Shown: positions 1 through 64,000 of the stretch, piece by piece
Layout of the letters: every line of letters starts with the position of its first letter
Position numbering within the stretch: the first letter of the stretch is position 1
NCBI RefSeq assembly: GCF_001019615.1
Contig: NZ_JNBQ01000018.1
Coordinates: 1 to 64,000, forward strand
Origin: Cellulosimicrobium funkei
GTDB taxonomy: Bacteria > Actinomycetota > Actinomycetes > Actinomycetales > Cellulomonadaceae
Direction: 5' to 3'
DNA: 64,000 bases
Position numbers and translations under genes: made by a program
The notes under the pieces: generated by a model
Databases searched by the model: none
What the model was told of the DNA's origin: nothing
What the model saw: only the letters and a program-made list of their open reading frames with translations

Positions 1-400
1 GCCGCCGCAGCGCGCGCCCGACGGCGATCTCGTCGCCGATGAGCGGGACGTCCAGGTCGTGCGGGTCACGACGCGCGCGCCCGACGGTCCGCAGGTGCTC
101 CGGCGTCTCCGCGACGAGCACCGCCTCCGCCGTCGTGCGGCCCTCCGACTCGACGACGCTGACCTGCACGCGCCACACCTTCGTGGTGTCGGTCCCGCCG
201 CCGTTCTCCGCCCCGGGCACGTGCTCGACGTAGCTGTCCGACCCCGGGTAGACGAGCGTGCGCTCGCCGGTGTCCGCCCACTCCACGAGGTACGGGGGCG
301 ACCCGTCCTCGTGCCGCAGCTCGACCACCACCCCGTCGCGCACCGCTCCGCCGACGACCCCCGAGGCGGTCACGATCCTGTCCCCGACCGATGCCCTCAT
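1..400 (-). CDS. DUF1918/DUF1876 domain protein, C-terminus beyond window
   Basis: The N-terminus (MRASVGDRIVTASGVVGG) and the PPYLVEWADTGE and YPGSDSYVEH segments fit the DUF1918 fold, a small barrel with no known enzyme activity. After residue 70 a second part (KVWRVQVSVVESEGRTTAEA, then GRARRDPHD and PLIGDEIAVGRALR) fits DUF1876, a dsRBD-like actinobacterial domain. Both occur as short cytoplasmic proteins and here they are fused. About 133 residues are visible and the stop lies left of base 1. The start is the ATG at 400. The function of the family is unknown; the domain assignment is by remembered family pattern. Confidence 0.75.
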   Translation of the reverse strand, partial: MRASVGDRIVTASGVVGGAVRDGVVVELRHEDGSPPYLVEWADTGERTLVYPGSDSYVEHVPGAENGGGTDTTKVWRVQVSVVESEGRTTAEAVLVAETPEHLRTVGRARRDPHDLDVPLIGDEIAVGRALRR

Positions 401-475
401 GGCTCCTCCTCGTGCCGCACCGCTCTTCCATCATGCGACCGGCGCGTGCGCCGTGCACCCCCGGGCCGGGCGCGG

Positions 476-2479
476 CTACGCGTCGAGCTGGGCCCGCAGC
501 GCCTCGGGGTCGCGCGCCGGGAGCCGGCACACGAAGTCGGCGCACAGGTAGGCGCCCGGGCCGCGACCGGCGAGCAGGCCGACGCCGTCGACCGCGAGCG
601 CCGCGGCGTCGCCGGGCGTCGCGCCGAGCAGCAGGCCGTCCGGGTGGTACCAGTCGCGCGCGGCCTCCCGGAACGCCTCGCGCAGGTCCGGGTCGGCCAC
701 GAGCACGAGCTGGTGGGGCGGCTCGGCGAGCCCGACGGCGACGCGCAGCACCCCGGCCGCGCCGAGGGGATGCTCGCTCGCCGTCGGGGACGCGGCGACG
801 TGGGCGCGGGCGGCGTCCCGGTAGCGCGGCTCGCCCGTCGCGAGGTGGGCCAGCAGCGCCGCCCGCGCGGCCGCCGTCGTGCCGGACGGGACGGCCCCCT
901 CCGACGCGTCGGCAGCGGCACCGGCCGCGAGCCCGAGGTCGGTGAGCACGGGGTCGGTGCCCTGCGGGGGCCGCAGCTCGCCGTCCGCGCCGACGGTCGC
1001 GTCGACGAGGCGCAGGCCCTCGCGCACGGAGCGCGGGTCCCCGGTCAGACCACCGAGAGTGAGAAGCCCGGCCGCGAACGCCCCGTAGTCCTCGAGCGTC
1101 GCGACGGCGTCCGAGGCGACGCCGCCCTCCGACGCGCGCACGAGCGTGCCGTCGGCCCGCACGTGCGCGGTCAGCAGCCGGTCGGCGGCGGCGCGCGCGG
1201 CGTCGGTGAGGTCGGGCAGGCCGAGGTGGTGCCCGGCCCGTGCGAGCGCCTCGATCGCGAGCCCGTTCCAGCCGGTGAGCACCTTGGTGTCGAGCGGGGG
1301 CGGCTCGTGGTGCGCGCGCTCGGCGGGCGGGAGCAGGTAGTAGCCGCCCTCGACGCGCTCGCCGTCGACGACGGACTCCGAGTCCTGCGCGCTCGCGAAC
1401 GCGCCGTCGGCGAGGCGCAGCACGCGCAGGAGGAAGCGCCCGACGTCGGCCGCGACCCGCGCGGCGCCCTCGCCCGGGTCCGGGGTCCCGGGGGCGGGCG
1501 CGGGCGTGCGGAGCAGGCCGTCCACCGGACCGGTGCGCCGCAGGACGGCGAGGGTCGTCGCGGCGGAGAGGAGCTGGGCGTTGTCGTAGAGCATCCGCTC
1601 GTAGTGCGGCTCCGACCAGTCGGGCCGGGTCGCGTAGCGGAAGAACCCGCCGTCGACGTCGCGCAGCGAGCTCGCCGCCATGGCGTCGACCGTGCGCCCG
1701 GCCAGGACGAGCGCGCGCCGCGCGACCTCGGGGTCCACGACCGACGACGCGGCCAGGTCGAGCAGGAGCTCGAGGGTCGGCGCGACGGGGAACTTCGGCG
1801 CGCCGCCGAACCCGCCGTGCACGCGGTCCTCCGCCGCCTCCAGCCGGTCGACGACGGTCCGCGCGTGGTCGCCGAGCCGGCCGACCGGCCCGTCGTCGGT
1901 CGCGTCGGGGGCGCCCGGCTCCCCGGGGGTGACGACCGTCGTCGCCGCGGCGCGCGGGACCCCCGTCCGCCGCCCCGCCGCCGCGTCCCGCAGCGCCGCG
2001 CGGATCGCCTCCCCGGTGTCGACCACCTGGTCGCGCCGCTGCTCCCAGGCCTGCGCGACGGCGTCGAGCACGTCCCGGAACGCGGGCCGGCCCGCCACGG
2101 GGACCGGCGGCCAGTAGGTGCCCGCGTAGAACGGGGCGCCGTCCGGCGTCGTGAACACCGTGAGCGGCCAGCCGAGGTCGGGCGTGAAGGCGCTCGCCGC
2201 GGCGAGCAGGCTCGCGTCGACGTCGGGGTGCTCCTCGCGGTCGACCTTGACCGCCACGAAGCCGCGCGCGAGCTGCGCGCCGATCTCGGGGTCGGAGAAG
2301 CTCTCGCGCGCCATGACGTGGCACCAGTGGCACGTCGCGTACCCGACCGACACCATGACCGGCACGTCCCGGCGCCGCGCCTCCGCGAACGCCGCGGCGC
2401 CCCACGGGTGCCAGTCGACGGGGTTGTCGGCGTGCTGCCGCAGGTACGGGCTCACGGCGTCGGCGAGGCGGTTGACCAT
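476..2479 (-). CDS. Thioredoxin-domain protein, DUF255 (YyaL/SPATA20-like)
   Basis: A 667-aa protein with an N-terminal thioredoxin-like DUF255 domain: NPVDWHPWG around residue 20, then [12 protein letters not shown] with a CxxC pair near residue 50. The remainder is a long alpha/alpha-toroid-like region typical of the YyaL/SPATA20 family, including a conserved-looking [16 protein letters not shown] segment. Family length is usually 600-700 aa, so it looks complete. The biochemical role is not established; redox or sugar-epimerase-like activity has been proposed. It is transcribed away from the kinase gene, with about 95 bp of divergent intergenic DNA between them. Confidence 0.88.
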
Positions 2480-2574
2480 GCCGTCCAGCCTGCCAGGTCC
2501 GCGCGGCGCTCGCGGGGCGGGACGTCGGAGTTGTCTGCTACGTCCAGGACCGGCGCGCTTGTAACGTTGCGCCC

Positions 2575-4827
2575 ATGCCCGGCCCCGAGCAGTCCGCCCT
2601 CGCGGTGGCGACCGACGACGACACCCGCCTGACCACCCAGGCCCCCGCCGACCCCGCCGGGCCGATGCCCGCCGCGCCCGACGTCTCCGTCCGACCTGCC
2701 GCCGCCCCCGACGCCGAGCCCGGCCCCGCGCCGCTCCCCCGGCGACCCGTCCGCCAGGTGCCGGCGAGCGGCGACCGCCGGGGCCCGTTCACCCTCGGCG
2801 AGGTGCTCGGCCATGGCGGGTTCGCGCACGTCTACCGCGCGACGGACGCGGACGGCGGAGAGGTCGCGGTGAAGGTGCTGACCGGCCTCCAGGAGGGCTC
2901 CCGCGAGCGCTTCACGCAGGAGGCGAGGCTGCTGGAGGCCGTGGGCGGCCGCGGCTTCCCCGCGTTCGTGCGCTCGGGCCTCGACGACGACCAGCCGTGG
3001 TTCGCGATGGGGCTCGTGCCGGGCACGACGCTGCGCGACCAGGTCCGCACGTCGGGACCGCTGGACGGGCGGCAGGCGCTCCGCCTGGCCGCGCAGGTCG
3101 CCGAGGCGCTGCTCGTGCTCCAGGAGCAGCACTGCGTGCACCGCGACCTGAAGCCCGCCAACATCATGGTCGACGGCGACCGCGCGGTCCTCATCGACCT
3201 CGGCATCGCGAAGCTGTTCGACACCGCGACGTCCACGCAGCCGGTCGGGACGCTCGCGTACATGGCGCCGGAGCTGTTCGCCCGCCGCGTGCACCCCCGT
3301 TCGGACGTGTACGCCCTCGGCCTGCTCCTGATCTTCGCCACCACGGGAGTCGTGCCGGCGGACCTCAACTTCCTCGGTCGCGACCTCGAGGCCGAGGACC
3401 TCGTGCGCGAGGTGCCGGACGACCTGGTCGGGGTGCCGGCCGGGATGGAGCTGGCCCCGTCCCCCGCCGAGCTGCCCGAGATCGACCCTCACCTGCAGGA
3501 CCTGATCCTGTCGATGACGCGCTACCAGCCGAACCACCGCCCCGCGCTCGAGAGCGTCGTCGCCGTGCTGCGCGCGCGGCTCGCCGGGGAGGCCGCCGAC
3601 GAGACCCTGCTCCTCACGCGACGGATCGTGGCCGACGGCGCCACGGCGGCCGAGCGGGCTCTCGGGCCCGTCGCCGGGCTGGGTGCCGCGACCGGCGCAC
3701 CCGTCCGGGGCGCGCGGTCGGCCGACGCCGTCGCGGTCGAGACGGACCTCGGGGCGGACCCCGTCATGGTCGCCGGGCGGGACACCGCCCGCGCCCGGGA
3801 GCCGTGGCACGCCCTCGTGTACGACGCCACGCTCATGAGCGTGCTCTCCGAGGTGCACGGCGACGGGTTCGACGGCGCGGCCTCGGAGGTCATCGCCGAC
3901 CACGTGGCGAGCATCGGCGCGCACGTCGCCGACGGCCGCACCCCGGCCGAGCTCAAGGACTGGCTCTGGCAGGCGATGCAGTGGCGGGCCGCCACGCCGC
4001 CGGCCGGGCACGCCGACACCCTGCGCGGGTGGCGGGCGTACCGTCGCCCGCCGCACGTGGCACCGGGCGAGCCCGTGGTCCGCCTCGCCCCGCCGCGCGC
4101 GGACGAGCCCGCCGCCGCCCCGGTGCACGGCGCCACCCGCGGGCGTTCCTGGCCGGTGCCCGTGCGGCGGGTCTCCTCGCTGGGCCGACCGGCGGCGACC
4201 TCGTCCGCAGCGGAACCGGGGGCCGCCGCCGTCGTGCGGACCCGGGTGCTGGACTCTCCCGACCTCGTCGCCACCCAGGTCGGGCGACCGGTCCCGCCGT
4301 CGGTCCCGCCGCGCCGGAGCCCCGTCCAGCACCTCGGGCCCACGCCGCGCTCGGCCCGGCCGCGTGTCACCGGCGCGGCCGTCACGAGCACCCCCCGGCC
4401 TGCGGACACCTCGCAGAGCAGCCCCGCGGCGCCCTCGGCCCCGGGACGCGCGGCGGCCCCCGCGGTCGCCGCGCGCCCCCGCCCCGCCGCGTCGTCGTCC
4501 GGGAGCCGGTCCCGGGTCGCAGGCACGCTCCTGCGCATGCTGCCGCGCCTGCTCGCGGTCCTCGCGGTGCTGCGCACGCTGTGGCTCGTGCCCGACGGCG
4601 CGGCCCGGCAGAGCGAGCCGTTCGTCCCCCTGCCGTCGCAGCTCCTGGAGACCCTGCGCGTCTCGGTCGACATGGCCCCGCTCGTCGACGGTCCGGTGCT
4701 CGCCCTGGCCGCGCTCGCGGTGGCCGTGGCGCTGCGCGTCGCCGGGCAGCGCACGTGGACGTGGCTGTACGCGCTCCTCGCCTCCGCGTCGGTCGCGACC
4801 ACGGTGGTGCTCGTCCTGCGCGGCTGA
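2575..4827 (+). CDS. Membrane-anchored serine/threonine protein kinase (Hanks type)
   Basis: A 750-aa protein. The kinase domain runs from about residue 68 to 330: glycine loop GHGGFAHV near 79, ATP-binding lysine in VAVKVL near 100, catalytic loop [11 protein letters not shown] near 188, and DLG in place of DFG near 208, followed by [10 protein letters not shown] Pro/Ala-rich linker of about 300 residues follows, with a helical patch near 410-490. Two hydrophobic helices lie at the C-terminus (about 655-675 and 700-745). No PASTA repeats are visible, so it is not PknB-like. The start ATG at 2575 follows a short divergent promoter region. Targets are unknown. Confidence 0.88.
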
Positions 4828-4892
4828 CCGGCTGTCGGGGTGGGTCGAGGGCGGTCGTGGCGGCACCGCGGGGTGCCTCCACGGCCGTGGGC

Positions 4893-5378
4893 TCAGAGCG
4901 GGCCGAGCACGTCCCGGCGCGGCGCCCTGAGGTCGAGCGCCGCGAGGACGCCCCCGAGCGCGCGCTCCTCGTACCGGAAGTGCGACTCCATGATCGCGCC
5001 CACCCCGTCGAGGTGACGCACGACGGCGTCCCGCGACGCGGCGGGGTCCGTCGCCCGGTCGAGCGCGTGCTCGAGGTCGGCGACGAGGTACGCGATCATC
5101 CCGTGGTCCTGGCGCAGACGCCGCAGGACGTCGGCGAGGTTCGGGTGACGCCGCTCGAGCTCGGGGAAGAGCACCGCGTCCTCCGCGGTGTGGTGCCGGG
5201 TCAGGGCGGTGCAGAAGCCCCGGCAGTACACCAGCAGGTCGGTGACCGGATCGTTGGGGTTCGGGTCGTCGTCGTGCACGGCGTCCCGCACCAGCTCCAG
5301 CGCGCGTCGCAGCCGGCCGTGCACCGCCTGCATCTCGTCGTACCAGGCCACGAGCCTGGCCTTCTCGCCCTCACTCAC
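4893..5378 (-). CDS. Hemerythrin HHE domain protein
   Basis: A 161-aa all-helical protein with the hemerythrin/HHE metal-ligand pattern: an early His (VHGRLRRALE), HHTAEDAVLFPELE near residue 85, QDHGMIAYLVADLEHAL near 115 and a C-terminal ESHFRYEERAL. Such proteins bind a di-iron centre and act in O2/NO sensing or iron handling in the cytoplasm. It has the usual length and stands alone, downstream of the ABC operon terminator and convergent with the kinase gene (65-bp gap). Confidence 0.88.
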   Translation of the reverse strand: MSEGEKARLVAWYDEMQAVHGRLRRALELVRDAVHDDDPNPNDPVTDLLVYCRGFCTALTRHHTAEDAVLFPELERRHPNLADVLRRLRQDHGMIAYLVADLEHALDRATDPAASRDAVVRHLDGVGAIMESHFRYEERALGGVLAALDLRAPRRDVLGPL

Positions 5379-5551
5379 CGGTGAGGAACGAGGAAAGGGT
5401 CCGTGCCGTCACGGCTCCCCCTTCCGGGTTCGGCGCCTCCATGCCTGACGTGGTCCGCCACCGGCACGCGACGCTGGGCGCGACCCTACCAGCCCGCTCC
5501 GCGGGGGTCGCGCGGCGTCGCGTGCGCCGCCGACGAGAACGACACCACGCG

Positions 5552-5614
5552 CCGTCGAACACGACCTGAGGGCCGCGAAGAGGCTCAGAACGACCCTCAG
5601 GTCGTGTTCGGCGG
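5552..5614 (-). terminator. Terminator hairpin after the amino-acid ABC operon
   Basis: The 17-bp arms at 5556-5572 and 5594-5610 are perfect inverted repeats with a 21-nt loop. Allowing one wobble the stem grows to 22 bp. It lies 15 bp past the stop of the ABC ATPase gene in the direction of transcription. There is no strong T-run, which is common for actinobacterial terminators. Confidence 0.75.
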
Positions 5615-5629
5615 CCCCGGGGACGAGGG

Positions 5630-6433
5630 TCAGGCGTGGAGGCGGCGGAGGAACGCGCGGGTGCGCTCTTGCTGCGGGTCGCCGAGAACCTGTTCGGGGG
5701 TGCCTCGCTCGTGGACGCGGCCCTCGTGGAGGAAGCAGACCTCGTCGGCGACGCGTCGCGCGAAGCCCATCTCGTGCGTCGCGACGAGCATGGTGCGGCC
5801 CTCGGCACGCAGCTCGGCGAGCAGGTCGAGCACCTCGCCGACGAGCTCGGGGTCGAGCGCGGACGTCACCTCGTCGAGCAGGAGCAGCTCGGGCCCGTTG
5901 ACGAGGGCGCGCGCGATCGCGGCGCGCTGCTGCTCGCCGCCCGAGAGCTGGTCGGGGTACGCGGTCACCTTGTGGCCCAGGCCGACCCGGCCCAGCATCT
6001 CGACGGCCGCCGCCTCCGCCTCCGCGCGCGCCCGCCGGTGCACGAGGCGCGGCGCGAGCGTGACGTTGTCGAGCACGGTGAGGTGCGGGAAGAGGTTGTA
6101 CGCCTGGAAGACCATGCCCATGCGGGCGCGGACCCGGTCGGCGTCGAGCCGCGGGTCCGCGACGTCCTCGCCGTCGAGCAGGATCTGCCCGTCGTCGACC
6201 TCGTCGAGGAGGTTGACGACGCGCAGGAGCGTGGACTTGCCCGAGCCGGACGACCCGACGAGCACGACGCACCGGTGCGCGTCGACGTCGAGGTGGATGC
6301 CGTCGAGCACGACCCGCCGCCCGCCCGGGACGCCGGGTGCGGGGAAGGTCTTGCGGACGCCGCGCAGCGAGAGCAGGTGGTCCGCGCCGGCGTCCTGCGG
6401 GGTGGCGCCGGAGGGCAGGACGACCCCGCTCAT
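5630..6433 (-). CDS. Polar amino-acid ABC transporter ATPase
   Basis: A 267-aa ATPase of the GlnQ/HisP type, energising import at the cytoplasmic membrane. Walker A is VGSSGSGKST, the Q-loop follows in FQAYNLFPHLTVLDNV, the signature is LSGGEQQRAAIARAL, Walker B is LLLLDEVTSALDPE and the switch His lies in LVATHEMGFA. The ATG at 6433 is chosen because it overlaps the permease stop (ATGA), giving the usual family length; longer upstream reading is permease sequence in another frame. It is the last gene of a three-gene operon (binding protein, permease, ATPase). Confidence 0.95.
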   Translation of the reverse strand: MSGVVLPSGATPQDAGADHLLSLRGVRKTFPAPGVPGGRRVVLDGIHLDVDAHRCVVLVGSSGSGKSTLLRVVNLLDEVDDGQILLDGEDVADPRLDADRVRARMGMVFQAYNLFPHLTVLDNVTLAPRLVHRRARAEAEAAAVEMLGRVGLGHKVTAYPDQLSGGEQQRAAIARALVNGPELLLLDEVTSALDPELVGEVLDLLAELRAEGRTMLVATHEMGFARRVADEVCFLHEGRVHERGTPEQVLGDPQQERTRAFLRRLHA

Positions 6434-7359
6434 CGGATGTCCCCCGCGCCGCTCACGGTCGCGAGCGACCGGCCCCAGCCGCGGCGCGCCTGGTACGCGT
6501 CGACCGCGCGCGTCAGCGGGAACGACACGAGGAAGAACAGGATCCCGGCGACGACGTAGGGCGTGAAGTTGTAGCTCCCCGTGGTCGCGATCTGTGCCGC
6601 GCGGATGGCGTCGACCGCGCCGAGCACGGAGATGAGGCCCGAGTCCTTCTGGAGCGAGACGAGGTTGTTCGCGAGCGGCGCGGTGACGTTCCGCACGGCC
6701 TGCGGCAGGACGACGCGGCGGGTCGTCTGGGCGCGCGTGAGCCCGAGCGAACGCGCCGCCGCGACCTGCGACGGGTGCACCGACTCGATGCCCGCGCGGA
6801 ACACCTCGGCCAGGTAGGCGGTGTACGTGAGGACGATCGCGAGCGCCCCGAGGAACGCGCCCGACGTCGGCAGCCACTCCAGGCGCAGCGCGGGCAGCCC
6901 GAAGCCGACGAGCAGCAGGACGAGCAGGAGCGGCACCCCGCGGAACAGGTCGACGTACGCGGTCGCGAACGCACGCAGCGGGAAGAGCGCCGGGATGCGG
7001 CTCGTGCGCGCGATCGCCAGCCCGAGACCGAGCAGCGTCCCGACGACTCCCGCGACGACCCACACGCGCAGGTTGAGCCACAGCCCCTCGAGGATCGCGG
7101 GCAGCGACTCCCACGCCATCGCGGGGTCGAAGAACGCGGTCCGCGCACGCTCCCACCCGGGTGCGTTGACGACGACGAGCACGACCGCCGCCACGACGAG
7201 GACCGTGCTCACGAGCGCGACCAGGAGCGAGCGGCGACGCTGCGCGCGCCGGAACGCCGCGCGGTCGAGCGCGAGCGGCGACGGCGACCACGCGAGGGTC
7301 GGGGCTCCGTCGGGCTCGTCGCTGCGCCCGGGCGGGCGCGCGTCGTCGGGCACGGTCAC
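6430..7359 (-). CDS. Polar amino-acid ABC transporter permease
   Basis: A 309-aa inner-membrane protein of the His/Glu/Gln permease family. After a charged cytoplasmic N-terminus of about 45 residues the first helix is at SLLVALVSTVLVVAAVVLVV, followed by at least four more hydrophobic segments. The EAA loop that contacts the ATPase is visible as EVFRAGIESVHPSQVAAARS. The gene starts 7 bp after the binding-protein stop and overlaps the ATPase start. Only one permease gene is present, so the transporter presumably uses a homodimer. Confidence 0.92.
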   Translation of the reverse strand: MTVPDDARPPGRSDEPDGAPTLAWSPSPLALDRAAFRRAQRRRSLLVALVSTVLVVAAVVLVVVNAPGWERARTAFFDPAMAWESLPAILEGLWLNLRVWVVAGVVGTLLGLGLAIARTSRIPALFPLRAFATAYVDLFRGVPLLLVLLLVGFGLPALRLEWLPTSGAFLGALAIVLTYTAYLAEVFRAGIESVHPSQVAAARSLGLTRAQTTRRVVLPQAVRNVTAPLANNLVSLQKDSGLISVLGAVDAIRAAQIATTGSYNFTPYVVAGILFFLVSFPLTRAVDAYQARRGWGRSLATVSGAGDIR

Positions 7360-7366
7360 GGCCGAG

Positions 7367-8245
7367 TCACTCGAGGACGGGGATGTCGTCCGACTTGAGC
7401 CACGTCGTGCGGAGCTCGGCGAGCGTGCCGTCGGCCTCGAGCTCGTCCACGGCCTGGGTCACGCAGTCGGTCAGCGCGGAGTCCAGGTCGAGCACGAGCC
7501 CGTACTGCTCGACGACACCCTGGTCGGGCAGCGTCCCGATGACGACGGAGTCGGGGAAGTACTCGGTCGACGCGGCGACGCCCTGGTCCACGTCCATGAC
7601 CATCGCGTCGATCGTCCCGGACTGCAGCGCCTGCATGCCGTCGCCGGCCGCGTTGTACGGCGAGATGTCCGCGTCCTCGCCCCACGCGGCCTCGGCGAGC
7701 GTGAGGCTCGTCTGCGCGGCCGTCACGCCGATGCGCGCTCCGTCGAGCTCGGCGAGCGTCGTCGCGCCCGCGTACGGGCCGTCCTCCATGACGATGACGC
7801 CCTGGCGCGTCGTCAGGTACGGGCTGGAGAAGTCGACGGCCTGCATGCGCTCGTCGGTGATCGACGTCTGGTAGGCGGCGACGTCGAACGGCTTCACGGC
7901 CGGGCTGATGATCTGCTCGAACGTCACGGTCTCCCAGGCGACGTCGTCGGCCGCGTAGCCGAGGCGGTCCGCCACCGCGTAGATCAGCGCCGACTCGAAG
8001 CCCTCGCCCGAGTCGTGCTCGCCGATGTACCACGGCGCGTACGCCTCGCCCGCGCCGACGGTCAGCACGCCGTCGGTGAGCGTCGGGAGCGCGCCGGGCT
8101 CGCACTGCGCGGCGTCACCCGAGGCGCTGCCGCTCGGGCTCGCGGTGTCGTCGCCGTCGCCTCCCGACGAGCAGGCCGTCAGCGTGAGCGCGGCGACCGC
8201 CGTGACGGCGGTGAGGAGGGCGGGACGGGGACGCAGACGGCGCAT
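7367..8245 (-). CDS. Amino-acid ABC transporter substrate-binding lipoprotein
   Basis: A 292-aa periplasmic-binding-protein type 2 (SBP_bac_3). The signal peptide is MRRLRPRPALLTAVTAVAAL, followed by lipobox LTAC with the lipidated Cys near residue 25 and a Ser/Gly/Asp linker. The mature part has the family look (PWYIGEHDSGEGFESALIYA, then DVAAYQTSITDERMQAVDFS near residue 125). The substrate is not deducible, but the family takes polar amino acids. First gene of the operon. Confidence 0.93.
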   Translation of the reverse strand: MRRLRPRPALLTAVTAVAALTLTACSSGGDGDDTASPSGSASGDAAQCEPGALPTLTDGVLTVGAGEAYAPWYIGEHDSGEGFESALIYAVADRLGYAADDVAWETVTFEQIISPAVKPFDVAAYQTSITDERMQAVDFSSPYLTTRQGVIVMEDGPYAGATTLAELDGARIGVTAAQTSLTLAEAAWGEDADISPYNAAGDGMQALQSGTIDAMVMDVDQGVAASTEYFPDSVVIGTLPDQGVVEQYGLVLDLDSALTDCVTQAVDELEADGTLAELRTTWLKSDDIPVLE

Positions 8246-8423
8246 GGTGACCTTCCGGGTGTCGGGCGCCCGCGGGAGTGGTGGGCGCCGGCCACTGACG
8301 ATAACGCCGGGCCGTGGGCCGTGGCTTCCCCCGGCCGCATCTCGGCCGGGTGGGGCGCGTCACAGCGCGGAGCCCCGGTGGTACGGGGCGACGCGCCCCC
8401 GGCGGGCGGCCCCGAACACGACA

Positions 8424-8453
8424 AAGGCCCTCGATCATCAGATCGAGGGCCTT
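8424..8453. terminator. Bidirectional hairpin left of the island (former tRNA terminator)
   Basis: A perfect 13-bp stem (8424-8436 with 8441-8453) and a 4-nt loop sit 11 bp outside the left att repeat. Before the island inserted it would have followed the initiator tRNA gene at a normal terminator distance. Confidence 0.75.
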
Positions 8454-8463
8454 CGCCTTCTGA

Positions 8464-8498
8464 GTAGCGGGGGCAGGATTTGAACCTGCGACCTCTGG
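8464..8498 (-). repeat. Left attachment repeat (tRNA 3'-end copy)
   Basis: A 35-bp sequence identical to 43735-43769. It contains the T arm and 3' acceptor strand of the initiator tRNA but no anticodon arm or 5' half, so it is an att remnant and not a tRNA gene. Confidence 0.93.
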
Positions 8499-8521
8499 TC
8501 CAGATTCTGGCGATCTGGACC
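8497..8521. other. Perfect inverted repeat abutting the left att core
   Basis: Arms 8497-8505 and 8513-8521 form a 9-bp perfect stem with a 7-nt loop. Read on the minus strand it stands where the anticodon arm would be, directly in front of the tRNA T arm, so the attachment end resembles a half tRNA with a replaced stem-loop. Confidence 0.5.
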
Positions 8522-8637
8522 GCTCCGAAAAGTTGCTGGGATTCAGGCGAAAAACCCTGATTCACGTAGGCCGACGGCTGTCGACCGCGTCCAGGGGACC
8601 GAAGTTGCGTCGGGTTGACGCCGCGTTGACATGGGAT

Positions 8638-8659
8638 TCATTCGGGTGCCAATGAGGTG
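8638..8659 (+). repeat. Putative integrase arm site, left
   Basis: A 22-bp sequence matching 43650-43671 at 20 of 22 positions in the same orientation. Core: GTGCCAATG preceded by CATTSGG. The two copies lie a short distance inside each end of the island (174 and 85 bp), as expected for recombinase arm sites. The function is inferred from position only. Confidence 0.4.
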
Positions 8660-8670
8660 CCAGTGTCGAG

Positions 8671-9230
8671 TCACCTGGCTGGTTCTGCGGCCTGTCGTCG
8701 CGCACCGCCAAGGAACCTCGGCAACCGCCGGAGGAGGTCGAACAGCGGCTGGTTCTCGTCCGAGTTCCAGATCGGCGCGACGGGCACGGCGATGACGTCG
8801 GCCGAAGCAAAGTGGAGCTTCGCCCCTGGACGTCCGGGCCAGTCGCCCGCCCAGACTCATCGAACGGCAGCGCATCACTCCTGACGTCGATCTGGACGAG
8901 ATCCCACAACGAACGCGCGGTCACCGCGAGGTCGGCGTGCTCGTGTCGCCCCCGGACGATCGCCGTCGCCTGCACCAGGATCGACTCGCCGACCACGACA
9001 ACCCGCAGCTTCGTGTCTTCGCCCCCCCTCCGTCGAGTCCTGCCCGAGCGACACGAAGGTGATTGTCTCGTCGCCAAGAGCGAGCACGATGGACGATACG
9101 CCACTGGCCGACCCAGTGCGGCGGCCTGCCGAAGCTTGCCAACTCCGACCAGCCCGGCGGGTTCTGTCTGATCGCCCGGTAGATCTGGCGCAGACATCGA
9201 GGGCGACGCGGCCAGCGCTTCAGTTCGGGC
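8671..9230 (-). pseudogene. Broken gene of unknown function
   Basis: Segments with strong third-position G/C occur in successive minus-strand frames: WSELASFGRPPHWVGQW (about 9150-9100), VLALGDETITFVSLGQDS (about 9090-9040), KLRVVVVGESILVQATAIV through LWDLVQIDVRSDALPFDE (about 9010-8870), then KLHFASADVIAVPVAPIWNS ending at a TGA at 8671. Joining them needs at least three frame changes, one at the run of seven C at 9022. I do not recognise the family. It is most likely a decayed island gene. Confidence 0.45.
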
Positions 9231-9648
9231 CACCAATGCCAGCTCTCGCGGCGGCGTAGACGACGCACAATTCCTCGGCGCCCGCTTGTTTGCCCGCGGG
9301 CAACTGTCGCTGTGGTCCTCGCTTCCACGCGACCAGCTCGGTTCGATCCTTGACGACCACGACCTGGTCCAGACCCTGACCGCCAATCTGAGCACCGTGG
9401 GCGCACGTCACGTCCTCCCGGGCGAGCGATTCGGCCTCGCTGCCGGGTTGAGCGGCGCCCTCACAGTGCTGAGCCGTGGAAAGGCGACGGGCATCAGTCG
9501 CACGTCAGCGAGCCTGTTCTTGAGCCCTCGCCCCGTCCGGGCGATTCTGGACGAATCGGTGACGGCGGCGGCGTTCAACCTCGGTGCGGTTGAGGTCGCC
9601 CAGCACCTCGCCACCATGGTGATCAAGGACTTCGAAGCATCCAGTTGA
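9183..9648 (+). pseudogene. Unknown ORF, probably a gene fragment
   Basis: An open frame with strong actinobacterial codon bias (GGVDDAQFLGARLFARGQLS, later RPVRAILDESVTAAAFNLG and EVAQHLATMVIKDFEA). The frame closes upstream at a TGA at 9169-9171, and the only start codon is a TTG at 9286 inside a plausible protein, so the 5' part is probably missing or in another frame. No family recognised. It may belong with the next fragment on the same strand. Confidence 0.4.
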
Positions 9649-9706
9649 CCCGCACGGCGCGGCAAGGCACCCAGAGGATCGCCGCGTACGGCTTGTCGGG
9701 GAGCAG

Positions 9707-10431
9707 ATGGCGACGCTCGGTGCACAGTTGCTCGAGATCGGCGAGAGCAACAAGGCAGTCCGGGTCCTTGACGCATCCGAGAAGGACTTCGTTGCGGGCG
9801 TGCCCCGTCGAGGTGTCCTGCCAAACCCCTTCCGTCGTCCCGGCGCTTCGGGCGCCAGCACGAGCATTCAGTTCGACTGGCGGAAGGCTGCCGAGCTCCT
9901 TAAGAGGGGCGGAGCTGGTGGGCCGGCGGTGCCGAGAACATCGGCGAGGGCGGACTTAAGCCGCTCAGCGGGTCGCCCGGCCACAAGATCATCAAGGACG
10001 TCGGGCACTTTCTCGGGCACAAGTTCAAGCCCTGGGAGGCGGTGAAGATTGCGGACGTCGTTGGCAAGGCCGCCGCGGCAGCCGGGTTCGTGCTCGTCGC
10101 CGTCCAGGTAGTCGGCGACGCGCGAGCGGTCGTCAAGGAGGAGCGCGCGGCGCTCGAGCAGGCGCGGGAGCGCGATCGCCAGCACCGCGCGCTCGTCACC
10201 GAGATCATGGGACGCGCGGACGAGATCGTCGATCGGGCGCGCACCGGAGTACACGATCTGGTCGACCCGATCCTCGACGAGCTCCTCGCCGACATCAAGA
10301 CCGCCCAGAACGAAGGCCTCGCGGCGCAAAGCGCGCGCGACACCGCCACGTCTGAACTCACCGCCATCGCCGCGGAGTCCGACCGGCTCCTCGCAGCGAG
10401 CGTCGGTGACGCAGGATTTAGAACGGCGTGA
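9707..10431 (+). pseudogene. Frameshifted gene, possibly a dynamin-like/LeoA-type C-terminal region
   Basis: The frame from 9707 (MATLGAQLLEIGESNKAVRV, FDWRKAAELLKRGG) passes near 9925 into another frame that reads AENIGEGGLKPLSG, KIIKDVGHFLGHKFKPWEAV, then a hydrophobic AAAAAGFVLVAVQVV and a long charged helix, ending with a TGA at 10431. The helix-glycine-hydrophobic pattern reminds me of the C-terminal region of LeoA/dynamin-like bacterial GTPases. This is weak and rests on pattern memory. No GTPase domain is present. A single indel explains the break. Confidence 0.4.
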
Positions 10432-10439
10432 CAGAGTGC

Positions 10440-10463
10440 GGGGCCGGGAGGCTTCTCGGCCCC
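10440..10463 (+). terminator. Hairpin after the 10.4-kb gene remnant
   Basis: Seven G:C-rich pairs (GGGGCCG with CGGCCCC), extendable by weaker pairs, 8 bp after the stop at 10431 and followed by a C-rich run. Confidence 0.5.
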
Positions 10464-10494
10464 ACCCCCGCTGGTCAACGCGCCCCCGCGGTTT

Positions 10495-10575
10495 CGGTCT
10501 CGCGTCAAGCTGTTGGGAGGCCTTGTCCCCGACACGGAGGTGAACACCGACACCTTCCTCGCGATCAGCGCCTAA
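10495..10575 (+). pseudogene. Coding tail fragment
   Basis: The frame reading RVKLLGGLVPDTEVNTDTFL and ending in TAA at 10575 has biased codons and looks like the C-terminus of a lost gene. No start and no upstream open frame. Confidence 0.25.
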
Positions 10576-10852
10576 CCCCACCCACGGGATCACCGAGCGC
10601 TACACCACTACTGGGGACTTGACCGCAGTTTCCGCGGGGAGCGCGCGGCGGCGCTGGGCTCGACACATCTCTCCTGCGCGGGCCGAGACACGTTCGGAGG
10701 CCAGGGGAACCGACAACGCCCGCCAGGTTTGCTCACTCGAAACAGGGTGTCGCGTACGAGTGTGTCTCCGGTCCCGACTAGGGTCGTGGCACAGGCCCAC
10801 GCAGCCAGCGGAAGCCCGACTAGACACACGCTAGACACGCATGAGGAGAGCA
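10576..10852 (+). promoter_or_regulatory. Upstream region of the dam-herA-nurA operon with a paired repeat
   Basis: This non-coding stretch must hold the promoter of the six-gene operon. The octamer CTAGACAC occurs at 10820-10827 and 10831-10838, spaced by 11 bp (one helical turn) and ending 14 bp before the GTG start. Such placement fits a dimeric operator or leader element, but no regulator gene adjoins it. No convincing -10/-35 could be fixed by eye. Confidence 0.4.
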
Positions 10853-11890
10853 GTGAGCGTCGAGCCGATGACGGCGTCTTCGATCCAAGGCGCCGTCCCC
10901 GCCGGCACGGCGTCGCCGCGGCCGGTCGCGGAGTCCGTCGACCCGGAGGGCCTGATCCCGCTGTCGGGTGTGCGGCGCCCTCTTCCCCTTCGTACGCTCT
11001 CGCCCCTCCGCTACCCGGGCTCGAAGCGCCGCATGATCCCCGCCATCGCCGAGGTCATCGAGGCCAATGTCCCGGCGCCCGAGCTGTTGGTCGAGCCGTT
11101 CTGCGGGGGCGCCAGCGTCTCGCTCGGGCTGCTTGAGATCGGCGCGGTGAAGCGGGTCTTCCTGGCAGATCTCGATCCGCTCATCGCAGCGTTCTGGAAG
11201 GTCGCGACTACCGACACCGATTGGCTCATTGCGGCAATGCGCAAGGAGCCGATAACCGTCGAGCGGTGGGACTACTGGCGCGGCTTCAAGCCGACGGGCG
11301 CGCGGAACCGGGCGCTTAAGTGCCTCTTCCTCAACCGGACGACCTTCTCCGGGATCATCGGCGGCAACGCCGGCCCGATCGGTGGCCGGGCTCAGCGCAA
11401 TTACAAGATCGACTGCCGCTTTGACATGGACGGCATCGAGGCCCGCCTGCGTCACGTCCGGGAACTCGCCGACGAGGGACGCATCGTGGGCGTCCACGAG
11501 GGTCGGTGGCAGGACTCCATCCGCGTGGCACTGGACATCCACGCCACCCGGGGCTGGCGTACGAAATCCCTCGTCTTCTACATGGACCCTCCGTACATCG
11601 AGAAGGCGGGCGGGATCTACCGCCGCTCGTTCACCGAGCGTCATCATCGCGACCTGGCCCAGTACCTAATCGGGAGCGGCGAGCGCTGGATCCTGTCGTA
11701 CGACAAGGAGCCCTTGGTGCTCGACCTTTACGGCGCGGACAAGGTGCCTGAGGCGCGTCGGTTCGCGGTACCGCACACGTACACAATGACCGGATCGCGA
11801 TCGAGTCCCGTGCCGGGCCGCGAGGTCCTCTTCACCAACCTGCCCCAGATCCCAGCCGCACGCGGCGAGTTCGACACCACGGAGTCTTGA
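10853..11890 (+). CDS. DNA adenine N6-methyltransferase, Dam (D12 class) family
   Basis: A 345-aa methylase expected to methylate adenine in duplex DNA using SAM. Motifs in alpha-class order: SPLRYPGSKRRMIP near residue 50 and EPFCGGASVSLG near 80 (SAM binding), then the catalytic DPPY in YMDPPYIEKAGGIY near 243. The GTG at 10853 is preferred because AGGAG lies 4 nt upstream; an ATG at 10841 is the alternative. Its stop overlaps the ATG of the HerA gene (ATGA). In this operon it could protect self DNA from the associated nucleases, which is inference. No lesion seen. Confidence 0.85.
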   Translation: MSVEPMTASSIQGAVPAGTASPRPVAESVDPEGLIPLSGVRRPLPLRTLSPLRYPGSKRRMIPAIAEVIEANVPAPELLVEPFCGGASVSLGLLEIGAVKRVFLADLDPLIAAFWKVATTDTDWLIAAMRKEPITVERWDYWRGFKPTGARNRALKCLFLNRTTFSGIIGGNAGPIGGRAQRNYKIDCRFDMDGIEARLRHVRELADEGRIVGVHEGRWQDSIRVALDIHATRGWRTKSLVFYMDPPYIEKAGGIYRRSFTERHHRDLAQYLIGSGERWILSYDKEPLVLDLYGADKVPEARRFAVPHTYTMTGSRSSPVPGREVLFTNLPQIPAARGEFDTTES

Positions 11891-13896
11891 TGAGCATCAC
11901 GTCCGCCCTTCTCGCGGCCCAGCAAACCGCGACGCCTCTCGCGGCGCTTGTCAACGACGGGTGCCACGCGATCGGCGGCGTCTTCCGCCTCGACTACAAC
12001 TCCGCCGTCGTGCTTACCGACGACTTTCGGAAGAAGCAGGCGGGCGGCGTACCCCACGGCGGGTTCCTCCTCGCCGCCGCGGGCACCCAGACCACGGAGG
12101 GGTTCGCGCTCGACGACGAGGAGCTGATCCTCCTCCGCGTGCGTGGCACCGCCCCGCTTCCTAACGAGCCTGACCTGGTCCAGACGCGGCTGGCGGTCGT
12201 ACGCGACGCAGGGGACTCGGGCAAGGGCTTCGACGAGGTCACGGACGAGTTGACCCGCAACGAGCTCCAGCAGTCCGCCTTCGACTGCGAGGTGATCGGG
12301 ACCTTCTACACCTCGGGCGACTCGCGCCTCGTCGAGTTCGGCGCCGACATCGACAATGTAGTCTCGTCGGCCAAGTACCAGGTCTTCCTGCCGTCGAAGA
12401 GCGTGCTGTCGTGGCTGGCGTCGTACCCCGAGACCGGCGAGAAGGATCTCCTGCCACTCGGTGTTGTTCGCTTTTCGTCGACCCGACGTCGGGCGCGAGC
12501 ATCTGGGATCGACCAGGCCGAGGTCCGGGTCCACATCGACGACTTTGTCGCGCGCAAGACCGCCGTGTTCGGCATGACGCGGACGGGCAAGTCCAACACG
12601 GTCAAGACGATCGTCACGGCTGTTCACCGCCAGAGTGCCGTCACCGGCGCACGCGTCGGTCAGCTGATCTTTGATCCGCAGGGTGAGTACGCGAACATCA
12701 ACGATCAGGACAAGACGGGTCTCCGGCTCCTCGGCGACACGGCCGACCAGGTGCGCGTCTACAAGGAGAGCCCGGACACGGGCGAAGCAGTGGAGCGTCC
12801 ACTTCGGATCAACTTTCTCGATCCGGCGAGTCTCCAGACGGTCTGGGCGATGGTGCAGCAGGAGGTCGCGGAATCGGCTTCCGCGGGCGCTCAGTACATG
12901 GCCGGCTTCCGTGCGGTCAGCTTCGCGGTGCCAGACTCGAAGGACTTCAGCGCGCTCGGCCACTTCGAGCGCAACCGCCTCGCGTTCTACGCCCTGCTCC
13001 ACCGTGCCGGCATCGCTGGCCCGCTCCCCAGTACACGTATCACGCTGACGAACGACCTGGTGGCCGCAGCCACGACGGGCTCGGGCGCAATCGCGGACGT
13101 CACGGGTTCCGGGAAGCACGCGTTCTTGACGAGTACCGGCGCTGCCGAGAAGCTCCTTGACTGGCTGAAGACTCAGAACGCCGCCGGTAAGCTCACGGAC
13201 TCCTGGAAGCAGGACTTCGACAAGGGTGAGCTCTCCGACATCTTGAAGGCCATGGAGGGTCGGGCGGGAGATGCCGCGATCAAGCGGCTCAAGCCGTTCC
13301 ACGACCGCAATGCCATCGGCGACATCGGTGAACTCGTGTGGCAGGACATGCTCGCGGGACGCCTGGTCATCATCGATCTCTCTAAGGGCAACGGCACTGT
13401 TGTGAAGACGCTCTCGGAGCGGATCGTCACGACGCTACTTGACCGCGCGCGTGACGACTTCGCAGCGGGTAAGGAGCCCCACCCCTTCCAGGTGATCGTC
13501 GAGGAAGCGCACAACCTGTTCGAGCGAGGCGCGAAGGAGGTTGCTGGGAACCCTTGGGTCCGCATGTCCAAGGAGGCGGCGAAGTACAAGATCGGACTGA
13601 TCTACGCGACGCAGGAGGTGTCCAGCGTGGATCAGCGCATCCTCTCGAACACGTCGAACTGGTTGGTCGCCCACCTTAACTCGGACAACGAGACGAAGGA
13701 GTTGTCGCATTACTACGACTTCAAGACGTGGGCCGAGAGCATCCGCCGTGCCGAGGATCAGGGGTTCGTGCGCATGAAGACCTACTCGGGCAAGTACATC
13801 GTTCCCGTCCAGGTCGCGAAGTTCGACCACGCGATGATCAACGAGGCCCGTCTGGCGTCCGGCCTGCAGCCCGTTGACCCCGCGAAGATCGTCTGA
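11890..13896 (+). CDS. HerA-like DUF87 ATPase
   Basis: A 668-aa hexameric-translocase-type ATPase of the FtsK-HerA superfamily. The N-terminal ~200 residues hold the HAS-barrel-like region, then Walker A GMTRTGKSNTVK near residue 227, Walker B FQVIVEEAHNLF near 535, and the downstream IYATQEVSSVDQRILSNTSN typical of HerA. It would pump or unwind DNA for a nuclease partner. The ATG at 11890 shares bases with the dam stop; the next start is 2 bp after its own stop, and that gene is NurA-like, the classic HerA partner. Confidence 0.9.
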   Translation: MSITSALLAAQQTATPLAALVNDGCHAIGGVFRLDYNSAVVLTDDFRKKQAGGVPHGGFLLAAAGTQTTEGFALDDEELILLRVRGTAPLPNEPDLVQTRLAVVRDAGDSGKGFDEVTDELTRNELQQSAFDCEVIGTFYTSGDSRLVEFGADIDNVVSSAKYQVFLPSKSVLSWLASYPETGEKDLLPLGVVRFSSTRRRARASGIDQAEVRVHIDDFVARKTAVFGMTRTGKSNTVKTIVTAVHRQSAVTGARVGQLIFDPQGEYANINDQDKTGLRLLGDTADQVRVYKESPDTGEAVERPLRINFLDPASLQTVWAMVQQEVAESASAGAQYMAGFRAVSFAVPDSKDFSALGHFERNRLAFYALLHRAGIAGPLPSTRITLTNDLVAAATTGSGAIADVTGSGKHAFLTSTGAAEKLLDWLKTQNAAGKLTDSWKQDFDKGELSDILKAMEGRAGDAAIKRLKPFHDRNAIGDIGELVWQDMLAGRLVIIDLSKGNGTVVKTLSERIVTTLLDRARDDFAAGKEPHPFQVIVEEAHNLFERGAKEVAGNPWVRMSKEAAKYKIGLIYATQEVSSVDQRILSNTSNWLVAHLNSDNETKELSHYYDFKTWAESIRRAEDQGFVRMKTYSGKYIVPVQVAKFDHAMINEARLASGLQPVDPAKIV

Positions 13897-13897
13897 C

Positions 13898-15325
13898 ATG
13901 CCCTACCCGATGGAGCGGGCATCCCGGCTGGGCCACGTCCCAGTCGTCAACAGCCAGGCAGTTCGTGATGCCTTCTCGCGCTGGCAGGTCGCCCAGGCGG
14001 CTCCATCGGACGTGGGTCTCGTCGCGTCGATGTGTCACACGCTCGAGAGCCTCCCCCACGCTCAGGCGTCCGCCGACGTTCGGTTTGCCATCACGGTCGA
14101 CGGCTCCGACACCGAGGTCGAGGCAACGCGCGAACACCCAACGGTCAAGGTCGGTTACGTCCGCGTTGCTGCGTCGTTCATCGACCTGTCCAAGCTCCAC
14201 GCCTCGGGAGTCGGTGAGTTCGTCGACCCCACCTTGCTCCGCGAGGCGCACAAGCACGCGGCATTCGACGGCGCGCTGCCTGGGTCAGGCCTAGTCATGC
14301 CCGGCCGAACTGGTGTCGACACCTGGCGCCAGGAGCTCGACAAGCTGCTTGCAACCACCAAGTTCGATGACGAGTCCCCGCTGACGCTCGCCGACATGCT
14401 CCTGGCGCTGCACGGCACACCGGACGCGGCCGCGGTCTCGATCTCGTTGCGCCGCTGCCCGACCTGCGGCAACAAGGATGATCAGCTTCCCGGTGGCGCA
14501 ATCACTGTGCCGAAGGCTGGAACCATCTGCCCCGCGTGCTCCGCACCTGTCTTCCTCGGAGATGCGCTCCGGACTCACGAGGAGTACCTGCCAGAGGGTT
14601 CAAACCAGTCGGCACTCACGCGGGTCATGCTCGTCGCCGAACGGCTAACATCCCTCGGCTACATGCAGGTCCTCCATCGCGACCCCCACGGTGCGGACGC
14701 CATGCGGCGGACTCTCTTCATCACGGACGGACCGCTCGCGCTCCATGGTGTTGTCGCGCCGCTGAAGCGTCGTTTCCAGGACTACCTCGGCGCTATGACG
14801 ACGGCGGCTGCGGCGAGCGGGAGACCGGCCACACCACTCGTGGTCGGAGTGGAGAAGTCAGGCCGGTTTGTTGAGCACGCCGACATCATCAAACACCTGA
14901 TCCCCGAGGGCAGTGTTATGGCTCTCTCGAGCGACTACATCAACCGGATCACCGGCCGCCCTGCTGAACACCAGTACGGCGTCGACGAGTTCTATGGACG
15001 GCGGTTCATCTATCGCACCCAGTCGGGGAGCGCGCTCGTCATCACCGTTCCGCCAAGTACGGGCATCGCCCCCTACGGCACGCCGGCGGGAGAGGACATC
15101 GCGAGTTATCCGACACTGAGGCCCATCTGCGAGGTGCTGGACCGCGTTCAGACCCGTCTGTACCCGAATGCGGTCATCCCTGTTGCGCTCGCGCACTCGG
15201 CTGCGTCCCTCCCGCTCGGGGTCGGGCAGTCCGTGCTTCGCGCCATGGGTCAGGACCTTCTCGGGCTTCGTCGCACGTCCCAGATCGTCCAGCGCGGACC
15301 GTTCCCAGGAGGCGGCGCGCGTTAA
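13898..15325 (+). CDS. NurA-like nuclease with zinc-ribbon insertion
   Basis: A 475-aa protein. TVDGSDTEVEA near residue 67 matches the NurA N-terminal Asp motif and LFITDGPLALHG near 273 its second acidic motif; VGVEKSGRFVEHADI follows. Between them lie CPTCG (about 186) and CPACS (about 210), a four-Cys zinc-ribbon pattern not usual in archaeal NurA, which is also shorter (roughly 300-400 aa). NurA resects DNA 5'-3' together with HerA. The ATG at 13898 is chosen because it follows the HerA stop by 1 bp; an upstream in-frame start would overlap HerA by 23 bp. Confidence 0.75.
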   Translation: MPYPMERASRLGHVPVVNSQAVRDAFSRWQVAQAAPSDVGLVASMCHTLESLPHAQASADVRFAITVDGSDTEVEATREHPTVKVGYVRVAASFIDLSKLHASGVGEFVDPTLLREAHKHAAFDGALPGSGLVMPGRTGVDTWRQELDKLLATTKFDDESPLTLADMLLALHGTPDAAAVSISLRRCPTCGNKDDQLPGGAITVPKAGTICPACSAPVFLGDALRTHEEYLPEGSNQSALTRVMLVAERLTSLGYMQVLHRDPHGADAMRRTLFITDGPLALHGVVAPLKRRFQDYLGAMTTAAAASGRPATPLVVGVEKSGRFVEHADIIKHLIPEGSVMALSSDYINRITGRPAEHQYGVDEFYGRRFIYRTQSGSALVITVPPSTGIAPYGTPAGEDIASYPTLRPICEVLDRVQTRLYPNAVIPVALAHSAASLPLGVGQSVLRAMGQDLLGLRRTSQIVQRGPFPGGGAR

Positions 15326-15372
15326 GTCACGTCGGCACCGGCTTGATAAACCAGAGCAACGCGGGGTGGAGA

Positions 15373-16446
15373 GTGGCTGAGATTGATGAGATCCGCGAAG
15401 AGGCACGGCGCAACACGCGCGGCCGCTTCGAGCAGTGGGCCAAGAACCCGACCTGCCATGCGAACACGATCTCCGCGGTGCACAACGTCCGCCTCGATAA
15501 GGCGGCCGCGGCGGCCGGGCTGACGCCCAGCTATGGCCAGTCGCCGTTCGCGATCGCTCGGGGCAACAGGTTCGAGGCCGGCCTGTTCTTCGACGACGCC
15601 GCAAAGCTCCGTTCCGCGCTGGAGCGGCGTCGTGCACTCCCCGAGGGGTCGTCAGGCTTCCTCGACCTCCGACTCAAGATGAACGGCGGCACCACCGTGT
15701 TGTCGATCAACGAGGCGCTGGAGAAGACAGAAGTGTGGCTGCGGGCCGTGGCCGCGCACAGCGACCCGCAAGAGACCATCGTCGCGGCACCGATGCTGAA
15801 GATCCCTCGCGGCGTGATCCTTCCTGAAGCCCTCCTGATCATCGACGCCTGCACGGTCACGCCCGCCGAGGACGGTCGACGCCTCATCACTGTCGGGGAG
15901 GTGAAGGTCTTCCCCGACCGGGGCGGGTACACCGACGCACACCAACTAGCCAGCTCTCGGGCCCAGGCCGGGCTGTACCAGCACGCAATGTCGCTCGTCG
16001 TCCACGCGCTCGGGCTTAACGACGCGATCAAGGTGAACCGCGAAGGGTTCCTCGTGTTCACCTGGCCCGGGTCGAACTCCCCCTCTGTGCGTGCGCACGA
16101 GGACCTCACGTACCAGGCGATCCGTGCTGAGCGTGGCTTCAACCGGCTCGAGGAGGTCGCTCAGGGGATCGCCCTCAAGGGCAGCTTTGCTGCGGACAAC
16201 GCAACGATCATCGCGCATGTCCTCGATGCCGAGACCGACTACTCCGAGAGATGCCTGTCGTTCTGCGATCTCGCGCCGCGATGCCACGCTCGAGCAGAAG
16301 CGTCAGGTGACGCATCCGTCCTCGGTGACGAGATCAAGCGCCTCCTCGGTGACATGCCCGTGTCTCGCGCGATCGACCTTCTCCACGGCGCCGTTCCGGC
16401 CGACGACCGCGAGGCGGACCTCGCCCGGCAGCTGGGGGTCGCATGA
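15373..16446 (+). CDS. Cas4/RecB-like PD-(D/E)XK nuclease with Fe-S-type cysteines
   Basis: A 357-aa protein with the Cas4/AddB nuclease layout: an N-terminal Cys (PTCHAN, about 17-27 depending on start), GNRFEAGLFF near 63, IIDACT near 157, the (D/E)xK pair in TVGEVKVF near 176, the Q-x-x-x-Y box in AGLYQHAM, and a C-terminal CLSFCDLAPRC, so one Cys early and three late as in 4Fe-4S Cas4 nucleases. The GTG at 15373 is a guess; a TTG at 15343 is also open. No CRISPR array or other cas gene is present. The stop overlaps the next ATG (ATGA). Confidence 0.75.
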   Translation: MAEIDEIREEARRNTRGRFEQWAKNPTCHANTISAVHNVRLDKAAAAAGLTPSYGQSPFAIARGNRFEAGLFFDDAAKLRSALERRRALPEGSSGFLDLRLKMNGGTTVLSINEALEKTEVWLRAVAAHSDPQETIVAAPMLKIPRGVILPEALLIIDACTVTPAEDGRRLITVGEVKVFPDRGGYTDAHQLASSRAQAGLYQHAMSLVVHALGLNDAIKVNREGFLVFTWPGSNSPSVRAHEDLTYQAIRAERGFNRLEEVAQGIALKGSFAADNATIIAHVLDAETDYSERCLSFCDLAPRCHARAEASGDASVLGDEIKRLLGDMPVSRAIDLLHGAVPADDREADLARQLGVA

Positions 16447-18008
16447 CGACTCGTGACATCGCTCTGAAGCTCCGCGCCTGGGACGCGGGGCGTCCGCTGA
16501 CGCGCTACTCGACCCTGCACCATGCGCTCGTCCCCGCCGATCAGACGATGCTCGTGGCGTTCGTCCGTATGGCCGGCGAGTCTCGTCCGTGGGGCATCGC
16601 GTGGGGCACGGCCGACGCAGAGCCGACGATGCAGACCGTTCCCGATGGTCGTGTGCGCGACGACGTTGCCGTGCTGTGTGCGGCGTTCGCAGAAGACCTC
16701 TTGGCGCACATGCGGGTCCACAACTGGACGTACGACCCCGTTGACGAGCGCGCGGAACCCGCTGACCTGCGTCAGCTGTGGCTACCGAACTCGGCCCATG
16801 TCGCGATGCTCCACCAGCTCGACTACGCCTACTCGCAGACGAAACACGGCGGAAGCAACCTTGACGTGCTGCGCTCTCTGGGCCGCCTGTGCGGCTGGCT
16901 CTTTCGCGACTCGACCCGCACCGGTCACCAGCACCTCGTCGATGCGAGCCAGGCGCTGCGGGACGCGTTCGTGTTCCCCGCCCAGAACGCGCGCTCGGCC
17001 CACCTGGGTTACCTGCTCGCTTGGCTTACCGCTGACGGTAGCCGAGCGGACCACATCGAAGCTGCGACAGCCGCGGAAGGTCTGACGGTCTCCCCCACGT
17101 TGGATCCGACGGTCGAGCGCGACACGCTGAGCAAGCCCGTCGAGGCGTGGAACCTCTCGCGAAGGGACGGACACGACAACGCCCCAGCGGCCGGCGTCGT
17201 CGACGCGACCCTCAGGGTTGAGCTCGAGCGCCGCTGGGACCTGACCCGGGCCGCGTATGAGTTGCTCTCGAACGACGACCGCAAGGTCAACGCGGGTGTT
17301 CCCGCGCTCGTCAAGGAAGCCCACCAGGAGTTCTGGTTCAGCCACCAGCGGGTCGAGCTCCGCCTCGCCGACCCAACCCAGGGCAAGGCGTACGTCGCGC
17401 ACCCCGAGACCGACTTCCATGGCTCGTCGGCGGCCTCCCGCTACCTCCAAAACGAGGCCGCCGATGAGGCGTTCTTCAACCACCTCGTCCACGACGACAC
17501 CGAGTTACTCGACGATGCGTTGGAGGCCGGCGACGCCATTCGAGGCGAGGTTGTCCAGGTCAGGGATGAGGGCGTAGGACGCACGACGAAACCCTTCTGG
17601 GTGGTGCGGGTCGACCCGACCGCTCCGAACCGGTTGCGTGAGAACGGCCGCCTCGTGCCCTACGGGTCGGCAGGCCACGAGGCGACAATCAGATCCATCG
17701 ACGCCACTGACGACGGCCTCGACGTCACTATCGAGTGGACGAAGCTGAAGACCCGCGCCCTGACTGTCAGGTCGGCGGCCAAGCCGGCCGACCCCAGCTG
17801 GCAGGGCACGATCGCCGACTTCGTCAGCTCTGATGCCGCCGACCTGACCAAACGCCGCAGCCAGCGCGTCTGGAAGGCGAAGGACGGCGCCGGGGCATGG
17901 CTCACGCACGGTCGTCAGCCCGCACCTACCACGATCGAGACCGACGACGGCGTAGTCGAGCAGCTCATCGATGACACCCAGCAGATCGAGAACGGGGCAC
18001 TCGCGTGA
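16443..18008 (+). CDS. Unknown protein, 521 aa, helicase-operon partner
   Basis: I do not recognise this family. It is a soluble protein without signal peptide, membrane helix or Cys cluster. The N-terminal 250 residues look alpha-helical (SAHVAMLHQLDYAYSQTKHG, LGRLCGWLFRDS). From about 370 a beta-rich stretch (IRGEVVQVRDEG, FWVVRVDPTAPNRLRENGRL, GLDVTIEWTKLKTRAL) resembles an OB-like or 1B-type barrel. Start and stop overlap both neighbours by 4 nt, so stoichiometric production with the downstream SF1 helicase is likely. It may be the split-off N-terminal portion of an Upf1-like helicase; that is inference. Confidence 0.65.
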   Translation: MTTRDIALKLRAWDAGRPLTRYSTLHHALVPADQTMLVAFVRMAGESRPWGIAWGTADAEPTMQTVPDGRVRDDVAVLCAAFAEDLLAHMRVHNWTYDPVDERAEPADLRQLWLPNSAHVAMLHQLDYAYSQTKHGGSNLDVLRSLGRLCGWLFRDSTRTGHQHLVDASQALRDAFVFPAQNARSAHLGYLLAWLTADGSRADHIEAATAAEGLTVSPTLDPTVERDTLSKPVEAWNLSRRDGHDNAPAAGVVDATLRVELERRWDLTRAAYELLSNDDRKVNAGVPALVKEAHQEFWFSHQRVELRLADPTQGKAYVAHPETDFHGSSAASRYLQNEAADEAFFNHLVHDDTELLDDALEAGDAIRGEVVQVRDEGVGRTTKPFWVVRVDPTAPNRLRENGRLVPYGSAGHEATIRSIDATDDGLDVTIEWTKLKTRALTVRSAAKPADPSWQGTIADFVSSDAADLTKRRSQRVWKAKDGAGAWLTHGRQPAPTTIETDDGVVEQLIDDTQQIENGALA

Positions 18009-19309
18009 GCATCACAACCATCGATGACGAGTACGCGACCCTCCAGGACGACCTCACCGGCTACTTCCTCGACGGAGGAAGGCTCGCGGTCATCAAGGCG
18101 CCTCCAGGATCCGGCAAGACATACACGCTGATCGAAGTGCTTTCCGCTCTCGTCGCGGAGGGCAAGACCATCGCGATCGCTGCGCAGACCAACAGCCAGG
18201 CCGACGACATCTGCGCACGGTTTCACCGCGACCACCCTGAGGTGCAGACGACGAGGTTCGCGAGCACCGGCAACCGGATGCCCGCCGACTTTCCAGGCGC
18301 CGTGCCGTGGATCACCGACAAGAACACCCTCCCGATCACCCCTGGCGTCACGGTGACGACGACGGCCAAGTGGTCGCTCACCGAGCTCCAGCACACGTAC
18401 GACCTGCTCGCCATCGACGAGTCCTGGCAGATGAGCTGGGCCGACCTCATGCAGTGCGCCCTCATCAGCGGCAACTTCCTGATGATCGGCGACCCCGGCC
18501 AGATCCCGCCGGTGGTGACGATCGACGTACGTCGGTGGGAGACATCGCCCCGCGCCCCGCACGAAGCCGCCCCGAACGTGGTGCTCGGCGAGCAGGGGCT
18601 GCTGGAGTTCGCCTTTGTCGGCTCGCTGCCGGCGTGCCGTCGACTGCCGAGCGAGGCGGTTGACTTCATCAAGCCGTTCTACGACTTCGACTTCCACGCG
18701 TATGTGCCCGCTGGCTCGCGCGGGCTCGACCTCCCAGCCGACCACGCCCTCGCTCGCCTCGGCGATGGTCAGCCCGTCGCACTGACGGTCCCGACGCCCG
18801 ACCAGGGCCCTCCCATCGAGGTCGACCACGAGATCGCAGCCCTCGCGGCCAGGGTCGTTCACGACCTGATCAGCGCAGGCGCGTCAGTGCGCGACGGCGG
18901 GCAGCCCCGTCTCCTCGTGGGCGCCGACATCGGCATCTCTAGCAGCCACCGCGTCATGAATGCCGCTGTCTTCGCCGCACTTGGCACGATTGCGAACGAG
19001 GTTCGCGTGGATACCCCCGAGCGATGGCAGGGTCTTGAGCGCCCGGTCATGATCGCGGTTCACCCGCTGTCGGGCGTGACCCAACCGTCGGCGTTCGACT
19101 TGGAGACGGGCCGCCTCTGCGTCATGGCGTCGCGGCACCAGTCGGCGCTCATCGTTCTGACCCGCGACCACGTCGGCACCACCCTGGCCAACCATGTGCC
19201 GTCCGCCGAGCAGGCACCAGGACGACCCGACACCGTGGGCCGCGGCCACGATTCGCACATCAGATTCTGGAACGCGCTTCAGGCTAGCGGCCGCGTGCTG
19301 ACCGCATGA
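18005..19309 (+). CDS. SF1 (Upf1-like) DNA/RNA helicase
   Basis: A 434-aa ATPase. Walker A APPGSGKTYTL near residue 32; motif II as LLAIDES near 138; motif III GDPGQIPPVV near 161. The C-terminal half has RVDTPERWQGLERPVMI (motif V region) and VMASRHQSALIVLTRD (motif VI with the Arg). The length is short for the family, which usually carries N-terminal accessory domains; the preceding gene may supply them. The GTG start is inside the previous stop (GTGA). Last gene of the operon, ending in a hairpin shared with the convergent res gene. Confidence 0.82.
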   Translation: MSITTIDDEYATLQDDLTGYFLDGGRLAVIKAPPGSGKTYTLIEVLSALVAEGKTIAIAAQTNSQADDICARFHRDHPEVQTTRFASTGNRMPADFPGAVPWITDKNTLPITPGVTVTTTAKWSLTELQHTYDLLAIDESWQMSWADLMQCALISGNFLMIGDPGQIPPVVTIDVRRWETSPRAPHEAAPNVVLGEQGLLEFAFVGSLPACRRLPSEAVDFIKPFYDFDFHAYVPAGSRGLDLPADHALARLGDGQPVALTVPTPDQGPPIEVDHEIAALAARVVHDLISAGASVRDGGQPRLLVGADIGISSSHRVMNAAVFAALGTIANEVRVDTPERWQGLERPVMIAVHPLSGVTQPSAFDLETGRLCVMASRHQSALIVLTRDHVGTTLANHVPSAEQAPGRPDTVGRGHDSHIRFWNALQASGRVLTA

Positions 19310-19328
19310 AAAGCGGTCAGCACGCGGC
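19290..19328. terminator. Shared bidirectional terminator between two defence operons
   Basis: Perfect 16-bp inverted repeat (19290-19305 with 19313-19328) and a 7-nt loop. The helicase stop codon lies in the loop, so one arm is coding. The res stop is 3 bp beyond the other arm. An A-run in the loop gives no classic U-tract; function as terminator is inferred from position and symmetry. Confidence 0.7.
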
Positions 19329-19330
19329 GG

Positions 19331-22117
19331 TCAGTGCCTAACTGCCCGGGTGTGCTTGGGAAAGTCCTCGGATTGCTCGACCAGGATGTTACCGTGTCGG
19401 CCATCGCCGAACATGAAGTCGACCTTGATCGCGCTGAAGTGCGCCTCACCAAACTTGATCTTCCAGCCCTCGGACTCCCACTGGAGCTGGTCGATCTGGC
19501 CGGTGCCCTTGGTCTCGCGCACGAGGTAGAGGTAGGTCCCCTCGGGCTCACGCCGGACAATCGCCCAGTCCGGGTTGTAGTTGACGCCCAGCGGAATCGA
19601 AATCTTGAACCACTCCGGCAGTTTGACGAAGAGCGGCACGTCGTCACGTTCGTGCTCGAGGTACTTGGCAAATGCAACCTCGACGCCCGAGTCGCACACG
19701 ATCTTGTCGGTGACGCTCTTCGTGACGGGGACGACGAAGTCGGCCCGGGCGACCGTCTCGAACTGGTGCCGTTCCTTGAAGAGGGACGCCGACCAACTCT
19801 CGCCCGTCGGTGTGTAGACGATGCCGTCGGCGACCTGGTCGTACAGTGCCCTGCTTATCGCCGACTCGACCTGGTCGATGAATGCCGCAGGGTTGGCGCG
19901 CACCTGGTCTAGGTCGTCGATCTCGGTCAAGATGCGAACGATGGTGGCGCGTGACAACGGCAGCCGCCGGGTGAGCTCACCAACGACGTCGGGGACCCTC
20001 CGCGCACCCTCCACCTCGACAGTGCCCCGCTCGGTGACCTCGGCACCCGACACGCCGGCGACCGTGATGTCAATCTCGGCCTTGGAGATCCGGTACTTGA
20101 CCTGCTCGAGGGGCTCCATCTCATTGATGCGTCGTACGGACTCGGCGACGACTTTGTCCGTGTCGAAGTCGATCCGGTAGGTCGTCTTTGCCGAGATGCG
20201 GGCCCACAACTCTTGGAAGATCGGGTCGTCAAGGACCGCTTGCTTGAGGCGGAGCGTCGTCTTGTCCTTGGCGACGTTGACGATGCGGCCGGTGAAAGTC
20301 GTGCCAGTGTCGGTCTCGATCTCCTCCTGGAGGTCCTTGGCAAACGTCGCGAAGTCCTCGTACGCGATGACCGTGAGGAGATTGACGTCGTCGACGCGGC
20401 AACGTTCGCCGTTGTCCATCACAGGTAGACGCAGGCCGCGGCCGATCTGCTGGCGCTTGCGCAGGGTCGACCTGCCGTCTTGGAGGTTGCAGATCGTGAA
20501 GACGTTGGGGTTGTCCCAGCCCTCGACGAGTGCCGAGTGGCTGAAGATGAACCGGAGCGGCTCGTCACAGCTGAGTAGCTTCTCCTTGCCGCGCATGATC
20601 CTCTCGAACGCCCCTTCTGCGTCCTTCGTCTCGGCGCCCGTGGCGGTGAAGGAGAGGTCCTTCGGTTCACCCTTCGAGGTCGTGGCGAAGTACCCGTCGT
20701 GGACGTCCTTGACGTCTGGCATCTGGGTCTTGATTGCCCGGTACTTGGGGTTGTTGCGGACGAACTCATACTCGTCCTCGAACCACGTTCGGAACTTCGC
20801 GCCGGCCGGGTGGTAGTTCGCGACCTTGTCGATGAAGAACAAGGTGAGCGGCTTCAGGCGTGCCTCGATAACCCCACGGCGCAACTGCCGAACGAGTTGG
20901 AGCTCCTTCTCAAAGTGGCTCTCGACGGCCTGGCGGATCATGAGTCGCTGGAGCTGCTCGGAGTTGGTCCGGTCGCCACCCTCACGGATGCGTGTGCCGT
21001 TGCCGAACTCGATCCACCCGGGCTGGCCGTCCATCCCGACATGGATGTCCTCGACCGACCACCCGGCGTACGCGGACAGCCCGCCACTGAGGTCGTGAAG
21101 GTCGTCGTCTTTGCGGAGTGTGACCTGGGTGAGCTTGGTGCCCTGCGCGGTGGCTCTGTTGATTCGCGCGGTCGCTGTGACCGCAGCGGCAGTGCCCGTG
21201 ACCTTGAGGACGTCGACCGCCGCTTCATTCGGGTCCTCGTCCTTGACGATGGACAAGACACCGATCCGTTTGACCAGGCGAGGGCTGTGGTCGTATGCGT
21301 CCACTGGTGTCAGCCGATAGACAAGGTGCTTGAGGTCCTTGTGCGTGGCCGAGTACCGCAGTTTGAACAGCGGTGACAGCGAAGCAATCGCCTGCTGGCG
21401 TGTCGGGGTTTCCATGTTCTGTGGCTCGTCCATGATAACGATCGGCCGGCACGCCTGGATGTACTCGATCGGCGCGTAACCGTACTCAGTCTGCTTGTTC
21501 ATCACGTTCGACTCCTTGGTGAAGGCGTCGATGGTGATTACCATGATCTGCACGTGGCTCGCGATGCCGAAGTTGCGTGCGGTCGTCGGCTTGGAGTTCC
21601 ACACGTACGAGTCGACCTGAAGGCCGTCGTAAAGGTCGCGGATGTGGTCTGCGAGCAGGTCGAGGCTCGAGAGCACACCCTCACGGATCGCAACGCTCGG
21701 CACGACGATGACGAACTTTGTGTAGCCGTACGCCTTGTTGAGCTCGGCGATCGTGCGCAGGTAGACGTACGTTTTGCCAGTCCCAGTCTCCATCTCGACG
21801 CTGAAGTCCAGGGCGTCCGAGTCCTCACTGACGTCCGCGCGCAGGTCCGCGGCGATTGAGGGAGTCTCGCTGCCATCGCTGCGCACAACCGGCCGATCCT
21901 GGACGCGGCGCAGGTTCGTCTTGATCGTCGAAGGTGCGATGTCGAGAGAGTTGCCGAACACAACCTGGTCGAACAGTCCGCCCCCCGCGACCGCCTTAGG
22001 ACCAGAAGTAGCTAGACCCTGCCCGAGGCCTTCCTGCCCAGCGAACAGGTCCACGACGCTCGCGATCGCGTCGAGTTGGTACTGCTGGTTTGCGTCAAAC
22101 CTGATCTCGACTGCCAT
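19331..22117 (-). CDS. Type III restriction enzyme Res subunit
   Basis: A 928-aa SF2 translocase-nuclease. Walker A METGTGKTYVYLR near residue 110, DEAD-type VIMDEPQNM near 229, motif VI region GRGLRLPVMDNGERC near 570, and a C-terminal PD-(D/E)XK site (NPDWAIVR, then LVRETKGTGQ near 860). Type III enzymes cut between two inversely oriented unmethylated sites in an ATP-dependent way with Mod. The ATG at 22117 shares a base with the Mod stop (TGATG), fixing the start. Complete, with no frame lesion. Confidence 0.92.
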   Translation of the reverse strand: MAVEIRFDANQQYQLDAIASVVDLFAGQEGLGQGLATSGPKAVAGGGLFDQVVFGNSLDIAPSTIKTNLRRVQDRPVVRSDGSETPSIAADLRADVSEDSDALDFSVEMETGTGKTYVYLRTIAELNKAYGYTKFVIVVPSVAIREGVLSSLDLLADHIRDLYDGLQVDSYVWNSKPTTARNFGIASHVQIMVITIDAFTKESNVMNKQTEYGYAPIEYIQACRPIVIMDEPQNMETPTRQQAIASLSPLFKLRYSATHKDLKHLVYRLTPVDAYDHSPRLVKRIGVLSIVKDEDPNEAAVDVLKVTGTAAAVTATARINRATAQGTKLTQVTLRKDDDLHDLSGGLSAYAGWSVEDIHVGMDGQPGWIEFGNGTRIREGGDRTNSEQLQRLMIRQAVESHFEKELQLVRQLRRGVIEARLKPLTLFFIDKVANYHPAGAKFRTWFEDEYEFVRNNPKYRAIKTQMPDVKDVHDGYFATTSKGEPKDLSFTATGAETKDAEGAFERIMRGKEKLLSCDEPLRFIFSHSALVEGWDNPNVFTICNLQDGRSTLRKRQQIGRGLRLPVMDNGERCRVDDVNLLTVIAYEDFATFAKDLQEEIETDTGTTFTGRIVNVAKDKTTLRLKQAVLDDPIFQELWARISAKTTYRIDFDTDKVVAESVRRINEMEPLEQVKYRISKAEIDITVAGVSGAEVTERGTVEVEGARRVPDVVGELTRRLPLSRATIVRILTEIDDLDQVRANPAAFIDQVESAISRALYDQVADGIVYTPTGESWSASLFKERHQFETVARADFVVPVTKSVTDKIVCDSGVEVAFAKYLEHERDDVPLFVKLPEWFKISIPLGVNYNPDWAIVRREPEGTYLYLVRETKGTGQIDQLQWESEGWKIKFGEAHFSAIKVDFMFGDGRHGNILVEQSEDFPKHTRAVRH

Positions 22118-24018
22118 CAGACCGTCTTCATCGCGATGCCGGCGTTCTTCGCGTTCGTGAACACGTTCGCCTTGACCGCGTCCCGACCAGCGAAGCCATC
22201 CTCGAGGAAGACGAGCACACGCGGGTTGAGTGCAACTGCGGCATTGGCCACATCGTCGGTAATCGCGTCAGACAGTACAACGGCCACGCCGTCAGCAACG
22301 ATGACCTCGGTGCCACCGACCCCGTGTCGCACCCATGACTCGTCCAATGCGACGCCCTCCTTGAGAAAGACCTCTGCGGCCAGCGAATCACCCCGCGGCT
22401 CGACCTTGACGAGAGTCGATCCGTGCAATGTCAGTTCGTCAGCATCGTCGACACTCGTGTACACGAAGTTGCTGTCCTTAAGCCGCAGGGTTCTTAGCCC
22501 GGCGCGTGAAGCTCCCTTAACGTGAGCGCGCACTGCAGCCACGCGCTTGAAGGTGATGTCTGAAACGGTCTCGAAGCCCGCTTTCCGGGCGGCAGACTCA
22601 CGGCCAGTCGGCTCCGGAATGTTGACGAGAATGTATCGCCTTGTACCGTTGTCTTCCGCGTTCTGAAGCGCTACACCATGGGCGGTCGATCCCGAGCCTG
22701 CAAAGAAATCCATCACGAGATCGTCGCCTTTCGTGAAGACTGAGACCAGGTACTGGATTAGGCGCTCAGGCTTTGGGAAATCAAACACAACTCCCCAGTC
22801 TCGCTTCATGCGCGAGCTCGAAGCCTTGGTTGTGCCAAGGTTGCGGAGCACTGTAAGGACGTGTCCCTGCGTCGAACTACGCTGCTTGTATCCATAGATC
22901 GCGCCGGTCGGAGTCATGGCGAACCATGTTGACTTTCCTTCGGCGTCTTCGATGGGAACAAAGCCGTTCGAGATGAACAGTTCAAGGAGACGCTTCGAAC
23001 TCCAGCCGCTATAGACTCGCGCAGGCGTCGAGAGAGTTCCGTCTACGACTTCAACGGGGTCGAGGACATGCGGCCAAGCGTCGGTTCGCGGCGAAACGGT
23101 GAACGCATCCTGCGAAGCGGGAAACCCAGCAGGAAGCAAGACCTCGCTCGCAGGGTTAGCCGGGCCATTCTTGGTGATCGAGTTTTCGATTCGGTCATTG
23201 AAGAGCTTACTGCCCTCGTCAATGTTCGGGTCGATTACGCCGGGCCGCGAAACATGTTCGATGTCGCGAGCGAACGCAACAATGTACTCGTGGTTCACCT
23301 TGATTGAACTCTGCTGTTCGATGTTTCCATCGTTGTTCCAGACGAACGTCGCCAGGTGATTCTCCGGCCCGAAGACCTCACGGAGCAGCAGCATGAGATT
23401 CGCCATCTCGACATCGCTTATCGACACCAGAACCACGCCATCTCGAGTGAGAAGGTTCCGTGCCAGCACAAGGCGGGGATACATCATCGAGAGCCATCGG
23501 CTATGCAGCCGGCCGTTCGCAGCGTCGGTCCCGGCGGAAGCGCGTCGACCAGCTGAGTCAATCTGACCTGACCACTCGAGGTACTGTCGAGTGGTGTCGG
23601 TAAAGTCGTCAGCATAGACGAAGTCGGATCCGGTATTGTACGGCGGATCAATGTAGATCATCTTGACTCGGTCGTTGTAGGCCTTTTGAAGGAGCTTAAG
23701 CACCTCTAGGTTGTCGCCTTCAACGAAGACGTTCTTCGCCCCGTCCCATTCAGCGGACCGAGCCAGGTCCGGCACAAGAGCGCCATGCGAAGGAGACTGC
23801 AGCGAGCGAACCGCTTCTGCCTTCCCCGCCCACATGAGGCCGTACCGCTCAGGACCGTCCGCGGCGGTGGTGACCGCAACGCTGAGGAGTTCGCCCAATC
23901 GGTTCGCGTCAAGCACGCCGTCAGCAAGGATGCCCGGGAGGAGTTCCTCCAGTGCGGCGCGCCTGGCCGCACTCAGGTCTGGCATCTCGAGGTCTACCTT
24001 GGCCGGTTCTTCGGTCAT
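22117..24018 (-). CDS. Type III modification methylase Mod
   Basis: A 633-aa N6-adenine methylase of the beta group: DPPYNTGSDF comes first (residue about 122) and the SAM motif DFFAGSGSTAHG later (about 439), with the target-recognition region between. It methylates one strand of the site recognised by the Mod-Res complex. The ATG at 24018 (MTEEPAKVDLEMPDLS) is chosen; the frame continues open upstream but without family-like sequence and across the divergent promoter. No simple-sequence repeat is seen, so no sign of phase variation. Cotranscribed with res. Confidence 0.92.
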   Translation of the reverse strand: MTEEPAKVDLEMPDLSAARRAALEELLPGILADGVLDANRLGELLSVAVTTAADGPERYGLMWAGKAEAVRSLQSPSHGALVPDLARSAEWDGAKNVFVEGDNLEVLKLLQKAYNDRVKMIYIDPPYNTGSDFVYADDFTDTTRQYLEWSGQIDSAGRRASAGTDAANGRLHSRWLSMMYPRLVLARNLLTRDGVVLVSISDVEMANLMLLLREVFGPENHLATFVWNNDGNIEQQSSIKVNHEYIVAFARDIEHVSRPGVIDPNIDEGSKLFNDRIENSITKNGPANPASEVLLPAGFPASQDAFTVSPRTDAWPHVLDPVEVVDGTLSTPARVYSGWSSKRLLELFISNGFVPIEDAEGKSTWFAMTPTGAIYGYKQRSSTQGHVLTVLRNLGTTKASSSRMKRDWGVVFDFPKPERLIQYLVSVFTKGDDLVMDFFAGSGSTAHGVALQNAEDNGTRRYILVNIPEPTGRESAARKAGFETVSDITFKRVAAVRAHVKGASRAGLRTLRLKDSNFVYTSVDDADELTLHGSTLVKVEPRGDSLAAEVFLKEGVALDESWVRHGVGGTEVIVADGVAVVLSDAITDDVANAAVALNPRVLVFLEDGFAGRDAVKANVFTNAKNAGIAMKTV

Positions 24019-24139
24019 CGTCGTCGTCGCTCCGCAGGTCAGGGGGTGTCTGAACGAGATTATCGGTGAGGGCTGACACCTGCGTGTGTCTGGCGCACGT
24101 GTCCAGGTGAATGTCACCGGGTTGACGTAGCGTGTCCAC
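24019..24139. promoter_or_regulatory. Divergent promoter region mod / helicase-nuclease
   Basis: The 121-bp gap separates the starts of mod (-) and the UvrD-type helicase-nuclease (+). It must contain both promoters. GTGTCTGGCGCACGTGTCC and GCGTGTCCACGTGTC at 24084-24140 share CACGTG-like cores, a possible operator; no specific regulator is implied. Confidence 0.4.
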
Positions 24140-26893
24140 GTGTCACAGCCTGCATCGACGCCCTCACTCCCCGTCCTCGAAGGCGAGGCCGCTCGCGCCG
24201 TCGCCCACCGGGGCAGCCACATCCAGATCATCGCAGCGGCGGGTGCCGGCAAGACGGAGGTCGTCTCCCAGCGAGTGGCCTCACTCCTGAACGACGGCGA
24301 GGATCCAGAGTCGATCGTCGCGTTCACGTTCACCGAGAAGGCCGCCAAGGAGCTCAAGGAGCGTATCCGCGAGCGGGTTGGCGCCGACAGGGTCGACGTG
24401 CTCGGCAAGCTGTTCGTCGGCACGATCCATGCCTACTGCTTCAGGTTGCTGCAGACCTACGTCCCCACCTGCGAGACCTACACCCCGCTCGACTCCAACC
24501 AGCTGACGAACCTGCTCTACCGCGAGCAGAACCGGCTGCTGCTCAAGCGCCTGCACAAGGACGGCAAGCTCTTCAAGGCGATCGCACTGTTCCAGTCGAA
24601 CCTCGACGTCGTGGAGAACGAGCTCATCGCGATCGACGACCTTCCGGACAGCGACTTCAAGGACTCGCTCCGGCGCTACTACTCGATGCTCGACCACTAC
24701 CGGTTCATGTCGTTCGGCACACAGATCGTCAGAGCCGTCGAGGAACTCGAGAAGTCCGACGTTCACGCGAAGGTCACCGAGAACCTCCGCCACCTCATCG
24801 TCGACGAGTACCAGGACATCAACCCCGCTCAGGAGCGGCTCATCGAGCTCATCGCGAAGCCGCATGGCAGTGCGAACGTCGTCGTCGTCGGTGACGACGA
24901 CCAGGCGATCTACCAATGGCGCGGCTCGAACGTGCGCAACATCGTCAAGTTCACCGACCGGTACGGAGCCCACACCGCGGTTGAGCAGTTCCACCTGCTG
25001 ACCAACCGCCGATCGCGGCCGGCGATCGTCCAGGTCGCGAACCAGTTCGCGCACTCGATCCCGGAGCGCCTCGACAAGCAGATGGGCACGTTCCGCCCGG
25101 CCGAAGGGCCGGCGGTCTCCATCGTCATCGGGCACGACGACGAGGAGGCCGAGGCCGACGCGATCGCGATGGACATCGAGGCCCTGCACGACCAGGGCGT
25201 CGCCTATCGGGACATCGCGATCCTGGTCCGAGGCAAGGTCGCCTACGCCAAGATCCTCGACGCCCTGGAGGTCTCCGGGATCCCCGTGCAGCCCGGAGGG
25301 CGGACCGGCCTGTTCGAGCAGCCCGAGGCCGCCGTCTTCGGAGCCACGTACGCCTGGCTCGCCGACATCGACTGGGCGCCGGGTCGGTTCATCCAGCGCG
25401 AGAAGATCGAGCTCGATGCCCTGCTAGACGACTACCGCACGGTGTTCGACCTCGAAGCGAACGACGTCGACGTCCTGCGCCCGTTCCTCTCACTCTGGAG
25501 GGGACGGAGTGTCCAGAAGAACTTCGACCCGAGCCTCGTCGGTGACTTCTACGCCCTGACGGAGTTGCTTCGAATTGCCGACTGGGACCTGACCGATGAC
25601 CGGCAGCGCAACCGTCTTGGGACGATCGCCCGGTTCACCAACGTTCTGGCGGACTACGAGACGGTCAACCGGCGGTCCCGTCGCGACGCGGAGAACCCCG
25701 GAGAGCAGGTTGGCGGCGCTATAGGAGACCTCTGGTTCTACCGCAACTTCGCGCTACTGCTCATCAACTACGCGAACGGCAATTACGACGACTTCGACGG
25801 CGAGGAAGACCTCCTCGCCGACGGAGTCGCCCTCGGAACAGTCCACGGATCCAAGGGGCTCGAGTGGCCCGTCGTCTTCCTACCGTCGCTGACCGCAAGC
25901 CGGTTCCCGTCGAGCAAGGTTGGCTCGGCCGGCGACTGGCTCGTGCCCACGGATATGTTCGACGCCGCGCGGTACGAAGGCTCCGACGCCGACGAGCGTC
26001 GCCTGTTCTACGTAGCCATCACCCGCGCACGCGACTGGGTTGCGCTCTCATCGCACGCCAAGGTCAGGAAGTCGAAGGCGTCGCCCTCGCCGTACCTCCT
26101 TGAGGTCGCGGGATACGCGGCTGACGAGGATATGGACCTACCGACGTCGGCGCACGGCAAGGGGATCGACATCCCCGACCTCGCGATCACCTACAGCCAG
26201 CTCGCCGCATACGACTCATGCCCGCAGAGCTACCTGCTGCGCAACGAGCTGGGGTTCATGCCCGCGATCCAGTCCGAGATCGGGTATGGAAACGCCGTCC
26301 ACCACGTGATGCGCATCCTCGCCGAGCAGACCCAGGCCACCGGCAAGCTGCCGACGCCGAAGCAGATCAACGACCTGCTCACAGGCGACTTCTACCTGCC
26401 GTTTGCCAACAAGGCCGGGCACAAGGAGATGCGCGAGCGCGCCCGGAAGCTCGTCTTCAAGTACATGACCGACTACAAGGAAGACCTGCTGCGTACGTGG
26501 GCCACGGAACGACCGTTCGAGCTCTACCTGCCCGGCGTCGTCGTCAGCGGCCGCGCCGATGTCATCTACGACGAACACGACGGCGTCCCGACCAACCTCG
26601 CGATCGTCGACTACAAGACCGCCGTCGGAGAGATCGCCCCACTCCAGCTCCAGGTGTACGCCGACGCCGGTCGCCGCGAAGGTCTCAGCGTCGGGGCCGC
26701 GTTCATCCACGACATGGGTGCGACGACGCGCCACGAGGTGCCGGTGGGCGATGCGGCGATCGCTGCTGCCGAGGAGCAGGTCATCGTCACGGCCGAGGCG
26801 CTCAAGGCGCGGGAGTTCGCGCCGAAGCCCGAACTGACGAAGTGCCGGCGATGTGACGTTCGGTTGATCTGCAAAGCCGCCGTCCTGAACTAG
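24140..26893 (+). CDS. UvrD-family helicase fused to PD-(D/E)XK Fe-S nuclease
   Basis: A 917-aa single-chain helicase-nuclease. Helicase: Walker A AAAGAGKTEVVSQR near residue 35, FTFTEKAAKELKER, DEYQD near 223, DDDQAIYQWRG, GTVHGSKGLEWPVVF near 570, VAITRARDW near 625. Nuclease: SGRADVIYDE near 803 and AIVDYKTAVG near 823 supply the acidic residues and Lys, with LQVYADAGR after. Cys in CPQSYLLRNE and CRRCDVRLICK match the AddB/AdnA Fe-S pattern. The start is the GTG at 24140. It resembles AdnA-type proteins but stands alone, divergent from mod, and is additional to the chromosomal AdnAB at the right end. Confidence 0.85.
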   Translation: MSQPASTPSLPVLEGEAARAVAHRGSHIQIIAAAGAGKTEVVSQRVASLLNDGEDPESIVAFTFTEKAAKELKERIRERVGADRVDVLGKLFVGTIHAYCFRLLQTYVPTCETYTPLDSNQLTNLLYREQNRLLLKRLHKDGKLFKAIALFQSNLDVVENELIAIDDLPDSDFKDSLRRYYSMLDHYRFMSFGTQIVRAVEELEKSDVHAKVTENLRHLIVDEYQDINPAQERLIELIAKPHGSANVVVVGDDDQAIYQWRGSNVRNIVKFTDRYGAHTAVEQFHLLTNRRSRPAIVQVANQFAHSIPERLDKQMGTFRPAEGPAVSIVIGHDDEEAEADAIAMDIEALHDQGVAYRDIAILVRGKVAYAKILDALEVSGIPVQPGGRTGLFEQPEAAVFGATYAWLADIDWAPGRFIQREKIELDALLDDYRTVFDLEANDVDVLRPFLSLWRGRSVQKNFDPSLVGDFYALTELLRIADWDLTDDRQRNRLGTIARFTNVLADYETVNRRSRRDAENPGEQVGGAIGDLWFYRNFALLLINYANGNYDDFDGEEDLLADGVALGTVHGSKGLEWPVVFLPSLTASRFPSSKVGSAGDWLVPTDMFDAARYEGSDADERRLFYVAITRARDWVALSSHAKVRKSKASPSPYLLEVAGYAADEDMDLPTSAHGKGIDIPDLAITYSQLAAYDSCPQSYLLRNELGFMPAIQSEIGYGNAVHHVMRILAEQTQATGKLPTPKQINDLLTGDFYLPFANKAGHKEMRERARKLVFKYMTDYKEDLLRTWATERPFELYLPGVVVSGRADVIYDEHDGVPTNLAIVDYKTAVGEIAPLQLQVYADAGRREGLSVGAAFIHDMGATTRHEVPVGDAAIAAAEEQVIVTAEALKAREFAPKPELTKCRRCDVRLICKAAVLN

Positions 26894-27010
26894 GCACGCG
26901 GCGGTGCGCGTGAAGCCGGGCAGGGCGGCCGTCCCATGACCCGACGGGCAGGGGCAGCGCCCGGATCGGCCTTCTCTTCAGAGGCCGGCGGCCACGAGGT
27001 CTTTGACTAG

Positions 27011-27025
27011 GACGTGTCTCCTAAA
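27011..27025 (+). repeat. Terminal inverted repeat (distal to transposase)
   Basis: GACGTGTCTCCTAAA, pairing with 28467-28481 with three mismatches and preceded by CTAG at 27007-27010. It lies 62 bp beyond the DUF6228 stop. Confidence 0.65.
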
Positions 27026-27086
27026 GGAAGGCACGGAGCGACAGTGCAGTTGACCTCTTGACCGCTGATTGCACGGACCTCGGGGA

Positions 27087-27512
27087 TCAGGTCGAGGTGT
27101 CGAGAAGGGCGTGAAACGCATCTGCTATGCGGCGCAGGTCCTCACCTGCTCCGTGGTGCGTCGTCGTCGAGAAGGTCCAGGAGTCGTCGTCGTACGGCCT
27201 GTTCGTGACCTCCCACCGGAGGTGAACATGACCGTCGTGACGCGCGACAACACGCAACTCGTCCTCAAGCGACTGCCAGGTACGTTCGCCTGCCCACCCT
27301 CGGAACTCGTCGTACAGGCCGTACAGAAACGCCGAGAGTCCGCCGCTTCCCAGGGAGAGAATGATCCGCTGCTCGACTTGCAGATGGTCTCCGACTGCCC
27401 GAACGAGCATCCCAGACACATACGGGTCGTCGGGACCGTATGGAAACGACTGTTCGAACTCCAGCGTCAAGCCGGTCGAAGCGGTAATGCGCACCGCAGC
27501 CTGATCGAACAC
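27087..27512 (-). CDS. DUF6228 family protein, IS passenger
   Basis: A 141-aa soluble protein with the pattern I associate with DUF6228: FDQAAVRITAS at the start, LSAFLYGLYDEFRGWAGER near 80, LEDELRVVARHDGHVHLRWEV, and a C-terminal ALRRIADAF-like helix. Members are immunity-like or unknown. The GTG at 27512 starts 9 bp after the transposase stop on the same strand, so it is likely cotranscribed from the IS. Intact. Confidence 0.6.
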   Translation of the reverse strand: MFDQAAVRITASTGLTLEFEQSFPYGPDDPYVSGMLVRAVGDHLQVEQRIILSLGSGGLSAFLYGLYDEFRGWAGERTWQSLEDELRVVARHDGHVHLRWEVTNRPYDDDSWTFSTTTHHGAGEDLRRIADAFHALLDTST

Positions 27513-27521
27513 GCCGCCAAT

Positions 27522-28434
27522 CTACCGGGATCGCAACCAACTGATGATCGCCGCCAGTACTGCTCCGGCCCGGTACACAGCGGCGTGCTTGTCGTAGCGG
27601 GTGGCGAGGCCGCGCCATTGCTTGAGCAGGTTGAAGGACCGCTCGACGACGTTCCTCCGCTTGTACGTCTCTCGGTCGAGCTTCGGCGGGCGACCGCCTC
27701 TTGCCCCACGCCGCTTGCGGTTGGTCTGCTGGTCGGACGGCTCAGGGACCACGGCCCTGATCCCGCGCCGACGCAGCATCGCCCGGTTCCCGCGCGAGGA
27801 GTACGCCTTGTCCCCGAGCACCGTGTCCGGCGTGGTCCGCGGCCGGCCCGCACCGAGGCGTGGGACGCTGATGTCTGCAAGTACGAGCTCAAGCGCGCGC
27901 CCGTCGTGAGACTGCCCAGGAGTCACCACCACCGCCAGCGGGCGGCCACGCCCGTCGACAGCGTGGTGAATCTTGCTCGTCAAACCGCCACGAGACCGCC
28001 CAATGCCATGACCCTTGGGTTCACTGTGGACGACGCCCTCGCGAAGCCTCTTGTGATTCGACGTCGCCCCCTGTGTCCTGCTCTGCGCGCCCCGTGTTCG
28101 TTGCGTGCTGGTGCGCGCGGTTGATCGTCGAGTCCACCGAAACCGTCCAGTCGATCTCACCGGCCGCGTCAGCCTCGGCCATCAGGTGCGCCAGAATGCT
28201 GTCCCAGGTGCCGTCGTCGGAGAACCTCTTATGCCGCTTCCACACCGTCTGCCACGGCCCGAACGCCTCCAGAGGCAGGTCCCGCCAAGGGATCCCGGTC
28301 CGATACCGGTAGGCGATGCCCTCGACTACAGTGCGGTGATCACCGAACGGGCGACCGACCCTGCCTGCGTTCGACGGCAGCAACGGCTCGATCCGCTCCC
28401 ACTGCTCGTCCGTAAGAACCTGGAACCGACTCAC
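27522..28434 (-). CDS. IS5-family transposase in two frames (probable -1 frameshift)
   Basis: Frame A (28434-28021, GTG start) has LTDEQWERIEPLLPS, RYRTGIPWRDLPLEAFGPWQ and the first catalytic Asp in WTVSVDSTINRAHQHA. It must pass by -1 shift near 28050-28090 into frame B (to TAG at 27522) with GRSRGGLTSKIHHAVDG, LGDKAYSSRGNRAML and the DDE Glu region RRNVVERSFNLLKQWRG. This two-frame layout is normal for IS427-group transposases, so the element may be active. Confidence 0.85.
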
Positions 28435-28466
28435 GGCCTCGAGTCTGACGCCCGCACCAACTAAGA

Positions 28467-28481
28467 GTTGGGAGACACGCC
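28467..28481 (-). repeat. Terminal inverted repeat (transposase-start side)
   Basis: On the minus strand it reads GGCGTGTCTCCCAAC, followed outside by CTAG at 28482-28485. It is 33 bp upstream of the transposase GTG. Confidence 0.7.
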
Positions 28482-28625
28482 CTAGGCGAATGGCGAGTAG
28501 TTCGCGGTTGTCGGAGTCAACGGCCAATCCTCCACGGTCTCGCTGTGCGACGAGGACTCGACCGTCGTAGGACGTGACGAAGAACCGGTGACCGACCGGA
28601 CGGTGGCCTTGGATGCGCCGTCCCG

Positions 28626-30148
28626 CTAGGGAATCACCAACTCGAACCCGTCGGCCTCGCACCTGATCTCGACGCGGGACCGTCTCAGGGACAACCCAGA
28701 ATCGTCGCGGTGATACCACCGCCTCGACGTTGTCGGCGAGATCACCCGCAACCCACGCAGCCCGAAGGACTCCTCCGCGACGGTCTGTTCGCCGCGCGCT
28801 GGGCAGCCCGATCGCTGCTGCGCACAAGCGAATCCTTGGGCGAGCGCCCGAGCAACGCCGCGAAGTCGTCACGCTGAGTAATCGCGTCGTGTTCGGACGG
28901 CGTCGGGCGGCGCTGGGGTTCGAGGGCGCTGAGAAGGCGGTAGAGCTCCGGCGTGGTCCGCGGGGTTATGACGCGGAAAGCCGTCTGTCGCGTTCGGACA
29001 CCGCCGGGACCGCCCCGCACGAGGGCAACCTCGCCTGTCGCGACGAGGTACGAGCCGGTGGACATGCCCTTACGTGTCGCGCGGGCAATGCGCGCGTCGA
29101 GGACATCGAGTACGTCGACGAGGCGGACCGCCTGGTCACCGGTCATGGCCGTCGCACGTGCGACCTGGTCGGTCGAGACCGCACCGTACGCGACGGCGTA
29201 GAGGCCTTCACCCTGTCTGCCGGAGACGTTGCGCATGGCGCCGACGAGTTCGGTGTAGATCTTGCCTCGGACGGTCAGGGCGGCGGCGGTCTTGGTGTCG
29301 CCAGCGGCAAGCGCGAGGCGGCTGGCAAGCAACGAGAGCTTCCACTGGGACCGGAACAGCACACCCAGCGCGAGTGCACGGGGGAAATCCTCGTTGATGA
29401 CAGCCGAGAGATTCTCGAGCGCGGAGATCGCACCGTCGATCGTTCCTCCGGCCGCGTCGAACTTCGGCTCGGGTCGGTAGCCGATGCGGTCGACGATAAA
29501 GCCGGCCGAGGTGAGTTGCGAGGCGATCCAGTCGTTGAAGAACTTCGTGGTGGCACCCAGGCCTCGGGCGCTCTCACCGAAAACGGCCCATGACGGGCGG
29601 TCTGAGCGGGCACCCTTCGTGTCGGAGAGTCCATGCCAGCCAGGCAGTCGGCTGTGGCGGTCGTCGAGCCGGATGAGGGCGCGGATGATGTCGGCGACGT
29701 CCTTGAGGACGAAGATCTCCTGCTCGGCGGTGATCTACTCGCGCATGGTCGCTAACTCTCGCTCCCTGCCGAGGAACGCCGCGACGGCGGCCTGGCGCCA
29801 CAGTTCGACGATCACGTTGTCCTGCTCGGTGCCGAGCTCAACCGGGTCCGCGAGACGCCCGCCGGGAAGGTCGTCCCGTGGCGGGACGGAGCGTTCGATC
29901 CAGTGCAGCCACCGCGCGACGATGGTCGCTTTGTGTGGCGCTGCGGCGGTGTGGGTGCGGGCCAGGTCGACGACGTACTGGAGCACGATGGCGCGGTACC
30001 GCTGGATGAGGTCGGCCCGTTCGTGGAACCCGTCCAGTGGCGCGTCGCGGGTGTGGTGCTTGCCGCCGATCTCCTAGTACGGCCGGACGTGCGTCAGCAG
30101 CTCGGCCAACGACTCGCGCAGCGCGCTGGCCACCTCTCCGTAGGTCAT
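28626..30148 (-). pseudogene. Unknown ICE gene with two in-frame TAG codons and a frameshift
   Basis: From the ATG at 30148 (MTYGEVASALRESLAELL) one frame stays coding-like across a TAG near 30075 (HVRPY-stop-EIGGKHH) and another at 29735 (ATMRE-stop-ITAEQEIF) as far as 28742. A frame change near 28770 then leads to the natural-looking end CEADGFELVIP and a TAG at 28626. The product would be about 505 aa, cytoplasmic, with helical segments such as RSQWKLSLLASRLALAAG. I do not know the family. The start is 10 bp after the stop of the preceding fragment, suggesting an original operon. Confidence 0.6.
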
Positions 30149-30158
30149 GGCGCTGCGC

Positions 30159-30475
30159 TCACCGTACGGCACCGGGATCGGCGGCCCAGGTCGCGTCAAG
30201 TAGGTCGCGCGCCCGGAGCAGGACGACGGGGTCCAGGCCGTAGCGGCTGAGGTGCAGGATCGCGTTGCTCGCGGCGTCGTACATCGCGTACCGGCTGATG
30301 CCGTGCACGGGCAGCGCGACGGCGAGTTGCGCCGGCTCATGGAGGGAGTCGATCCGGTCCAGAACATCCCAGTAGTCGTGGAGGCGGTCCGGATTGGTCG
30401 TCGCGGCCAGGGCACAGAGGTTGGAGCGGATGGTCTGGTAGGTCCCGTGCGACCCGAAAGGCGAATGAGCCCCGG
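30159..30475 (-). pseudogene. C-terminal fragment of an unknown ICE protein
   Basis: About 105 residues are readable (DRLHDYWDVLDRIDSLHEPA, later ISRYAMYDAASNAILHLSRY) to a TGA at 30159. The 5' part ends abruptly near 30470, exactly where an oppositely oriented VirB4-like fragment begins, so a deletion or inversion joined two truncated genes. Confidence 0.5.
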
Positions 30476-31425
30476 TCGCGCACGCCCTCGGCGGGCAAGC
30501 GATCGCGCTCGGGCATGGGCAGCCCAATCGGCTCAACCCTCTCGACGAAGGCCACCGACGCACCGACCTCGACGACGCCACCTGGGCCGCCCAGCTCGCC
30601 GCCCGCCGTCGCGACCTGCTCGGCGCGCTCGCCGAGACCGTCCTGGACCGGCGCCTGAGCCCGACCGAGCACACTGCGATCGATATCGCCCTGACCGACG
30701 CCGTTCGCACCGCGGCCGTGCCCGTCCTGCCGATGGTTGTCGACCGTCTCCTTACCCCAGACCGGCGCGATGACGCCGCCGGGCGGCTCGCTGAGGACGG
30801 TCGCCTGCCCGGGCACGCGCTACGCCGCCTGGTGTCCGGCGACCTGGCCGGGATGTTCGACGGCCCCTCCACCGTAGCGTTCGACCCCACGCTGCCGATG
30901 GTGACTCTCGACCTGTCGGCCGTCGCGGAGAACGACACCGCGATCTCGCTGCTGATGACCTGTGCCTCGGCCTGGATGGAGTCCGCTCTGCTCGACTCCA
31001 CCGGCGGGCATCGGTGGGTCGTCTACGACGAGGCGTGGCGGCTCATGTCCCACCCCGCGCTGCTGCGGCGCATGGACGCCCAATGGCGCCTGGCCCGCTG
31101 GTTCGGCATCGCGAACATGCTCATCTTCCACAAGCTTTCCGACCTGGAGAACGTAGGCGACTCCGGGTCGGCCATGCGGGCGCTGGCCACGTCGCTGCTC
31201 GCCAACGCCGAAACGAGGGTTATCTACCGGCAAGAGTCCGACCAACTCGGCCCCACCAGCGCCGCCCTCGGCCTCACCCGCACCGAGCGCGGCCTGCTCC
31301 TCACGCTCGACACCGGCCAGGGGCTGTGGCGGATCCGCGAGCGATCCTTCGTTGTCCAGCACCAACTCCACCCTGCCGAGGCCGAGCTGTTTGACACAAC
31401 GTCGCGCATGGAGACTAGGACCTAG
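30473..31425 (+). pseudogene. VirB4-like conjugative ATPase, C-terminal fragment
   Basis: The reading begins without start codon at GGQAIALGHGQPNRLNPLDE, a motif found in mid VirB4/TraC-type ATPases of actinobacterial ICEs, and continues with Walker B-like GHRWVVYDEAWRLMSHP near 31020 and ANMLIFHKLSDLENVGD, to a TAG at 31425. The N-terminal domain and Walker A are missing, so it cannot hydrolyse ATP. The family link is by motif pattern. Confidence 0.7.
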
Positions 31426-31466
31426 GAGTTCCGCCGGAGTGAATCGTGCCGGTGTCACTGCTCGGT

Positions 31467-31495
31467 GGATCTGGCACGGAACTGTTGCCAGATCC
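31467..31495. other. Perfect 10-bp inverted repeat after the VirB4 fragment
   Basis: Arms GGATCTGGCA and TGCCAGATCC with a 9-nt loop, 42 bp past the VirB4 fragment stop. Could be its terminator or a protein-binding dyad. Confidence 0.45.
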
Positions 31496-31601
31496 GCCGA
31501 ACGCAGAGAGTCAAGTCTTGGCTGAGCCCATGTGGCGCCATCGAAAGCGACGGCTATGCGCCCGTCGGGGGCTGCTTGTCGGCGCGTGACGCAGACAGCC
31601 G

Positions 31602-32243
31602 TCAGCCGAGCAGGTGCCGAGTCCTTGGGCCGGCCGCATCGGTAGGGGACTTGCCATCAAGGTCACGGATCTGTGGATTGGCGCCGGCGTCGAGCAGGAC
31701 TCGGACGAGTTCCTGGTCATCAACCGATGCTGCGAAGTAAAGCGGCGTCGACCCGAGCGTCGTCTGGCGGTTGACGTCGGCGCCTGCGGCAATGAGCTCC
31801 TGTACCCCGTAGTGGTCGCTCCGCTGGAGCATCATGTGTAGGGCGGTGTGCCCGAAGCCTCCACCATTCGGGAAGATCGCCGCGTTGGGGGCGTCAACAT
31901 CGGCACCCGATCGGAGCAGTTCGCGCGCCACCTGCCAGCGCTCGTCGACAAGCGCAGTGAGCAACGGCGTCTCCCAGTGCTGAATCGTGTCGCCGTAGTC
32001 GATGCGAGCGGCACCGTCGATCGGCGCCCCGTCCCGAAGCAACGACTGGACCTCAGCGACGGTCTCGGCAGCGTGGAGACCATGCTGGCCCATTTGCGCC
32101 AGTGCCTCGCCGATGAGGGACCGGGAGTCATAAAGCCGTTGCGCCTCGCGTGCCGCATCGAGGGACGCGTACTCGCGCATGAGACGCGCCCGCGCGGCAT
32201 CGGGGTTCTCAGTGGCACGTGCCTCAAAGGCAGCAGGATTCAT
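31602..32243 (-). CDS. Ankyrin-repeat protein
   Basis: A 213-aa soluble protein with about four ankyrin-type repeats: LLTALVDERWQVARELLRSG near 95, GHTALHMMLQ..GVQELIAAGADVN near 130, GSTPLYFAASVDDQELVRVL near 170 and a final DLDGKSPTDAAG. The N-terminal 60 residues are helical. Ankyrin proteins mediate protein contacts; no partner is evident. One of the few intact genes in this part of the island. Confidence 0.85.
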   Translation of the reverse strand: MNPAAFEARATENPDAARARLMREYASLDAAREAQRLYDSRSLIGEALAQMGQHGLHAAETVAEVQSLLRDGAPIDGAARIDYGDTIQHWETPLLTALVDERWQVARELLRSGADVDAPNAAIFPNGGGFGHTALHMMLQRSDHYGVQELIAAGADVNRQTTLGSTPLYFAASVDDQELVRVLLDAGANPQIRDLDGKSPTDAAGPRTRHLLG

Positions 32244-32579
32244 GGCCAGACGCTACCGAACGGGAAGCGCGCAGGTGCAATCGCGGTCGGCTGTCGGCCG
32301 AAGTTCACCCCTGCTCGCTCTCGACGAAAGCGTGGGTGACACGATGTTGCCGCCAGGCACCTCGCCGGGCTTCAAGACTAAACGCTCTGAGACACCGGCG
32401 CGTGCCGCCCGCAACGTCTCCGACCTCAGCGGTAAATCAGGGCTGAGGGCGACCTCGTCCTCGTACGCTTGTCCCGGGTACGTGACACCAGAAGTCGGCC
32501 CTGTGAACACTCTTCCTGCCGTGTAACGGTTGGTCGAAAGGCGCTGTGCGACGGGGGCGCGTTCGTACGATCACGGGCC
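32244..32579. other. Stretch without a supported gene
   Basis: Between the ankyrin gene and the amidase remnant. Open frames exist on both strands, but none has consistent codon bias or a recognised family. It probably holds the promoters of the two divergent genes. Confidence 0.4.
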
Positions 32580-34473
32580 ATGACAGCGCTCTCCCCCCTT
32601 CCCGTCGCTTCTGACCTGGACAGCACATCGCGCGAGAACCGTCCAGGCGTCAGCCGGCGGCTCTTCCTCAGCGGTGGTGCCACCGCTGCCGCGCTCGCCG
32701 GGGCCTCGCTCGCGGCACCGGCGCAGGCGCAGACGGTCGACGAGCCGGCTCCGGCAGGGTCGTTCCTCGACTCGCTCCCCGCGACGCACGAGATCCCGTC
32801 CCGCGCCCGCGTCGTGGACTACCAGCTCGCCGAGCTGGGTCGTGCTGCTCCGTGCGGGTCGGCTGACGTCGACGCAGGTCACGCAGGCGTACCTCGACCG
32901 GATCGACGCGTTCAACGGCCCGTTCGAGGTCTACGGCGACAACGGTGGCTACAACGCTTTCGTGCGCCTGGACCGTGAGGGTGCGCTGGCGCAGGCGGCC
33001 GATGCGGACGCCCGGCTCGCGGCGGCCAAGGGTGTCGTGGCGAAGGCAGAGCTGCCAATCCTGCTGGGCATCCCGTTCGGGATCAAGGACTTCTGTCGGC
33101 GTCAAGGGACTCGAGGCCAAGAACGGCACGCACGCGTACGACGGCAACGTCGCCGTGCGGGACTCGACGGTCGTGGCGAAGCTCTGTGAGGCGGGGGCCG
33201 TGATCCTAGGGCAGACGATCGCGTCCGCGTTTTCGGGGTCGATCTCCGGCACGTTCGCGGGCAACGCGTGGGACCCGAGCCGGATCCCGGGTGGCTCGAG
33301 CCAGGGCTCGGGCGTGGCGCCGGTCGCCCGACTCGCGTCCGCGTGCATCGGTGAGGAGACCGGCGGGTCGATCATCATGCCGTCGGCGGCCAATGGGGCC
33401 TCGGGGATCAAGCTGTCCCTCGGCCTGTCCTCGACAGCGGGAGTGATGCCGCTCTCGCCCGGGTACGACGTCCTCGGGCCGATCGCCCGGACGGTCCGGG
33501 ACGCGGCGATCATCCTGTCGGTCATGCACGGGCCCGACGCCGAGAACGATCCGCTGACCCTTTCGGCCCCGAACCCGTTCCCCGAGACCCCGGTCGCCGC
33601 GCGCGCCGGGCGCCGCCCGCTCGCGGGCGTCGTCATCGGCGTCCCGCAGACCGACTGGATGACCGCGGGTGGGACCGGTACGCCCCCGGCGGACACCTAC
33701 GACGCCGACTACTCGGCCGCCTTCGAGCGGTTCAAGAACCAGCTGCGGTCGCTCGGCGCGCAGGTGGTCGACTTCGACGGCCTCGACGTGACCGTGGCCG
33801 CGAACGACCCGTACTTCCGCACGTCGGACCGGATCCCGCTGCCCAACGGGTCGGTCGTCTCGCCGGCGAGCACGGTGCTCTCGCCCAACCGCTACGAGAT
33901 CGGGTACTGGGAGGCGGTGAAGCAGTTCGCCGCCACGCATCCCGAGCAGGCCGAGGCGCTCGGCCGCCAGTCCGGCGACTTCGACGCGCAGACCGCCAAT
34001 GCCGGTGCCATCCCTGCCTCGCGGTGCGCGCCGACGGCGAGAATCGGCGGCGCACGCTCCAGGCGAACTACGCCGCGGCGCTCGACGCCGCCGTGATCGA
34101 CTTCATGCTCGTCCTGCCGATCGGCGCGCAGGTCGGACCCCGGTTCGGGGGCGGCGGGCTGCGCAACTACCGCACCTTCTACCAGCTGCCCAACGCGCTG
34201 ACGTGGCCCATGGTCACGTTCCCGATCGGCCATGACGCCGGCGTCGGGCTGCCGATCAACGCGGCGTTCTGGGGCCGCCGCTTCAGCGAACCGGCGTTGA
34301 TCCAAGCCGCGCTCGACTTCCAGGCCGCCTACCCCGAGTACCACGAGGCTGCGCCGCCCGACCCGACGTTCGCTCCCGCGCCCGCACCGCGCGCGCTGCG
34401 GGCGACGCCGTTCGAGGTCGTCCCTCCTGAGCTGTCGAACGACCCGCTGATCGCCGAAGGAGCCAGGTCATGA
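32580..34473 (+). pseudogene. Secreted amidase (amidase-signature family), frameshifted
   Basis: The ATG at 32580 opens a Tat-type signal peptide (SRRLFLSGGATAAALAGASL). The protein continues through three frame changes near 32830, 33095 and 34020. Amidase-signature parts are clear: VVAKAELPILLGIPFGIKDF, GSSQGSGVAPVARLASACIG with the Ser cluster, and EETGGSIIMPSAANG holding the catalytic Ser region; the C-terminal part runs from TLQANYAAALDAAVIDFML to the stop at 34473. Such enzymes hydrolyse amides outside the cell. Each break is a small indel; sequencing error is an alternative, but flanking chromosomal genes show none. Confidence 0.8.
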
Positions 34474-34628
34474 GCGAACCGTTCCTCACCGTGGCCTACA
34501 CCCCACTGCTCGACCCGGGATTCCCGCTGCTCGACGCCGACGCGCCCGAACCGTTCCTCACCGTGGCGTACACGCCCAAGCTCGGGACCGCCTACTGCCC
34601 GTACGGCGAGGACCACACCACGACCTGA
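34470..34628 (+). CDS. Small 52-aa peptide with internal repeat, coupled to the amidase
   Basis: The ATG overlaps the amidase stop (ATGA). The peptide holds two copies of EPFLTVAYTP, at residues 3-12 and 27-36, and ends with KLGTAYCPYGEDHTTT. It has one Cys, no signal peptide and no membrane helix. The duplication (first copy preceded by S, second by DADAP) suggests a repeated core or binding motif, as in modified-peptide precursors, but no peptide-modifying enzyme is nearby. A terminator follows after 45 bp. I do not recognise the family. Confidence 0.5.
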   Translation: MSEPFLTVAYTPLLDPGFPLLDADAPEPFLTVAYTPKLGTAYCPYGEDHTTT

Positions 34629-34672
34629 CCCACAGGGGTTCACCGGTGCACCATGGCAATGGGCACGGCACT

Positions 34673-34709
34673 CGAAGGGCTCGACGAACACGATCCGTCG
34701 AGCCCTTCG
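34673..34709 (+). terminator. Terminator of the amidase-peptide unit
   Basis: Perfect 14-bp stem (34673-34686 with 34696-34709), 9-nt loop, 45 bp after the small-peptide stop. Confidence 0.75.
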
Positions 34710-34895
34710 CCGTCCCTCTCCGTCACCGAGCCCACCATTTCGTCTTTCACGTTGCCGAGACGACTGGGCCGCTGCCGAATCGTTTCGGCTAGGTGAAAGA
34801 CGAGCCGGTGGTCCGGAGCTCCTGATCGCTCCAACCGCGTCTGGCGAATCAGAAGGGGCGGCTCACCGTGGATTCGCCGGTCCCGTCAGACACAC

Positions 34896-35273
34896 CTATC
34901 GCGTGCTCCCAGGACTTGGGGCGAGAAGGTCATGACAACGCGCGCGACGACCGTCAAGAAGCTCTCCGAAGCCAGTTCCGTCGATGACGTGGACGTGGCG
35001 CCCTTCACGCCGCATCAACTCTTCGAAGTACACGAGCTTCTGGCTGTAGCGTCGACGGCCGTCGTGAAGCGGCCCGCTCCACATTTCGCCAGTGACCAGG
35101 ACAGTGACCGACATCGAGCGATCCGGTGCCACGCGGCCGCCCATGGTCACCGTGTGCTGCCTGAGGTTGCTCCGGTCCATGTGCTCACCCCGGACGAACG
35201 CCCGTCCAGTGAAGAGGACTGACTCCCCTCGCAACGACTCAACCCATCCCGGACATGCCGCCGCAGTGCTCAC
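34896..35273 (-). CDS. BRCT-domain protein
   Basis: A 125-aa protein that is mostly one BRCT domain as in NAD-dependent DNA ligase: ESVLFTGRAFVRGEHMDRSN, then TMGGRVAPDRSMSVTVLVTG, the helix SQKLVYFEELMRREG and HVIDGTGFGELLDG. Ligase-type BRCT domains bind DNA ends or phosphopeptides; here the domain is alone. The GTG at 35273 is chosen because it overlaps the upstream stop (GTGA); an in-frame ATG at 35309 is possible. Confidence 0.7.
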   Translation of the reverse strand: MSTAAACPGWVESLRGESVLFTGRAFVRGEHMDRSNLRQHTVTMGGRVAPDRSMSVTVLVTGEMWSGPLHDGRRRYSQKLVYFEELMRREGRHVHVIDGTGFGELLDGRRARCHDLLAPSPGSTR

Positions 35274-35572
35274 TGCCCGTTCACCGCCCTTGCGTCCTGG
35301 TCGTCCCACTCGTCCTCACTGTGCAGGAGGACTGTCACAATCTCAGACGTTGATGGGCAGGCAACCACGACGAGGTCTCCCCGGACGTACCTCACGCGGC
35401 CCAGTCCGTAGTTGAACGCGGTGACCGTGATCTCGGGATGAGTTACGGCCTGGAGCACATCGTGAGGTGCGAACCCCCGAGAGTTGACCCTCGTCCGAGC
35501 GTGCCGACTGAAGTGCCAGCCACGAAGCGCCCCGGGGCATGTGATTCGGTTCGTATTTTTCCGTCGACCCAT
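35270..35572 (-). CDS. DUF4258-like small protein
   Basis: A 100-aa protein: basic N-terminus MGRRKNTNRITCPG, then FSRHARTRVNSRGFAPHDVL and a beta-rich end (RVRYVRGDLVVVACPSTSEI, VTVLLH). The RHARxR..RG pattern is that of DUF4258, a BECR/RelE-like fold seen in toxins. The ATG at 35572 is preferred over longer upstream frames that cross the AT-rich patch. Coupled by GTGA to the BRCT gene. Confidence 0.6.
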   Translation of the reverse strand: MGRRKNTNRITCPGALRGWHFSRHARTRVNSRGFAPHDVLQAVTHPEITVTAFNYGLGRVRYVRGDLVVVACPSTSEIVTVLLHSEDEWDDQDARAVNGQ

Positions 35573-36111
35573 CTCAGCTGGACTCGGCCTTGAGTTATTT
35601 GACCGACCCATATTACTCGCTGGCGACATAATCTTCTTCCTACATATACGACTCGAGGCGCCAAGTGCCCATGCACTTAGCGCCTCAGAGATATTTTCTT
35701 GAGTTGGCGACCGGGCAGGGGCCCGGACCGCGTGGCACCATCGTCGACGACTGATGCCGCGGGTGTCAAGCATTTCCCGAGGTCGTCCTCGACCTGTTTC
35801 CCAACGGCTTGCCCGGCGGATCGGTGAGTGGCGGAGCTCGAGCACTCGGATGAATAGTTGAGCCGCGACGACTCGGAGCCGAGGCGCCGTAGGCGACCGC
35901 CTGTTCGTCGAAGATGACGGCCAGGACACGCCACTGCGTGAGCAGGACGGGACCGCTCGACGACAGTCCCCCACAGCTTCTCCCGTCACGGTTCTGCGAG
36001 TGACCCGCTCCTGGCCCCGCGTCGTTTTGCGTTTCGCCTACCAGTCGACGGTTCGTGGATCCACCCAGGTGGCGCCGACGCACCTACCCAGCGAAACCTT
36101 GGAGGTGCGAG
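35573..36111. other. AT-rich patch and gene-free stretch
   Basis: About 35573-35700 is visibly A/T-rich against the G/C-rich surroundings. The hairpin at 35655-35686 lies within it. From 35700 to 36111 no frame on either strand has convincing coding character; it leads into the ArdC remnant, whose RBS (GGAGG at 36101) is intact. Confidence 0.5.
35655..35686 (+). terminator. Hairpin followed by T-rich tract
   Basis: 13-bp arms with one mismatch (GAGGCGC then AAGTG), 6-nt loop, followed on the plus strand by a T-rich stretch (ATATTTTCTT). A good intrinsic terminator for plus-strand transcription, though no plus-strand gene directly precedes it. Confidence 0.55.
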
Positions 36112-37200
36112 ATGGGACGCTGGAACGCTGACGCGGACGCGGCCGGCCTGGCGCGAGAGAGCAAGCTCAACGAGGCGCATGAGCGGCTGGCCAAGGCGGT
36201 CGACGCGATGGCCAGTGCCGACGGCTACAGGCGCGCGATCCAGTTCGCGGCGCGGTTTCGAACCCGCTCGTTCCACAACACGCTGCTGATCGTTCTTCAG
36301 CACGCCGAGGAATTCGAGGCTGGCCGGGTGCCCACGGCGGAACCGACATACGTCGCGGGCTACCAGCAGTGGCAGCGTCTGGGCCGGCGGGTGATGAAGG
36401 GCCAGTCCGGGTACGTGATCCTCGCGCCGGTCACGGCGAGGTACCCGACCGACAGCCCCGCAGCTGGGCCGTGGAGGCTGCTCGCTCGCGGTGAGCAGCC
36501 GGCGCCGGGCGAGGTGGTGCGCGAGCGGCTCAAGGGCACCCGGCCCGCCTACGTGTGGACGTGACTCAGACCGAGGGCGACCCGATTCCCGAACAGCCCA
36601 TGCCCCCTGCTCCTCGGGGGTGCGGCACCCGAGGGCCTGTGGGACGGGCTGGCCGCCCAGGTCGCCACCGGCGGGTTCGACCTGAGCACCGTGCCCGACG
36701 CGCGCCCGCTCGGAGGGGCCAACGGGCTGACGGACTTCATCGGACGCACCGTTCGCGTCCGTGCCGACATGGACGACGCGGCCATGGCCAAGACGCTGGC
36801 CCATGAGCTGGGGCACGTCACGATGCACGACATCAAGAACGCCGACGACGCGCATCGTCACGCGGAGTCATCGAGGTCGAGGCCGAGACCGTCGCGCTGA
36901 TGATCGGCGCCGCGCATGGCATGGACACCTCCACGTACTCGGTGCCGTACGTGCGGGTGGGCGAGCTCGGTCCCAGACGGGAGCGTGTTCGACGTCGTCA
37001 CCGCGACCGCCGAACGCGCGCGCAAGACCGCCCTCGCGATCCTGGACAAGCTCGACACCCATCAAATTGGCGACGGCGAGCCACCAGGCCCTCGCAGCGT
37101 CCGCGACGGCACGGCCCGCGATCGCTCCGCGCCCGCGCGCGAGACCCGCAGGCCGGCCAGGCGGCGGGCGCCGGCCCGATCGAAGGTGGTGACACGTTGA
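36112..37200 (+). pseudogene. ArdC-like antirestriction protein, frameshifted
   Basis: The ATG at 36112 (RBS GGAGG) opens the ArdC N-terminal ssDNA-binding domain (SFHNTLLIVLQHAEEF, VAGYQQWQRLGRRVMKGQ, GYVILAP). Frame changes near 36560-36620 and near 36865 separate it from the zincin-like part with HELGHVTMHD near 36808 (His-Glu-x-x-His zinc ligands) and EVEAETVALMIGAAHGMDT. At least two indels break the gene. ArdC proteins protect incoming plasmid or ICE DNA from restriction. Confidence 0.8.
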
Positions 37201-37736
37201 AGCACAACGACGCTCAGGTTGACCTGCCCCGGGTCCAGATCGTCTACATGCCCGACTGGACCCCCGACGTGACGGTGGCCGGTGAGCCGTACGACCTGCC
37301 CGCCGCGCCCGTCCCGATCAATGTCCGCGACCCGCGGGACCTGGGCCGTCTGGTCGCGCTCGACCTCGGGCAAGCCGTCCACGTGGTCGCGGTCAATCCC
37401 GAGGGCGCCATGTACACCCAGATCTGCGAGCCCGAGCCCTTCCCGACCCCGACCGAGGTCACTCCGGTCTCAGCACCGGCAGCGCGGTCGCAGTCGGCAT
37501 CGCATGCGGAGTTCCCGCTCGGGGTGGTCGGGCGCGGCTTCCTGCCCGGGGAACAGGTGTGCATCGCGGTCGTCGTCGCGGCACGGAACGCCGACGACGA
37601 CGGCCGGGCCGCCCTGCCCCTGCCCGCGCCGCTGCTCGAGCGGCTGCCGTCCGCGGTCGTGCTGCTCGGTCGCACCTCGGGCACGGTCGTCGTCCACCAC
37701 CCGGCAGTGGACGCTCTCGCGGCAGGTGTGGCATGA
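37197..37736 (+). CDS. Conserved-looking ICE protein of unknown function
   Basis: 179 aa from a TTG at 37197 that overlaps the ArdC stop (TTGA). It reads VDLPRVQIVYMPDWTPDVTV, LGRLVALDLGQAVHVVAVNP and ends with SAVVLLGRTSGTVVVHHPAV. No signal peptide or membrane helix. The stop overlaps the next start (ATGA). No known function; position between ArdC and coupling protein suggests a conjugation accessory role. Confidence 0.6.
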   Translation: MKHNDAQVDLPRVQIVYMPDWTPDVTVAGEPYDLPAAPVPINVRDPRDLGRLVALDLGQAVHVVAVNPEGAMYTQICEPEPFPTPTEVTPVSAPAARSQSASHAEFPLGVVGRGFLPGEQVCIAVVVAARNADDDGRAALPLPAPLLERLPSAVVLLGRTSGTVVVHHPAVDALAAGVA

Positions 37737-39500
37737 GCGCCCCGGCCTCCCCCAGAGGTGGGGACGCGCTGACCAACCTCGGCCTGATCCTTCTGATCTC
37801 CACGGTCGCGTTCGCCGCCCTGCTGCGCCTGGCCGGACACCTGGCCGCGGTGGTCTCCCGCGTCGACGCACCGACGTCGGGCCCGGCCGCCGGGGTGCGA
37901 GTGTCTTCTCGATCCCGGCGACCCCGCGACCGCGCTCGGCGCGCCCGGTCTGAACCCGGTCGTGTACTGGGTCGTGGTCGCGGTGCTGCTCGCCGCGCTC
38001 GGCGCACTCGCGTGGGGCGCGTGGCGCCTGTTCCGGCGGGACAAGACCAAGGCGACCCGTGACCCGCACCGGCTCGCGGGCACCGCCACCGGCCGCGACG
38101 TCACCAAGGCAGCCTCAACCCGGGCGCTGCTCGCCCGGTCGGGTGCGCTGCGGCCCTCGCTGACCAAGCCCGCACCCTCCGACGTCGGGTACCTGCTCGG
38201 GACCGCGAACGGCAAGAGCGTGTGGGCGTCGGTCGAGGACTCCGTCCTCGTGCTCGGCCCACCCCGCTCAGGCAAGGGCCTGCACCTGGTCATCAACTCG
38301 ATCCTGGACCCGCCCGGCGCGGTCATCACGACCTCGACCCGCCCCGACAACCTCACCGCCACCATGAAAGCGCGCGAGAGTCACGGACCGTCGCGGTGTT
38401 CGACCCGCAGCACCTGGCCGAAGGACTACCCACCGGCCTGCGCTGGTCCCCAATCCGGGGTGTGAGAACCCGCTCACCGCGATGATCCGCGCCACCGGGT
38501 TCAGCTCCGCCACAGGCGGCCTGTCGACCGGCGGCGTCGAGTCAGGCGGGTTCTGGGAAGGAAAGACCCGCACCGCCCTGCAAGCACTACTGCACGCCGC
38601 CGCGCTCGGACAGTGCTCCCCGAGGGACCTGTTCGCCTGGTCCCTGTCACCGTCCGCCGCCGCAGACGCTGTCGCGATCCTGTCCTCCACCCCGAACGCC
38701 GCCCCCGGCTGGGCCGATTCGCTGGAGTCGACCATTCACTCCGACCCGCGCACCCGGGACTCGATCTGGATGGGCGTCTCCCTCGCCCTGACCTGCCTCC
38801 CAGACCCGCGCGTCATGGACGCCGTCACCCCGGCGCCCGGTGAGTCGTTCGACCCGGCCGAGTTCCTCCGCTCGAACGGGACGCTCTACCTGCTGTCGAC
38901 CGGTGCGTGGGCGTCAGCGTCGTGGTCGCTGGTGGCGGCGTTCATCGAAGAGCTCGTCGAGACCGCCCGAACACTGGCCGCCGCATCCCCGGGTGCACGA
39001 CTGGACCCGCCGCTGCTGCTCGCGCTCGACGAGATCGGGAACCTGTCCCCACTGCCGTTGTTGCCGGTGCTCATGGCGGAAGGCGGCGGCACCGGCATCA
39101 CGACCATGCCCGTGCAGCAGTCCCTGTCCCAAGCACGCGCCAGGTGGGGCGACCACAACGCCGGAGCCATCTGAGACGCGTCCATCGTCAAGGTCGTCCT
39201 CGGCGGGCCTCGGTCGCCAAAGACCTCCAGGACGTCTCCGCCCTCATCGGCGAACGCGACGAGATCACCGACACCGTCTCCGTCGGCGACTACGGCTCAC
39301 GCTCCATCCAACGCTCCGCACGCCGCGTACCCGTCATGCCGCCAGAGACCATCCGCATGCTCCCCTTCGGCACCGCGCTCGTCCTCCTGCGCTCCGCGCC
39401 ACCCGTCGTCGCCGACCTGCGCCCCTGGACCAGGCGCCCCGACGCCGCCCAGCTCGCCACCGAGCGAGCCCTCAACGAGCAGACCCTACGGCGGGTATGA
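37733..39500 (+). pseudogene. TraG/VirD4-like type IV coupling protein, multiply broken
   Basis: The ATG at 37733 opens a first membrane helix (LGLILLISTVAFAALLRLAG); a frame change near 37905 precedes a second (VVVAVLLAALGALAWGAW). Walker A is LVLGPPRSGKGLHL near 38255. Further frame changes near 38385 and 38460 are followed by TRTALQALLHAAALG, Walker B-like LLLALDEIGNLSPLPLLP near 39020 and TTMPVQQSLSQARARWGD. An in-frame TGA at 39172 stands where the family has Trp (AGAI-stop-DASIVK). The end is a TGA at 39500. It would have linked DNA to the type IV secretion channel. Confidence 0.82.
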
Positions 39501-39791
39501 GGCCGGCCCACCAAGGCGAGCTGCTGCGAAGGAGTCATGGCGAACGACGCCGTCTTGGGCGCGGTGTCGAACTACGACTTCTCGAATCGGCGCCGTCGCA
39601 GCGCGCCACCGCACCTGCCAGTGACCCGGGCGACCGCCGCGCCGGGACACGTACTCGCACGGCAGAACGCAAGCGGCGACTCGCCCAACGCCGGAATCGC
39701 GGCCCTCGCGCGGTCGCTGGCTGCCGCCGCGCACCTGCCCATTGAAGCGGTTGCCCACACCGATGGCGCCGCCACGATGGAGGAGGCCAAC

Positions 39792-40309
39792 ATGGCCATT
39801 CCCGTGCAGCAGTCCCTGGCGGGGTTCATCGCCTCGGACCCCGACGTGTCGTTCACCGAGACCGGCACCACGCAGGTCCACTACCGGGTCGGCGTGGAAC
39901 ACTGGCGCCGCGAGCAGGACGGCACCTACATCCGGCTCGACAACTCGTTCCACGACCTGCTGGTCTTCGGCAAGACCGCCGAGCGGGCCGCGGACCAGTT
40001 CCGCAAGGGCGACCAGTTCATCGCCCACGGCTACGTCGACTCCCGCCCGGCCGAGCCGCCGGCCCGGCCCGCCGAGCGCGAGGTGTACATCGCCCGCAAG
40101 ATCGGCCACGACCTGGCCCGCACGACCTACGACGTGCAGCGCAGCCCCGCGAACCTGCAGCACGCCGCCCAGCAGACCGCCACCCCCGCCGCGACCGCCC
40201 AGCCGGTTCCCGGCGTCGGCCAGGACGCCCCGCCGCCCCCACCCCCTCTGCGGCGGACCGGCCCGCACCGCAACGGGCCGGGTCGGCGAGCCACGGGATC
40301 GGGCTGTGA
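39792..40309 (+). pseudogene. ssb: Single-stranded DNA-binding protein, C-terminal frameshift
   Basis: The ATG at 39792 follows GGAGGAGG. The OB-fold part is intact (VQQSLAGFIASDPDVSFTET, WRREQDGTYIRLDNSF, DLLVFGKTAERAADQF, GDQFIAHGYVD). In the C-rich tract at 40228-40248 the frame must change to reach the expected tail and the TGA at 40307-40309, which would overlap the next GTG. Without the shift the frame runs on to 42053. The frame is also open upstream to an ATG at 39537, but that part does not look like SSB. Confidence 0.75.
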
Positions 40310-40944
40310 CCATGGACGGCGACGTCAACTGGCAGTTCAACACCGACCCCGACGCCGCGCCGGAGCAGCTGGTCACCGACGAGCAGTTCGCCGCCTACGA
40401 GGCCGAGCTCGCCGCCGACCTGGACGACGCGGCAGGCGAGTTCGGCGAGGTCGAACCCATCGACTGGCAGGCCCTGACCGCCGACGAGGCCACGGCGCAC
40501 TGGCGGGCGCTGGACAGGTTCGTGACCTGGCTGCGCAACCGGTACGCCCTGCCCCCGACCGTGGTCCCACCCCTGTGGCACCGCCACCCCGAGCTCGTGG
40601 AGGAGCTGTCCGCCCTGCACACGCACCGGCTCGAGTGCTACGCCCCGGGCGGCTCGGGGTCCGGACCGATCACCTGGCACGCCGACTTCGCCGACGCCCG
40701 CGAACGCCTGCGCGAGTGGGTCGCCACGTCGGGCACCCGGCTGGACCGCGACCGGCCCAGCCGCGCCACCTCCTGGCCCGGCGAACCGCCCGCCGAGCCG
40801 GGCGAGGAGCAGCCCATCACCGACCGCAAGGCCGACTTCGCGGCGTTCGTCGCCGACGACCTGGCTGCCCGGCGCGCCACCAAGGCGCGCGCCGCCCGCA
40901 ACGTCCGGGCCGCGGGGACGTACCGCCAGAAGGGAGGCTCGTGA
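40306..40944 (+). CDS. Unknown ICE protein, acidic, 212 aa
   Basis: From a GTG at 40306 (ATG at 40312 also possible). Strongly acidic and Trp-rich: MDGDVNWQFNTDPDAAPEQL, EVEPIDWQALTADEATAHWR, LPPTVVPPLWHRHPELVEEL. No signal or membrane helix. Its stop overlaps the next ATG (ATGA). DUF4913-like proteins in actinobacterial ICEs share the Trp-rich core, a tentative match. Confidence 0.6.
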   Translation: MTMDGDVNWQFNTDPDAAPEQLVTDEQFAAYEAELAADLDDAAGEFGEVEPIDWQALTADEATAHWRALDRFVTWLRNRYALPPTVVPPLWHRHPELVEELSALHTHRLECYAPGGSGSGPITWHADFADARERLREWVATSGTRLDRDRPSRATSWPGEPPAEPGEEQPITDRKADFAAFVADDLAARRATKARAARNVRAAGTYRQKGGS

Positions 40945-42053
40945 TGTCCAGCGAGCCGCATGACGACATCCGTGCCCTGCGCCGCGAGGCGGACCACATC
41001 GCGCTCGACGACCACGTCGCCACCTCCGCCCGGCCCGCGCACCGTGTCATCGCCAATCACCCGTGGACCATGCTCCGCGACCTGGGCGTCGAGGACGCCC
41101 GGGTGCTCGCCGTCGGGGAAGACGCCGCCACCCTGATCGGGCTGCCCCACACCGACGGCTACACGTTCCGGTCCCTGGTCGCAGACATCTCCCCCCGCCA
41201 CACACCCGGAGTCGCGTTCCCCGTGACCGAGCGCGTCCCGAAGATGTCGGACCGGTACGACGTCGTCATCGCCTCCCTGCCCTACAACGACGCCCGCCTT
41301 CAAGACCCCGCCCACGTCGTCCTACGCCGAGCCGCCCAGGCCAAGCTCGCGCTCCTCATGCAGCATCTGACCCGTCCCGGCGGATACACCGTCCTGCTCG
41401 CCTCGCACGACCTGATGGACAACCCGTACCCCGAAGCCCGTCAGCAGCTCCACCTGGGCGCCGACCTGCTCGGCGCCGTCCGCCTGCCGGCCGGCACCCA
41501 TCGCCAGCTCCCCGGCCTGGACCTGACCACCGACCTCCTCGTCCTCCAACGCCGCAGCAAGGACGACGCGTCGCGGTCGCAGGACTTCGAGCGCACGACC
41601 ACCGTCCGGCTCGACGGCCGCGACGTGGAGATGAACGTCTACTTCGACAACAACATCGACCAGGTCCTCGGCAGCCTCGCTGCCGGCCCCCTCGCTTGGG
41701 GGCCGGCCGCCGTCACCGTGTCGTCCACGCCCGATCGTCTCGACCGTGACCTGGCCGAAGCACTCGGCAACGTCACCGTCCAGGGCCGCCGCCTCGGCCT
41801 GACCTACACGTCGGCAGACAACCCTCAGCATCGGGCCGAGCCGTCGATCGCCGACCTCATCCGCAAACGCGACCGCCAGACGGACCTACCGACCCCGCGG
41901 CCTCACCCCCGCCGAGCCCGCGGCCAGACCGGACTCGAGCGACGACCGGCCGCGCACGAGGGTTCCACAGTTGTTGTGGTGGCCTCCTCGTGCCGGTCGG
42001 CTGAACAGGTTGATGCAGTCGGCTCATCCCCCTCGATACGCCGGTGCGGATAA
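40944..42053 (+). CDS. N6-methylase-like ICE protein, truncated
   Basis: A 369-aa product. VLAVGEDAATLIGLP near 50 and DVVIASLPYNDARLQDP near 105 recall a methylase SAM site and NPPY motif in which NPPY is changed to SLPY, so catalysis is doubtful. QHLTRPGGYTVLLASHDLMD and GLDLTTDLLVLQRRS continue the fold to about residue 320 (EPSIADLIRKRDRQ). The last 45 residues are Arg/Pro- and Ser-rich and not family-like. Related ICE proteins continue as large methylase-helicases, so the gene seems cut off by the integrase-side junction. Confidence 0.6.
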   Translation: MSSEPHDDIRALRREADHIALDDHVATSARPAHRVIANHPWTMLRDLGVEDARVLAVGEDAATLIGLPHTDGYTFRSLVADISPRHTPGVAFPVTERVPKMSDRYDVVIASLPYNDARLQDPAHVVLRRAAQAKLALLMQHLTRPGGYTVLLASHDLMDNPYPEARQQLHLGADLLGAVRLPAGTHRQLPGLDLTTDLLVLQRRSKDDASRSQDFERTTTVRLDGRDVEMNVYFDNNIDQVLGSLAAGPLAWGPAAVTVSSTPDRLDRDLAEALGNVTVQGRRLGLTYTSADNPQHRAEPSIADLIRKRDRQTDLPTPRPHPRRARGQTGLERRPAAHEGSTVVVVASSCRSAEQVDAVGSSPSIRRCG

Positions 42054-42075
42054 ACGCGGCCCGTTGAATCCGCGC

Positions 42076-43302
42076 TCAGCTGCCTGTGCCCCCGTCGTCG
42101 GCCAGCCCGGAACTCGCCTTGCCTTGGCCAGGAGCCAGAGCCTCCAGAATCTCGGCGGTGTGGGCGTTCACGTCCTCCTTCCGCTCGATGTAGTGCTTCT
42201 TCGTGATCTCCGACGAGGTTTGCCCGAGCAGCTCCGCCGCGAGGTCCGCGCCCGCCTGCCGCTCGACCGCCGTGGCGGCCGTGCGTCGGAACGAGTGGGG
42301 GGTCACCCAGGTCAAACCGGTCTCGGAGATGATCTCGCGCAGGCGCCGTCTGACGTTGTTCGTCGTCAGCGGGGTGCCGTTGGGAGACTGGAAGATCAGC
42401 GCGTCGGACGGCTGCCCAGCGACCTCGACCAGCCGCTTGCGCAGGGCCTCGGCCGTGTACGAGGGCACCGCCATGCACCGGACCGACCTGCGCGACTTCG
42501 GTCGCGGCTGCCGGTACGTCGGCTGACCCTTGAGAGAGACGATCGTCCCGCTAATCCGGATCATCGCCGGCGTGGAAGTCACGTCGACATCGCACTTGCG
42601 CAGTGCGAGCACCTCACCGATCCGCGCGGAGGAACCGATCATCACCTCGATGATGGTCTCCAACTGCCCGTCCGGCTTTGGACCGGACAGACCCTCGCCA
42701 CGACGCCAGTTGCGCACCGCCGCGCGAATCACCTCCAGCTCGGCGTACGCCAGCGCCCGCGCCTCCGTCTGCGACCGCTTGACCCGTTTGACCCCTGCGA
42801 CAGGATTGCGGTCGAGCGCCTCGTAGCGCACTGCCAGCCCTAGGGACAGGCTGAGCACGGTCTTGGCCTGCTTGGCCATGGACTGGCTCTTGTCCTTGGC
42901 CAGGGCACGCAGGAACCGGTCCACCCGCCCCACGCTAAGTTCGCGCAGCGTGTACTCCTCGAAAGCGGGGAGCACGAGCTTGCGCATGTTGCGCTCGTAC
43001 AGCAGCCGGGTGTTGGGGGCGAGCTCGCCATCCAGGGCCAGGTCTTCGATCCAGACCTCGGCCAGGTCGCGGAACTTGCTGCCCGGCCCGAGCTCGCCCA
43101 GCCTGCCGGAGACTCTGCCGCGCTGGGCGACCTTGAGCTTGAGCTTCATCTCGGCGGCTTTCGCCGTCGGCCCGCTGGCCTCGACCAGACGCAGCTTGCC
43201 GTCGATGTCGCGGTACTTGGTCCGCGCGCGGTAGTTCCCGCTGTCCAGCTCGGCGGTGTAGATGTCGCCGAACGTCCCGATCGGGATGCGCTGCCTAGCC
43301 AT
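42076..43302 (-). CDS. int: Tyrosine recombinase / integrase
   Basis: A 408-aa phage-type integrase. N-terminal arm-binding region (RARTKYRDIDGKLRLVEA), a SAM-like core-binding domain near 75-165 (LAEVWIEDLALDGELAPNT), then the catalytic domain with Arg in IGSSARIGEVLALRKCDV near 255, HSFRRTAA near 350 (His-x-x-Arg) and the nucleophile Tyr in KKHYIER near 385. Intact. It should recombine the 35-bp tRNA repeat. It starts 6 bp after the excisionase-like gene, in the same direction. Confidence 0.95.
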   Translation of the reverse strand: MARQRIPIGTFGDIYTAELDSGNYRARTKYRDIDGKLRLVEASGPTAKAAEMKLKLKVAQRGRVSGRLGELGPGSKFRDLAEVWIEDLALDGELAPNTRLLYERNMRKLVLPAFEEYTLRELSVGRVDRFLRALAKDKSQSMAKQAKTVLSLSLGLAVRYEALDRNPVAGVKRVKRSQTEARALAYAELEVIRAAVRNWRRGEGLSGPKPDGQLETIIEVMIGSSARIGEVLALRKCDVDVTSTPAMIRISGTIVSLKGQPTYRQPRPKSRRSVRCMAVPSYTAEALRKRLVEVAGQPSDALIFQSPNGTPLTTNNVRRRLREIISETGLTWVTPHSFRRTAATAVERQAGADLAAELLGQTSSEITKKHYIERKEDVNAHTAEILEALAPGQGKASSGLADDGGTGS

Positions 43303-43308
43303 GACACA

Positions 43309-43551
43309 TCACCGACCCTTGGGCTGTTCGCCGGGCCGCAGTTCGCGCTGCTCGGTCAGCCACGCATGTACGTCGCTGACCAGGTACCGCAGATGCTTGC
43401 CCACCCAGACGCCACATGGGCCTTTGCCGTCGCACCGCCAGTCGCGCACGGTCGAGACGGGGATGCCGAGGTACGTCGCGAGATCCTCGGCGGTCAGGAG
43501 CGGCTCCAGGCCGCCCACAGTCGCTGAACTGGTGAGCGTAGAAGTGTCCAT
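43309..43551 (-). CDS. Excisionase-like helix-turn-helix protein
   Basis: An 80-aa MerR/AlpA-type winged HTH: LLTAEDLATYLGIPVSTVRD, then WRCDGKGPCGVWVGKHLRYL and VSDVHAWLTEQRE. Such proteins bend DNA at attachment ends and set excision direction. The ATG at 43551 is chosen over an upstream start because the domain begins 17 residues later. Next to the integrase, as usual. Confidence 0.82.
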   Translation of the reverse strand: MDTSTLTSSATVGGLEPLLTAEDLATYLGIPVSTVRDWRCDGKGPCGVWVGKHLRYLVSDVHAWLTEQRELRPGEQPKGR

Positions 43552-43649
43552 GCTCCTCAGGTGTGCGAGCGCACCCGACGGAACCGGCACGAACTCGAAC
43601 CAACCTCGGTTCGACCGCCTGCAACCCCCTGCTGGCCGTCCTCGGACGG

Positions 43650-43671
43650 TCATTGGGGTGCCAATGGGGTG
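43650..43671 (+). repeat. Putative integrase arm site, right
   Basis: Matches 8638-8659 at 20 of 22 positions, same orientation, 64 bp inside the right att repeat and upstream of the excisionase-like gene. Confidence 0.4.
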
Positions 43672-43696
43672 GGAGTATCAAGTCTCCGGAAACCTC

Positions 43697-43730
43697 TCAG
43701 GCCCGGGATTCCGCAGAATCCCGGGCCTGA
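43697..43730. terminator. Island-borne terminator behind the initiator tRNA
   Basis: Perfect 15-bp stem (43697-43711 with 43716-43730) and 4-nt loop, 5 bp past the tRNA 3' end. It also faces the start region of the excisionase-integrase unit from behind. Confidence 0.75.
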
Positions 43731-43734
43731 TCTC

Positions 43735-43769
43735 GTAGCGGGGGCAGGATTTGAACCTGCGACCTCTGG
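43735..43769 (-). repeat. Right attachment repeat within the intact tRNA gene
   Basis: The 35 bp identical to 8464-8498, spanning the T arm and 3' acceptor strand of the tRNA plus 1 bp. Confidence 0.93.
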
Positions 43770-43809
43770 GTTATGAGCCCAGCGAGCTACCGAGCTGCTC
43801 CACCCCGCG
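43736..43809 (-). tRNA. tRNA-fMet (CAT), initiator
   Basis: 74 nt without encoded CCA. The anticodon loop CTCATAA is closed by CTGGG/CCCAG, giving the three G:C pairs typical of initiators, and position 1 (C) does not pair with position 72 (T), another initiator mark. T arm GCAGG-TTCAAAT-CCTGC and D arm GAGC/GCTC fold normally. It is the insertion target of the island and stays intact because the integrated element restores its 3' end. Confidence 0.96.
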
Positions 43810-43871
43810 TCGGTGATCACTACTCTACGTGAGGTTCCGGACCAGGCCAAATCGGGTGGACGAGACGTGGG

Positions 43872-44912
43872 TCACGCCAGGACCTCGACCCCGAACGCGA
43901 ACTCGCGCACGGCCCCGGGCTCGAGCCGCACGCCCGCGGCGCAGTCGGCGCGGTTGAACGCGTCGGTCAGCGTCTCGACGGGCTCGATCGCGACGGCGGC
44001 CCGCTCGCGACGCGCCAGTCCGTCGCCCGTGTAGACGTGGACGAGCCCGCGGTCCTGCCACACGGCGAGCCCCTGCCCCGTCGCGGGGTCGCGCACGAGG
44101 GTCCGGGCGCGGCCGTCGGCGTCGGTGTGCAGGTCGCCGAACGCGTGGTCGAGCCGCACGCCGACGAGCGGCAGCGGCCCGACGCCGTCGATCGCGCCGA
44201 ACGCGTCCGCCCCCACGAGCGGGAGCAGCCCGGCGTCGGTCACGACGGCGTGCCGCGCCGGGACGGTCAGCTCGAGCCGGTCGATCGTGGCGTGCCCCGG
44301 CACGCGCAGGTACGGGTGCCACCCCAGGGCGACGGGCGCGGCGGTCGCGCCGACGTTGCGGGCCCGCAGCGCGACGCCCAGCGAGCCCGCGTCGAGCACG
44401 TACTCGACCTCGAGGGCGAGCGCGAAGGGGTAGCCCGCGTGCGCGTCGGCGCTCAGGGAGGCGCGGAGCGTGACCGACACCGGTCGCGCCGGGTCCCCGT
44501 CCGCGGGGCGCCCAGGGTCCTCGTCCCGGTCGACGACCGTCCAGTCGAGCGTGCGGGCGAACCCGTGCATGGTGAGGGGCTCCCACGGCAGGACGGGCGG
44601 CACCTGGTGCCGGACGCCGTCGAACACGTACTGCCCGCCCGCGAGACGGTTGACGAACGGCGCCATGAGCGCCGACCGCGCGGCGTCGTGCGCGGCGACC
44701 TCCGCCTCGTCGGCGTACCCGTCGACGAGATCCTCGACGCGGGAGGTCCCGTCCGCCCCGCGCCACGGCGCACGCCAGGCGAGCACGGCCGCACCGCGCA
44801 ACGCCACGACGAGCTCGGCCCCGGACGGGTGGTGCAGGCGCGCCGCGGGGACGGCCGGGGTCGTGTCGCTCGCCGCGCTGAAAGCGTTGCTGCAAACCGT
44901 TGCAGAAGTCAC
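43872..44912 (-). CDS. Aldose 1-epimerase family protein
   Basis: A 346-aa beta-sandwich epimerase (mutarotase). Visible: APFVNRLAGGQYVFDGVRHQ near 95, LTMHGFARTLDWTV near 120 with the first catalytic-type His, VALGWHPYLRVPG near 205 with the second His, and VAIEPVETLTDAFNR near 310 with the catalytic Glu. It interconverts sugar anomers in the cytoplasm. The start is taken as the GTG at 44912, preceded by GGGAGG at suitable spacing; the frame stays open further but enters the UPF0182 gene. Confidence 0.85.
   Translation of the reverse strand: MTSATVCSNAFSAASDTTPAVPAARLHHPSGAELVVALRGAAVLAWRAPWRGADGTSRVEDLVDGYADEAEVAAHDAARSALMAPFVNRLAGGQYVFDGVRHQVPPVLPWEPLTMHGFARTLDWTVVDRDEDPGRPADGDPARPVSVTLRASLSADAHAGYPFALALEVEYVLDAGSLGVALRARNVGATAAPVALGWHPYLRVPGHATIDRLELTVPARHAVVTDAGLLPLVGADAFGAIDGVGPLPLVGVRLDHAFGDLHTDADGRARTLVRDPATGQGLAVWQDRGLVHVYTGDGLARRERAAVAIEPVETLTDAFNRADCAAGVRLEPGAVREFAFGVEVLA
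44891..44904. promoter_or_regulatory. LacI-type palindrome at the epimerase start
   Basis: TGCAAACCGTTGCA, an imperfect palindrome close to LacI-family operators. It falls in codons 3-7 of the predicted epimerase gene, which suggests either repression at the translation start or a later true start. Confidence 0.3.
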
Positions 44913-45030
44913 GAGGAGCGATCCTCCCGCCCGGCGGACGAAAAGACAACTCCGGCACGACGCCCGACGGGCGGGGACACCCGCTGGTGTCCCCGCCCGT
45001 CCGTGGCGTGCGTTCGTCCTGCCGCGGCCG

Positions 45031-48000
45031 TCAGCCGGCCGAGGACTCCGTGTCGAGCGACTGCTCGGCGGCCAGCGCCGCCTCGAGCGCCTGCTGGAGC
45101 CGGTCCTGCGCCTCGCCGTAGGCGGCGAAGTCGCCCTCGGCGAGCGCCGCCTGGCCGTCCTCGATGGCCTGCTGCGCCTGGCGCAGCGCCTGGTCGAGCT
45201 CGGCGCGGGCGCCGCCGTCCACCGTGCCGCCGTCGGCCGGCGGCGCCGGCTCCTCGGTGGCCGGCGGCTCGGTGCCGGGGTCGGTCGTCCCCGGGTCGGT
45301 CGTCTCGCCGTCGGCCGGCTGGTCCGGGACCTCGGTCTCGACCCCGCCGTCGGCGTCGCCCGCGTTCGCACCCGAGTCGCCGCCGAACACCTGGTCCAGC
45401 GCCTCGTCGAGCGTGTCCGCGAAGCCGATCTCGTCGCCGAAGGACACGAGCACCTTGCGCAGCAGCGGGAACCGCGTGCCCTCCGTGGACTGCACGTAGA
45501 CCGGCTGGACGTACAGCAGCCCGCCGCCCACCGGGAGCGTGAGGAGGTTGCCGTTGATGACCGTCGAGTCACCGCGCCGCAGCGCCAGGAGGCCGTCCGC
45601 GGCGGTCGGGTCGGTGTTGAAGTTGTTCTGCACCTGACCCGGTCCGGGGACCGTCGCGTTGCGCGGGAGCTCGAGGAGCCGCAGCGTGCCGTAGTCCTCC
45701 GACCGCACGCCCGCCTCGTTGCCCGGCTCCGCGTCGACCGCGAGGAACCCGGTGAGGATGTTGCGGTCGGAGCCGCCGCCCGGGATGTACGTCGACATGA
45801 GCGAGAACGTCGGCGCCTCCTGGCTCGGCATCTGGAGCGTGAGGTAGTACGGCGGCTGGGCGGGCTTGACCGTCCCGCCGACCGTCGGGTCCTCCGGGAT
45901 GCGCCAGAAGTCCTGCTGCGTGTAGAACTCGTTCGCGTCGTCCACGTGGTAGCTCGCGAGCAGCGTGCGCTGCACCTTGAACAGGTCCTCGGGGTAGCGC
46001 AGGTGGCTCATGAGGTCGCCCGAGATGTCCGAGAGCGGCTGGACGGTGCTCGGGAAGACCTGGCTCCACGCCTGGAGGACCGGGTCCTCGGCGTCCCACG
46101 CGTACAGGTCGACCGAGCCGTCGTACGCGTCGACGGTCGCCTTGACCGAGTTGCGGATGTAGTTCACCTGCTGCGGCGCGAGCGCCTCGACGGAGTTCGC
46201 CGCGACGAGCGAGTCGCGCGTCGAGTCCTCGAGCGACTCGGACGTCGAGTACGGGTAGGCGTTCGACGTCGTGTAGCCGTCCACGATCCACTTCACGCGG
46301 CCGTCCACGACCGCCGGGTACACCCGCCCGTCGAGCGTCAGGTACGGCGCGACCTTCGCGACGCGGTCGCGCGGGCTGCGGTCGTAGAGGATCTGCGACT
46401 CCTCGGTGACGCGGTCGGAGAAGAGGATCTGCTCGGACCCGAACTTCAGCGCGTAGAGCACCTTGTTCATGAACGACCCGACGCTCGGGCCCGCCGCGAC
46501 GTCCTGCGTCGGGAAGGTGTTGCTGACCTGACCGGCGTCGTCGTCGACCGGGTAGTCGAGCTCCCACGGGTCGGTGCCCTCGGGCGCGCCGACGATCGAG
46601 TACTGCGGCGCCTCGGGCGAGAAGTAGATGCGCGGCTCGTAGCCGCCGGCGTCTGTGAACGCGCCGGTGGACGGGATCGAGCCCTCGTAGAACGCCGGCC
46701 GGCCGTCCGGACCGATCTGGTTGCCGTACGCGGCGACGACGCCGAAGCCGTGCGTGTAGACCGTGTGGTCGTTGACCCAGTTGCGGGCGTCCGCGCCCAG
46801 ACCCTCCTGGTTGAGCTCGCGCACCGCGATGACGGTGTCGCGGCTCTCGTCGTCGATCGTGTACCGGTCGACCGACAGCGACGGCGAGAACTGGTAGTAC
46901 TGCTTGTTCTGCTGGAGCTGGCTGAACGACGGGCTGACGATCTCCGGGTCGAGCAGGCGGATGGACGCCGTCGTGTCGGCGTCCTCGCGCAGCGCGCCCG
47001 CCTCCGCCTCCGTCTTGGCGTTGTAGGACTCGGTCTGGACGTCGTCGATCCCGTACGCCGACTTCGTCGCGTCGATGTTGCGCTGGATGTACTCCTCCTC
47101 GAACTCCTGCGCGTTCGGCGTGACCTGGAAGCGCTGGACGACGCTCGGGTAGATGCCGCCGATGGCGATGGCCGACACGACCATGAGGCCGACGCCGATC
47201 GCCGGGAGGCGCCAGTTGCCACGCACCGCGGTCACGACGAACAGCGCCGCGACGAAGAGGGCGACGACCGTGAGGATCGCCTTGGAGGGGATGACCGCGT
47301 GCACGTCCGCGTAGGACGCGCCGTCGAACTTGGCGCCGCCCGAGGTGAGGATCGAGTAGCGGTCGAGCCAGTAGTTGGCCCCGATGAGGACCAGGAGGAG
47401 CGCGGCGGTCACCGAGAGCTGGACGCGCGCGGCCGTCGTCGTGCGCGGGCCCGCGTCGGAGCCGCCGCCGATGCGCAGCCCGCCGTACAGGTAGTGCGTC
47501 GCGACCGCGGCGATGCCGGCGATGATGACGACCGCCATCAGGAAGCTCACGACGAACCGCAGCGCGGGCAGCGTGAAGACGTAGAACGACAGGTCGATGC
47601 CCCACTGCGGGTCCGTCGTGCCGAACGGCACCGAGTTCAGCGCCAGCAGGACGGTCTGCCACTGCGACGCCGCGGCGGCGCCAGCGAAGAAGCCGACGAG
47701 CGCGGGCGCGACGATCATGACGACCTTGCGCAGCGGCTCGATCGCCTCGCGGTACTGGTCGAGCGTCGCCTGCTCGGGCGTCGACGGCGCGTAGATCGGC
47801 CGGGAACGGTACGCGATCGAGAACGACAGGAAGACGAGCCCGCCCATCACGAGGAACCCGCCGACGAACAGGGCGATGCGCGCGCCCCACTGCGTCCACA
47901 GGACGTTCGCGAAGTCGAGCTGCCGGAACCACAGCACCTCGGTCCAGAACTGGGCGAGCAGGAGCAGGAGGACCACGAGGGCGCCGACGACGGCGATCGC

Positions 48001-48075
48001 GATCCCGATCGGGCTCCGGCGCCGGGCGGGCCGCCCCCCGGAGGACGGCCGGCGGGGCGCTGCGGCGAATGACAC
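45031..48075 (-). CDS. UPF0182 family membrane protein
   Basis: A 1014-aa protein with about seven N-terminal transmembrane helices (first IGIAIAVVGALVVLLLLLAQ, further ones to about residue 290), then a large extracytoplasmic domain with RYTIDDESRDTVIAVRELNQ and INYIRNS-type segments, and a low-complexity acidic tail rich in Asp, Thr, Pro and Glu. Family length is about 950-1000 aa. Function is unknown; conserved in actinobacteria next to the PDZ protease gene, as here. Confidence 0.93.
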   Translation of the reverse strand: MSFAAAPRRPSSGGRPARRRSPIGIAIAVVGALVVLLLLLAQFWTEVLWFRQLDFANVLWTQWGARIALFVGGFLVMGGLVFLSFSIAYRSRPIYAPSTPEQATLDQYREAIEPLRKVVMIVAPALVGFFAGAAAASQWQTVLLALNSVPFGTTDPQWGIDLSFYVFTLPALRFVVSFLMAVVIIAGIAAVATHYLYGGLRIGGGSDAGPRTTTAARVQLSVTAALLLVLIGANYWLDRYSILTSGGAKFDGASYADVHAVIPSKAILTVVALFVAALFVVTAVRGNWRLPAIGVGLMVVSAIAIGGIYPSVVQRFQVTPNAQEFEEEYIQRNIDATKSAYGIDDVQTESYNAKTEAEAGALREDADTTASIRLLDPEIVSPSFSQLQQNKQYYQFSPSLSVDRYTIDDESRDTVIAVRELNQEGLGADARNWVNDHTVYTHGFGVVAAYGNQIGPDGRPAFYEGSIPSTGAFTDAGGYEPRIYFSPEAPQYSIVGAPEGTDPWELDYPVDDDAGQVSNTFPTQDVAAGPSVGSFMNKVLYALKFGSEQILFSDRVTEESQILYDRSPRDRVAKVAPYLTLDGRVYPAVVDGRVKWIVDGYTTSNAYPYSTSESLEDSTRDSLVAANSVEALAPQQVNYIRNSVKATVDAYDGSVDLYAWDAEDPVLQAWSQVFPSTVQPLSDISGDLMSHLRYPEDLFKVQRTLLASYHVDDANEFYTQQDFWRIPEDPTVGGTVKPAQPPYYLTLQMPSQEAPTFSLMSTYIPGGGSDRNILTGFLAVDAEPGNEAGVRSEDYGTLRLLELPRNATVPGPGQVQNNFNTDPTAADGLLALRRGDSTVINGNLLTLPVGGGLLYVQPVYVQSTEGTRFPLLRKVLVSFGDEIGFADTLDEALDQVFGGDSGANAGDADGGVETEVPDQPADGETTDPGTTDPGTEPPATEEPAPPADGGTVDGGARAELDQALRQAQQAIEDGQAALAEGDFAAYGEAQDRLQQALEAALAAEQSLDTESSAG

Positions 48076-48232
48076 GGTGGGTATACCTCTTCGGTCGTGG
48101 CTCGGGCGTGCACCGGGGTCAACGCCCGGTCCTCCCCCAAGGTTCCCACGGCCCGCGGCCTCGTGGGGGACGTCACGACCAGGTCATCGCCCGTCCGCCG
48201 CCGGTCGGCGCGCGATGGGGGACCATGGGGGC

Positions 48233-48838
48233 ATGCCCCAGCCTGACGACGCCTCCCCCTCCACCCCCGCGCCCGGCCCCGGGCCCGTCGCGCCCGGCGG
48301 CCCGACGCCGCAGCACGCGCTCGCGCTCGCCGTCCACGAGATCGAGGCGCACGCGGCGGACGCCGGCTGGGACGCGCCGCCGCGGCTCTTCGCGCTCGTC
48401 GCGACGGCCGGGGCGCTCGCCGCCGACCCGACGCTCGCGGACCGACTGCCGCCCGACGTCGTCGCGGCGGCCACGGCGGACCCGCACCACCTGCTCTCGA
48501 TCGAGCAGGAGGGCTTCGGCGTGGACGGCGACCTCGAGGACGGGCTCGCACGCGTCGCGTGGCCCGCGACGGTCGACGGCGCCGCGCTCGTCGTCGAGCG
48601 GATCGTCCTGCCCCCGGCCGCCGAGGAGGGCGTGCCGGACGACCCCGACGCGGCGCTCGACTACCTCACGTCGCACCCCGACCGGCAGGACGTGCGCCTC
48701 GCCGTCGGCGTGCTGCGCGACGGTCCCACCTGGTGCGCCGTCCGGTCGCGCGCGCACGACGCGGCCACCGACGTCGCGGGCGGCCCCGACCTCGTCCCCG
48801 GCCTCGTCACCGCGCTGCGCGCGACGCTCGAGGACTGA
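48233..48838 (+). CDS. PPA1309-family protein
   Basis: 201 aa, soluble. After a Pro-rich start, QHALALAVHEIEAHAADAGW leads the conserved domain, followed by RLFALVATAGALAADPTL, the acidic LLSIEQEGF, VAWPATVDGAALVVERIVLP and VRLAVGVLRDGPTWCAVRSR. This is the pattern of the small actinobacterial PPA1309 family of unknown function, normally beside UPF0182 and the PDZ protease. The ATG at 48233 is chosen; longer upstream frames overlap UPF0182. Confidence 0.82.
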   Translation: MPQPDDASPSTPAPGPGPVAPGGPTPQHALALAVHEIEAHAADAGWDAPPRLFALVATAGALAADPTLADRLPPDVVAAATADPHHLLSIEQEGFGVDGDLEDGLARVAWPATVDGAALVVERIVLPPAAEEGVPDDPDAALDYLTSHPDRQDVRLAVGVLRDGPTWCAVRSRAHDAATDVAGGPDLVPGLVTALRATLED

Positions 48839-48853
48839 CGCGAGCGGCCGTCG

Positions 48854-49960
48854 TCAGCGCGCCTCGCACGTCGCGAGCGAGTCGCCCTCGCCCGCGCCGA
48901 TCGCCTCCATGGCGGCGCGGGCGTCGGCCAGCGTCGAGACCGCGGCGACGTGCAGGCCGTCGGGCACGTTGCCCACGACCTCCGGGCAGTTGGCCTGCGG
49001 CGCGAGGAACCACGTCGCGCCGTCGCGCAGGGCGCCGTACAGCTTCTGCTGGATGCCGCCGATCGGCCCGACGTCGCCCTCGACGCTCATGGTGCCCGTC
49101 CCCGCGATGACGACGCCGTTCGCCTCGTCCTCGGGCGTGAGCTGGTCGACGATGCCGAGCGCGAACATCGTCCCCGCGCTCGGGCCGCCGATGTCCTCGA
49201 TCTGGATCGACACGTCGACCGGGAAGTCGAACGTCGGGTCGATGAACACGCCGAGCAGCGCGGTGTCGCCGCCGTCCGTCGTCGTCACCGTGAGGTCGGT
49301 CTCCGCGCCGTCGCGCAGGACGCCGAGCGTCACGTCGGCGCCCGGGTCGACCGCCTCGAGGCCGTCGATGAGGTCCTGGTACGTCGGGACCGGTGCGCCG
49401 TCGAGCGCGACGATGACGTCCCCCGGCTCGACGACACCGTCCGACCCGCTGTCCGGGACCGCGGCCTCGACCGTGAGCGTGGCCGGCACCTCGTACCCGA
49501 GCTCGGTGAGCGCCGCGACCGTGGCGTTCTCCTGCGAGGAGATCATCTCGGCCTGGCCCTGCTGCTCCGTCTCCTCCTTGGTGCGACCGGTCGGGAACAC
49601 CTCCTCGACGGGGCGCACGCTGCGCGAGCGGTCGAACCAGCCCTGCACGACCTGGGCGAGGTTGACGGGGTAGCCCGGCCCTCCGGCGACGGAGACGGTG
49701 GTCAGGCGCAGCTCGCCCGTCGAGTCGAAGGTCTCGGCCCCCGTGATGGAGATCAGCGGCGTGCCGTCCTGCTCGCCGAGCGTGTCCTCCGTCGGCCCGG
49801 GCGACCGCACCGCGTACGGCGCGGGCAGGATCGCGAGGCCCGCGACGAGCAGCGTCGTCACGAGCAGGGAGATGCCGAAGGTCAGGGACCGGCGGGTCAC
49901 GGGCGGCGGGTCGTGCTCGTCCTCGGCGAGGAGGGCGTCGAAGGAGGGGGCGTCGCTCAC
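48854..49960 (-). CDS. Lon-like secreted/membrane PDZ protease (YlbL family)
   Basis: A 368-aa protein with one N-terminal membrane anchor (LTFGISLLVTTLLVAGLAIL), a PDZ domain near 150-230 (GVVEPGDVIVALDGAPVPTY) and a C-terminal Lon-type protease fold with the Ser in EDIGGPSAGTMFALGIVDQL near 285 and the Lys in GPIGGIQQKLYGALRDGA near 325, the Ser-Lys dyad. The GTG at 49960 is preferred; the frame is open upstream to 50062 but would overlap the next gene and disrupt the anchor position. Confidence 0.9.
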   Translation of the reverse strand: MSDAPSFDALLAEDEHDPPPVTRRSLTFGISLLVTTLLVAGLAILPAPYAVRSPGPTEDTLGEQDGTPLISITGAETFDSTGELRLTTVSVAGGPGYPVNLAQVVQGWFDRSRSVRPVEEVFPTGRTKEETEQQGQAEMISSQENATVAALTELGYEVPATLTVEAAVPDSGSDGVVEPGDVIVALDGAPVPTYQDLIDGLEAVDPGADVTLGVLRDGAETDLTVTTTDGGDTALLGVFIDPTFDFPVDVSIQIEDIGGPSAGTMFALGIVDQLTPEDEANGVVIAGTGTMSVEGDVGPIGGIQQKLYGALRDGATWFLAPQANCPEVVGNVPDGLHVAAVSTLADARAAMEAIGAGEGDSLATCEAR

Positions 49961-50031
49961 CGGGACATCATCCCCGAGGATGCTGGGATCTCCCTGCCGA
50001 CCGCGCCCGCGGTACCCGGACCTGCCGGAGG

Positions 50032-51126
50032 TCAGGGGCGTCGCGACCGCGCCTGCCGCCACACGGCCGCGGTCCCGAGCACCGCCACGGCCGCTCCCGC
50101 GGCACCGAACGCCGCGGCGTCACGACCGCCGAACCGCAGCCCCGCGACGCCCACCCGGCCGCGGACCTCCGCGAGCAGCACCTCCAGCGCCGCGGCGCCC
50201 GACCACGTCGGCGACCACCCGGCGTCGTGCAGGCGCTCGGCGGAGACCGACCACGGGTGCACGACGAACGCCAGGTCGCTCGCCGGGGACGGCAGCACCC
50301 CGACCCGGTGCAGCCGCTCGGCCGCGCCGAACGCGGTCGCCGACGGGAGCTGGACCGTGCGCAGGCCCGCCGCCGCGGCCACCGTCTCGGAGTCGAGCGC
50401 GTCCGGGAGCCCGTCGCGCAGCGGACCGGCCGTCAGCCCGCCGACGAGGCCGCCGTCGAGCGCGACGCGGACCGCAGCGACGACGTCCTCGACGTGCACG
50501 AGGTGCCACGTCCGCTCCCCGCCGCGGACCGTGAGCAGGCGCGGGGCCTCGAAGTGCCGTGTGAGGAGCGTGTCGATCCCGGGCCCGACGACGACCGCCG
50601 GCCGCACGAGCCCGAGCGGCACCCCGTGGAGCGCCTCGCGCAGCGCGTCCTCGAACGCGGCCACGTCGCCCGCGAACCCGGGTCCGTCGTCGACGGCGAC
50701 CGGGTCGTCGTCCTCGATCACCGCGCGGCCCGGCGTCGCGCCGTGCACGGCGGCAGTGGTCACCGCGACGACGTGCTCGATCCCCGCGGCGACCGCGGCC
50801 TCGCCCGCGCGCCGGCCGAGGAGCGCGAGCCGGGCGCGCTGCTCGGCGTCGGTCTTCGCTCGCGGCGCCCCGAACTCCCCCGCCGGAGCGACCACGACGA
50901 GCCGGCGCGCGCCGTCGGGCCACCCGTCCGCGTCCACGGGCGACGCGTCGGCGGCGCCCAGCCCCCGGCGGACCGCGTCCGCGACCTGACCGACCCCGAC
51001 GACCACGACGGGGTCGCGCGGAGGCGTGACGGGCCGGACCACAGGGTCCTCCCCCGGCTCGCCCGGGGGCTGTCCCCCGGCGGGGACCGCGTCGCTGCGC
51101 CGTGAGCGAACCCGGCCCTCGGACAT
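50032..51126 (-). CDS. NAD(P)-dependent epimerase-like (extended SDR) protein
   Basis: A 364-aa protein. VVVVGVGQVADAVRRGLG near 40 is a degenerate dinucleotide-binding loop, HVVAVTTAAVHGA near 110 and PLGLVRPAVVVGPGIDTLLT near 170 are extended-SDR features, as is WHLVHVEDVVAAVRVALDG. The YxxxK dyad is not evident (FEDALREAL in its place), so catalysis is doubtful. A C-terminal hydrophobic stretch (AAFGAAGAAVAVLGTAAVW) may be a membrane tail. The substrate is unknown. Confidence 0.75.
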   Translation of the reverse strand: MSEGRVRSRRSDAVPAGGQPPGEPGEDPVVRPVTPPRDPVVVVGVGQVADAVRRGLGAADASPVDADGWPDGARRLVVVAPAGEFGAPRAKTDAEQRARLALLGRRAGEAAVAAGIEHVVAVTTAAVHGATPGRAVIEDDDPVAVDDGPGFAGDVAAFEDALREALHGVPLGLVRPAVVVGPGIDTLLTRHFEAPRLLTVRGGERTWHLVHVEDVVAAVRVALDGGLVGGLTAGPLRDGLPDALDSETVAAAAGLRTVQLPSATAFGAAERLHRVGVLPSPASDLAFVVHPWSVSAERLHDAGWSPTWSGAAALEVLLAEVRGRVGVAGLRFGGRDAAAFGAAGAAVAVLGTAAVWRQARSRRP

Positions 51127-51195
51127 GGCCCAGCCCCCGTTCTCGGCGGTCGATCGTGGTTACGGTGATCACCGACGCTACCGTGAGGAGTCGCC

Positions 51196-52728
51196 ATGAG
51201 CAGCCTTCCCCCCGACCGCACGCCCGGACCGGACGACGACACGCCCTTCGACCCGCGGTTCGAGGAGCTCCTCCGCTCGATGCTCGGACCCGACGCGGAC
51301 GAGGCGCTGCGCGAGCTCCGCGCCCGCGGCCTCGACCCCCAGGCGCTCGCCGCCGGGGGCGCGGCGGACCCCCAGCTCTTCCAGCACGTCCTCGCGCAGG
51401 TCCAGCGGCTGCTGTCGACGCCGAGCGACGGACCGGTGAACACGGACGTCTCGCACGACGTCGCGCGCCAGGTCGCCGTCGCCGAGGGCGACCCCTCCGT
51501 CACGGCGGCGCAGCAGCGGGCGGTGACCGAGGCGCTGTCCGTCGCCGAGCTGTGGCTCGACGCCGTCACCGACCTCCCGCCCTCGGGCGGGCGCGCCCAG
51601 GCCTGGAGCCGGTCCGAGTGGGTCGAGCACACGCTCCCCGCGTGGAACGAGCTCGTCGCGCCCGTCGCGGCGTCCGTCGCCGACGCGCTCGCGACGGTCC
51701 TGCGGGACCAGCTCCCGGAGGGCCTCGGCGACGACCCGTCGGCGCTGCCCGGGGTCGGTTTCACGCTCCCGGGCCAGGTGCCCGGGCTCCCCGCGGGCGC
51801 GCTCGGGCTGCCGGGCGACCCCGCGGCGCTCATGCAGCGCCTCGGCTCGGCCGTCTTCGGCATGCAGGTCGGACAGGCCGCAGGGACCCTGTCCCGCGAG
51901 GTCTTCGGGGCCACCGACGTCGGGCTGCCCCTGCTCGAGCAGCCCGGGACCGTCCTCCTGCCCACGAACGTCGAGGCGTTCGCCGAGGGTCTGGACGCGC
52001 CCGCCGACGAGGTGCGCCTGTTCCTCGCGCTCCGCGAGGCGGCCCACGCGCGCCTCTTCACGCACGTGGCGTGGCTGCGCGGCCACCTGCGCGGCCTCGT
52101 CGACGCGTACGCGCGCGGCATCACCATCGACCTGTCGGCGCTCGAGTCGCAGCTCTCCGACGTCGACCTCACCGACACGGACGCCCTCCAGCGCGCCCTG
52201 TCCGGCGGCGTCTTCGGGCTCCAGAACACCCCCGAGCAGCAGGCCACGCTCCTGCGGCTCGAGACGACGCTCGCGCTCGTCGAGGGCTGGGTGGACGAGG
52301 TCACGGCCGCCGCCGCCCTCCCCCACCTGCCCCACGCGGTCCCGCTGCGCGAGATGCTGCGGCGCCGTCGGGCGGCGGGCGGCCCCGCCGAGCACACGTT
52401 CGCCACCCTGGTCGGCCTGGAGCTGCGTCCCCGGCGCTCGCGCGACGCGGCGGCGCTGTGGGCACTCATCGCCGCGCAGTCCGGCTCGAGCGCGCGCGAC
52501 GGCGTCTGGGACCACCCCGACCTCCTGCCGGACGCGACGGACCTCGACGATCCCGCGGGCTACGAGAGCCGGCGGGCCGTGACCCGCATCGAGGAGGCCG
52601 ACGTCGACCGCGCGCTCGAGGAGATCTTCCGCGCCGCCGAGGGCGCGGGCAGCGCGGAGCCTCCGACCGGGACGACGGACGACGCGACCGACGACGGACC
52701 GGCGGACGCGGGCGGCACCGCGCGCTGA
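51196..52728 (+). CDS. Zinc-dependent metalloprotease-like DUF2342 protein
   Basis: A 510-aa protein of the actinobacterial DUF2342/F420-associated hydrolase family. LWLDAVTDLPPSGGRAQAWS near 115, a Gly/Pro-rich centre, then LFLALREAAHARLFTHVAWL near 285, the family's His-containing helix in place of a standard HExxH, and DLSALESQLSDVDLTD. C-terminal about 45 residues are low-complexity and acidic. Soluble, with no signal peptide. The neighbouring PDZ protease is a usual companion. Confidence 0.87.
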   Translation: MSSLPPDRTPGPDDDTPFDPRFEELLRSMLGPDADEALRELRARGLDPQALAAGGAADPQLFQHVLAQVQRLLSTPSDGPVNTDVSHDVARQVAVAEGDPSVTAAQQRAVTEALSVAELWLDAVTDLPPSGGRAQAWSRSEWVEHTLPAWNELVAPVAASVADALATVLRDQLPEGLGDDPSALPGVGFTLPGQVPGLPAGALGLPGDPAALMQRLGSAVFGMQVGQAAGTLSREVFGATDVGLPLLEQPGTVLLPTNVEAFAEGLDAPADEVRLFLALREAAHARLFTHVAWLRGHLRGLVDAYARGITIDLSALESQLSDVDLTDTDALQRALSGGVFGLQNTPEQQATLLRLETTLALVEGWVDEVTAAAALPHLPHAVPLREMLRRRRAAGGPAEHTFATLVGLELRPRRSRDAAALWALIAAQSGSSARDGVWDHPDLLPDATDLDDPAGYESRRAVTRIEEADVDRALEEIFRAAEGAGSAEPPTGTTDDATDDGPADAGGTAR

Positions 52729-52747
52729 GCCCGGGGCGTCCTGCCGC

Positions 52748-53332
52748 TCAGGGACCTTCCGACGTCGCGTCGGCCGCGAGCCCGGCGTCCTCCACGGGGG
52801 CGCCGGGCTCGTCGCCGTCGGGCTCGAGGTCCGCGTCGCGCGCGAACGAGACGCCCTCCAGGAAGCCGCGCGCCCGGTCCGTCCGCGGGTAGGACTCGAG
52901 CAGCTTCCAGAACCCCGGGCCGTGACCGGCGTGGAGCAGGTGGGCGAGCTCGTGGAGCAGCACGTAGTCGAGCACCCACGGGGGCATACCCCGCACCCGG
53001 GTCGAGATGCGGATCGTCCCGTCGATGAGGGTGCACGACCCCCACCGCCGGTCCTGGTTCCCGGACCAGCGCACGCTCGTCGGGTGCGCGCGGCCGTCGA
53101 GGTACTTCTCGGACAGCTCGACGGCGCGACGCTCGAGCTCGTCGTCGGAGGGGCGTCGCCGCCGCTCGGAGTCGGCCAGGCGGTCGAGCATGCGCTGGAC
53201 CCACTCGCGCTCCTGGGCGCGGGTGAAGCGCGCCGGGATCGCCACGATGGTGCGCTCGCCGTCGCGGTAGGCGCTCACCGTGCTCTTGCGTCGGCGGCTG
53301 CGCCGAACCTCCACGATCGTCTCCCGGACCAC
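52748..53332 (-). CDS. YgjP/SprT-like M48-type metallopeptidase
   Basis: 194 aa with the DUF45 pattern: RRSRRRKSTVSAYRDGERTI at the N-terminus, RWSGNQDRRWGSCTLIDGTI near 90 and zinc motif VLLHELAHLLHAGHGPGFW near 125 (His-Glu-x-x-His plus a later His). The acidic 40-residue tail is variable. Family enzymes are cytoplasmic zinc proteases of poorly known substrate. The gene converges on the DUF2342 gene with a 19-bp gap. Confidence 0.9.
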   Translation of the reverse strand: MVRETIVEVRRSRRRKSTVSAYRDGERTIVAIPARFTRAQEREWVQRMLDRLADSERRRRPSDDELERRAVELSEKYLDGRAHPTSVRWSGNQDRRWGSCTLIDGTIRISTRVRGMPPWVLDYVLLHELAHLLHAGHGPGFWKLLESYPRTDRARGFLEGVSFARDADLEPDGDEPGAPVEDAGLAADATSEGP

Positions 53333-53567
53333 GCTCAGACCGTAGTGGTTCTGGCCACGAAAAGGCAGGGCCCCACGCCGCGCGGTGGGGATTTCCGCGT
53401 CACCCGGTCGAGCGGACGTCGCGAGGAGCTGTGCTCCCGGTCAAGGAACCGCCCGCGAACCGCCGTCGAGGTCTGCCTGTGGACAACTCAGGTCGGGTGT
53501 CGCCGCCGTGCCACGCTCGTCGCGGGCGGCCGACCGTGCCGCCCGTCCCACGACCCGCGGAGGACAC

Positions 53568-54689
53568 GTGCAGCGACGACGCGTGCTGCGACCCGAGGCC
53601 CCGCTGCTCCGGCGCGCCCCGGGCGAGATGCAGGTGGGCACCGACCCACGCTGGTCGGTCCGGCTCACCGGGCTCGAGCCCGTCGAGGAGGAGTGGCTGC
53701 GCGCGCTCGCCACCCCGTCGGCCCGGCGCGGCGAGGGCGGCGAGACCGGGACGCCGTCGCCCGGTCGCCGGGCCGCGCTCGTCCGGCTCCTCGAGGAGGC
53801 GCACCTGATCGTCCCCGCCCGCCGACGACGCCCGGCCTCGCCCGCCCCCGGCCACGGCGAGGCGGACGTGGGCGTGCTCTCGGCGCTGCGGCCCGACGGC
53901 GCCGGGCACCGCGTGCTCGCGACCCGCGCCCGGGCGACCGTCGCCGTCGTCGGGCTGGGGCGGGTGGGGGCCTCGCTCGCCGTGCACCTCGCGACGGCCG
54001 GCGTGGGCTCGCTCGTCCTGGAGGACCGGGGCACGGTCCTCACCACGGACGTCGGGGTGGGCGCGTACCGGCTGCGCGACGTCGGGGCGCCCCGCGACAT
54101 CGCGGTCCGGCGGCTCGTCGAGGACGTAGCCCCCGGGGTCGTCGTCACCTCGGGCACGGACGCGCGCCCGTCGGTCGACGTCGCCGCGGCGGCGGGGCCA
54201 CCGGGCCCGCTGCCGGACGTCGTGGTCGTGGTCGAGCACGGCGCGGCGGACCCGGAACGGGTCGGGAGGATCGTGGGAGAGGGGGTGGCGCACCTGTCGG
54301 TCGTGGTGCGCGAGGCCGACGTCGTCGTCGGACCGTTCGTCCGCCCGGGCCTCGACCCGTGCCTGACGTGCGTGGACCTGCACCGTGCGGACGCCGACCC
54401 GTGCTGGCCCCAGCTCGCGCGGCAGCTGCGCGCCCGTGCCGTGCGCGTCGCCGAGGAGTCGTCGCTCGCGGCGTCGGCGGCCGCGGTCGCGCTCGGTCAG
54501 GTCCTGGCAGCCCTGGACGGGCTGGTGCCCCGCGCAGCCACGGCGCGCATCGAGATTCCTGCTCCCGATACGGTGCCGCGGCTGCGCGAGACGGGTCGCC
54601 ACCCGCGGTGCGGGTGCGACGAGCTGGCGCGCACGCCCCCGGACGGGGCGCCGCTGCCCATGTCAGGCCGCCGTCGAGGCGCCGAGTGA
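53568..54689 (+). CDS. ThiF/E1-like adenylyltransferase-fold protein
   Basis: A 373-aa protein. The N-terminal 110 residues resemble a winged-helix-like region; ATVAVVGLGRVGASLAVHLA near 125 is the nucleotide-binding loop and LVLEDRGTVLTTDVGVGAYR follows as in ThiF/MoeB. CLTCVDLHRADADPCW near 265 and a final PRCGCDE give Cys pairs for zinc or sulfur transfer. The substrate protein is unknown. The GTG at 53568 has GGAGG 5 nt upstream. Its 3' end overlaps the convergent WhiB gene by 27 bp. Confidence 0.82.
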   Translation: MQRRRVLRPEAPLLRRAPGEMQVGTDPRWSVRLTGLEPVEEEWLRALATPSARRGEGGETGTPSPGRRAALVRLLEEAHLIVPARRRRPASPAPGHGEADVGVLSALRPDGAGHRVLATRARATVAVVGLGRVGASLAVHLATAGVGSLVLEDRGTVLTTDVGVGAYRLRDVGAPRDIAVRRLVEDVAPGVVVTSGTDARPSVDVAAAAGPPGPLPDVVVVVEHGAADPERVGRIVGEGVAHLSVVVREADVVVGPFVRPGLDPCLTCVDLHRADADPCWPQLARQLRARAVRVAEESSLAASAAAVALGQVLAALDGLVPRAATARIEIPAPDTVPRLRETGRHPRCGCDELARTPPDGAPLPMSGRRRGAE

Positions 54690-55100
54690 CGCCCCGGCCT
54701 CGACGCGCCCGGCCTCCTGCGCCTGGCGCTCGGCCTCGCGGGCGAGCACCTCGGCCTTGCTCGGACGGCCGCGGCCGCGCTTGCGCGCGACGACGACGCC
54801 GTCCACGAAGACCTCGCCGCCCCAGACGCCCCAGGGCTCACGACGCTCGATCGCGCCGGCGAGGCAGCCCTCGACGAGGGGGCACGTGCGGCACAGGGCC
54901 TTGGCCTCCTCGACCTCGGCGGACCGCTCGGCGAACCAGAGCTCCGGGTCGTTGGTGCGGCAGGGCAGCAGACCCGCGAGGAGACGGTCGAACTCCGCGG
55001 AGTCCTTCTCGCCGAGGGGCGTGGCCAGCGGTTGGTGGGGGACCCAGGGGCCGGATCCGCCCTGGGCAGTGATGTTGTCGAGCAGCGCGGTGAGCCGCAC
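54663..55100 (-). CDS. whiB7: WhiB7-type Fe-S transcription factor
   Basis: 145 aa. Four Cys that bind a 4Fe-4S cluster: LLPCRTNDPELWF near 47, then CRTCPLVEGC near 70-79; GVWGGEVF turn near 92; and the AT-hook KRGRGRPSKAE near 108 that separates WhiB7 from other Wbl proteins. WhiB7 binds the housekeeping sigma factor and activates antibiotic-resistance genes and itself at AT-rich promoters. The GTG at 55100 has GGAGG 5 nt upstream. The long leader, upstream ORF and uvrD2 neighbour support the assignment. The C-terminal 30 residues are a variable helix. Confidence 0.88.
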   Translation of the reverse strand: MRLTALLDNITAQGGSGPWVPHQPLATPLGEKDSAEFDRLLAGLLPCRTNDPELWFAERSAEVEEAKALCRTCPLVEGCLAGAIERREPWGVWGGEVFVDGVVVARKRGRGRPSKAEVLAREAERQAQEAGRVEAGASLGASTAA

Positions 55101-55234
55101 GATGTCCTCCAGTGATGTCCTGTCGTGGGTGTGAACGTCGTCGTCACAGGACCCCGAGGACAGCGGTCCCCGTCATGGGAGAGACGGGAGTGACCGGTGA
55201 TCCTCATCGGCGGACGTGCTCTGGAGAACACGAA

Positions 55235-55264
55235 GGCCACGGGTCCGAGACGGACTCCGCGGCC
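55235..55264 (-). terminator. Attenuator hairpin in the whiB7 leader
   Basis: Stem of 12 pairs with one mismatch and one bulge, loop of about 3-4 nt, followed on the minus strand by TTCGTGTTCT. It sits between the upstream ORF and whiB7, as expected for a conditional terminator. Confidence 0.55.
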
Positions 55265-55272
55265 TGGAAGGT

Positions 55273-55291
55273 TCTGGTCGGTCAGACCAGA
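55273..55291 (-). promoter_or_regulatory. Leader hairpin holding the upstream-ORF stop
   Basis: Perfect 7-bp stem TCTGGTC/GACCAGA, 5-nt loop; the upstream ORF stop codon lies in the loop. A ribosome finishing or stalling there would open this hairpin and change pairing of the attenuator next to it. Confidence 0.5.
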
Positions 55292-55437
55292 CGTGTCCTG
55301 GAGGCGGAGTCGGGAGCGGGGCGGGTGACGAAGGTGCCGCCGCGGTGCGCGGTTGCACGCGGACGGAGTCCTCCTGGCGTGCCCGTGTAGACGGACGCGT
55401 TATCCAGCAGGTTCGCCATGGCGATCTGGTTCTTCAT
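55282..55437 (-). CDS. Upstream ORF in the whiB7 leader
   Basis: A 51-aa reading frame from ATG 55437 (MKNQIAMANLLDNASVYTG) with GGAAAG upstream, ending in the leader hairpin at 55282. In other actinobacteria the whiB7 leader has an upstream ORF whose slow translation under ribosome-targeting drugs relieves attenuation. The peptide sequence itself is not expected to be conserved. Whether it is translated is inferred. Confidence 0.55.
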   Translation of the reverse strand: MKNQIAMANLLDNASVYTGTPGGLRPRATAHRGGTFVTRPAPDSASRTRLV

Positions 55438-55507
55438 CAGCTTTCCCACCCCCTCTCTCCGTTCGAGGCCCGCCTCCCGGCGCGCCCCTCTCCAACAGGA
55501 CTCGTCG

Positions 55508-55553
55508 ACCATATGTCGCGCGTCGCGGGACGCACAACTTATTTACGGGAAAT
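55508..55553 (-). promoter_or_regulatory. whiB7 promoter with AT-rich WhiB7 element
   Basis: On the minus strand: AT-rich block AATTTCCCGTAAATAAG (55553-55537), then -35 TTGTGC (55537-55532), an 18-bp spacer and -10 TATGGT (55513-55508). WhiB7 targets carry such an AT-rich block directly upstream of the -35. This places the transcript start near 55500, before the upstream ORF. Confidence 0.6.
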
Positions 55554-55603
55554 TCTTCGACGAGTTTTTCCCACCCTCCGCGGGGCCCCGGAACGGCTCC
55601 CCG

Positions 55604-57658
55604 TCACCGCTCCGCGCGGCCCACGATGTCCAGGATCGTCGCGCCGTACCGCTCGATCTTCGCGGGCCCGAGCCCGTTGATGCGGGCCAGCGCGGCCGTG
55701 CTGCTGGGCCGCGTCTCGGCGATCGCCGCGAGCGTCGTGTCCACGACCACCGTGAACGCGGGCTTGTCGGTCTCCTGAGCGACCTGGCGCCGCCACTCGC
55801 GCAGGTTCTCGAACAGCTCGCGGTCGTACTCCCCCGTCAGCCGCAGCTTCGCCTGCCCGGCGCGCGGACGACGCGTCCCGTGGGCGCCGGGCTCGTCGGG
55901 CCACAGCCCGTCGAGGAAGCGCGTCCGGCGCCGTGTCGCACGACCACCCGGGTTGCGCGACCGCGCGAACGACAGCTCGAGGTGCTCCCGGGCACGGGTG
56001 ATGCCCACGTAGAGCAGCCGCCGCTCCTCCGCGATCGCCTCGTCCGTCTCCGCGAGCGAGATCGGCATGAGGCCCTCGCTCACGCCGGCGAGGAACACGG
56101 CGTCCCACTCGAGGCCCTTGGCGGCGTGGAGCGAGGCGAGCGTCACGCCCTCCACGGTCGGCGCGTGCTGCGCGGCGGCACGCTCGTCGAGCTCGGCCAC
56201 GAACGTCGCGACCGTCGGGGCGGGCCCCCCGGCCGCCTGCGCGAGCGCCGCGACGTCGTCGGCGAGCGCGACGAGCGCCTGCGTGGACTCCCACCGCTCA
56301 CGCGCCGCACCACGCGCGGCGGGCGGCTCGGGGGCCCACCCGGCGGCGGCGAGGACGTCGCGCACCGTCTCCGGCATCGCGACGTCCGGGTCCGCAGACC
56401 GGGCGGCGCCGCGCAGCAGCACGATCGCGTCGCGCACCTCCTTGCGCTGGAAGAAGCGCTCGCCGCCCCGGACGAGGTAGCCGATGCCCGCGTCCGCGAG
56501 CGCCGACTCGAACGCCTCGGACTGCGCGTTGGTCCGGTACAGGACCGCGATCTCGCTCGCGCGCGTCCCCGCCGCGAGGAGCCGCGTGATCCGCTGGGCG
56601 ATGCCGGTTGCCTCCGCCTCGTCGTCGTCGTACGCGGTGAACGCGACCGGTGGGCCCGCGGGCCGCTGGGCGACGAGCTCGAGCGCCTGGTGCGCACCGC
56701 CCGCGCGCCCGGCGCGCGCGAGGAGCTGGTTCGCGAGGTTCACGACCTGCGGCGTCGAGCGGTAGTCGCGCACGAGCCGGATGACCTGGGCGCCCGGGTG
56801 GGTGCGCGAGAACGTGAGGAGGTGGTGCGGCGTCGCGCCCGTGAACGAGTAGATCGTCTGAGACGGGTCCCCGACGACGCACAGCTCCTCACGTCCCCCG
56901 AGCCACTGGTCGAGGACGAACTGCTGGAGCGGGGAGACGTCCTGGTACTCGTCGACGACGAAGTGGCGGTACTGGCGCCGCACCTCGTCCGCGACCCCGC
57001 CCTGCGTCGAGAGCATGTCCCCCAGCATGAGGAGCACGTCCTCGAAGTCGATGACCGACCTCTCGGTCTTCACGTCCTCGTACGCCGTGATGAGGCGCGC
57101 GACCGTCTGGTGGTCGTAGCCCGCGGGAGGCTCGCGGTCGATCGCCTCGCACGCCCGGACGTAGTCGTCGGCGGTGACGAGCGAGACCTTGGCCCACTCG
57201 ACCTCGGACGACAGGTCGCGCACCGCGACGCGGTCGACGCCGACCCCGAGCCGGCGCGCGGACTCGGCGATGACCGGTGCCTTGTGCTCGAGGATGCGCG
57301 GCGGCGCCCCGCCGACCACCTTGGGCCAGAAGTAGCCGAGCTGTCGCAGCGCCGCGGCGTGGAACGTGCGCGCCTGGACGCCCGTCGCGCCGAGCTCGCG
57401 CAGGCGCGTGCGCATCTCGCCCGCGGCGCGCGCCGTGAACGTCACGGCGAGCACGCTCGTGGGGGCGTACACGCCGGTGCGGACGCCGTAGGCGATGCGG
57501 TGGGTGATCGCGCGCGTCTTGCCCGTCCCCGCTCCGGCCAGGACGCAGACGGGGCCACGCAGCGCGACGGCGACGTCGCGCTGGTCGGGGTCGAGCGCGT
57601 CGAGGATCTCGTCGGCGGAGCGCAGTGACGGCGGACGTGAGACCGGTGGCGTGGACAT
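55604..57658 (-). CDS. uvrD2: ATP-dependent DNA helicase UvrD2
   Basis: 684 aa, SF1A helicase with 3'-5' polarity. Walker A LAGAGTGKTRAITHRIAYG near 43, VVDEYQDVSPLQQFVLDQ near 225, CVVGDPSQTIYSFTGA, TLASLHAAKGLEWDAVF near 520, VGITRAREHLELSF near 560. A C-terminal HRDC domain (LREWRRQVAQETDKPAFTVV, ending GLGPAKIERYG) marks UvrD2. The ATG at 57658 is used; a GTG one codon earlier is equivalent. It shares its intergenic region with the whiB7 promoter upstream end. Confidence 0.93.
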   Translation of the reverse strand: MSTPPVSRPPSLRSADEILDALDPDQRDVAVALRGPVCVLAGAGTGKTRAITHRIAYGVRTGVYAPTSVLAVTFTARAAGEMRTRLRELGATGVQARTFHAAALRQLGYFWPKVVGGAPPRILEHKAPVIAESARRLGVGVDRVAVRDLSSEVEWAKVSLVTADDYVRACEAIDREPPAGYDHQTVARLITAYEDVKTERSVIDFEDVLLMLGDMLSTQGGVADEVRRQYRHFVVDEYQDVSPLQQFVLDQWLGGREELCVVGDPSQTIYSFTGATPHHLLTFSRTHPGAQVIRLVRDYRSTPQVVNLANQLLARAGRAGGAHQALELVAQRPAGPPVAFTAYDDDEAEATGIAQRITRLLAAGTRASEIAVLYRTNAQSEAFESALADAGIGYLVRGGERFFQRKEVRDAIVLLRGAARSADPDVAMPETVRDVLAAAGWAPEPPAARGAARERWESTQALVALADDVAALAQAAGGPAPTVATFVAELDERAAAQHAPTVEGVTLASLHAAKGLEWDAVFLAGVSEGLMPISLAETDEAIAEERRLLYVGITRAREHLELSFARSRNPGGRATRRRTRFLDGLWPDEPGAHGTRRPRAGQAKLRLTGEYDRELFENLREWRRQVAQETDKPAFTVVVDTTLAAIAETRPSSTAALARINGLGPAKIERYGATILDIVGRAER

Positions 57659-57849
57659 CACCCACGATTCTCGCAGGCACCGGTGACACGCGGGAGCCGG
57701 CTCGCTCGGGCGACTGCCGGGCGTCTGTCGGGCGTCTGCCGGGCCTGGGGCGGGCTGACGGTGGGAACAGCGCGCGGGCCGCCGGTGTTACCGTCACGAC
57801 CGATCGCCCGCGGCACGCGCCGCCCGGACCCGCACCTGGAGAGCCCTCG

Positions 57850-58116
57850 ATGAGCACCGCCCCGACCCTTCCCGACGCCGGCTCGATCGTCATGTACTCG
57901 ACGAGCTGGTGCGGGTACTGCCGCCGCCTCAAGACGCAGCTCGACTCCGAGGGCATCGGCTACACCGAGGTGAACATCGAGGAGACCCCGGGGACCGCGG
58001 AGTTCGTGGAGTCGGTCAACGGCGGCAACCAGACGGTCCCGACCGTCGTCTTCCCCGACGGCTCCGCCGCGACCAACCCGTCGCTCGCCGAGGTCAAGCA
58101 GCGCCTCGCCGTCTGA
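57850..58116 (+). CDS. Mycoredoxin / glutaredoxin-like protein
   Basis: 88 aa, one glutaredoxin fold: IVMYSTSWCGYCRRLKTQLD near 14 with the CGYC redox pair, EVNIEETPGTAEFVESVNGG, and the cis-Pro loop TVPTVVFPDG near 62. Mycoredoxin reduces mycothiol mixed disulfides in actinobacteria. The start ATG at 57850 follows GGAGAG. It lies divergent from uvrD2 as in mycobacteria. Confidence 0.93.
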   Translation: MSTAPTLPDAGSIVMYSTSWCGYCRRLKTQLDSEGIGYTEVNIEETPGTAEFVESVNGGNQTVPTVVFPDGSAATNPSLAEVKQRLAV

Positions 58117-58141
58117 TCCCACCCGGAGGTGGGCAGGAGAG

Positions 58142-58171
58142 GGGCCCGGTCCGGACGCCCGGACCGGGCCC
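58142..58171. terminator. Terminator between mycoredoxin and nudC
   Basis: Perfect 13-bp G/C-rich stem (58142-58154 with 58159-58171), 4-nt loop, followed by CTCCTT on the plus strand; between two convergent genes. Confidence 0.8.
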
Positions 58172-58199
58172 TCCTTCATGCCCACGACGTCTCGGGGGT

Positions 58200-59234
58200 T
58201 CAGGCGTCGGGGAGGCGGCCGCCGAACCAGTCCTCGACGAGCGAGCGCGCGATGGACGCGCGGCCCGGGAGCAGCACGTCGCCCGTGCGGACCGCGGCGG
58301 CGAGCTCGGGGCGCGTGAACCAGCGCGCGTCGGTGAGCTCGACGCCGTCGACGTGCAGCTCGGTCGTCAGCGCCCGCGCGGCGAACCCGAGCATGAGCGA
58401 CGCCGGGAAGGGCCACGGCTGGCTGCCCCGGTAGGCGACCTCGCCGACGACGACGCCCGCCTCCTCCGCCACCTCGCGCCGGACCGCGCTCTCGAGCGAC
58501 TCGCCCGGCTCGACGTACCCGGCGAGCGTCGAGAAGCGCCGCTCGGGCCAGTGGGCGGCGTGGCCGAGCAGCAGCCGCTCGTCGTCGCCCTCGCCGTGCA
58601 CGACCGTCATGATGACCGCCGGGTCCGTGCGCGGGTACAGCTCCACGCCCTGCGCGACGCAGCGCCGCGTCCAGCCCCCGTTCTCGACCGTCGTCCGCCC
58701 CCCGCAGCGCGGGCACCGGGTGTGGTTCGCGTGCCACGCCGCGAGGGCGACGGCCTCGGTCGCGAGCCCCGCCAGCGGCCCCTCGAGACCTCCGACCAGC
58801 TCGCGGAGCCCCGACCACGACCGCTCGCGAGCGAGCACGGCGAACGGGTCGGAGGCGTCGACGCCCTCGATGTCGACCTCCTCCGCGTCGGCGTCGTCGG
58901 GCAGGACGAGCGCCACGTACGCGACGCCGTCCCCCTCGCCGAGGAAGAGCCAGCGTGCCTGGTCCTCGTCGGCGGCGGCACCGACGTCGGCCAGCGCCGC
59001 CGGGTCGAGCAGCGCCACGCCGTCCGCCGGGCCCGGCCCGGCGAGCGCGAGGCGGCCGCGGTGGACGAGGACGACGCGGGTCGTGGCCTCGCCGCGCAGC
59101 GTCCGCACGAGGTCGGGCTCGCCGCGGCGGTGGGCCGCGCGGTCCAGGACCGCCGCGTCGAGCGGCAGCGGGAGGTCGCGGAGGGTGGTCCTGGGGAGCG
59201 TGCCCGACGACGGTCGGGGGGCAGGGGTGGTCAC
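58200..59234 (-). CDS. nudC: NAD(+) diphosphatase / NADH pyrophosphatase
   Basis: 344 aa. Zinc ribbon with HTRCPRCGGRTTVENGGWTR near 180 and a further Cys (RRCVAQG), Nudix box GYVEPGESLESAVRREVAEE near 250, and the NudC signature SQPWPFPASLM downstream. It cleaves NAD(H) to NMN and AMP and can remove NAD caps from RNA. The GTG at 59234 is preferred; upstream reading would cross the divergent phosphotransferase promoter. Confidence 0.93.
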   Translation of the reverse strand: MTTPAPRPSSGTLPRTTLRDLPLPLDAAVLDRAAHRRGEPDLVRTLRGEATTRVVLVHRGRLALAGPGPADGVALLDPAALADVGAAADEDQARWLFLGEGDGVAYVALVLPDDADAEEVDIEGVDASDPFAVLARERSWSGLRELVGGLEGPLAGLATEAVALAAWHANHTRCPRCGGRTTVENGGWTRRCVAQGVELYPRTDPAVIMTVVHGEGDDERLLLGHAAHWPERRFSTLAGYVEPGESLESAVRREVAEEAGVVVGEVAYRGSQPWPFPASLMLGFAARALTTELHVDGVELTDARWFTRPELAAAVRTGDVLLPGRASIARSLVEDWFGGRLPDA

Positions 59235-59305
59235 CCTCCGACCGTAGGCCACACGACCGGCGTGGGTGGCCCGGGCCGCGGGCGGGGAGCGACTACCGTG
59301 GTCGG

Positions 59306-60226
59306 GTGCCTCGCTCACCGTTGACCCTCGCCGCGCTCGCGACCGCCGCCGTGCCGGGTCTCGACGCCCGCAGCGCGCTGGCCGTCGAGGACCCGGGCGA
59401 CTACGACACCGCCGTCGTGACCGACGCCGACGGCGCCCGGTGGACGGTGCGCGCCCCGCGCAGCCTCCAGGCGGGGGCGGCGCTCGAGGCCGAGGCGGAG
59501 CTCCTCACCTCGCTCCAGCTCTACGCCGACACCGGCGTGCTGTCCTTCGCGGTGCCCCGCATCAGCGGGACCGCGCTCCTGCCCGAGGGTGGGCGCGCGG
59601 TCGTGCACCCGGCGCTCGACGGGACGACGCTCGACGTCGACGCGCTGCGCCCCGGGCCCGGGCTCGCCGCCGACCTCGGCCGCGTGCTCGCGTCGATCCA
59701 CGAGCTGCCCCGCACGATCGTGGACGACGCCGGGCTGCCCGGGTACGACGTCGAGGAGTACCGCGCCCGGCGGATGGCGGAGCTCGACGAAGCGGCGGCG
59801 ACCGGAAAGGTCCCGACGGCCCTCCTGCGCCGCTGGGAGACGGCGCTCGAGGACGTCTCGCTGTGGCGGTTCCAACCGGTCGTCGTGCACGGGGACCTCG
59901 GCCCGGAGCAGGTCCTCGTCGCGCGCGGCCGCGTCGTCGCCGTGACGGACTGGGCCAGCGCGCGCGTCGCCGACCCCGCGGACGACCTCGCGTGGCTGCT
60001 CGTCTCCGCACCGCCGGAGGCGATCGACTCGATCATGGAGGCGTACCAGCTGCGCCGCACCGAGCTCACCGACAAGCACCTCGTGGACCGCGCGCTCCTC
60101 GTCGGCGAGCTCGCGCTCGCGCGCTGGCTCCTGCACGGCGTGCGGCACGGGCTCGACGACGTCGTCGCGGACGCGCTCGACATGCTCGCCGACCTCGACG
60201 ACGCCACGGAGGACGCCGACGACTGA
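59306..60226 (+). CDS. APH-family phosphotransferase
   Basis: 306 aa with a kinase-like APH fold: RWTVRAPRSLQAGAALEAEA near 48, the Brenner loop VVVHGDLGPEQVLV near 192 (His-Gly-Asp) and the metal-binding VAVTDWASARVADPADDLAW near 210. The APH family phosphorylates antibiotics or small metabolites; macrolide 2'-phosphotransferase-like members sit beside nudC in related genomes. Whether it confers resistance cannot be told. GTG at 59306. Confidence 0.85.
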   Translation: MPRSPLTLAALATAAVPGLDARSALAVEDPGDYDTAVVTDADGARWTVRAPRSLQAGAALEAEAELLTSLQLYADTGVLSFAVPRISGTALLPEGGRAVVHPALDGTTLDVDALRPGPGLAADLGRVLASIHELPRTIVDDAGLPGYDVEEYRARRMAELDEAAATGKVPTALLRRWETALEDVSLWRFQPVVVHGDLGPEQVLVARGRVVAVTDWASARVADPADDLAWLLVSAPPEAIDSIMEAYQLRRTELTDKHLVDRALLVGELALARWLLHGVRHGLDDVVADALDMLADLDDATEDADD

Positions 60227-60279
60227 CCCGGCTCGGCGGCCCGGCGCAGGCCGCCCACGCCCGCGGGTCCGGTCCGGGG

Positions 60280-63200
60280 TCAGCCCGCGAGCAACGCCTC
60301 GATCTCCTCCTCGCCGAGGAGCCGGCGCGGGCGCACGGTCTCGTCGGACGCGACGTAGTAGAACGCGGCGTTCACCTTCTCGAGCGGCAGCCCCGTCCAC
60401 CGCGACCACGCGAGCCTGTAGACCGCGAGCTGCACCTCGCGCACGCTGCGTGCGGCGGAATCCGTGGGTGCCCGTCCCGTCTTCCAGTCGACGACCACGA
60501 CGGCGTCGCGCACGCCTCCGGCGTGCTCCGGCCGCTCGGGGAACACCGCGTCGATGCGCGAGCGCAGCACCGTGTCACCGACCGGGGTCTCGACGTCGAC
60601 CTCGACCGCGACCGGGGTCCGGCTCGCCCACTCGGACGCGAGGAACGTCCGCTGCAGGGACTCGAGGTCCGCGTCGGGGTCGAGGTCGTCGTCGTCCGCG
60701 CCGGGGAGGTCCTCGACGTCCAGGAGCGACGACGTCGTGAAGTAGCGCTCGGCCCACAGGTGGAACCGCGTGCCCCGGCGTGCGTGCACGGTGGGCTCGA
60801 CCGGGACGGGACGCCGCAGGTGCAGCGCGTACTCGTCGCGGTCGGCCGCGAGCCGCACCAGGCTGGACGCCGACACGTGCGCCGGGAGCTCGACCTCCCG
60901 GCCGGAGCGCTCGGCCCGCTCCGCGAGCAGGACCCGGGCGAGCGCGACGAGGTCGCGCCCCTCGGCGTCCACGAGCACGCCGGCGGGCGCGGTGAGCCCG
61001 GCCGGGCCCCTCTCGCCCTGGTCGGCCACGGGGTCCGCTGCGGATCCGGGGACGGACGCGACCCTCGTCGGCGCGTCCGCGCCGAGGCTCGGCGCGGCGT
61101 CACCCCGCGGCTCGTCGGCGGGACGTCGAGCGCGCGCCTCGCGGGCGCGCTCGACGGCTGCCGCGGTGCGGCGCAGCACCGCGCGCGCCGACCCGACGGG
61201 GGCGTCGTCGGGCACGGGCCACTCGCCGGTCACCTCGACGTCCTCGAGCGGGTTGGTGTCGTCGGGTCCGGGCGGGGCCGACCAGCCGTCCGCCGCCACC
61301 ACCCCGGACTCCACGAGCTCGAGGAGGAACGGCGAGAGGACGCGCGGGCGCGAGCCCGTCTGCCACCACGACGCCGTGAGGTACAGCTCGCGGCGCGCCC
61401 GGGTGAACGCGACGTAGGCGAGCCGGCGCTCCTCCGCGAGCTGGTGCTCCCCGCTCGCCGCGCGGAACTCGTCGCGCCGCGCCACGAGCTCCTTGGTGTC
61501 CGACGCAAGGTCGAACCGGAACTCCGGCAGGTCGGCGGCGTCACCGCGCAGCGGGTACGGGAGCTGGCTCACGTCGGTGAGCCACCCGCTGTCCGCGCGC
61601 ACCCCCGAGGACGACTGCGCCGTCGTCGGGAACACGCCGTCCACGAGGCCGGGGACGACGACGACGTCCCACTCGAGCCCCTTCGCGGCGTGCGCGGTGA
61701 TGACCTGCACGGCGTCCGGGTCCGGCTCGCGCACCGGCAGGTCCAGCCCGTTCTCGCGCGTCGAGGCGACGCCGAGCCACGCGAGGAACGCACCGAGCGT
61801 CACGACGTCCGCGGTCTGGGTGAACGTCGCGGCGACGTCGCGGAAGGCGTCGAGGTGCTCGCGCGCCCGGTCGCTCACGGCCTCCGGGTCGACGAGCCGA
61901 CGCGAGGCGAGCAGCGCGTCGTTCGTCACGGCCTCGACGTCGAGACCGAGCGCGCGCTCCGCCTCGACGACGAGCTCCGGCAGCGACAGGTAGGTGAGTC
62001 CGCGCAGGACCCGCAGGGTGCGCGACAGCGCCGCGAGGCGCGCGTGGCCCTGGGCCGTGAGCGTGCGCCCGTCGGCCGCGGGCTCGCCCGGGTCCGGCAG
62101 GTCGTCGAGGGCGTCGACGATCGAGCGGTGGTCGGCGACGTCGCCCTCGACGACCACCAGGTCCGCGCCCTCGCCGTCCGCCGCCGCCGCGCGCCGACGG
62201 GACCCGAGCGCGCCCTCGTGGCGCGCGAGGTCGGCGGCGCGGCTCCCCAGGGCGTGCAGGTCCGCCGACCCGAGGTTGAGCCGGGGACCCGTCAGGAGCC
62301 GGACGAGCGCGTCGCCGCGCGACGGGTCGTGCACCGCCTCGAGGAGCGCGACGACGTCGACGACCTCCGGCGTCGTGAGCAGCCCCCCGAGGCCGACGAC
62401 CTCCACGGGCAGCCCCCTGCGTCGCAGCGCGACCTCGACCGCGGCGAACTGGCTGCGCTTGCGGCACAGGACCGCCGCGGTGACCCGCCCGCCCGGGGCG
62501 CCCGCGGGCCGCCATCGTGCCGCGACGAGCTCCGCGACCGCGGCGGCCTCCTCCTCCGCGGTGGCCGCGACGTGCGCGGACACCGTGCCCGGCCCGGCGT
62601 CGGGCCGCAGCGTGAGCGGCGGCACCTCGACGCGATCACCGGAACCCGCGCCCCCCGCTCCACGCAGCGGGCCGGCGGTGACGTTCGCCGCCGCGAGCAC
62701 CGCGGCGTCGTTGCGCCACGACGTCGACAGGAAGCGCACCGCCGACCGGTCGCCCGTCGCCCGGGGGAACCGCTCGGGGAACCGGGCGAGGCCGCCCGCG
62801 CTCGCGCCGCGCCAGCCGTAGATCGACTGGTGCGGGTCGCCGACGGCCGTCACCGGGTGCCCGCTGCCGAACAGGCCCGCGAGGAGCTCGACCTGCGCGT
62901 GCGACGTGTCCTGGTACTCGTCGAGCAGGACGACGCGGAACCGCGCTCGCTCGGTCTCCCCCACGACCGGGACCTCGCGCGCGAGGCGGGCCGCGAGCGC
63001 CACCTGGTCGCCGAAGTCGAGGGAGTCCGTGGCGCGCTTGCGCCGCCGGTACTCCGCGACGACGTCGAGCAGCCGGACGCGCTCGGCGACGTCACCGACG
63101 AGCTTCTCGACCTCCTTGGTCCGGGCCTTCTGCCGCGGCCCGAGCGGCAGCGCGTCGAGCTGCTCGACGATGTCGGCGAGACGGTCCCGGGCCTCGCCCG

Positions 63201-63858
63201 GCTCGAGGAGGTGCTCGCCGAGGGCGCCGGACAGGCCGAGGACGGCCGCGACGACCGTGCTGAGCGCGCGGTCCGTGCCGAGGTCGTCGTCCCACCCCTC
63301 CACGACCTCGGACGCGAGCTGCCACTGCTGCGCCTCGCCGAGGAGCCGCGCGCCGGGCTCGACGCCCACGCGCAGGCCGTGGTCGCCCACGAGCGAGGCG
63401 GCGTACGCGTTGTACGTCGCGACCGTCGGCCGGTCGAGCAGCGAGAGGGCGGACGACGCGCCGCCGCGGGCGCGCGCGAGCTGCGCGAGCCGCACCTGGA
63501 CGCGCTCGGACAGCTCGCCCGCCGCCTTGCGCGTGAAGGTCAGGCCGAGGACCGCGTCCGGCGCGACGAGCTCGTTCGCGATGAGCCAGACGACGCGCGC
63601 CGCCATGGTCTCCGTCTTGCCCGAGCCCGCCCCCGCGACGACGAGCGTCGGCTCGAGCGGTGCCTCGATCACCTCGACCTGCTCCGGGGTCGGGCGGGGC
63701 CGGCCCAGCAGGTCCGCGATCCGCGTCGCGGACAGCGTCGGGCGCGGCGGCTCGACCGTGCCGGGCGTCGTGGTCTCGGGCGCGACCACGACGCCGTCGG
63801 CAGCGACCAGCCGGACCGGCGGCGTCGGCTCGGGGAGCTCGAACAGCTCGCTGCTCAT
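60280..63858 (-). CDS. adnB: AdnB-type helicase-nuclease subunit
   Basis: 1192 aa, the UvrD-type motor with a C-terminal RecB-like nuclease of the mycobacterial AdnAB end-resection complex. Walker A VVAGAGSGKTETMAARVV near 75, FTRKAAGELSERV, LLDEYQDTSHAQ near 315, VGDPHQSIYGWRGA, ITAHAAKGLEWDVVVVPG near 730, VAFTRARRELYLTASW near 825; nuclease ASSLVRLAADRDEYALHLRR near 1000, then VVVDWKTGRAPTD near 1125. The ATG at 63858 overlaps the upstream adnA stop (ATGA). Confidence 0.92.
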   Translation of the reverse strand: MSSELFELPEPTPPVRLVAADGVVVAPETTTPGTVEPPRPTLSATRIADLLGRPRPTPEQVEVIEAPLEPTLVVAGAGSGKTETMAARVVWLIANELVAPDAVLGLTFTRKAAGELSERVQVRLAQLARARGGASSALSLLDRPTVATYNAYAASLVGDHGLRVGVEPGARLLGEAQQWQLASEVVEGWDDDLGTDRALSTVVAAVLGLSGALGEHLLEPGEARDRLADIVEQLDALPLGPRQKARTKEVEKLVGDVAERVRLLDVVAEYRRRKRATDSLDFGDQVALAARLAREVPVVGETERARFRVVLLDEYQDTSHAQVELLAGLFGSGHPVTAVGDPHQSIYGWRGASAGGLARFPERFPRATGDRSAVRFLSTSWRNDAAVLAAANVTAGPLRGAGGAGSGDRVEVPPLTLRPDAGPGTVSAHVAATAEEEAAAVAELVAARWRPAGAPGGRVTAAVLCRKRSQFAAVEVALRRRGLPVEVVGLGGLLTTPEVVDVVALLEAVHDPSRGDALVRLLTGPRLNLGSADLHALGSRAADLARHEGALGSRRRAAAADGEGADLVVVEGDVADHRSIVDALDDLPDPGEPAADGRTLTAQGHARLAALSRTLRVLRGLTYLSLPELVVEAERALGLDVEAVTNDALLASRRLVDPEAVSDRAREHLDAFRDVAATFTQTADVVTLGAFLAWLGVASTRENGLDLPVREPDPDAVQVITAHAAKGLEWDVVVVPGLVDGVFPTTAQSSSGVRADSGWLTDVSQLPYPLRGDAADLPEFRFDLASDTKELVARRDEFRAASGEHQLAEERRLAYVAFTRARRELYLTASWWQTGSRPRVLSPFLLELVESGVVAADGWSAPPGPDDTNPLEDVEVTGEWPVPDDAPVGSARAVLRRTAAAVERAREARARRPADEPRGDAAPSLGADAPTRVASVPGSAADPVADQGERGPAGLTAPAGVLVDAEGRDLVALARVLLAERAERSGREVELPAHVSASSLVRLAADRDEYALHLRRPVPVEPTVHARRGTRFHLWAERYFTTSSLLDVEDLPGADDDDLDPDADLESLQRTFLASEWASRTPVAVEVDVETPVGDTVLRSRIDAVFPERPEHAGGVRDAVVVVDWKTGRAPTDSAARSVREVQLAVYRLAWSRWTGLPLEKVNAAFYYVASDETVRPRRLLGEEEIEALLAG

Positions 63859-64000
63859 GCCACGACCCTCCTGCCCTCGGGCTGCACCGGGCACGCCCGA
63901 CGCACCGGGCACATCTCGCACAGCCCGTTCTGGCGGGCCGTGAACGTCGCCGCCGACATCGTCCCGGCGGCCTCCTCGACGAGGTCGCGCGCCCAGCTCG
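63855..64000 (-). CDS. adnA: AdnA-type helicase-nuclease subunit, C-terminal end
   Basis: Only the last 48 residues are in the window: FTARQNGLCEMCPVRRACPV closes the RecB-like nuclease with its C-x-x-C and C Fe-S ligands, then VQPEGRRVVA and TGA at 63855, overlapping adnB. The gene order adnA-adnB supports the name. Confidence 0.8.
   Translation of the reverse strand, partial: SWARDLVEEAAGTMSAATFTARQNGLCEMCPVRRACPVQPEGRRVVA

What the first reader, a model, noticed from the sequence alone, without database searches (positions are those of the whole stretch)
10853..26893. Candidate undescribed composite defence locus: Dam-HerA-NurA-Cas4-like-unknown-SF1 helicase plus Type III RM plus UvrD-nuclease
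Nine intact adjacent genes encode two adenine methylases, a HerA/NurA pair, a Cas4-like nuclease, two helicases (one fused to a nuclease) and a Type III Res. Two operons converge on one shared hairpin and the third gene is divergent from mod. The composition does not match BREX, DISARM, Dnd/Ssp, Zorya, Druantia, Hachiman, Hma, Wadjet or the SIR2/DUF4297-HerA systems as I know them. The methylase plus end-processing nucleases suggests modification-sensed DNA degradation. That mechanism is inference; gene content and layout are seen.
Basis: partly seen in the sequence, partly recalled or inferred. Interest (0 to 1): 0.9.

Follow-up and report, generated by a model that had tools for sequence, protein, structure and literature searches.

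The report
Three-module DNA-degrading defence locus
A mobile element in an actinobacterium carries nine genes that probably protect the cell by marking its own DNA and cutting and chewing up foreign DNA; three of the nine form an apparently undescribed DNA-degrading trio that recurs in many bacteria next to other DNA-cutting machines.

Summary
The nine intact genes are there, as cargo of a 35.3-kb element integrated at tRNA-Met (35-bp repeat, tyrosine recombinase). They are three modules, not one recurring six- or nine-gene system. M1 (g1-g3, Dam-HerA-NurA) recurs without M2 as HerA-NurA-methylase in other actinobacteria, on plasmids and in a Vibrio phage; its HerA is nearest in the PDB to TdpA. 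M3 (g7-g9) is a Type III RM with a UvrD-Cas4-like fusion, a neighbourhood published in 2017. M2 (g4-g6: Fe-S nuclease by motif, unknown protein, Upf1/Dna2-like helicase) is complete in 73 of the 80 examined loci of 189 relatives; g4 and g5 match no PADLOC, Pfam or NCBIfam model. M2 and M3 are co-inherited: 8 of 36 close loci have g9 convergent to g6 with the same 8-bp overlap, 6 of them with mod-res. Other M2 clades sit beside a TM0106 nuclease (19 of 36) or SbcC (31 of 44). M1 beside M2 was seen only here. Best reading: restriction makes ends, M2 and g9 degrade from them; M1 is a separate modification-gated nuclease. No activity was tested.

The parts
8464..8498 (+). Left attachment repeat: 35-bp exact copy of the tRNA-Met 3' end
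   Evidence: Exact 35-bp direct repeat of 43735-43769
10868..11890 (+). g1: D12-class N6-adenine DNA methyltransferase (Dam), module M1
   Evidence: PF02086 61.9 bits, cut-off 22; best PADLOC model PD-Lambda-5_B 2.7e-59; F.GG and DPPY motifs
11887..13896 (+). g2: HerA-type DNA translocase, module M1
   Evidence: PF01935 55.1 bits, cut-off 23.2; nearest PDB sequence TdpA, E 4.2e-20; Walker A and VEEAH motifs
13898..15325 (+). g3: NurA-family nuclease, module M1
   Evidence: No profile hit; tblastn to plasmid proteins annotated NurA, best E 2e-32; conserved VDGS, CxxC pairs, DGPL
15343..16446 (+). g4: Cas4/AddB/Dna2-like Fe-S PD-(D/E)XK nuclease (motif-based), module M2
   Evidence: C38, E78, D168, E186-x-K188, Q208, Y212, C304, C308, C314 invariant in 37 rows; ordered motif in 37 of 37 rows, 0 of 7400 shuffles; no Pfam, NCBIfam, PADLOC or PDB profile hit
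16443..18008 (+). g5: conserved protein of unknown fold, module M2
   Evidence: No significant model in Pfam, NCBIfam, PADLOC or PDB; family HMM found it in 79 of 80 M2 loci
18005..19309 (+). g6: SF1 (Upf1/Dna2-like) helicase, module M2
   Evidence: PF13086 44.8 bits, cut-off 27; PDB search with the 20-row profile: DNA2 5.7e-16, SMUBP-2 8e-16
19290..19328 (.). Perfect 16-bp hairpin between the convergent g6 and g7, probable shared terminator
19331..22117 (-). g7: Type III restriction subunit Res, module M3
   Evidence: PF19778 97.5 bits and PF04851 49.9 bits, above cut-off; PADLOC REase_III 2.9e-229
22117..24018 (-). g8: Type III methyltransferase Mod, module M3
   Evidence: PF01555 93.5 bits; PADLOC MTase_III 6.1e-139; variable centre over 6 aligned loci, as expected of a target-recognition domain
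24140..26893 (+). g9: UvrD-like helicase fused to a Cas4-like (PF12705) nuclease, module M3
   Evidence: PF00580 184.8, PF13361 107.4 and PF12705 75.9 bits; C694, C902, C905, C911 invariant in 11 rows
42076..43302 (-). Tyrosine recombinase of the integrative element that carries the locus
   Evidence: PF00589 57.1 bits, cut-off 27.1
43735..43809 (-). tRNA-Met, integration target; its 3' 35 bases are the right attachment repeat
   Evidence: ARAGORN; repeat 43735-43769

Best explanation
The locus is defence cargo of a tRNA-Met-integrated element and consists of three modules. M3 is a Type III restriction-modification pair with its UvrD-nuclease. M2 is an apparently undescribed trio: Fe-S nuclease g4, unknown g5 and SF1 helicase g6. 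In this clade M2 and M3 form one inherited unit. Mod methylates the host genome; Mod-Res cuts unmethylated incoming DNA; g9 and the g4-g6 pair (together like a Dna2 protein split over two genes) enter at the ends and unwind and degrade the DNA, so that it cannot be ligated, repaired or re-methylated. M1 is a self-contained modification-gated machine joined upstream: Dam marks host DNA, and HerA pumps unmarked DNA into NurA for degradation, as TdpAB is thought to do with phosphorothioate as the mark (recalled). Shown: gene content, motifs, recurrence, co-inheritance, mobile context. Inferred: every biochemical step, the protection by methylation, and any cooperation of M1 with M2 or M3.
For: Domains and motifs. 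M2-M3 unit: a g9 relative lies beside M2 in 9 of 36 close loci; in 8 of these it is convergent to g6 with exactly 8 bases of overlap, and 6 of the 8 have Mod and Res. Pairwise distances of g4-g9 over 6 to 8 loci, window included, correlate at r 0.88-0.98. The records are named Kineosporia, Arthrobacter, Nocardioides, Acidimicrobiia and unclassified actinobacteria. Defence or mobile surroundings: TrwC relaxase in L010 and L012, type ISP and GmrSD restriction in L009 and GmrSD in L011, a 35-kb integrated element here. Other M2 clades sit beside other end-processing enzymes: relatives of a TM0106 RecB-like nuclease in 19 of 36 close loci (two of them scanned, both TIGR03491 above cut-off), SbcC in 31, SbcD in 32 and Wadjet JetA-D in 11 of 44 distant loci. 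PMC5704561 (passages) names UvrD-Cas4 fusions beside Mod/Res as components of defence systems. M1 without M2: HerA-NurA with a g1 relative in L096, L097, L098, L120, with another annotated methylase in L103 and L105. HerA nearest to TdpA.
Against: No activity data. g4 as a nuclease rests on motifs defined on its own alignment: profile searches were negative, and hhalign gave 0.2% against g9 and 1.0% against TM0106; the same test gave only 0.8% for TM0106 against g9, two accepted nucleases, so it has little power. M2 loci of the TM0106 clade that were looked at (L021, L035) lie among housekeeping-type genes, which fits repair better than defence. L014 has M2 without g9 or Mod-Res. A g9 relative also occurs without M2 or Mod-Res matches (L119). 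g3 matches TdpB only at E 0.58. Four of the eleven loci opened for M1 show no methylase next to HerA-NurA (L099, L101, L102 by tblastn with g1; L104 by annotation), and L100 is truncated. M1 next to M2 was seen once only. The co-divergence could come from shared descent of linked genes without functional coupling.
Confidence: 0.5

Rival explanations
1. One integrated nine-gene system: two methylases mark self, and HerA-NurA, the g4-g6 trio, UvrD-nuclease and Res act as one complex or pathway.
For: Genes are contiguous, g1-g6 are tightly packed on one strand and g6/g7 share a hairpin.
Against: 0 of 80 M2 loci have M1 relatives at E<=1e-5; M1 recurs without M2; no other sampled genome had both g3 and g5. 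In the window g9 faces away from g6, while it converges on g6 in 8 of 9 close loci with g9 (6 of 6 with the full block in that order), which points to rearrangement.
Confidence: 0.1
2. M2 is a DNA double-strand-break repair (end-resection) machine, a split Dna2-like enzyme, that only hitch-hikes beside restriction systems.
For: SF1 helicase nearest to DNA2/SMUBP-2; SbcC (Rad50-like) in 31 of 44 distant loci and a TM0106 nuclease relative in 19 of 36 close loci; M24 peptidase, PRK and PALP genes near M2 in L021 and L035.
Against: The trio of this clade is patchy (g5 matched 3 of 346 phylum genomes and 3 of 297 order genomes, own genome included each time, one order match weak), sits on a mobile element here and near relaxase genes in L010 and L012, and is tied to g9 by a constant 8-bp overlap. 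Wadjet lies near it in 11 of 44 distant loci.
Confidence: 0.25
3. Three unrelated defence systems stacked by chance in an island, with no cooperation, not even between M2 and M3.
For: g9 relatives exist without M2: L119 (no M2 or Mod-Res match) and L121 (with a Mod-like gene); the passages seen of PMC5704561 mention no trio beside Mod/Res/UvrD-Cas4. M2 without g9 is the common state: 27 of 36 close loci (some cut short by contig ends) and 44 of 44 distant loci at E<=1e-8 (L063 has one 30-bit match at E 6e-8).
Against: Constant order, orientation and 8-bp overlap in 8 loci although g4, g5, g6 and g9 of the seven measured are only 41-72% identical to the window's; g9 is kept in L009 and L011, where no Mod-Res match was found in the stretch held. 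On the g6 tree the g9-bearing rows need one change (support 96/78), but 21 unlabelled rows were not counted and six of them lie inside that side of the branch.
Confidence: 0.15

Closest known systems
UvrD-Cas4-like fusion with Type III Mod/Res (Hudaiberdiev et al. 2017, PMC5704561; passages seen; author name recalled)
   Same: g7-g8-g9: UvrD helicase fused to a PF12705 nuclease beside Mod and Res.
   Different: The passages seen do not mention a g4-g5-g6 trio beside it.
HerA-NurA end-resection complex (archaeal and bacterial; listing and abstract starts seen)
   Same: Adjacent HerA-type translocase and NurA-type nuclease.
   Different: Here with an adenine methylase and on a mobile element; g3 has no Pfam NurA hit.
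Tdp system (TdpA-TdpB-TdpC; mechanism recalled, no paper seen; PDB entry 8wet matched)
   Same: g2 nearest in the PDB to TdpA (E 4.2e-20); translocase plus nuclease plus a DNA-modifying enzyme.
   Different: The mark would be adenine methylation instead of phosphorothioate; g3-TdpB similarity is not significant (E 0.58).
PD-lambda-5 (PMC9519451, passages seen)
   Same: Its PADLOC model PD-Lambda-5_B is the best PADLOC match of g1 (2.7e-59) and of the g1 relative in L098 (3.2e-49); both are methylases.
   Different: The other PD-Lambda-5 model did not appear among hits of the nine genes.
Dna2 / TM0106 (TIGR03491) Fe-S nuclease-helicase enzymes
   Same: g4 has the same order of nuclease and cysteine motifs as the TM0106 alignment; g6 is a Dna2/Upf1-type helicase; relatives of the trio lie beside a TM0106 gene.
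   Different: Nuclease and helicase are separate genes with an unknown protein between them.
AddAB / RecBCD / AdnAB
   Same: Helicase-nuclease degradation from ends; g9 has a UvrD helicase fused to a RecB-type nuclease.
   Different: No AddB/RecC-type gene among the nine; NCBIfam addA and recB models match g9 far below their cut-offs.
Wadjet and SbcCD
   Same: Neighbours of distant M2 relatives in 11 and 31-32 of 44 loci.
   Different: Neither was seen among the nine window genes.

Membership tests
Type III restriction-modification | Mod: beta-class N6 methylase with DPPY and FxGxGS motifs and a variable TRD | tested here: met
   PF01555, MTase_III 6.1e-139, motifs; 0-7% invariant columns in the centre of the 6-row alignment
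Type III restriction-modification | Res: SF2 translocase plus C-terminal PD-(D/E)XK endonuclease | tested here: met
   PF04851, PF19778, REase_III 2.9e-229, motifs TGTGKT, PDW, ETKG
Type III restriction-modification | ATP-dependent cleavage between two head-to-head sites | not testable with these tools
   biochemistry needed
UvrD-Cas4 + Mod/Res neighbourhood (PMC5704561) | UvrD-nuclease fusion adjacent to Type III mod and res | tested here: met
   g9 beside g8 and g7; literature passages
HerA-NurA pair | Adjacent HerA-family ATPase and NurA-family nuclease | tested here: met
   PF01935; tblastn to annotated NurA; g2 and g3 relatives adjacent in the eleven loci opened, L096-L105 and L120
Tdp system | TdpA-like HerA translocase | tested here: met
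   Best PDB match TdpA, E 4.2e-20
Tdp system | TdpB-like nuclease | tested here: inconclusive
   E 0.58 over a short stretch at the DGPL motif only
Tdp system | Phosphorothioate-forming enzyme (TdpC; recalled) | tested here: inconclusive
   No DndC- or PAPS-reductase-type family among the hits shown for the nine proteins (PADLOC lists of g8 and g9 are capped at 25); TdpC itself was not compared
Dna2-type helicase-nuclease | Fe-S RecB-family nuclease motif | tested here: met
   37 of 37 related rows; no profile support
Dna2-type helicase-nuclease | SF1 helicase of the Dna2/Upf1 group | tested here: met
   PDB profile search, DNA2 5.7e-16, SMUBP-2 8e-16
Dna2-type helicase-nuclease | Both domains in one polypeptide | tested here: not met
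   g4 and g6 are separate genes here and separate ORFs in the relatives
BREX, DISARM, Dnd/Ssp, Zorya, Druantia, Hachiman, Wadjet, MADS, Gabija | System-specific core genes (recalled: PglZ/BrxC, DUF1998 helicase, DndBCD, ZorAB, DruE, JetABCD, GajA) | tested here: not met
   PADLOC hits shown are RM-class methylases and nucleases, PD-Lambda-5_B (g1), HerA/mad8/DndH ATPase domains (g2), weak MkoA, GajB and other helicase-domain hits (g6), weak PbeA and Cas3b (g7), GajB and RTasHel UvrD-domain hits (g9) (g8 and g9 lists capped at 25 of 37 and 59)

The most novel reading that the evidence does not exclude
g4-g5-g6 is a previously undescribed bacterial helicase-nuclease, a Dna2-like enzyme split over two genes plus an unknown third subunit, that acts as a plug-in end-degradation engine: separate clades have been coupled to different end-making or end-binding machines (Type III RM with UvrD-nuclease; TM0106 nuclease; SbcCD, often with Wadjet; and here also a methylation-gated HerA-NurA). 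In the SbcCD clade this would be a bacterial counterpart of the eukaryotic Mre11-Rad50/Dna2 resection partnership.
Probability: 0.4. Interest if true: 0.78.

Novelty: new variant of a known kind. Interest (0 to 1): 0.62.

Why it matters
The window resolves into one known neighbourhood (M3), one little-described translocase-nuclease with a methylase (M1) and one conserved trio (M2) for which the searched model libraries and paper searches gave no description. Relatives of the trio occur across Actinomycetota and in metagenome-assembled genomes of Gemmatimonadota, Planctomycetota and Myxococcota, beside different DNA-cutting systems. If it degrades DNA from ends, it would be a shared effector across restriction, SbcCD and Wadjet contexts, and would make testable whether restriction systems need dedicated nucleases to finish off cut DNA. 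A two-gene Dna2 analogue next to SbcCD would bear on the origin of the Mre11-Rad50/Dna2 pathway.

Tried and rejected

g4 as a nuclease: profile searches negative; hhalign against g9 and TM0106 not significant. A control pair of accepted nucleases (TM0106 family against g9) also failed in the same set-up, so I treat these negatives as uninformative and rely on the ordered motif. The motif was read off the same alignment and the 37 rows are related, so 37 of 37 is not 37 independent cases; the shuffle control used a looser pattern than the count, which makes it conservative.

g5 against g9 and against NurA: no relation. I suspected that the 325-aa protein before g4 in the SbcCD clade was a nuclease; its alignment shows no such motif to my eye, and members scanned had no Pfam, PADLOC or NCBIfam hit.

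Recombination endpoints for the inverted M3 block: no inverted repeat longer than 9 bases between 19280-19350 and 26850-27300.

M2 in viruses: two viral-contig scans, one with g5 alone and one with three g6 sequences, gave no relative; g3 alone likewise. g5 in plasmids: none. g6 in plasmids: 96 records, those listed up to about 34% identity, three opened. g9 in 394 class genomes at E<=1e-100: 2, own included. g9 in plasmids at E<=1e-60: 1.

Limits: the genome-contig scan kept 80 of 189 relatives, so locus counts are for those 80. The scan was made with g6, so g6 in 80 of 80 is by construction. Seven loci without a g4 hit have g5 or g6 starting at or within about 260 bases of a contig end. Gene calls in fetched loci are ORFs of 90 aa or more; one ORF in L082 matched both the g4 and the g5 HMM, so g4 there is doubtful. 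g5 and g9 are broken in L013. The g6 tree left out L013 and L043. L013 was left out of the distance test. Annotations of most neighbours were not looked at one by one.

Full report
Observation. Pfam supports Dam (g1), HerA (g2), an SF1-type AAA helicase (g6), Type III Res (g7) and Mod (g8) and a UvrD helicase fused to a PF12705 nuclease (g9), all above curated cut-offs. g3, g4 and g5 match nothing in Pfam, NCBIfam or PADLOC at the limits used. g3 is a NurA relative by tblastn to plasmid genes annotated NurA and by conserved motifs. g4 shows the ordered motif of Fe-S RecB-family nucleases (Cas4, AddB, Dna2, TM0106; that the motif belongs to these is recalled, and seen for TM0106): C38, RGxxFE78, D168, E186-x-K188, Q208xxxY212, C304-x3-C308-x5-C314, its key residues invariant in 37 aligned members and found in order in 37 of 37 rows against 0 of 7400 shuffled rows. 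The 16-bp hairpin between g6 and g7 and the divergent g8/g9 pair are as described.

Setting. The locus lies in a 35.3-kb insert of lower GC (66.9% against about 76% in the flanks). It is bounded by a 35-bp exact repeat of the tRNA-Met 3' end (8464-8498 and 43735-43769), with a tyrosine recombinase next to the tRNA. Pieces of a coupling-ATPase gene (TraG/T4SS domains), an ArdC-N domain and a transposase share the insert. So the nine genes are cargo of an integrative element. No same-family genome in the order search matched g5 or g3.

Recurrence: M2. A scan of the species-genome collection with a three-sequence g6 alignment found 189 relatives, of which 80 were kept. Family HMMs recovered g5 in 79 of 80 and g4 in 73 of 80 loci (g6 is in 80 of 80 because it was the query); the seven without g4 are cut off by a contig end near g5 or g6, and g4 in L082 is doubtful. 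The order g4-g5-g6 holds from loci at 70% identity in g6 to those at about 30%. The midpoint-rooted g6 tree of 79 rows separates a close group (35 rows) from a distant, mainly streptomycete group (44 rows). The close group includes records named as Gemmatimonadota, Planctomycetota and Myxococcota besides Actinomycetota. This trio is therefore a real, conserved unit.

Recurrence: M2 with M3. Of the 36 close loci, 9 have a g9 relative; 8 of them have it convergent to g6 with exactly 8 bases of overlap, and 6 of those 8 have Mod and Res in the order g6> <g9 g8> g7> (L008, L010, L012, L013, L015, L016). L009 and L011 keep g9, but no Mod-Res match was found in the stretch held; GmrSD, DUF4011-helicase or MTES_1575-helicase genes lie around them. 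L023 has g9 on the same strand as g6, followed by another N6/N4 methylase and a ResIII-domain protein. Pairwise protein distances of g4 to g9 over 6 to 8 loci, window included and L013 left out, correlate at r 0.88-0.98; at most 1 of 2000 random permutations (8-locus pairs) or 8 of 720 (6-locus pairs) reach the observed value. In the window the g9-Mod-Res block is inverted relative to these loci. I conclude that M2 and g9 form an old unit in this clade, usually with Mod-Res, and that the window holds a rearranged copy. Against this, L014 has M2 alone and L119 has a g9 relative without M2.

Recurrence: other partners. In 19 of 36 close loci a relative of one 641-aa protein follows g6; two of these proteins were scanned and both are TM0106-family RecB-like nucleases (TIGR03491 at 176 and 163 bits, cut-off 97). 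Genes near two such loci are of housekeeping type. In the distant group SbcC is found in 31, SbcD in 32, a conserved 325-aa protein in 33 and Wadjet JetA-D in 11 of 44 loci; a Streptomyces plasmid has the same trio-Wadjet order with an annotated JetD. In two Micromonospora loci SbcD-SbcC lies after g6 instead of before g4, so the link survives rearrangement. On the g6 tree each of three partner labels (UvrD-nuclease 9 rows, TM0106 18, SbcCD 31) needs one change against the rows of the other groups, 0 of 500 shuffles as low for each; 21 rows in no group were not counted and some lie inside the labelled groups, and only the SbcCD branch has full support.

Recurrence: M1. g3 relatives occur in 8 of 346 phylum genomes, own included. 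The seven others all have a HerA relative beside NurA; L096, L097 and L098 add a g1 relative in the order HerA-NurA-Dam; L099, L101 and L102 show none, and L100 is truncated. Three of the five plasmid hits were opened: Halorarius and Deferribacter have HerA, NurA and another annotated DNA methylase, Tolypothrix has HerA-NurA without a methylase next to it. One of two Vibrio phage hits was opened: HerA in two ORFs, NurA and, on the other strand, a Dam-like gene, right after the integrase. None of the 80 M2 loci has g1, g2 or g3 relatives at E<=1e-5 in the stretch held. So M1 is its own module, joined to M2 only here as far as examined. Its HerA is nearest in the PDB to TdpA; g3 matches TdpB only at E 0.58.

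Mechanism. M3 should act as a Type III RM with a dedicated helicase-nuclease; PMC5704561 (passages seen) already proposed that UvrD-Cas4 fusions are parts of defence systems and named Mod/Res as their commonest neighbours. M2 combines an Fe-S nuclease and an SF1 helicase whose profile is nearest to DNA2 and SMUBP-2, which is the make-up of Dna2 split over two genes. The partners found most often make or bind DNA ends. I infer that M2 and g9 degrade DNA from restriction-made ends, and that Dam protects host DNA from HerA-NurA in M1. These steps are untested. The main rival for M2 is DNA repair, which the TM0106 and SbcCD contexts support; both roles may hold in different clades.

Novelty. M3 is known. 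M1 is a methylase-bearing variant of HerA-NurA/Tdp-like machines; I saw no description of it in searches (listings and abstract starts) or in the passages read of PMC12839542, PMC10853773 and PMC9519451; one search found no paper on Tdp. For M2 I found no model for g4 or g5 in the libraries and no description in the listings of searches. The library lacks most subscription papers and all bioRxiv preprints, and PADLOC is of 2023, so this is weak evidence of absence.

Noticed in passing
window 8464-43769: 35.3-kb tRNA-Met-integrated element with a 35-bp direct repeat, tyrosine recombinase, coupling-ATPase pieces, ArdC-N, SSB, ankyrin and amidase-domain ORFs.
   Followed up: partly
L044-L087, e.g. 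L045 1717-18069, L106 2318-14021: Streptomycete cluster SbcC-SbcD / 325-aa protein / g4-g5-g6 / in 11 of 44 Wadjet JetABCD. L063 lies 8-10 kb from the start of a complete chromosome record, and L058, L059, L064 have identical g6 in one draft genome, hinting at chromosome-end locations.
   Followed up: partly
alignment A8; e.g. L044 6238-7212: Conserved 325-aa protein family before g4 in 33 of 44 distant loci, with no hit in the model libraries for the members scanned.
   Followed up: partly
L120 1309-5751: Vibrio phage 10N.286.54.E5_PE002 carries HerA (in two ORFs), NurA and a Dam-like gene right after its integrase.
   Followed up: partly
L105 7979-11777: HerA gene of Deferribacter plasmid pDF308 is interrupted by an IS200/IS605-TnpB element.
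   Followed up: no
L008-L013, L015, L016, g6/g9 junction: Exactly 8 bases of overlap between convergent g6 and g9 in 8 of 8 loci.
   Followed up: yes
L108 8358-13194: Euzebya megaplasmid: g6 relative after a hypothetical gene and a DNA cytosine methyltransferase, a possible further variant.
   Followed up: no
window 22117-24018: mod has lower GC (59%) and GC3 (69%) than the other eight genes, as if its recognition part came from elsewhere.
   Followed up: no
L010 2871-6666, L012 2582-7023: TrwC relaxase and helicase domains and (L012) a coupling-protein gene just upstream of M2-M3.
   Followed up: partly
window 60331-60834 and contig position 63888-64598: The three PF12705 nuclease matches of the whole own genome all lie on this contig: g9 and these two, outside the element.
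   Followed up: no
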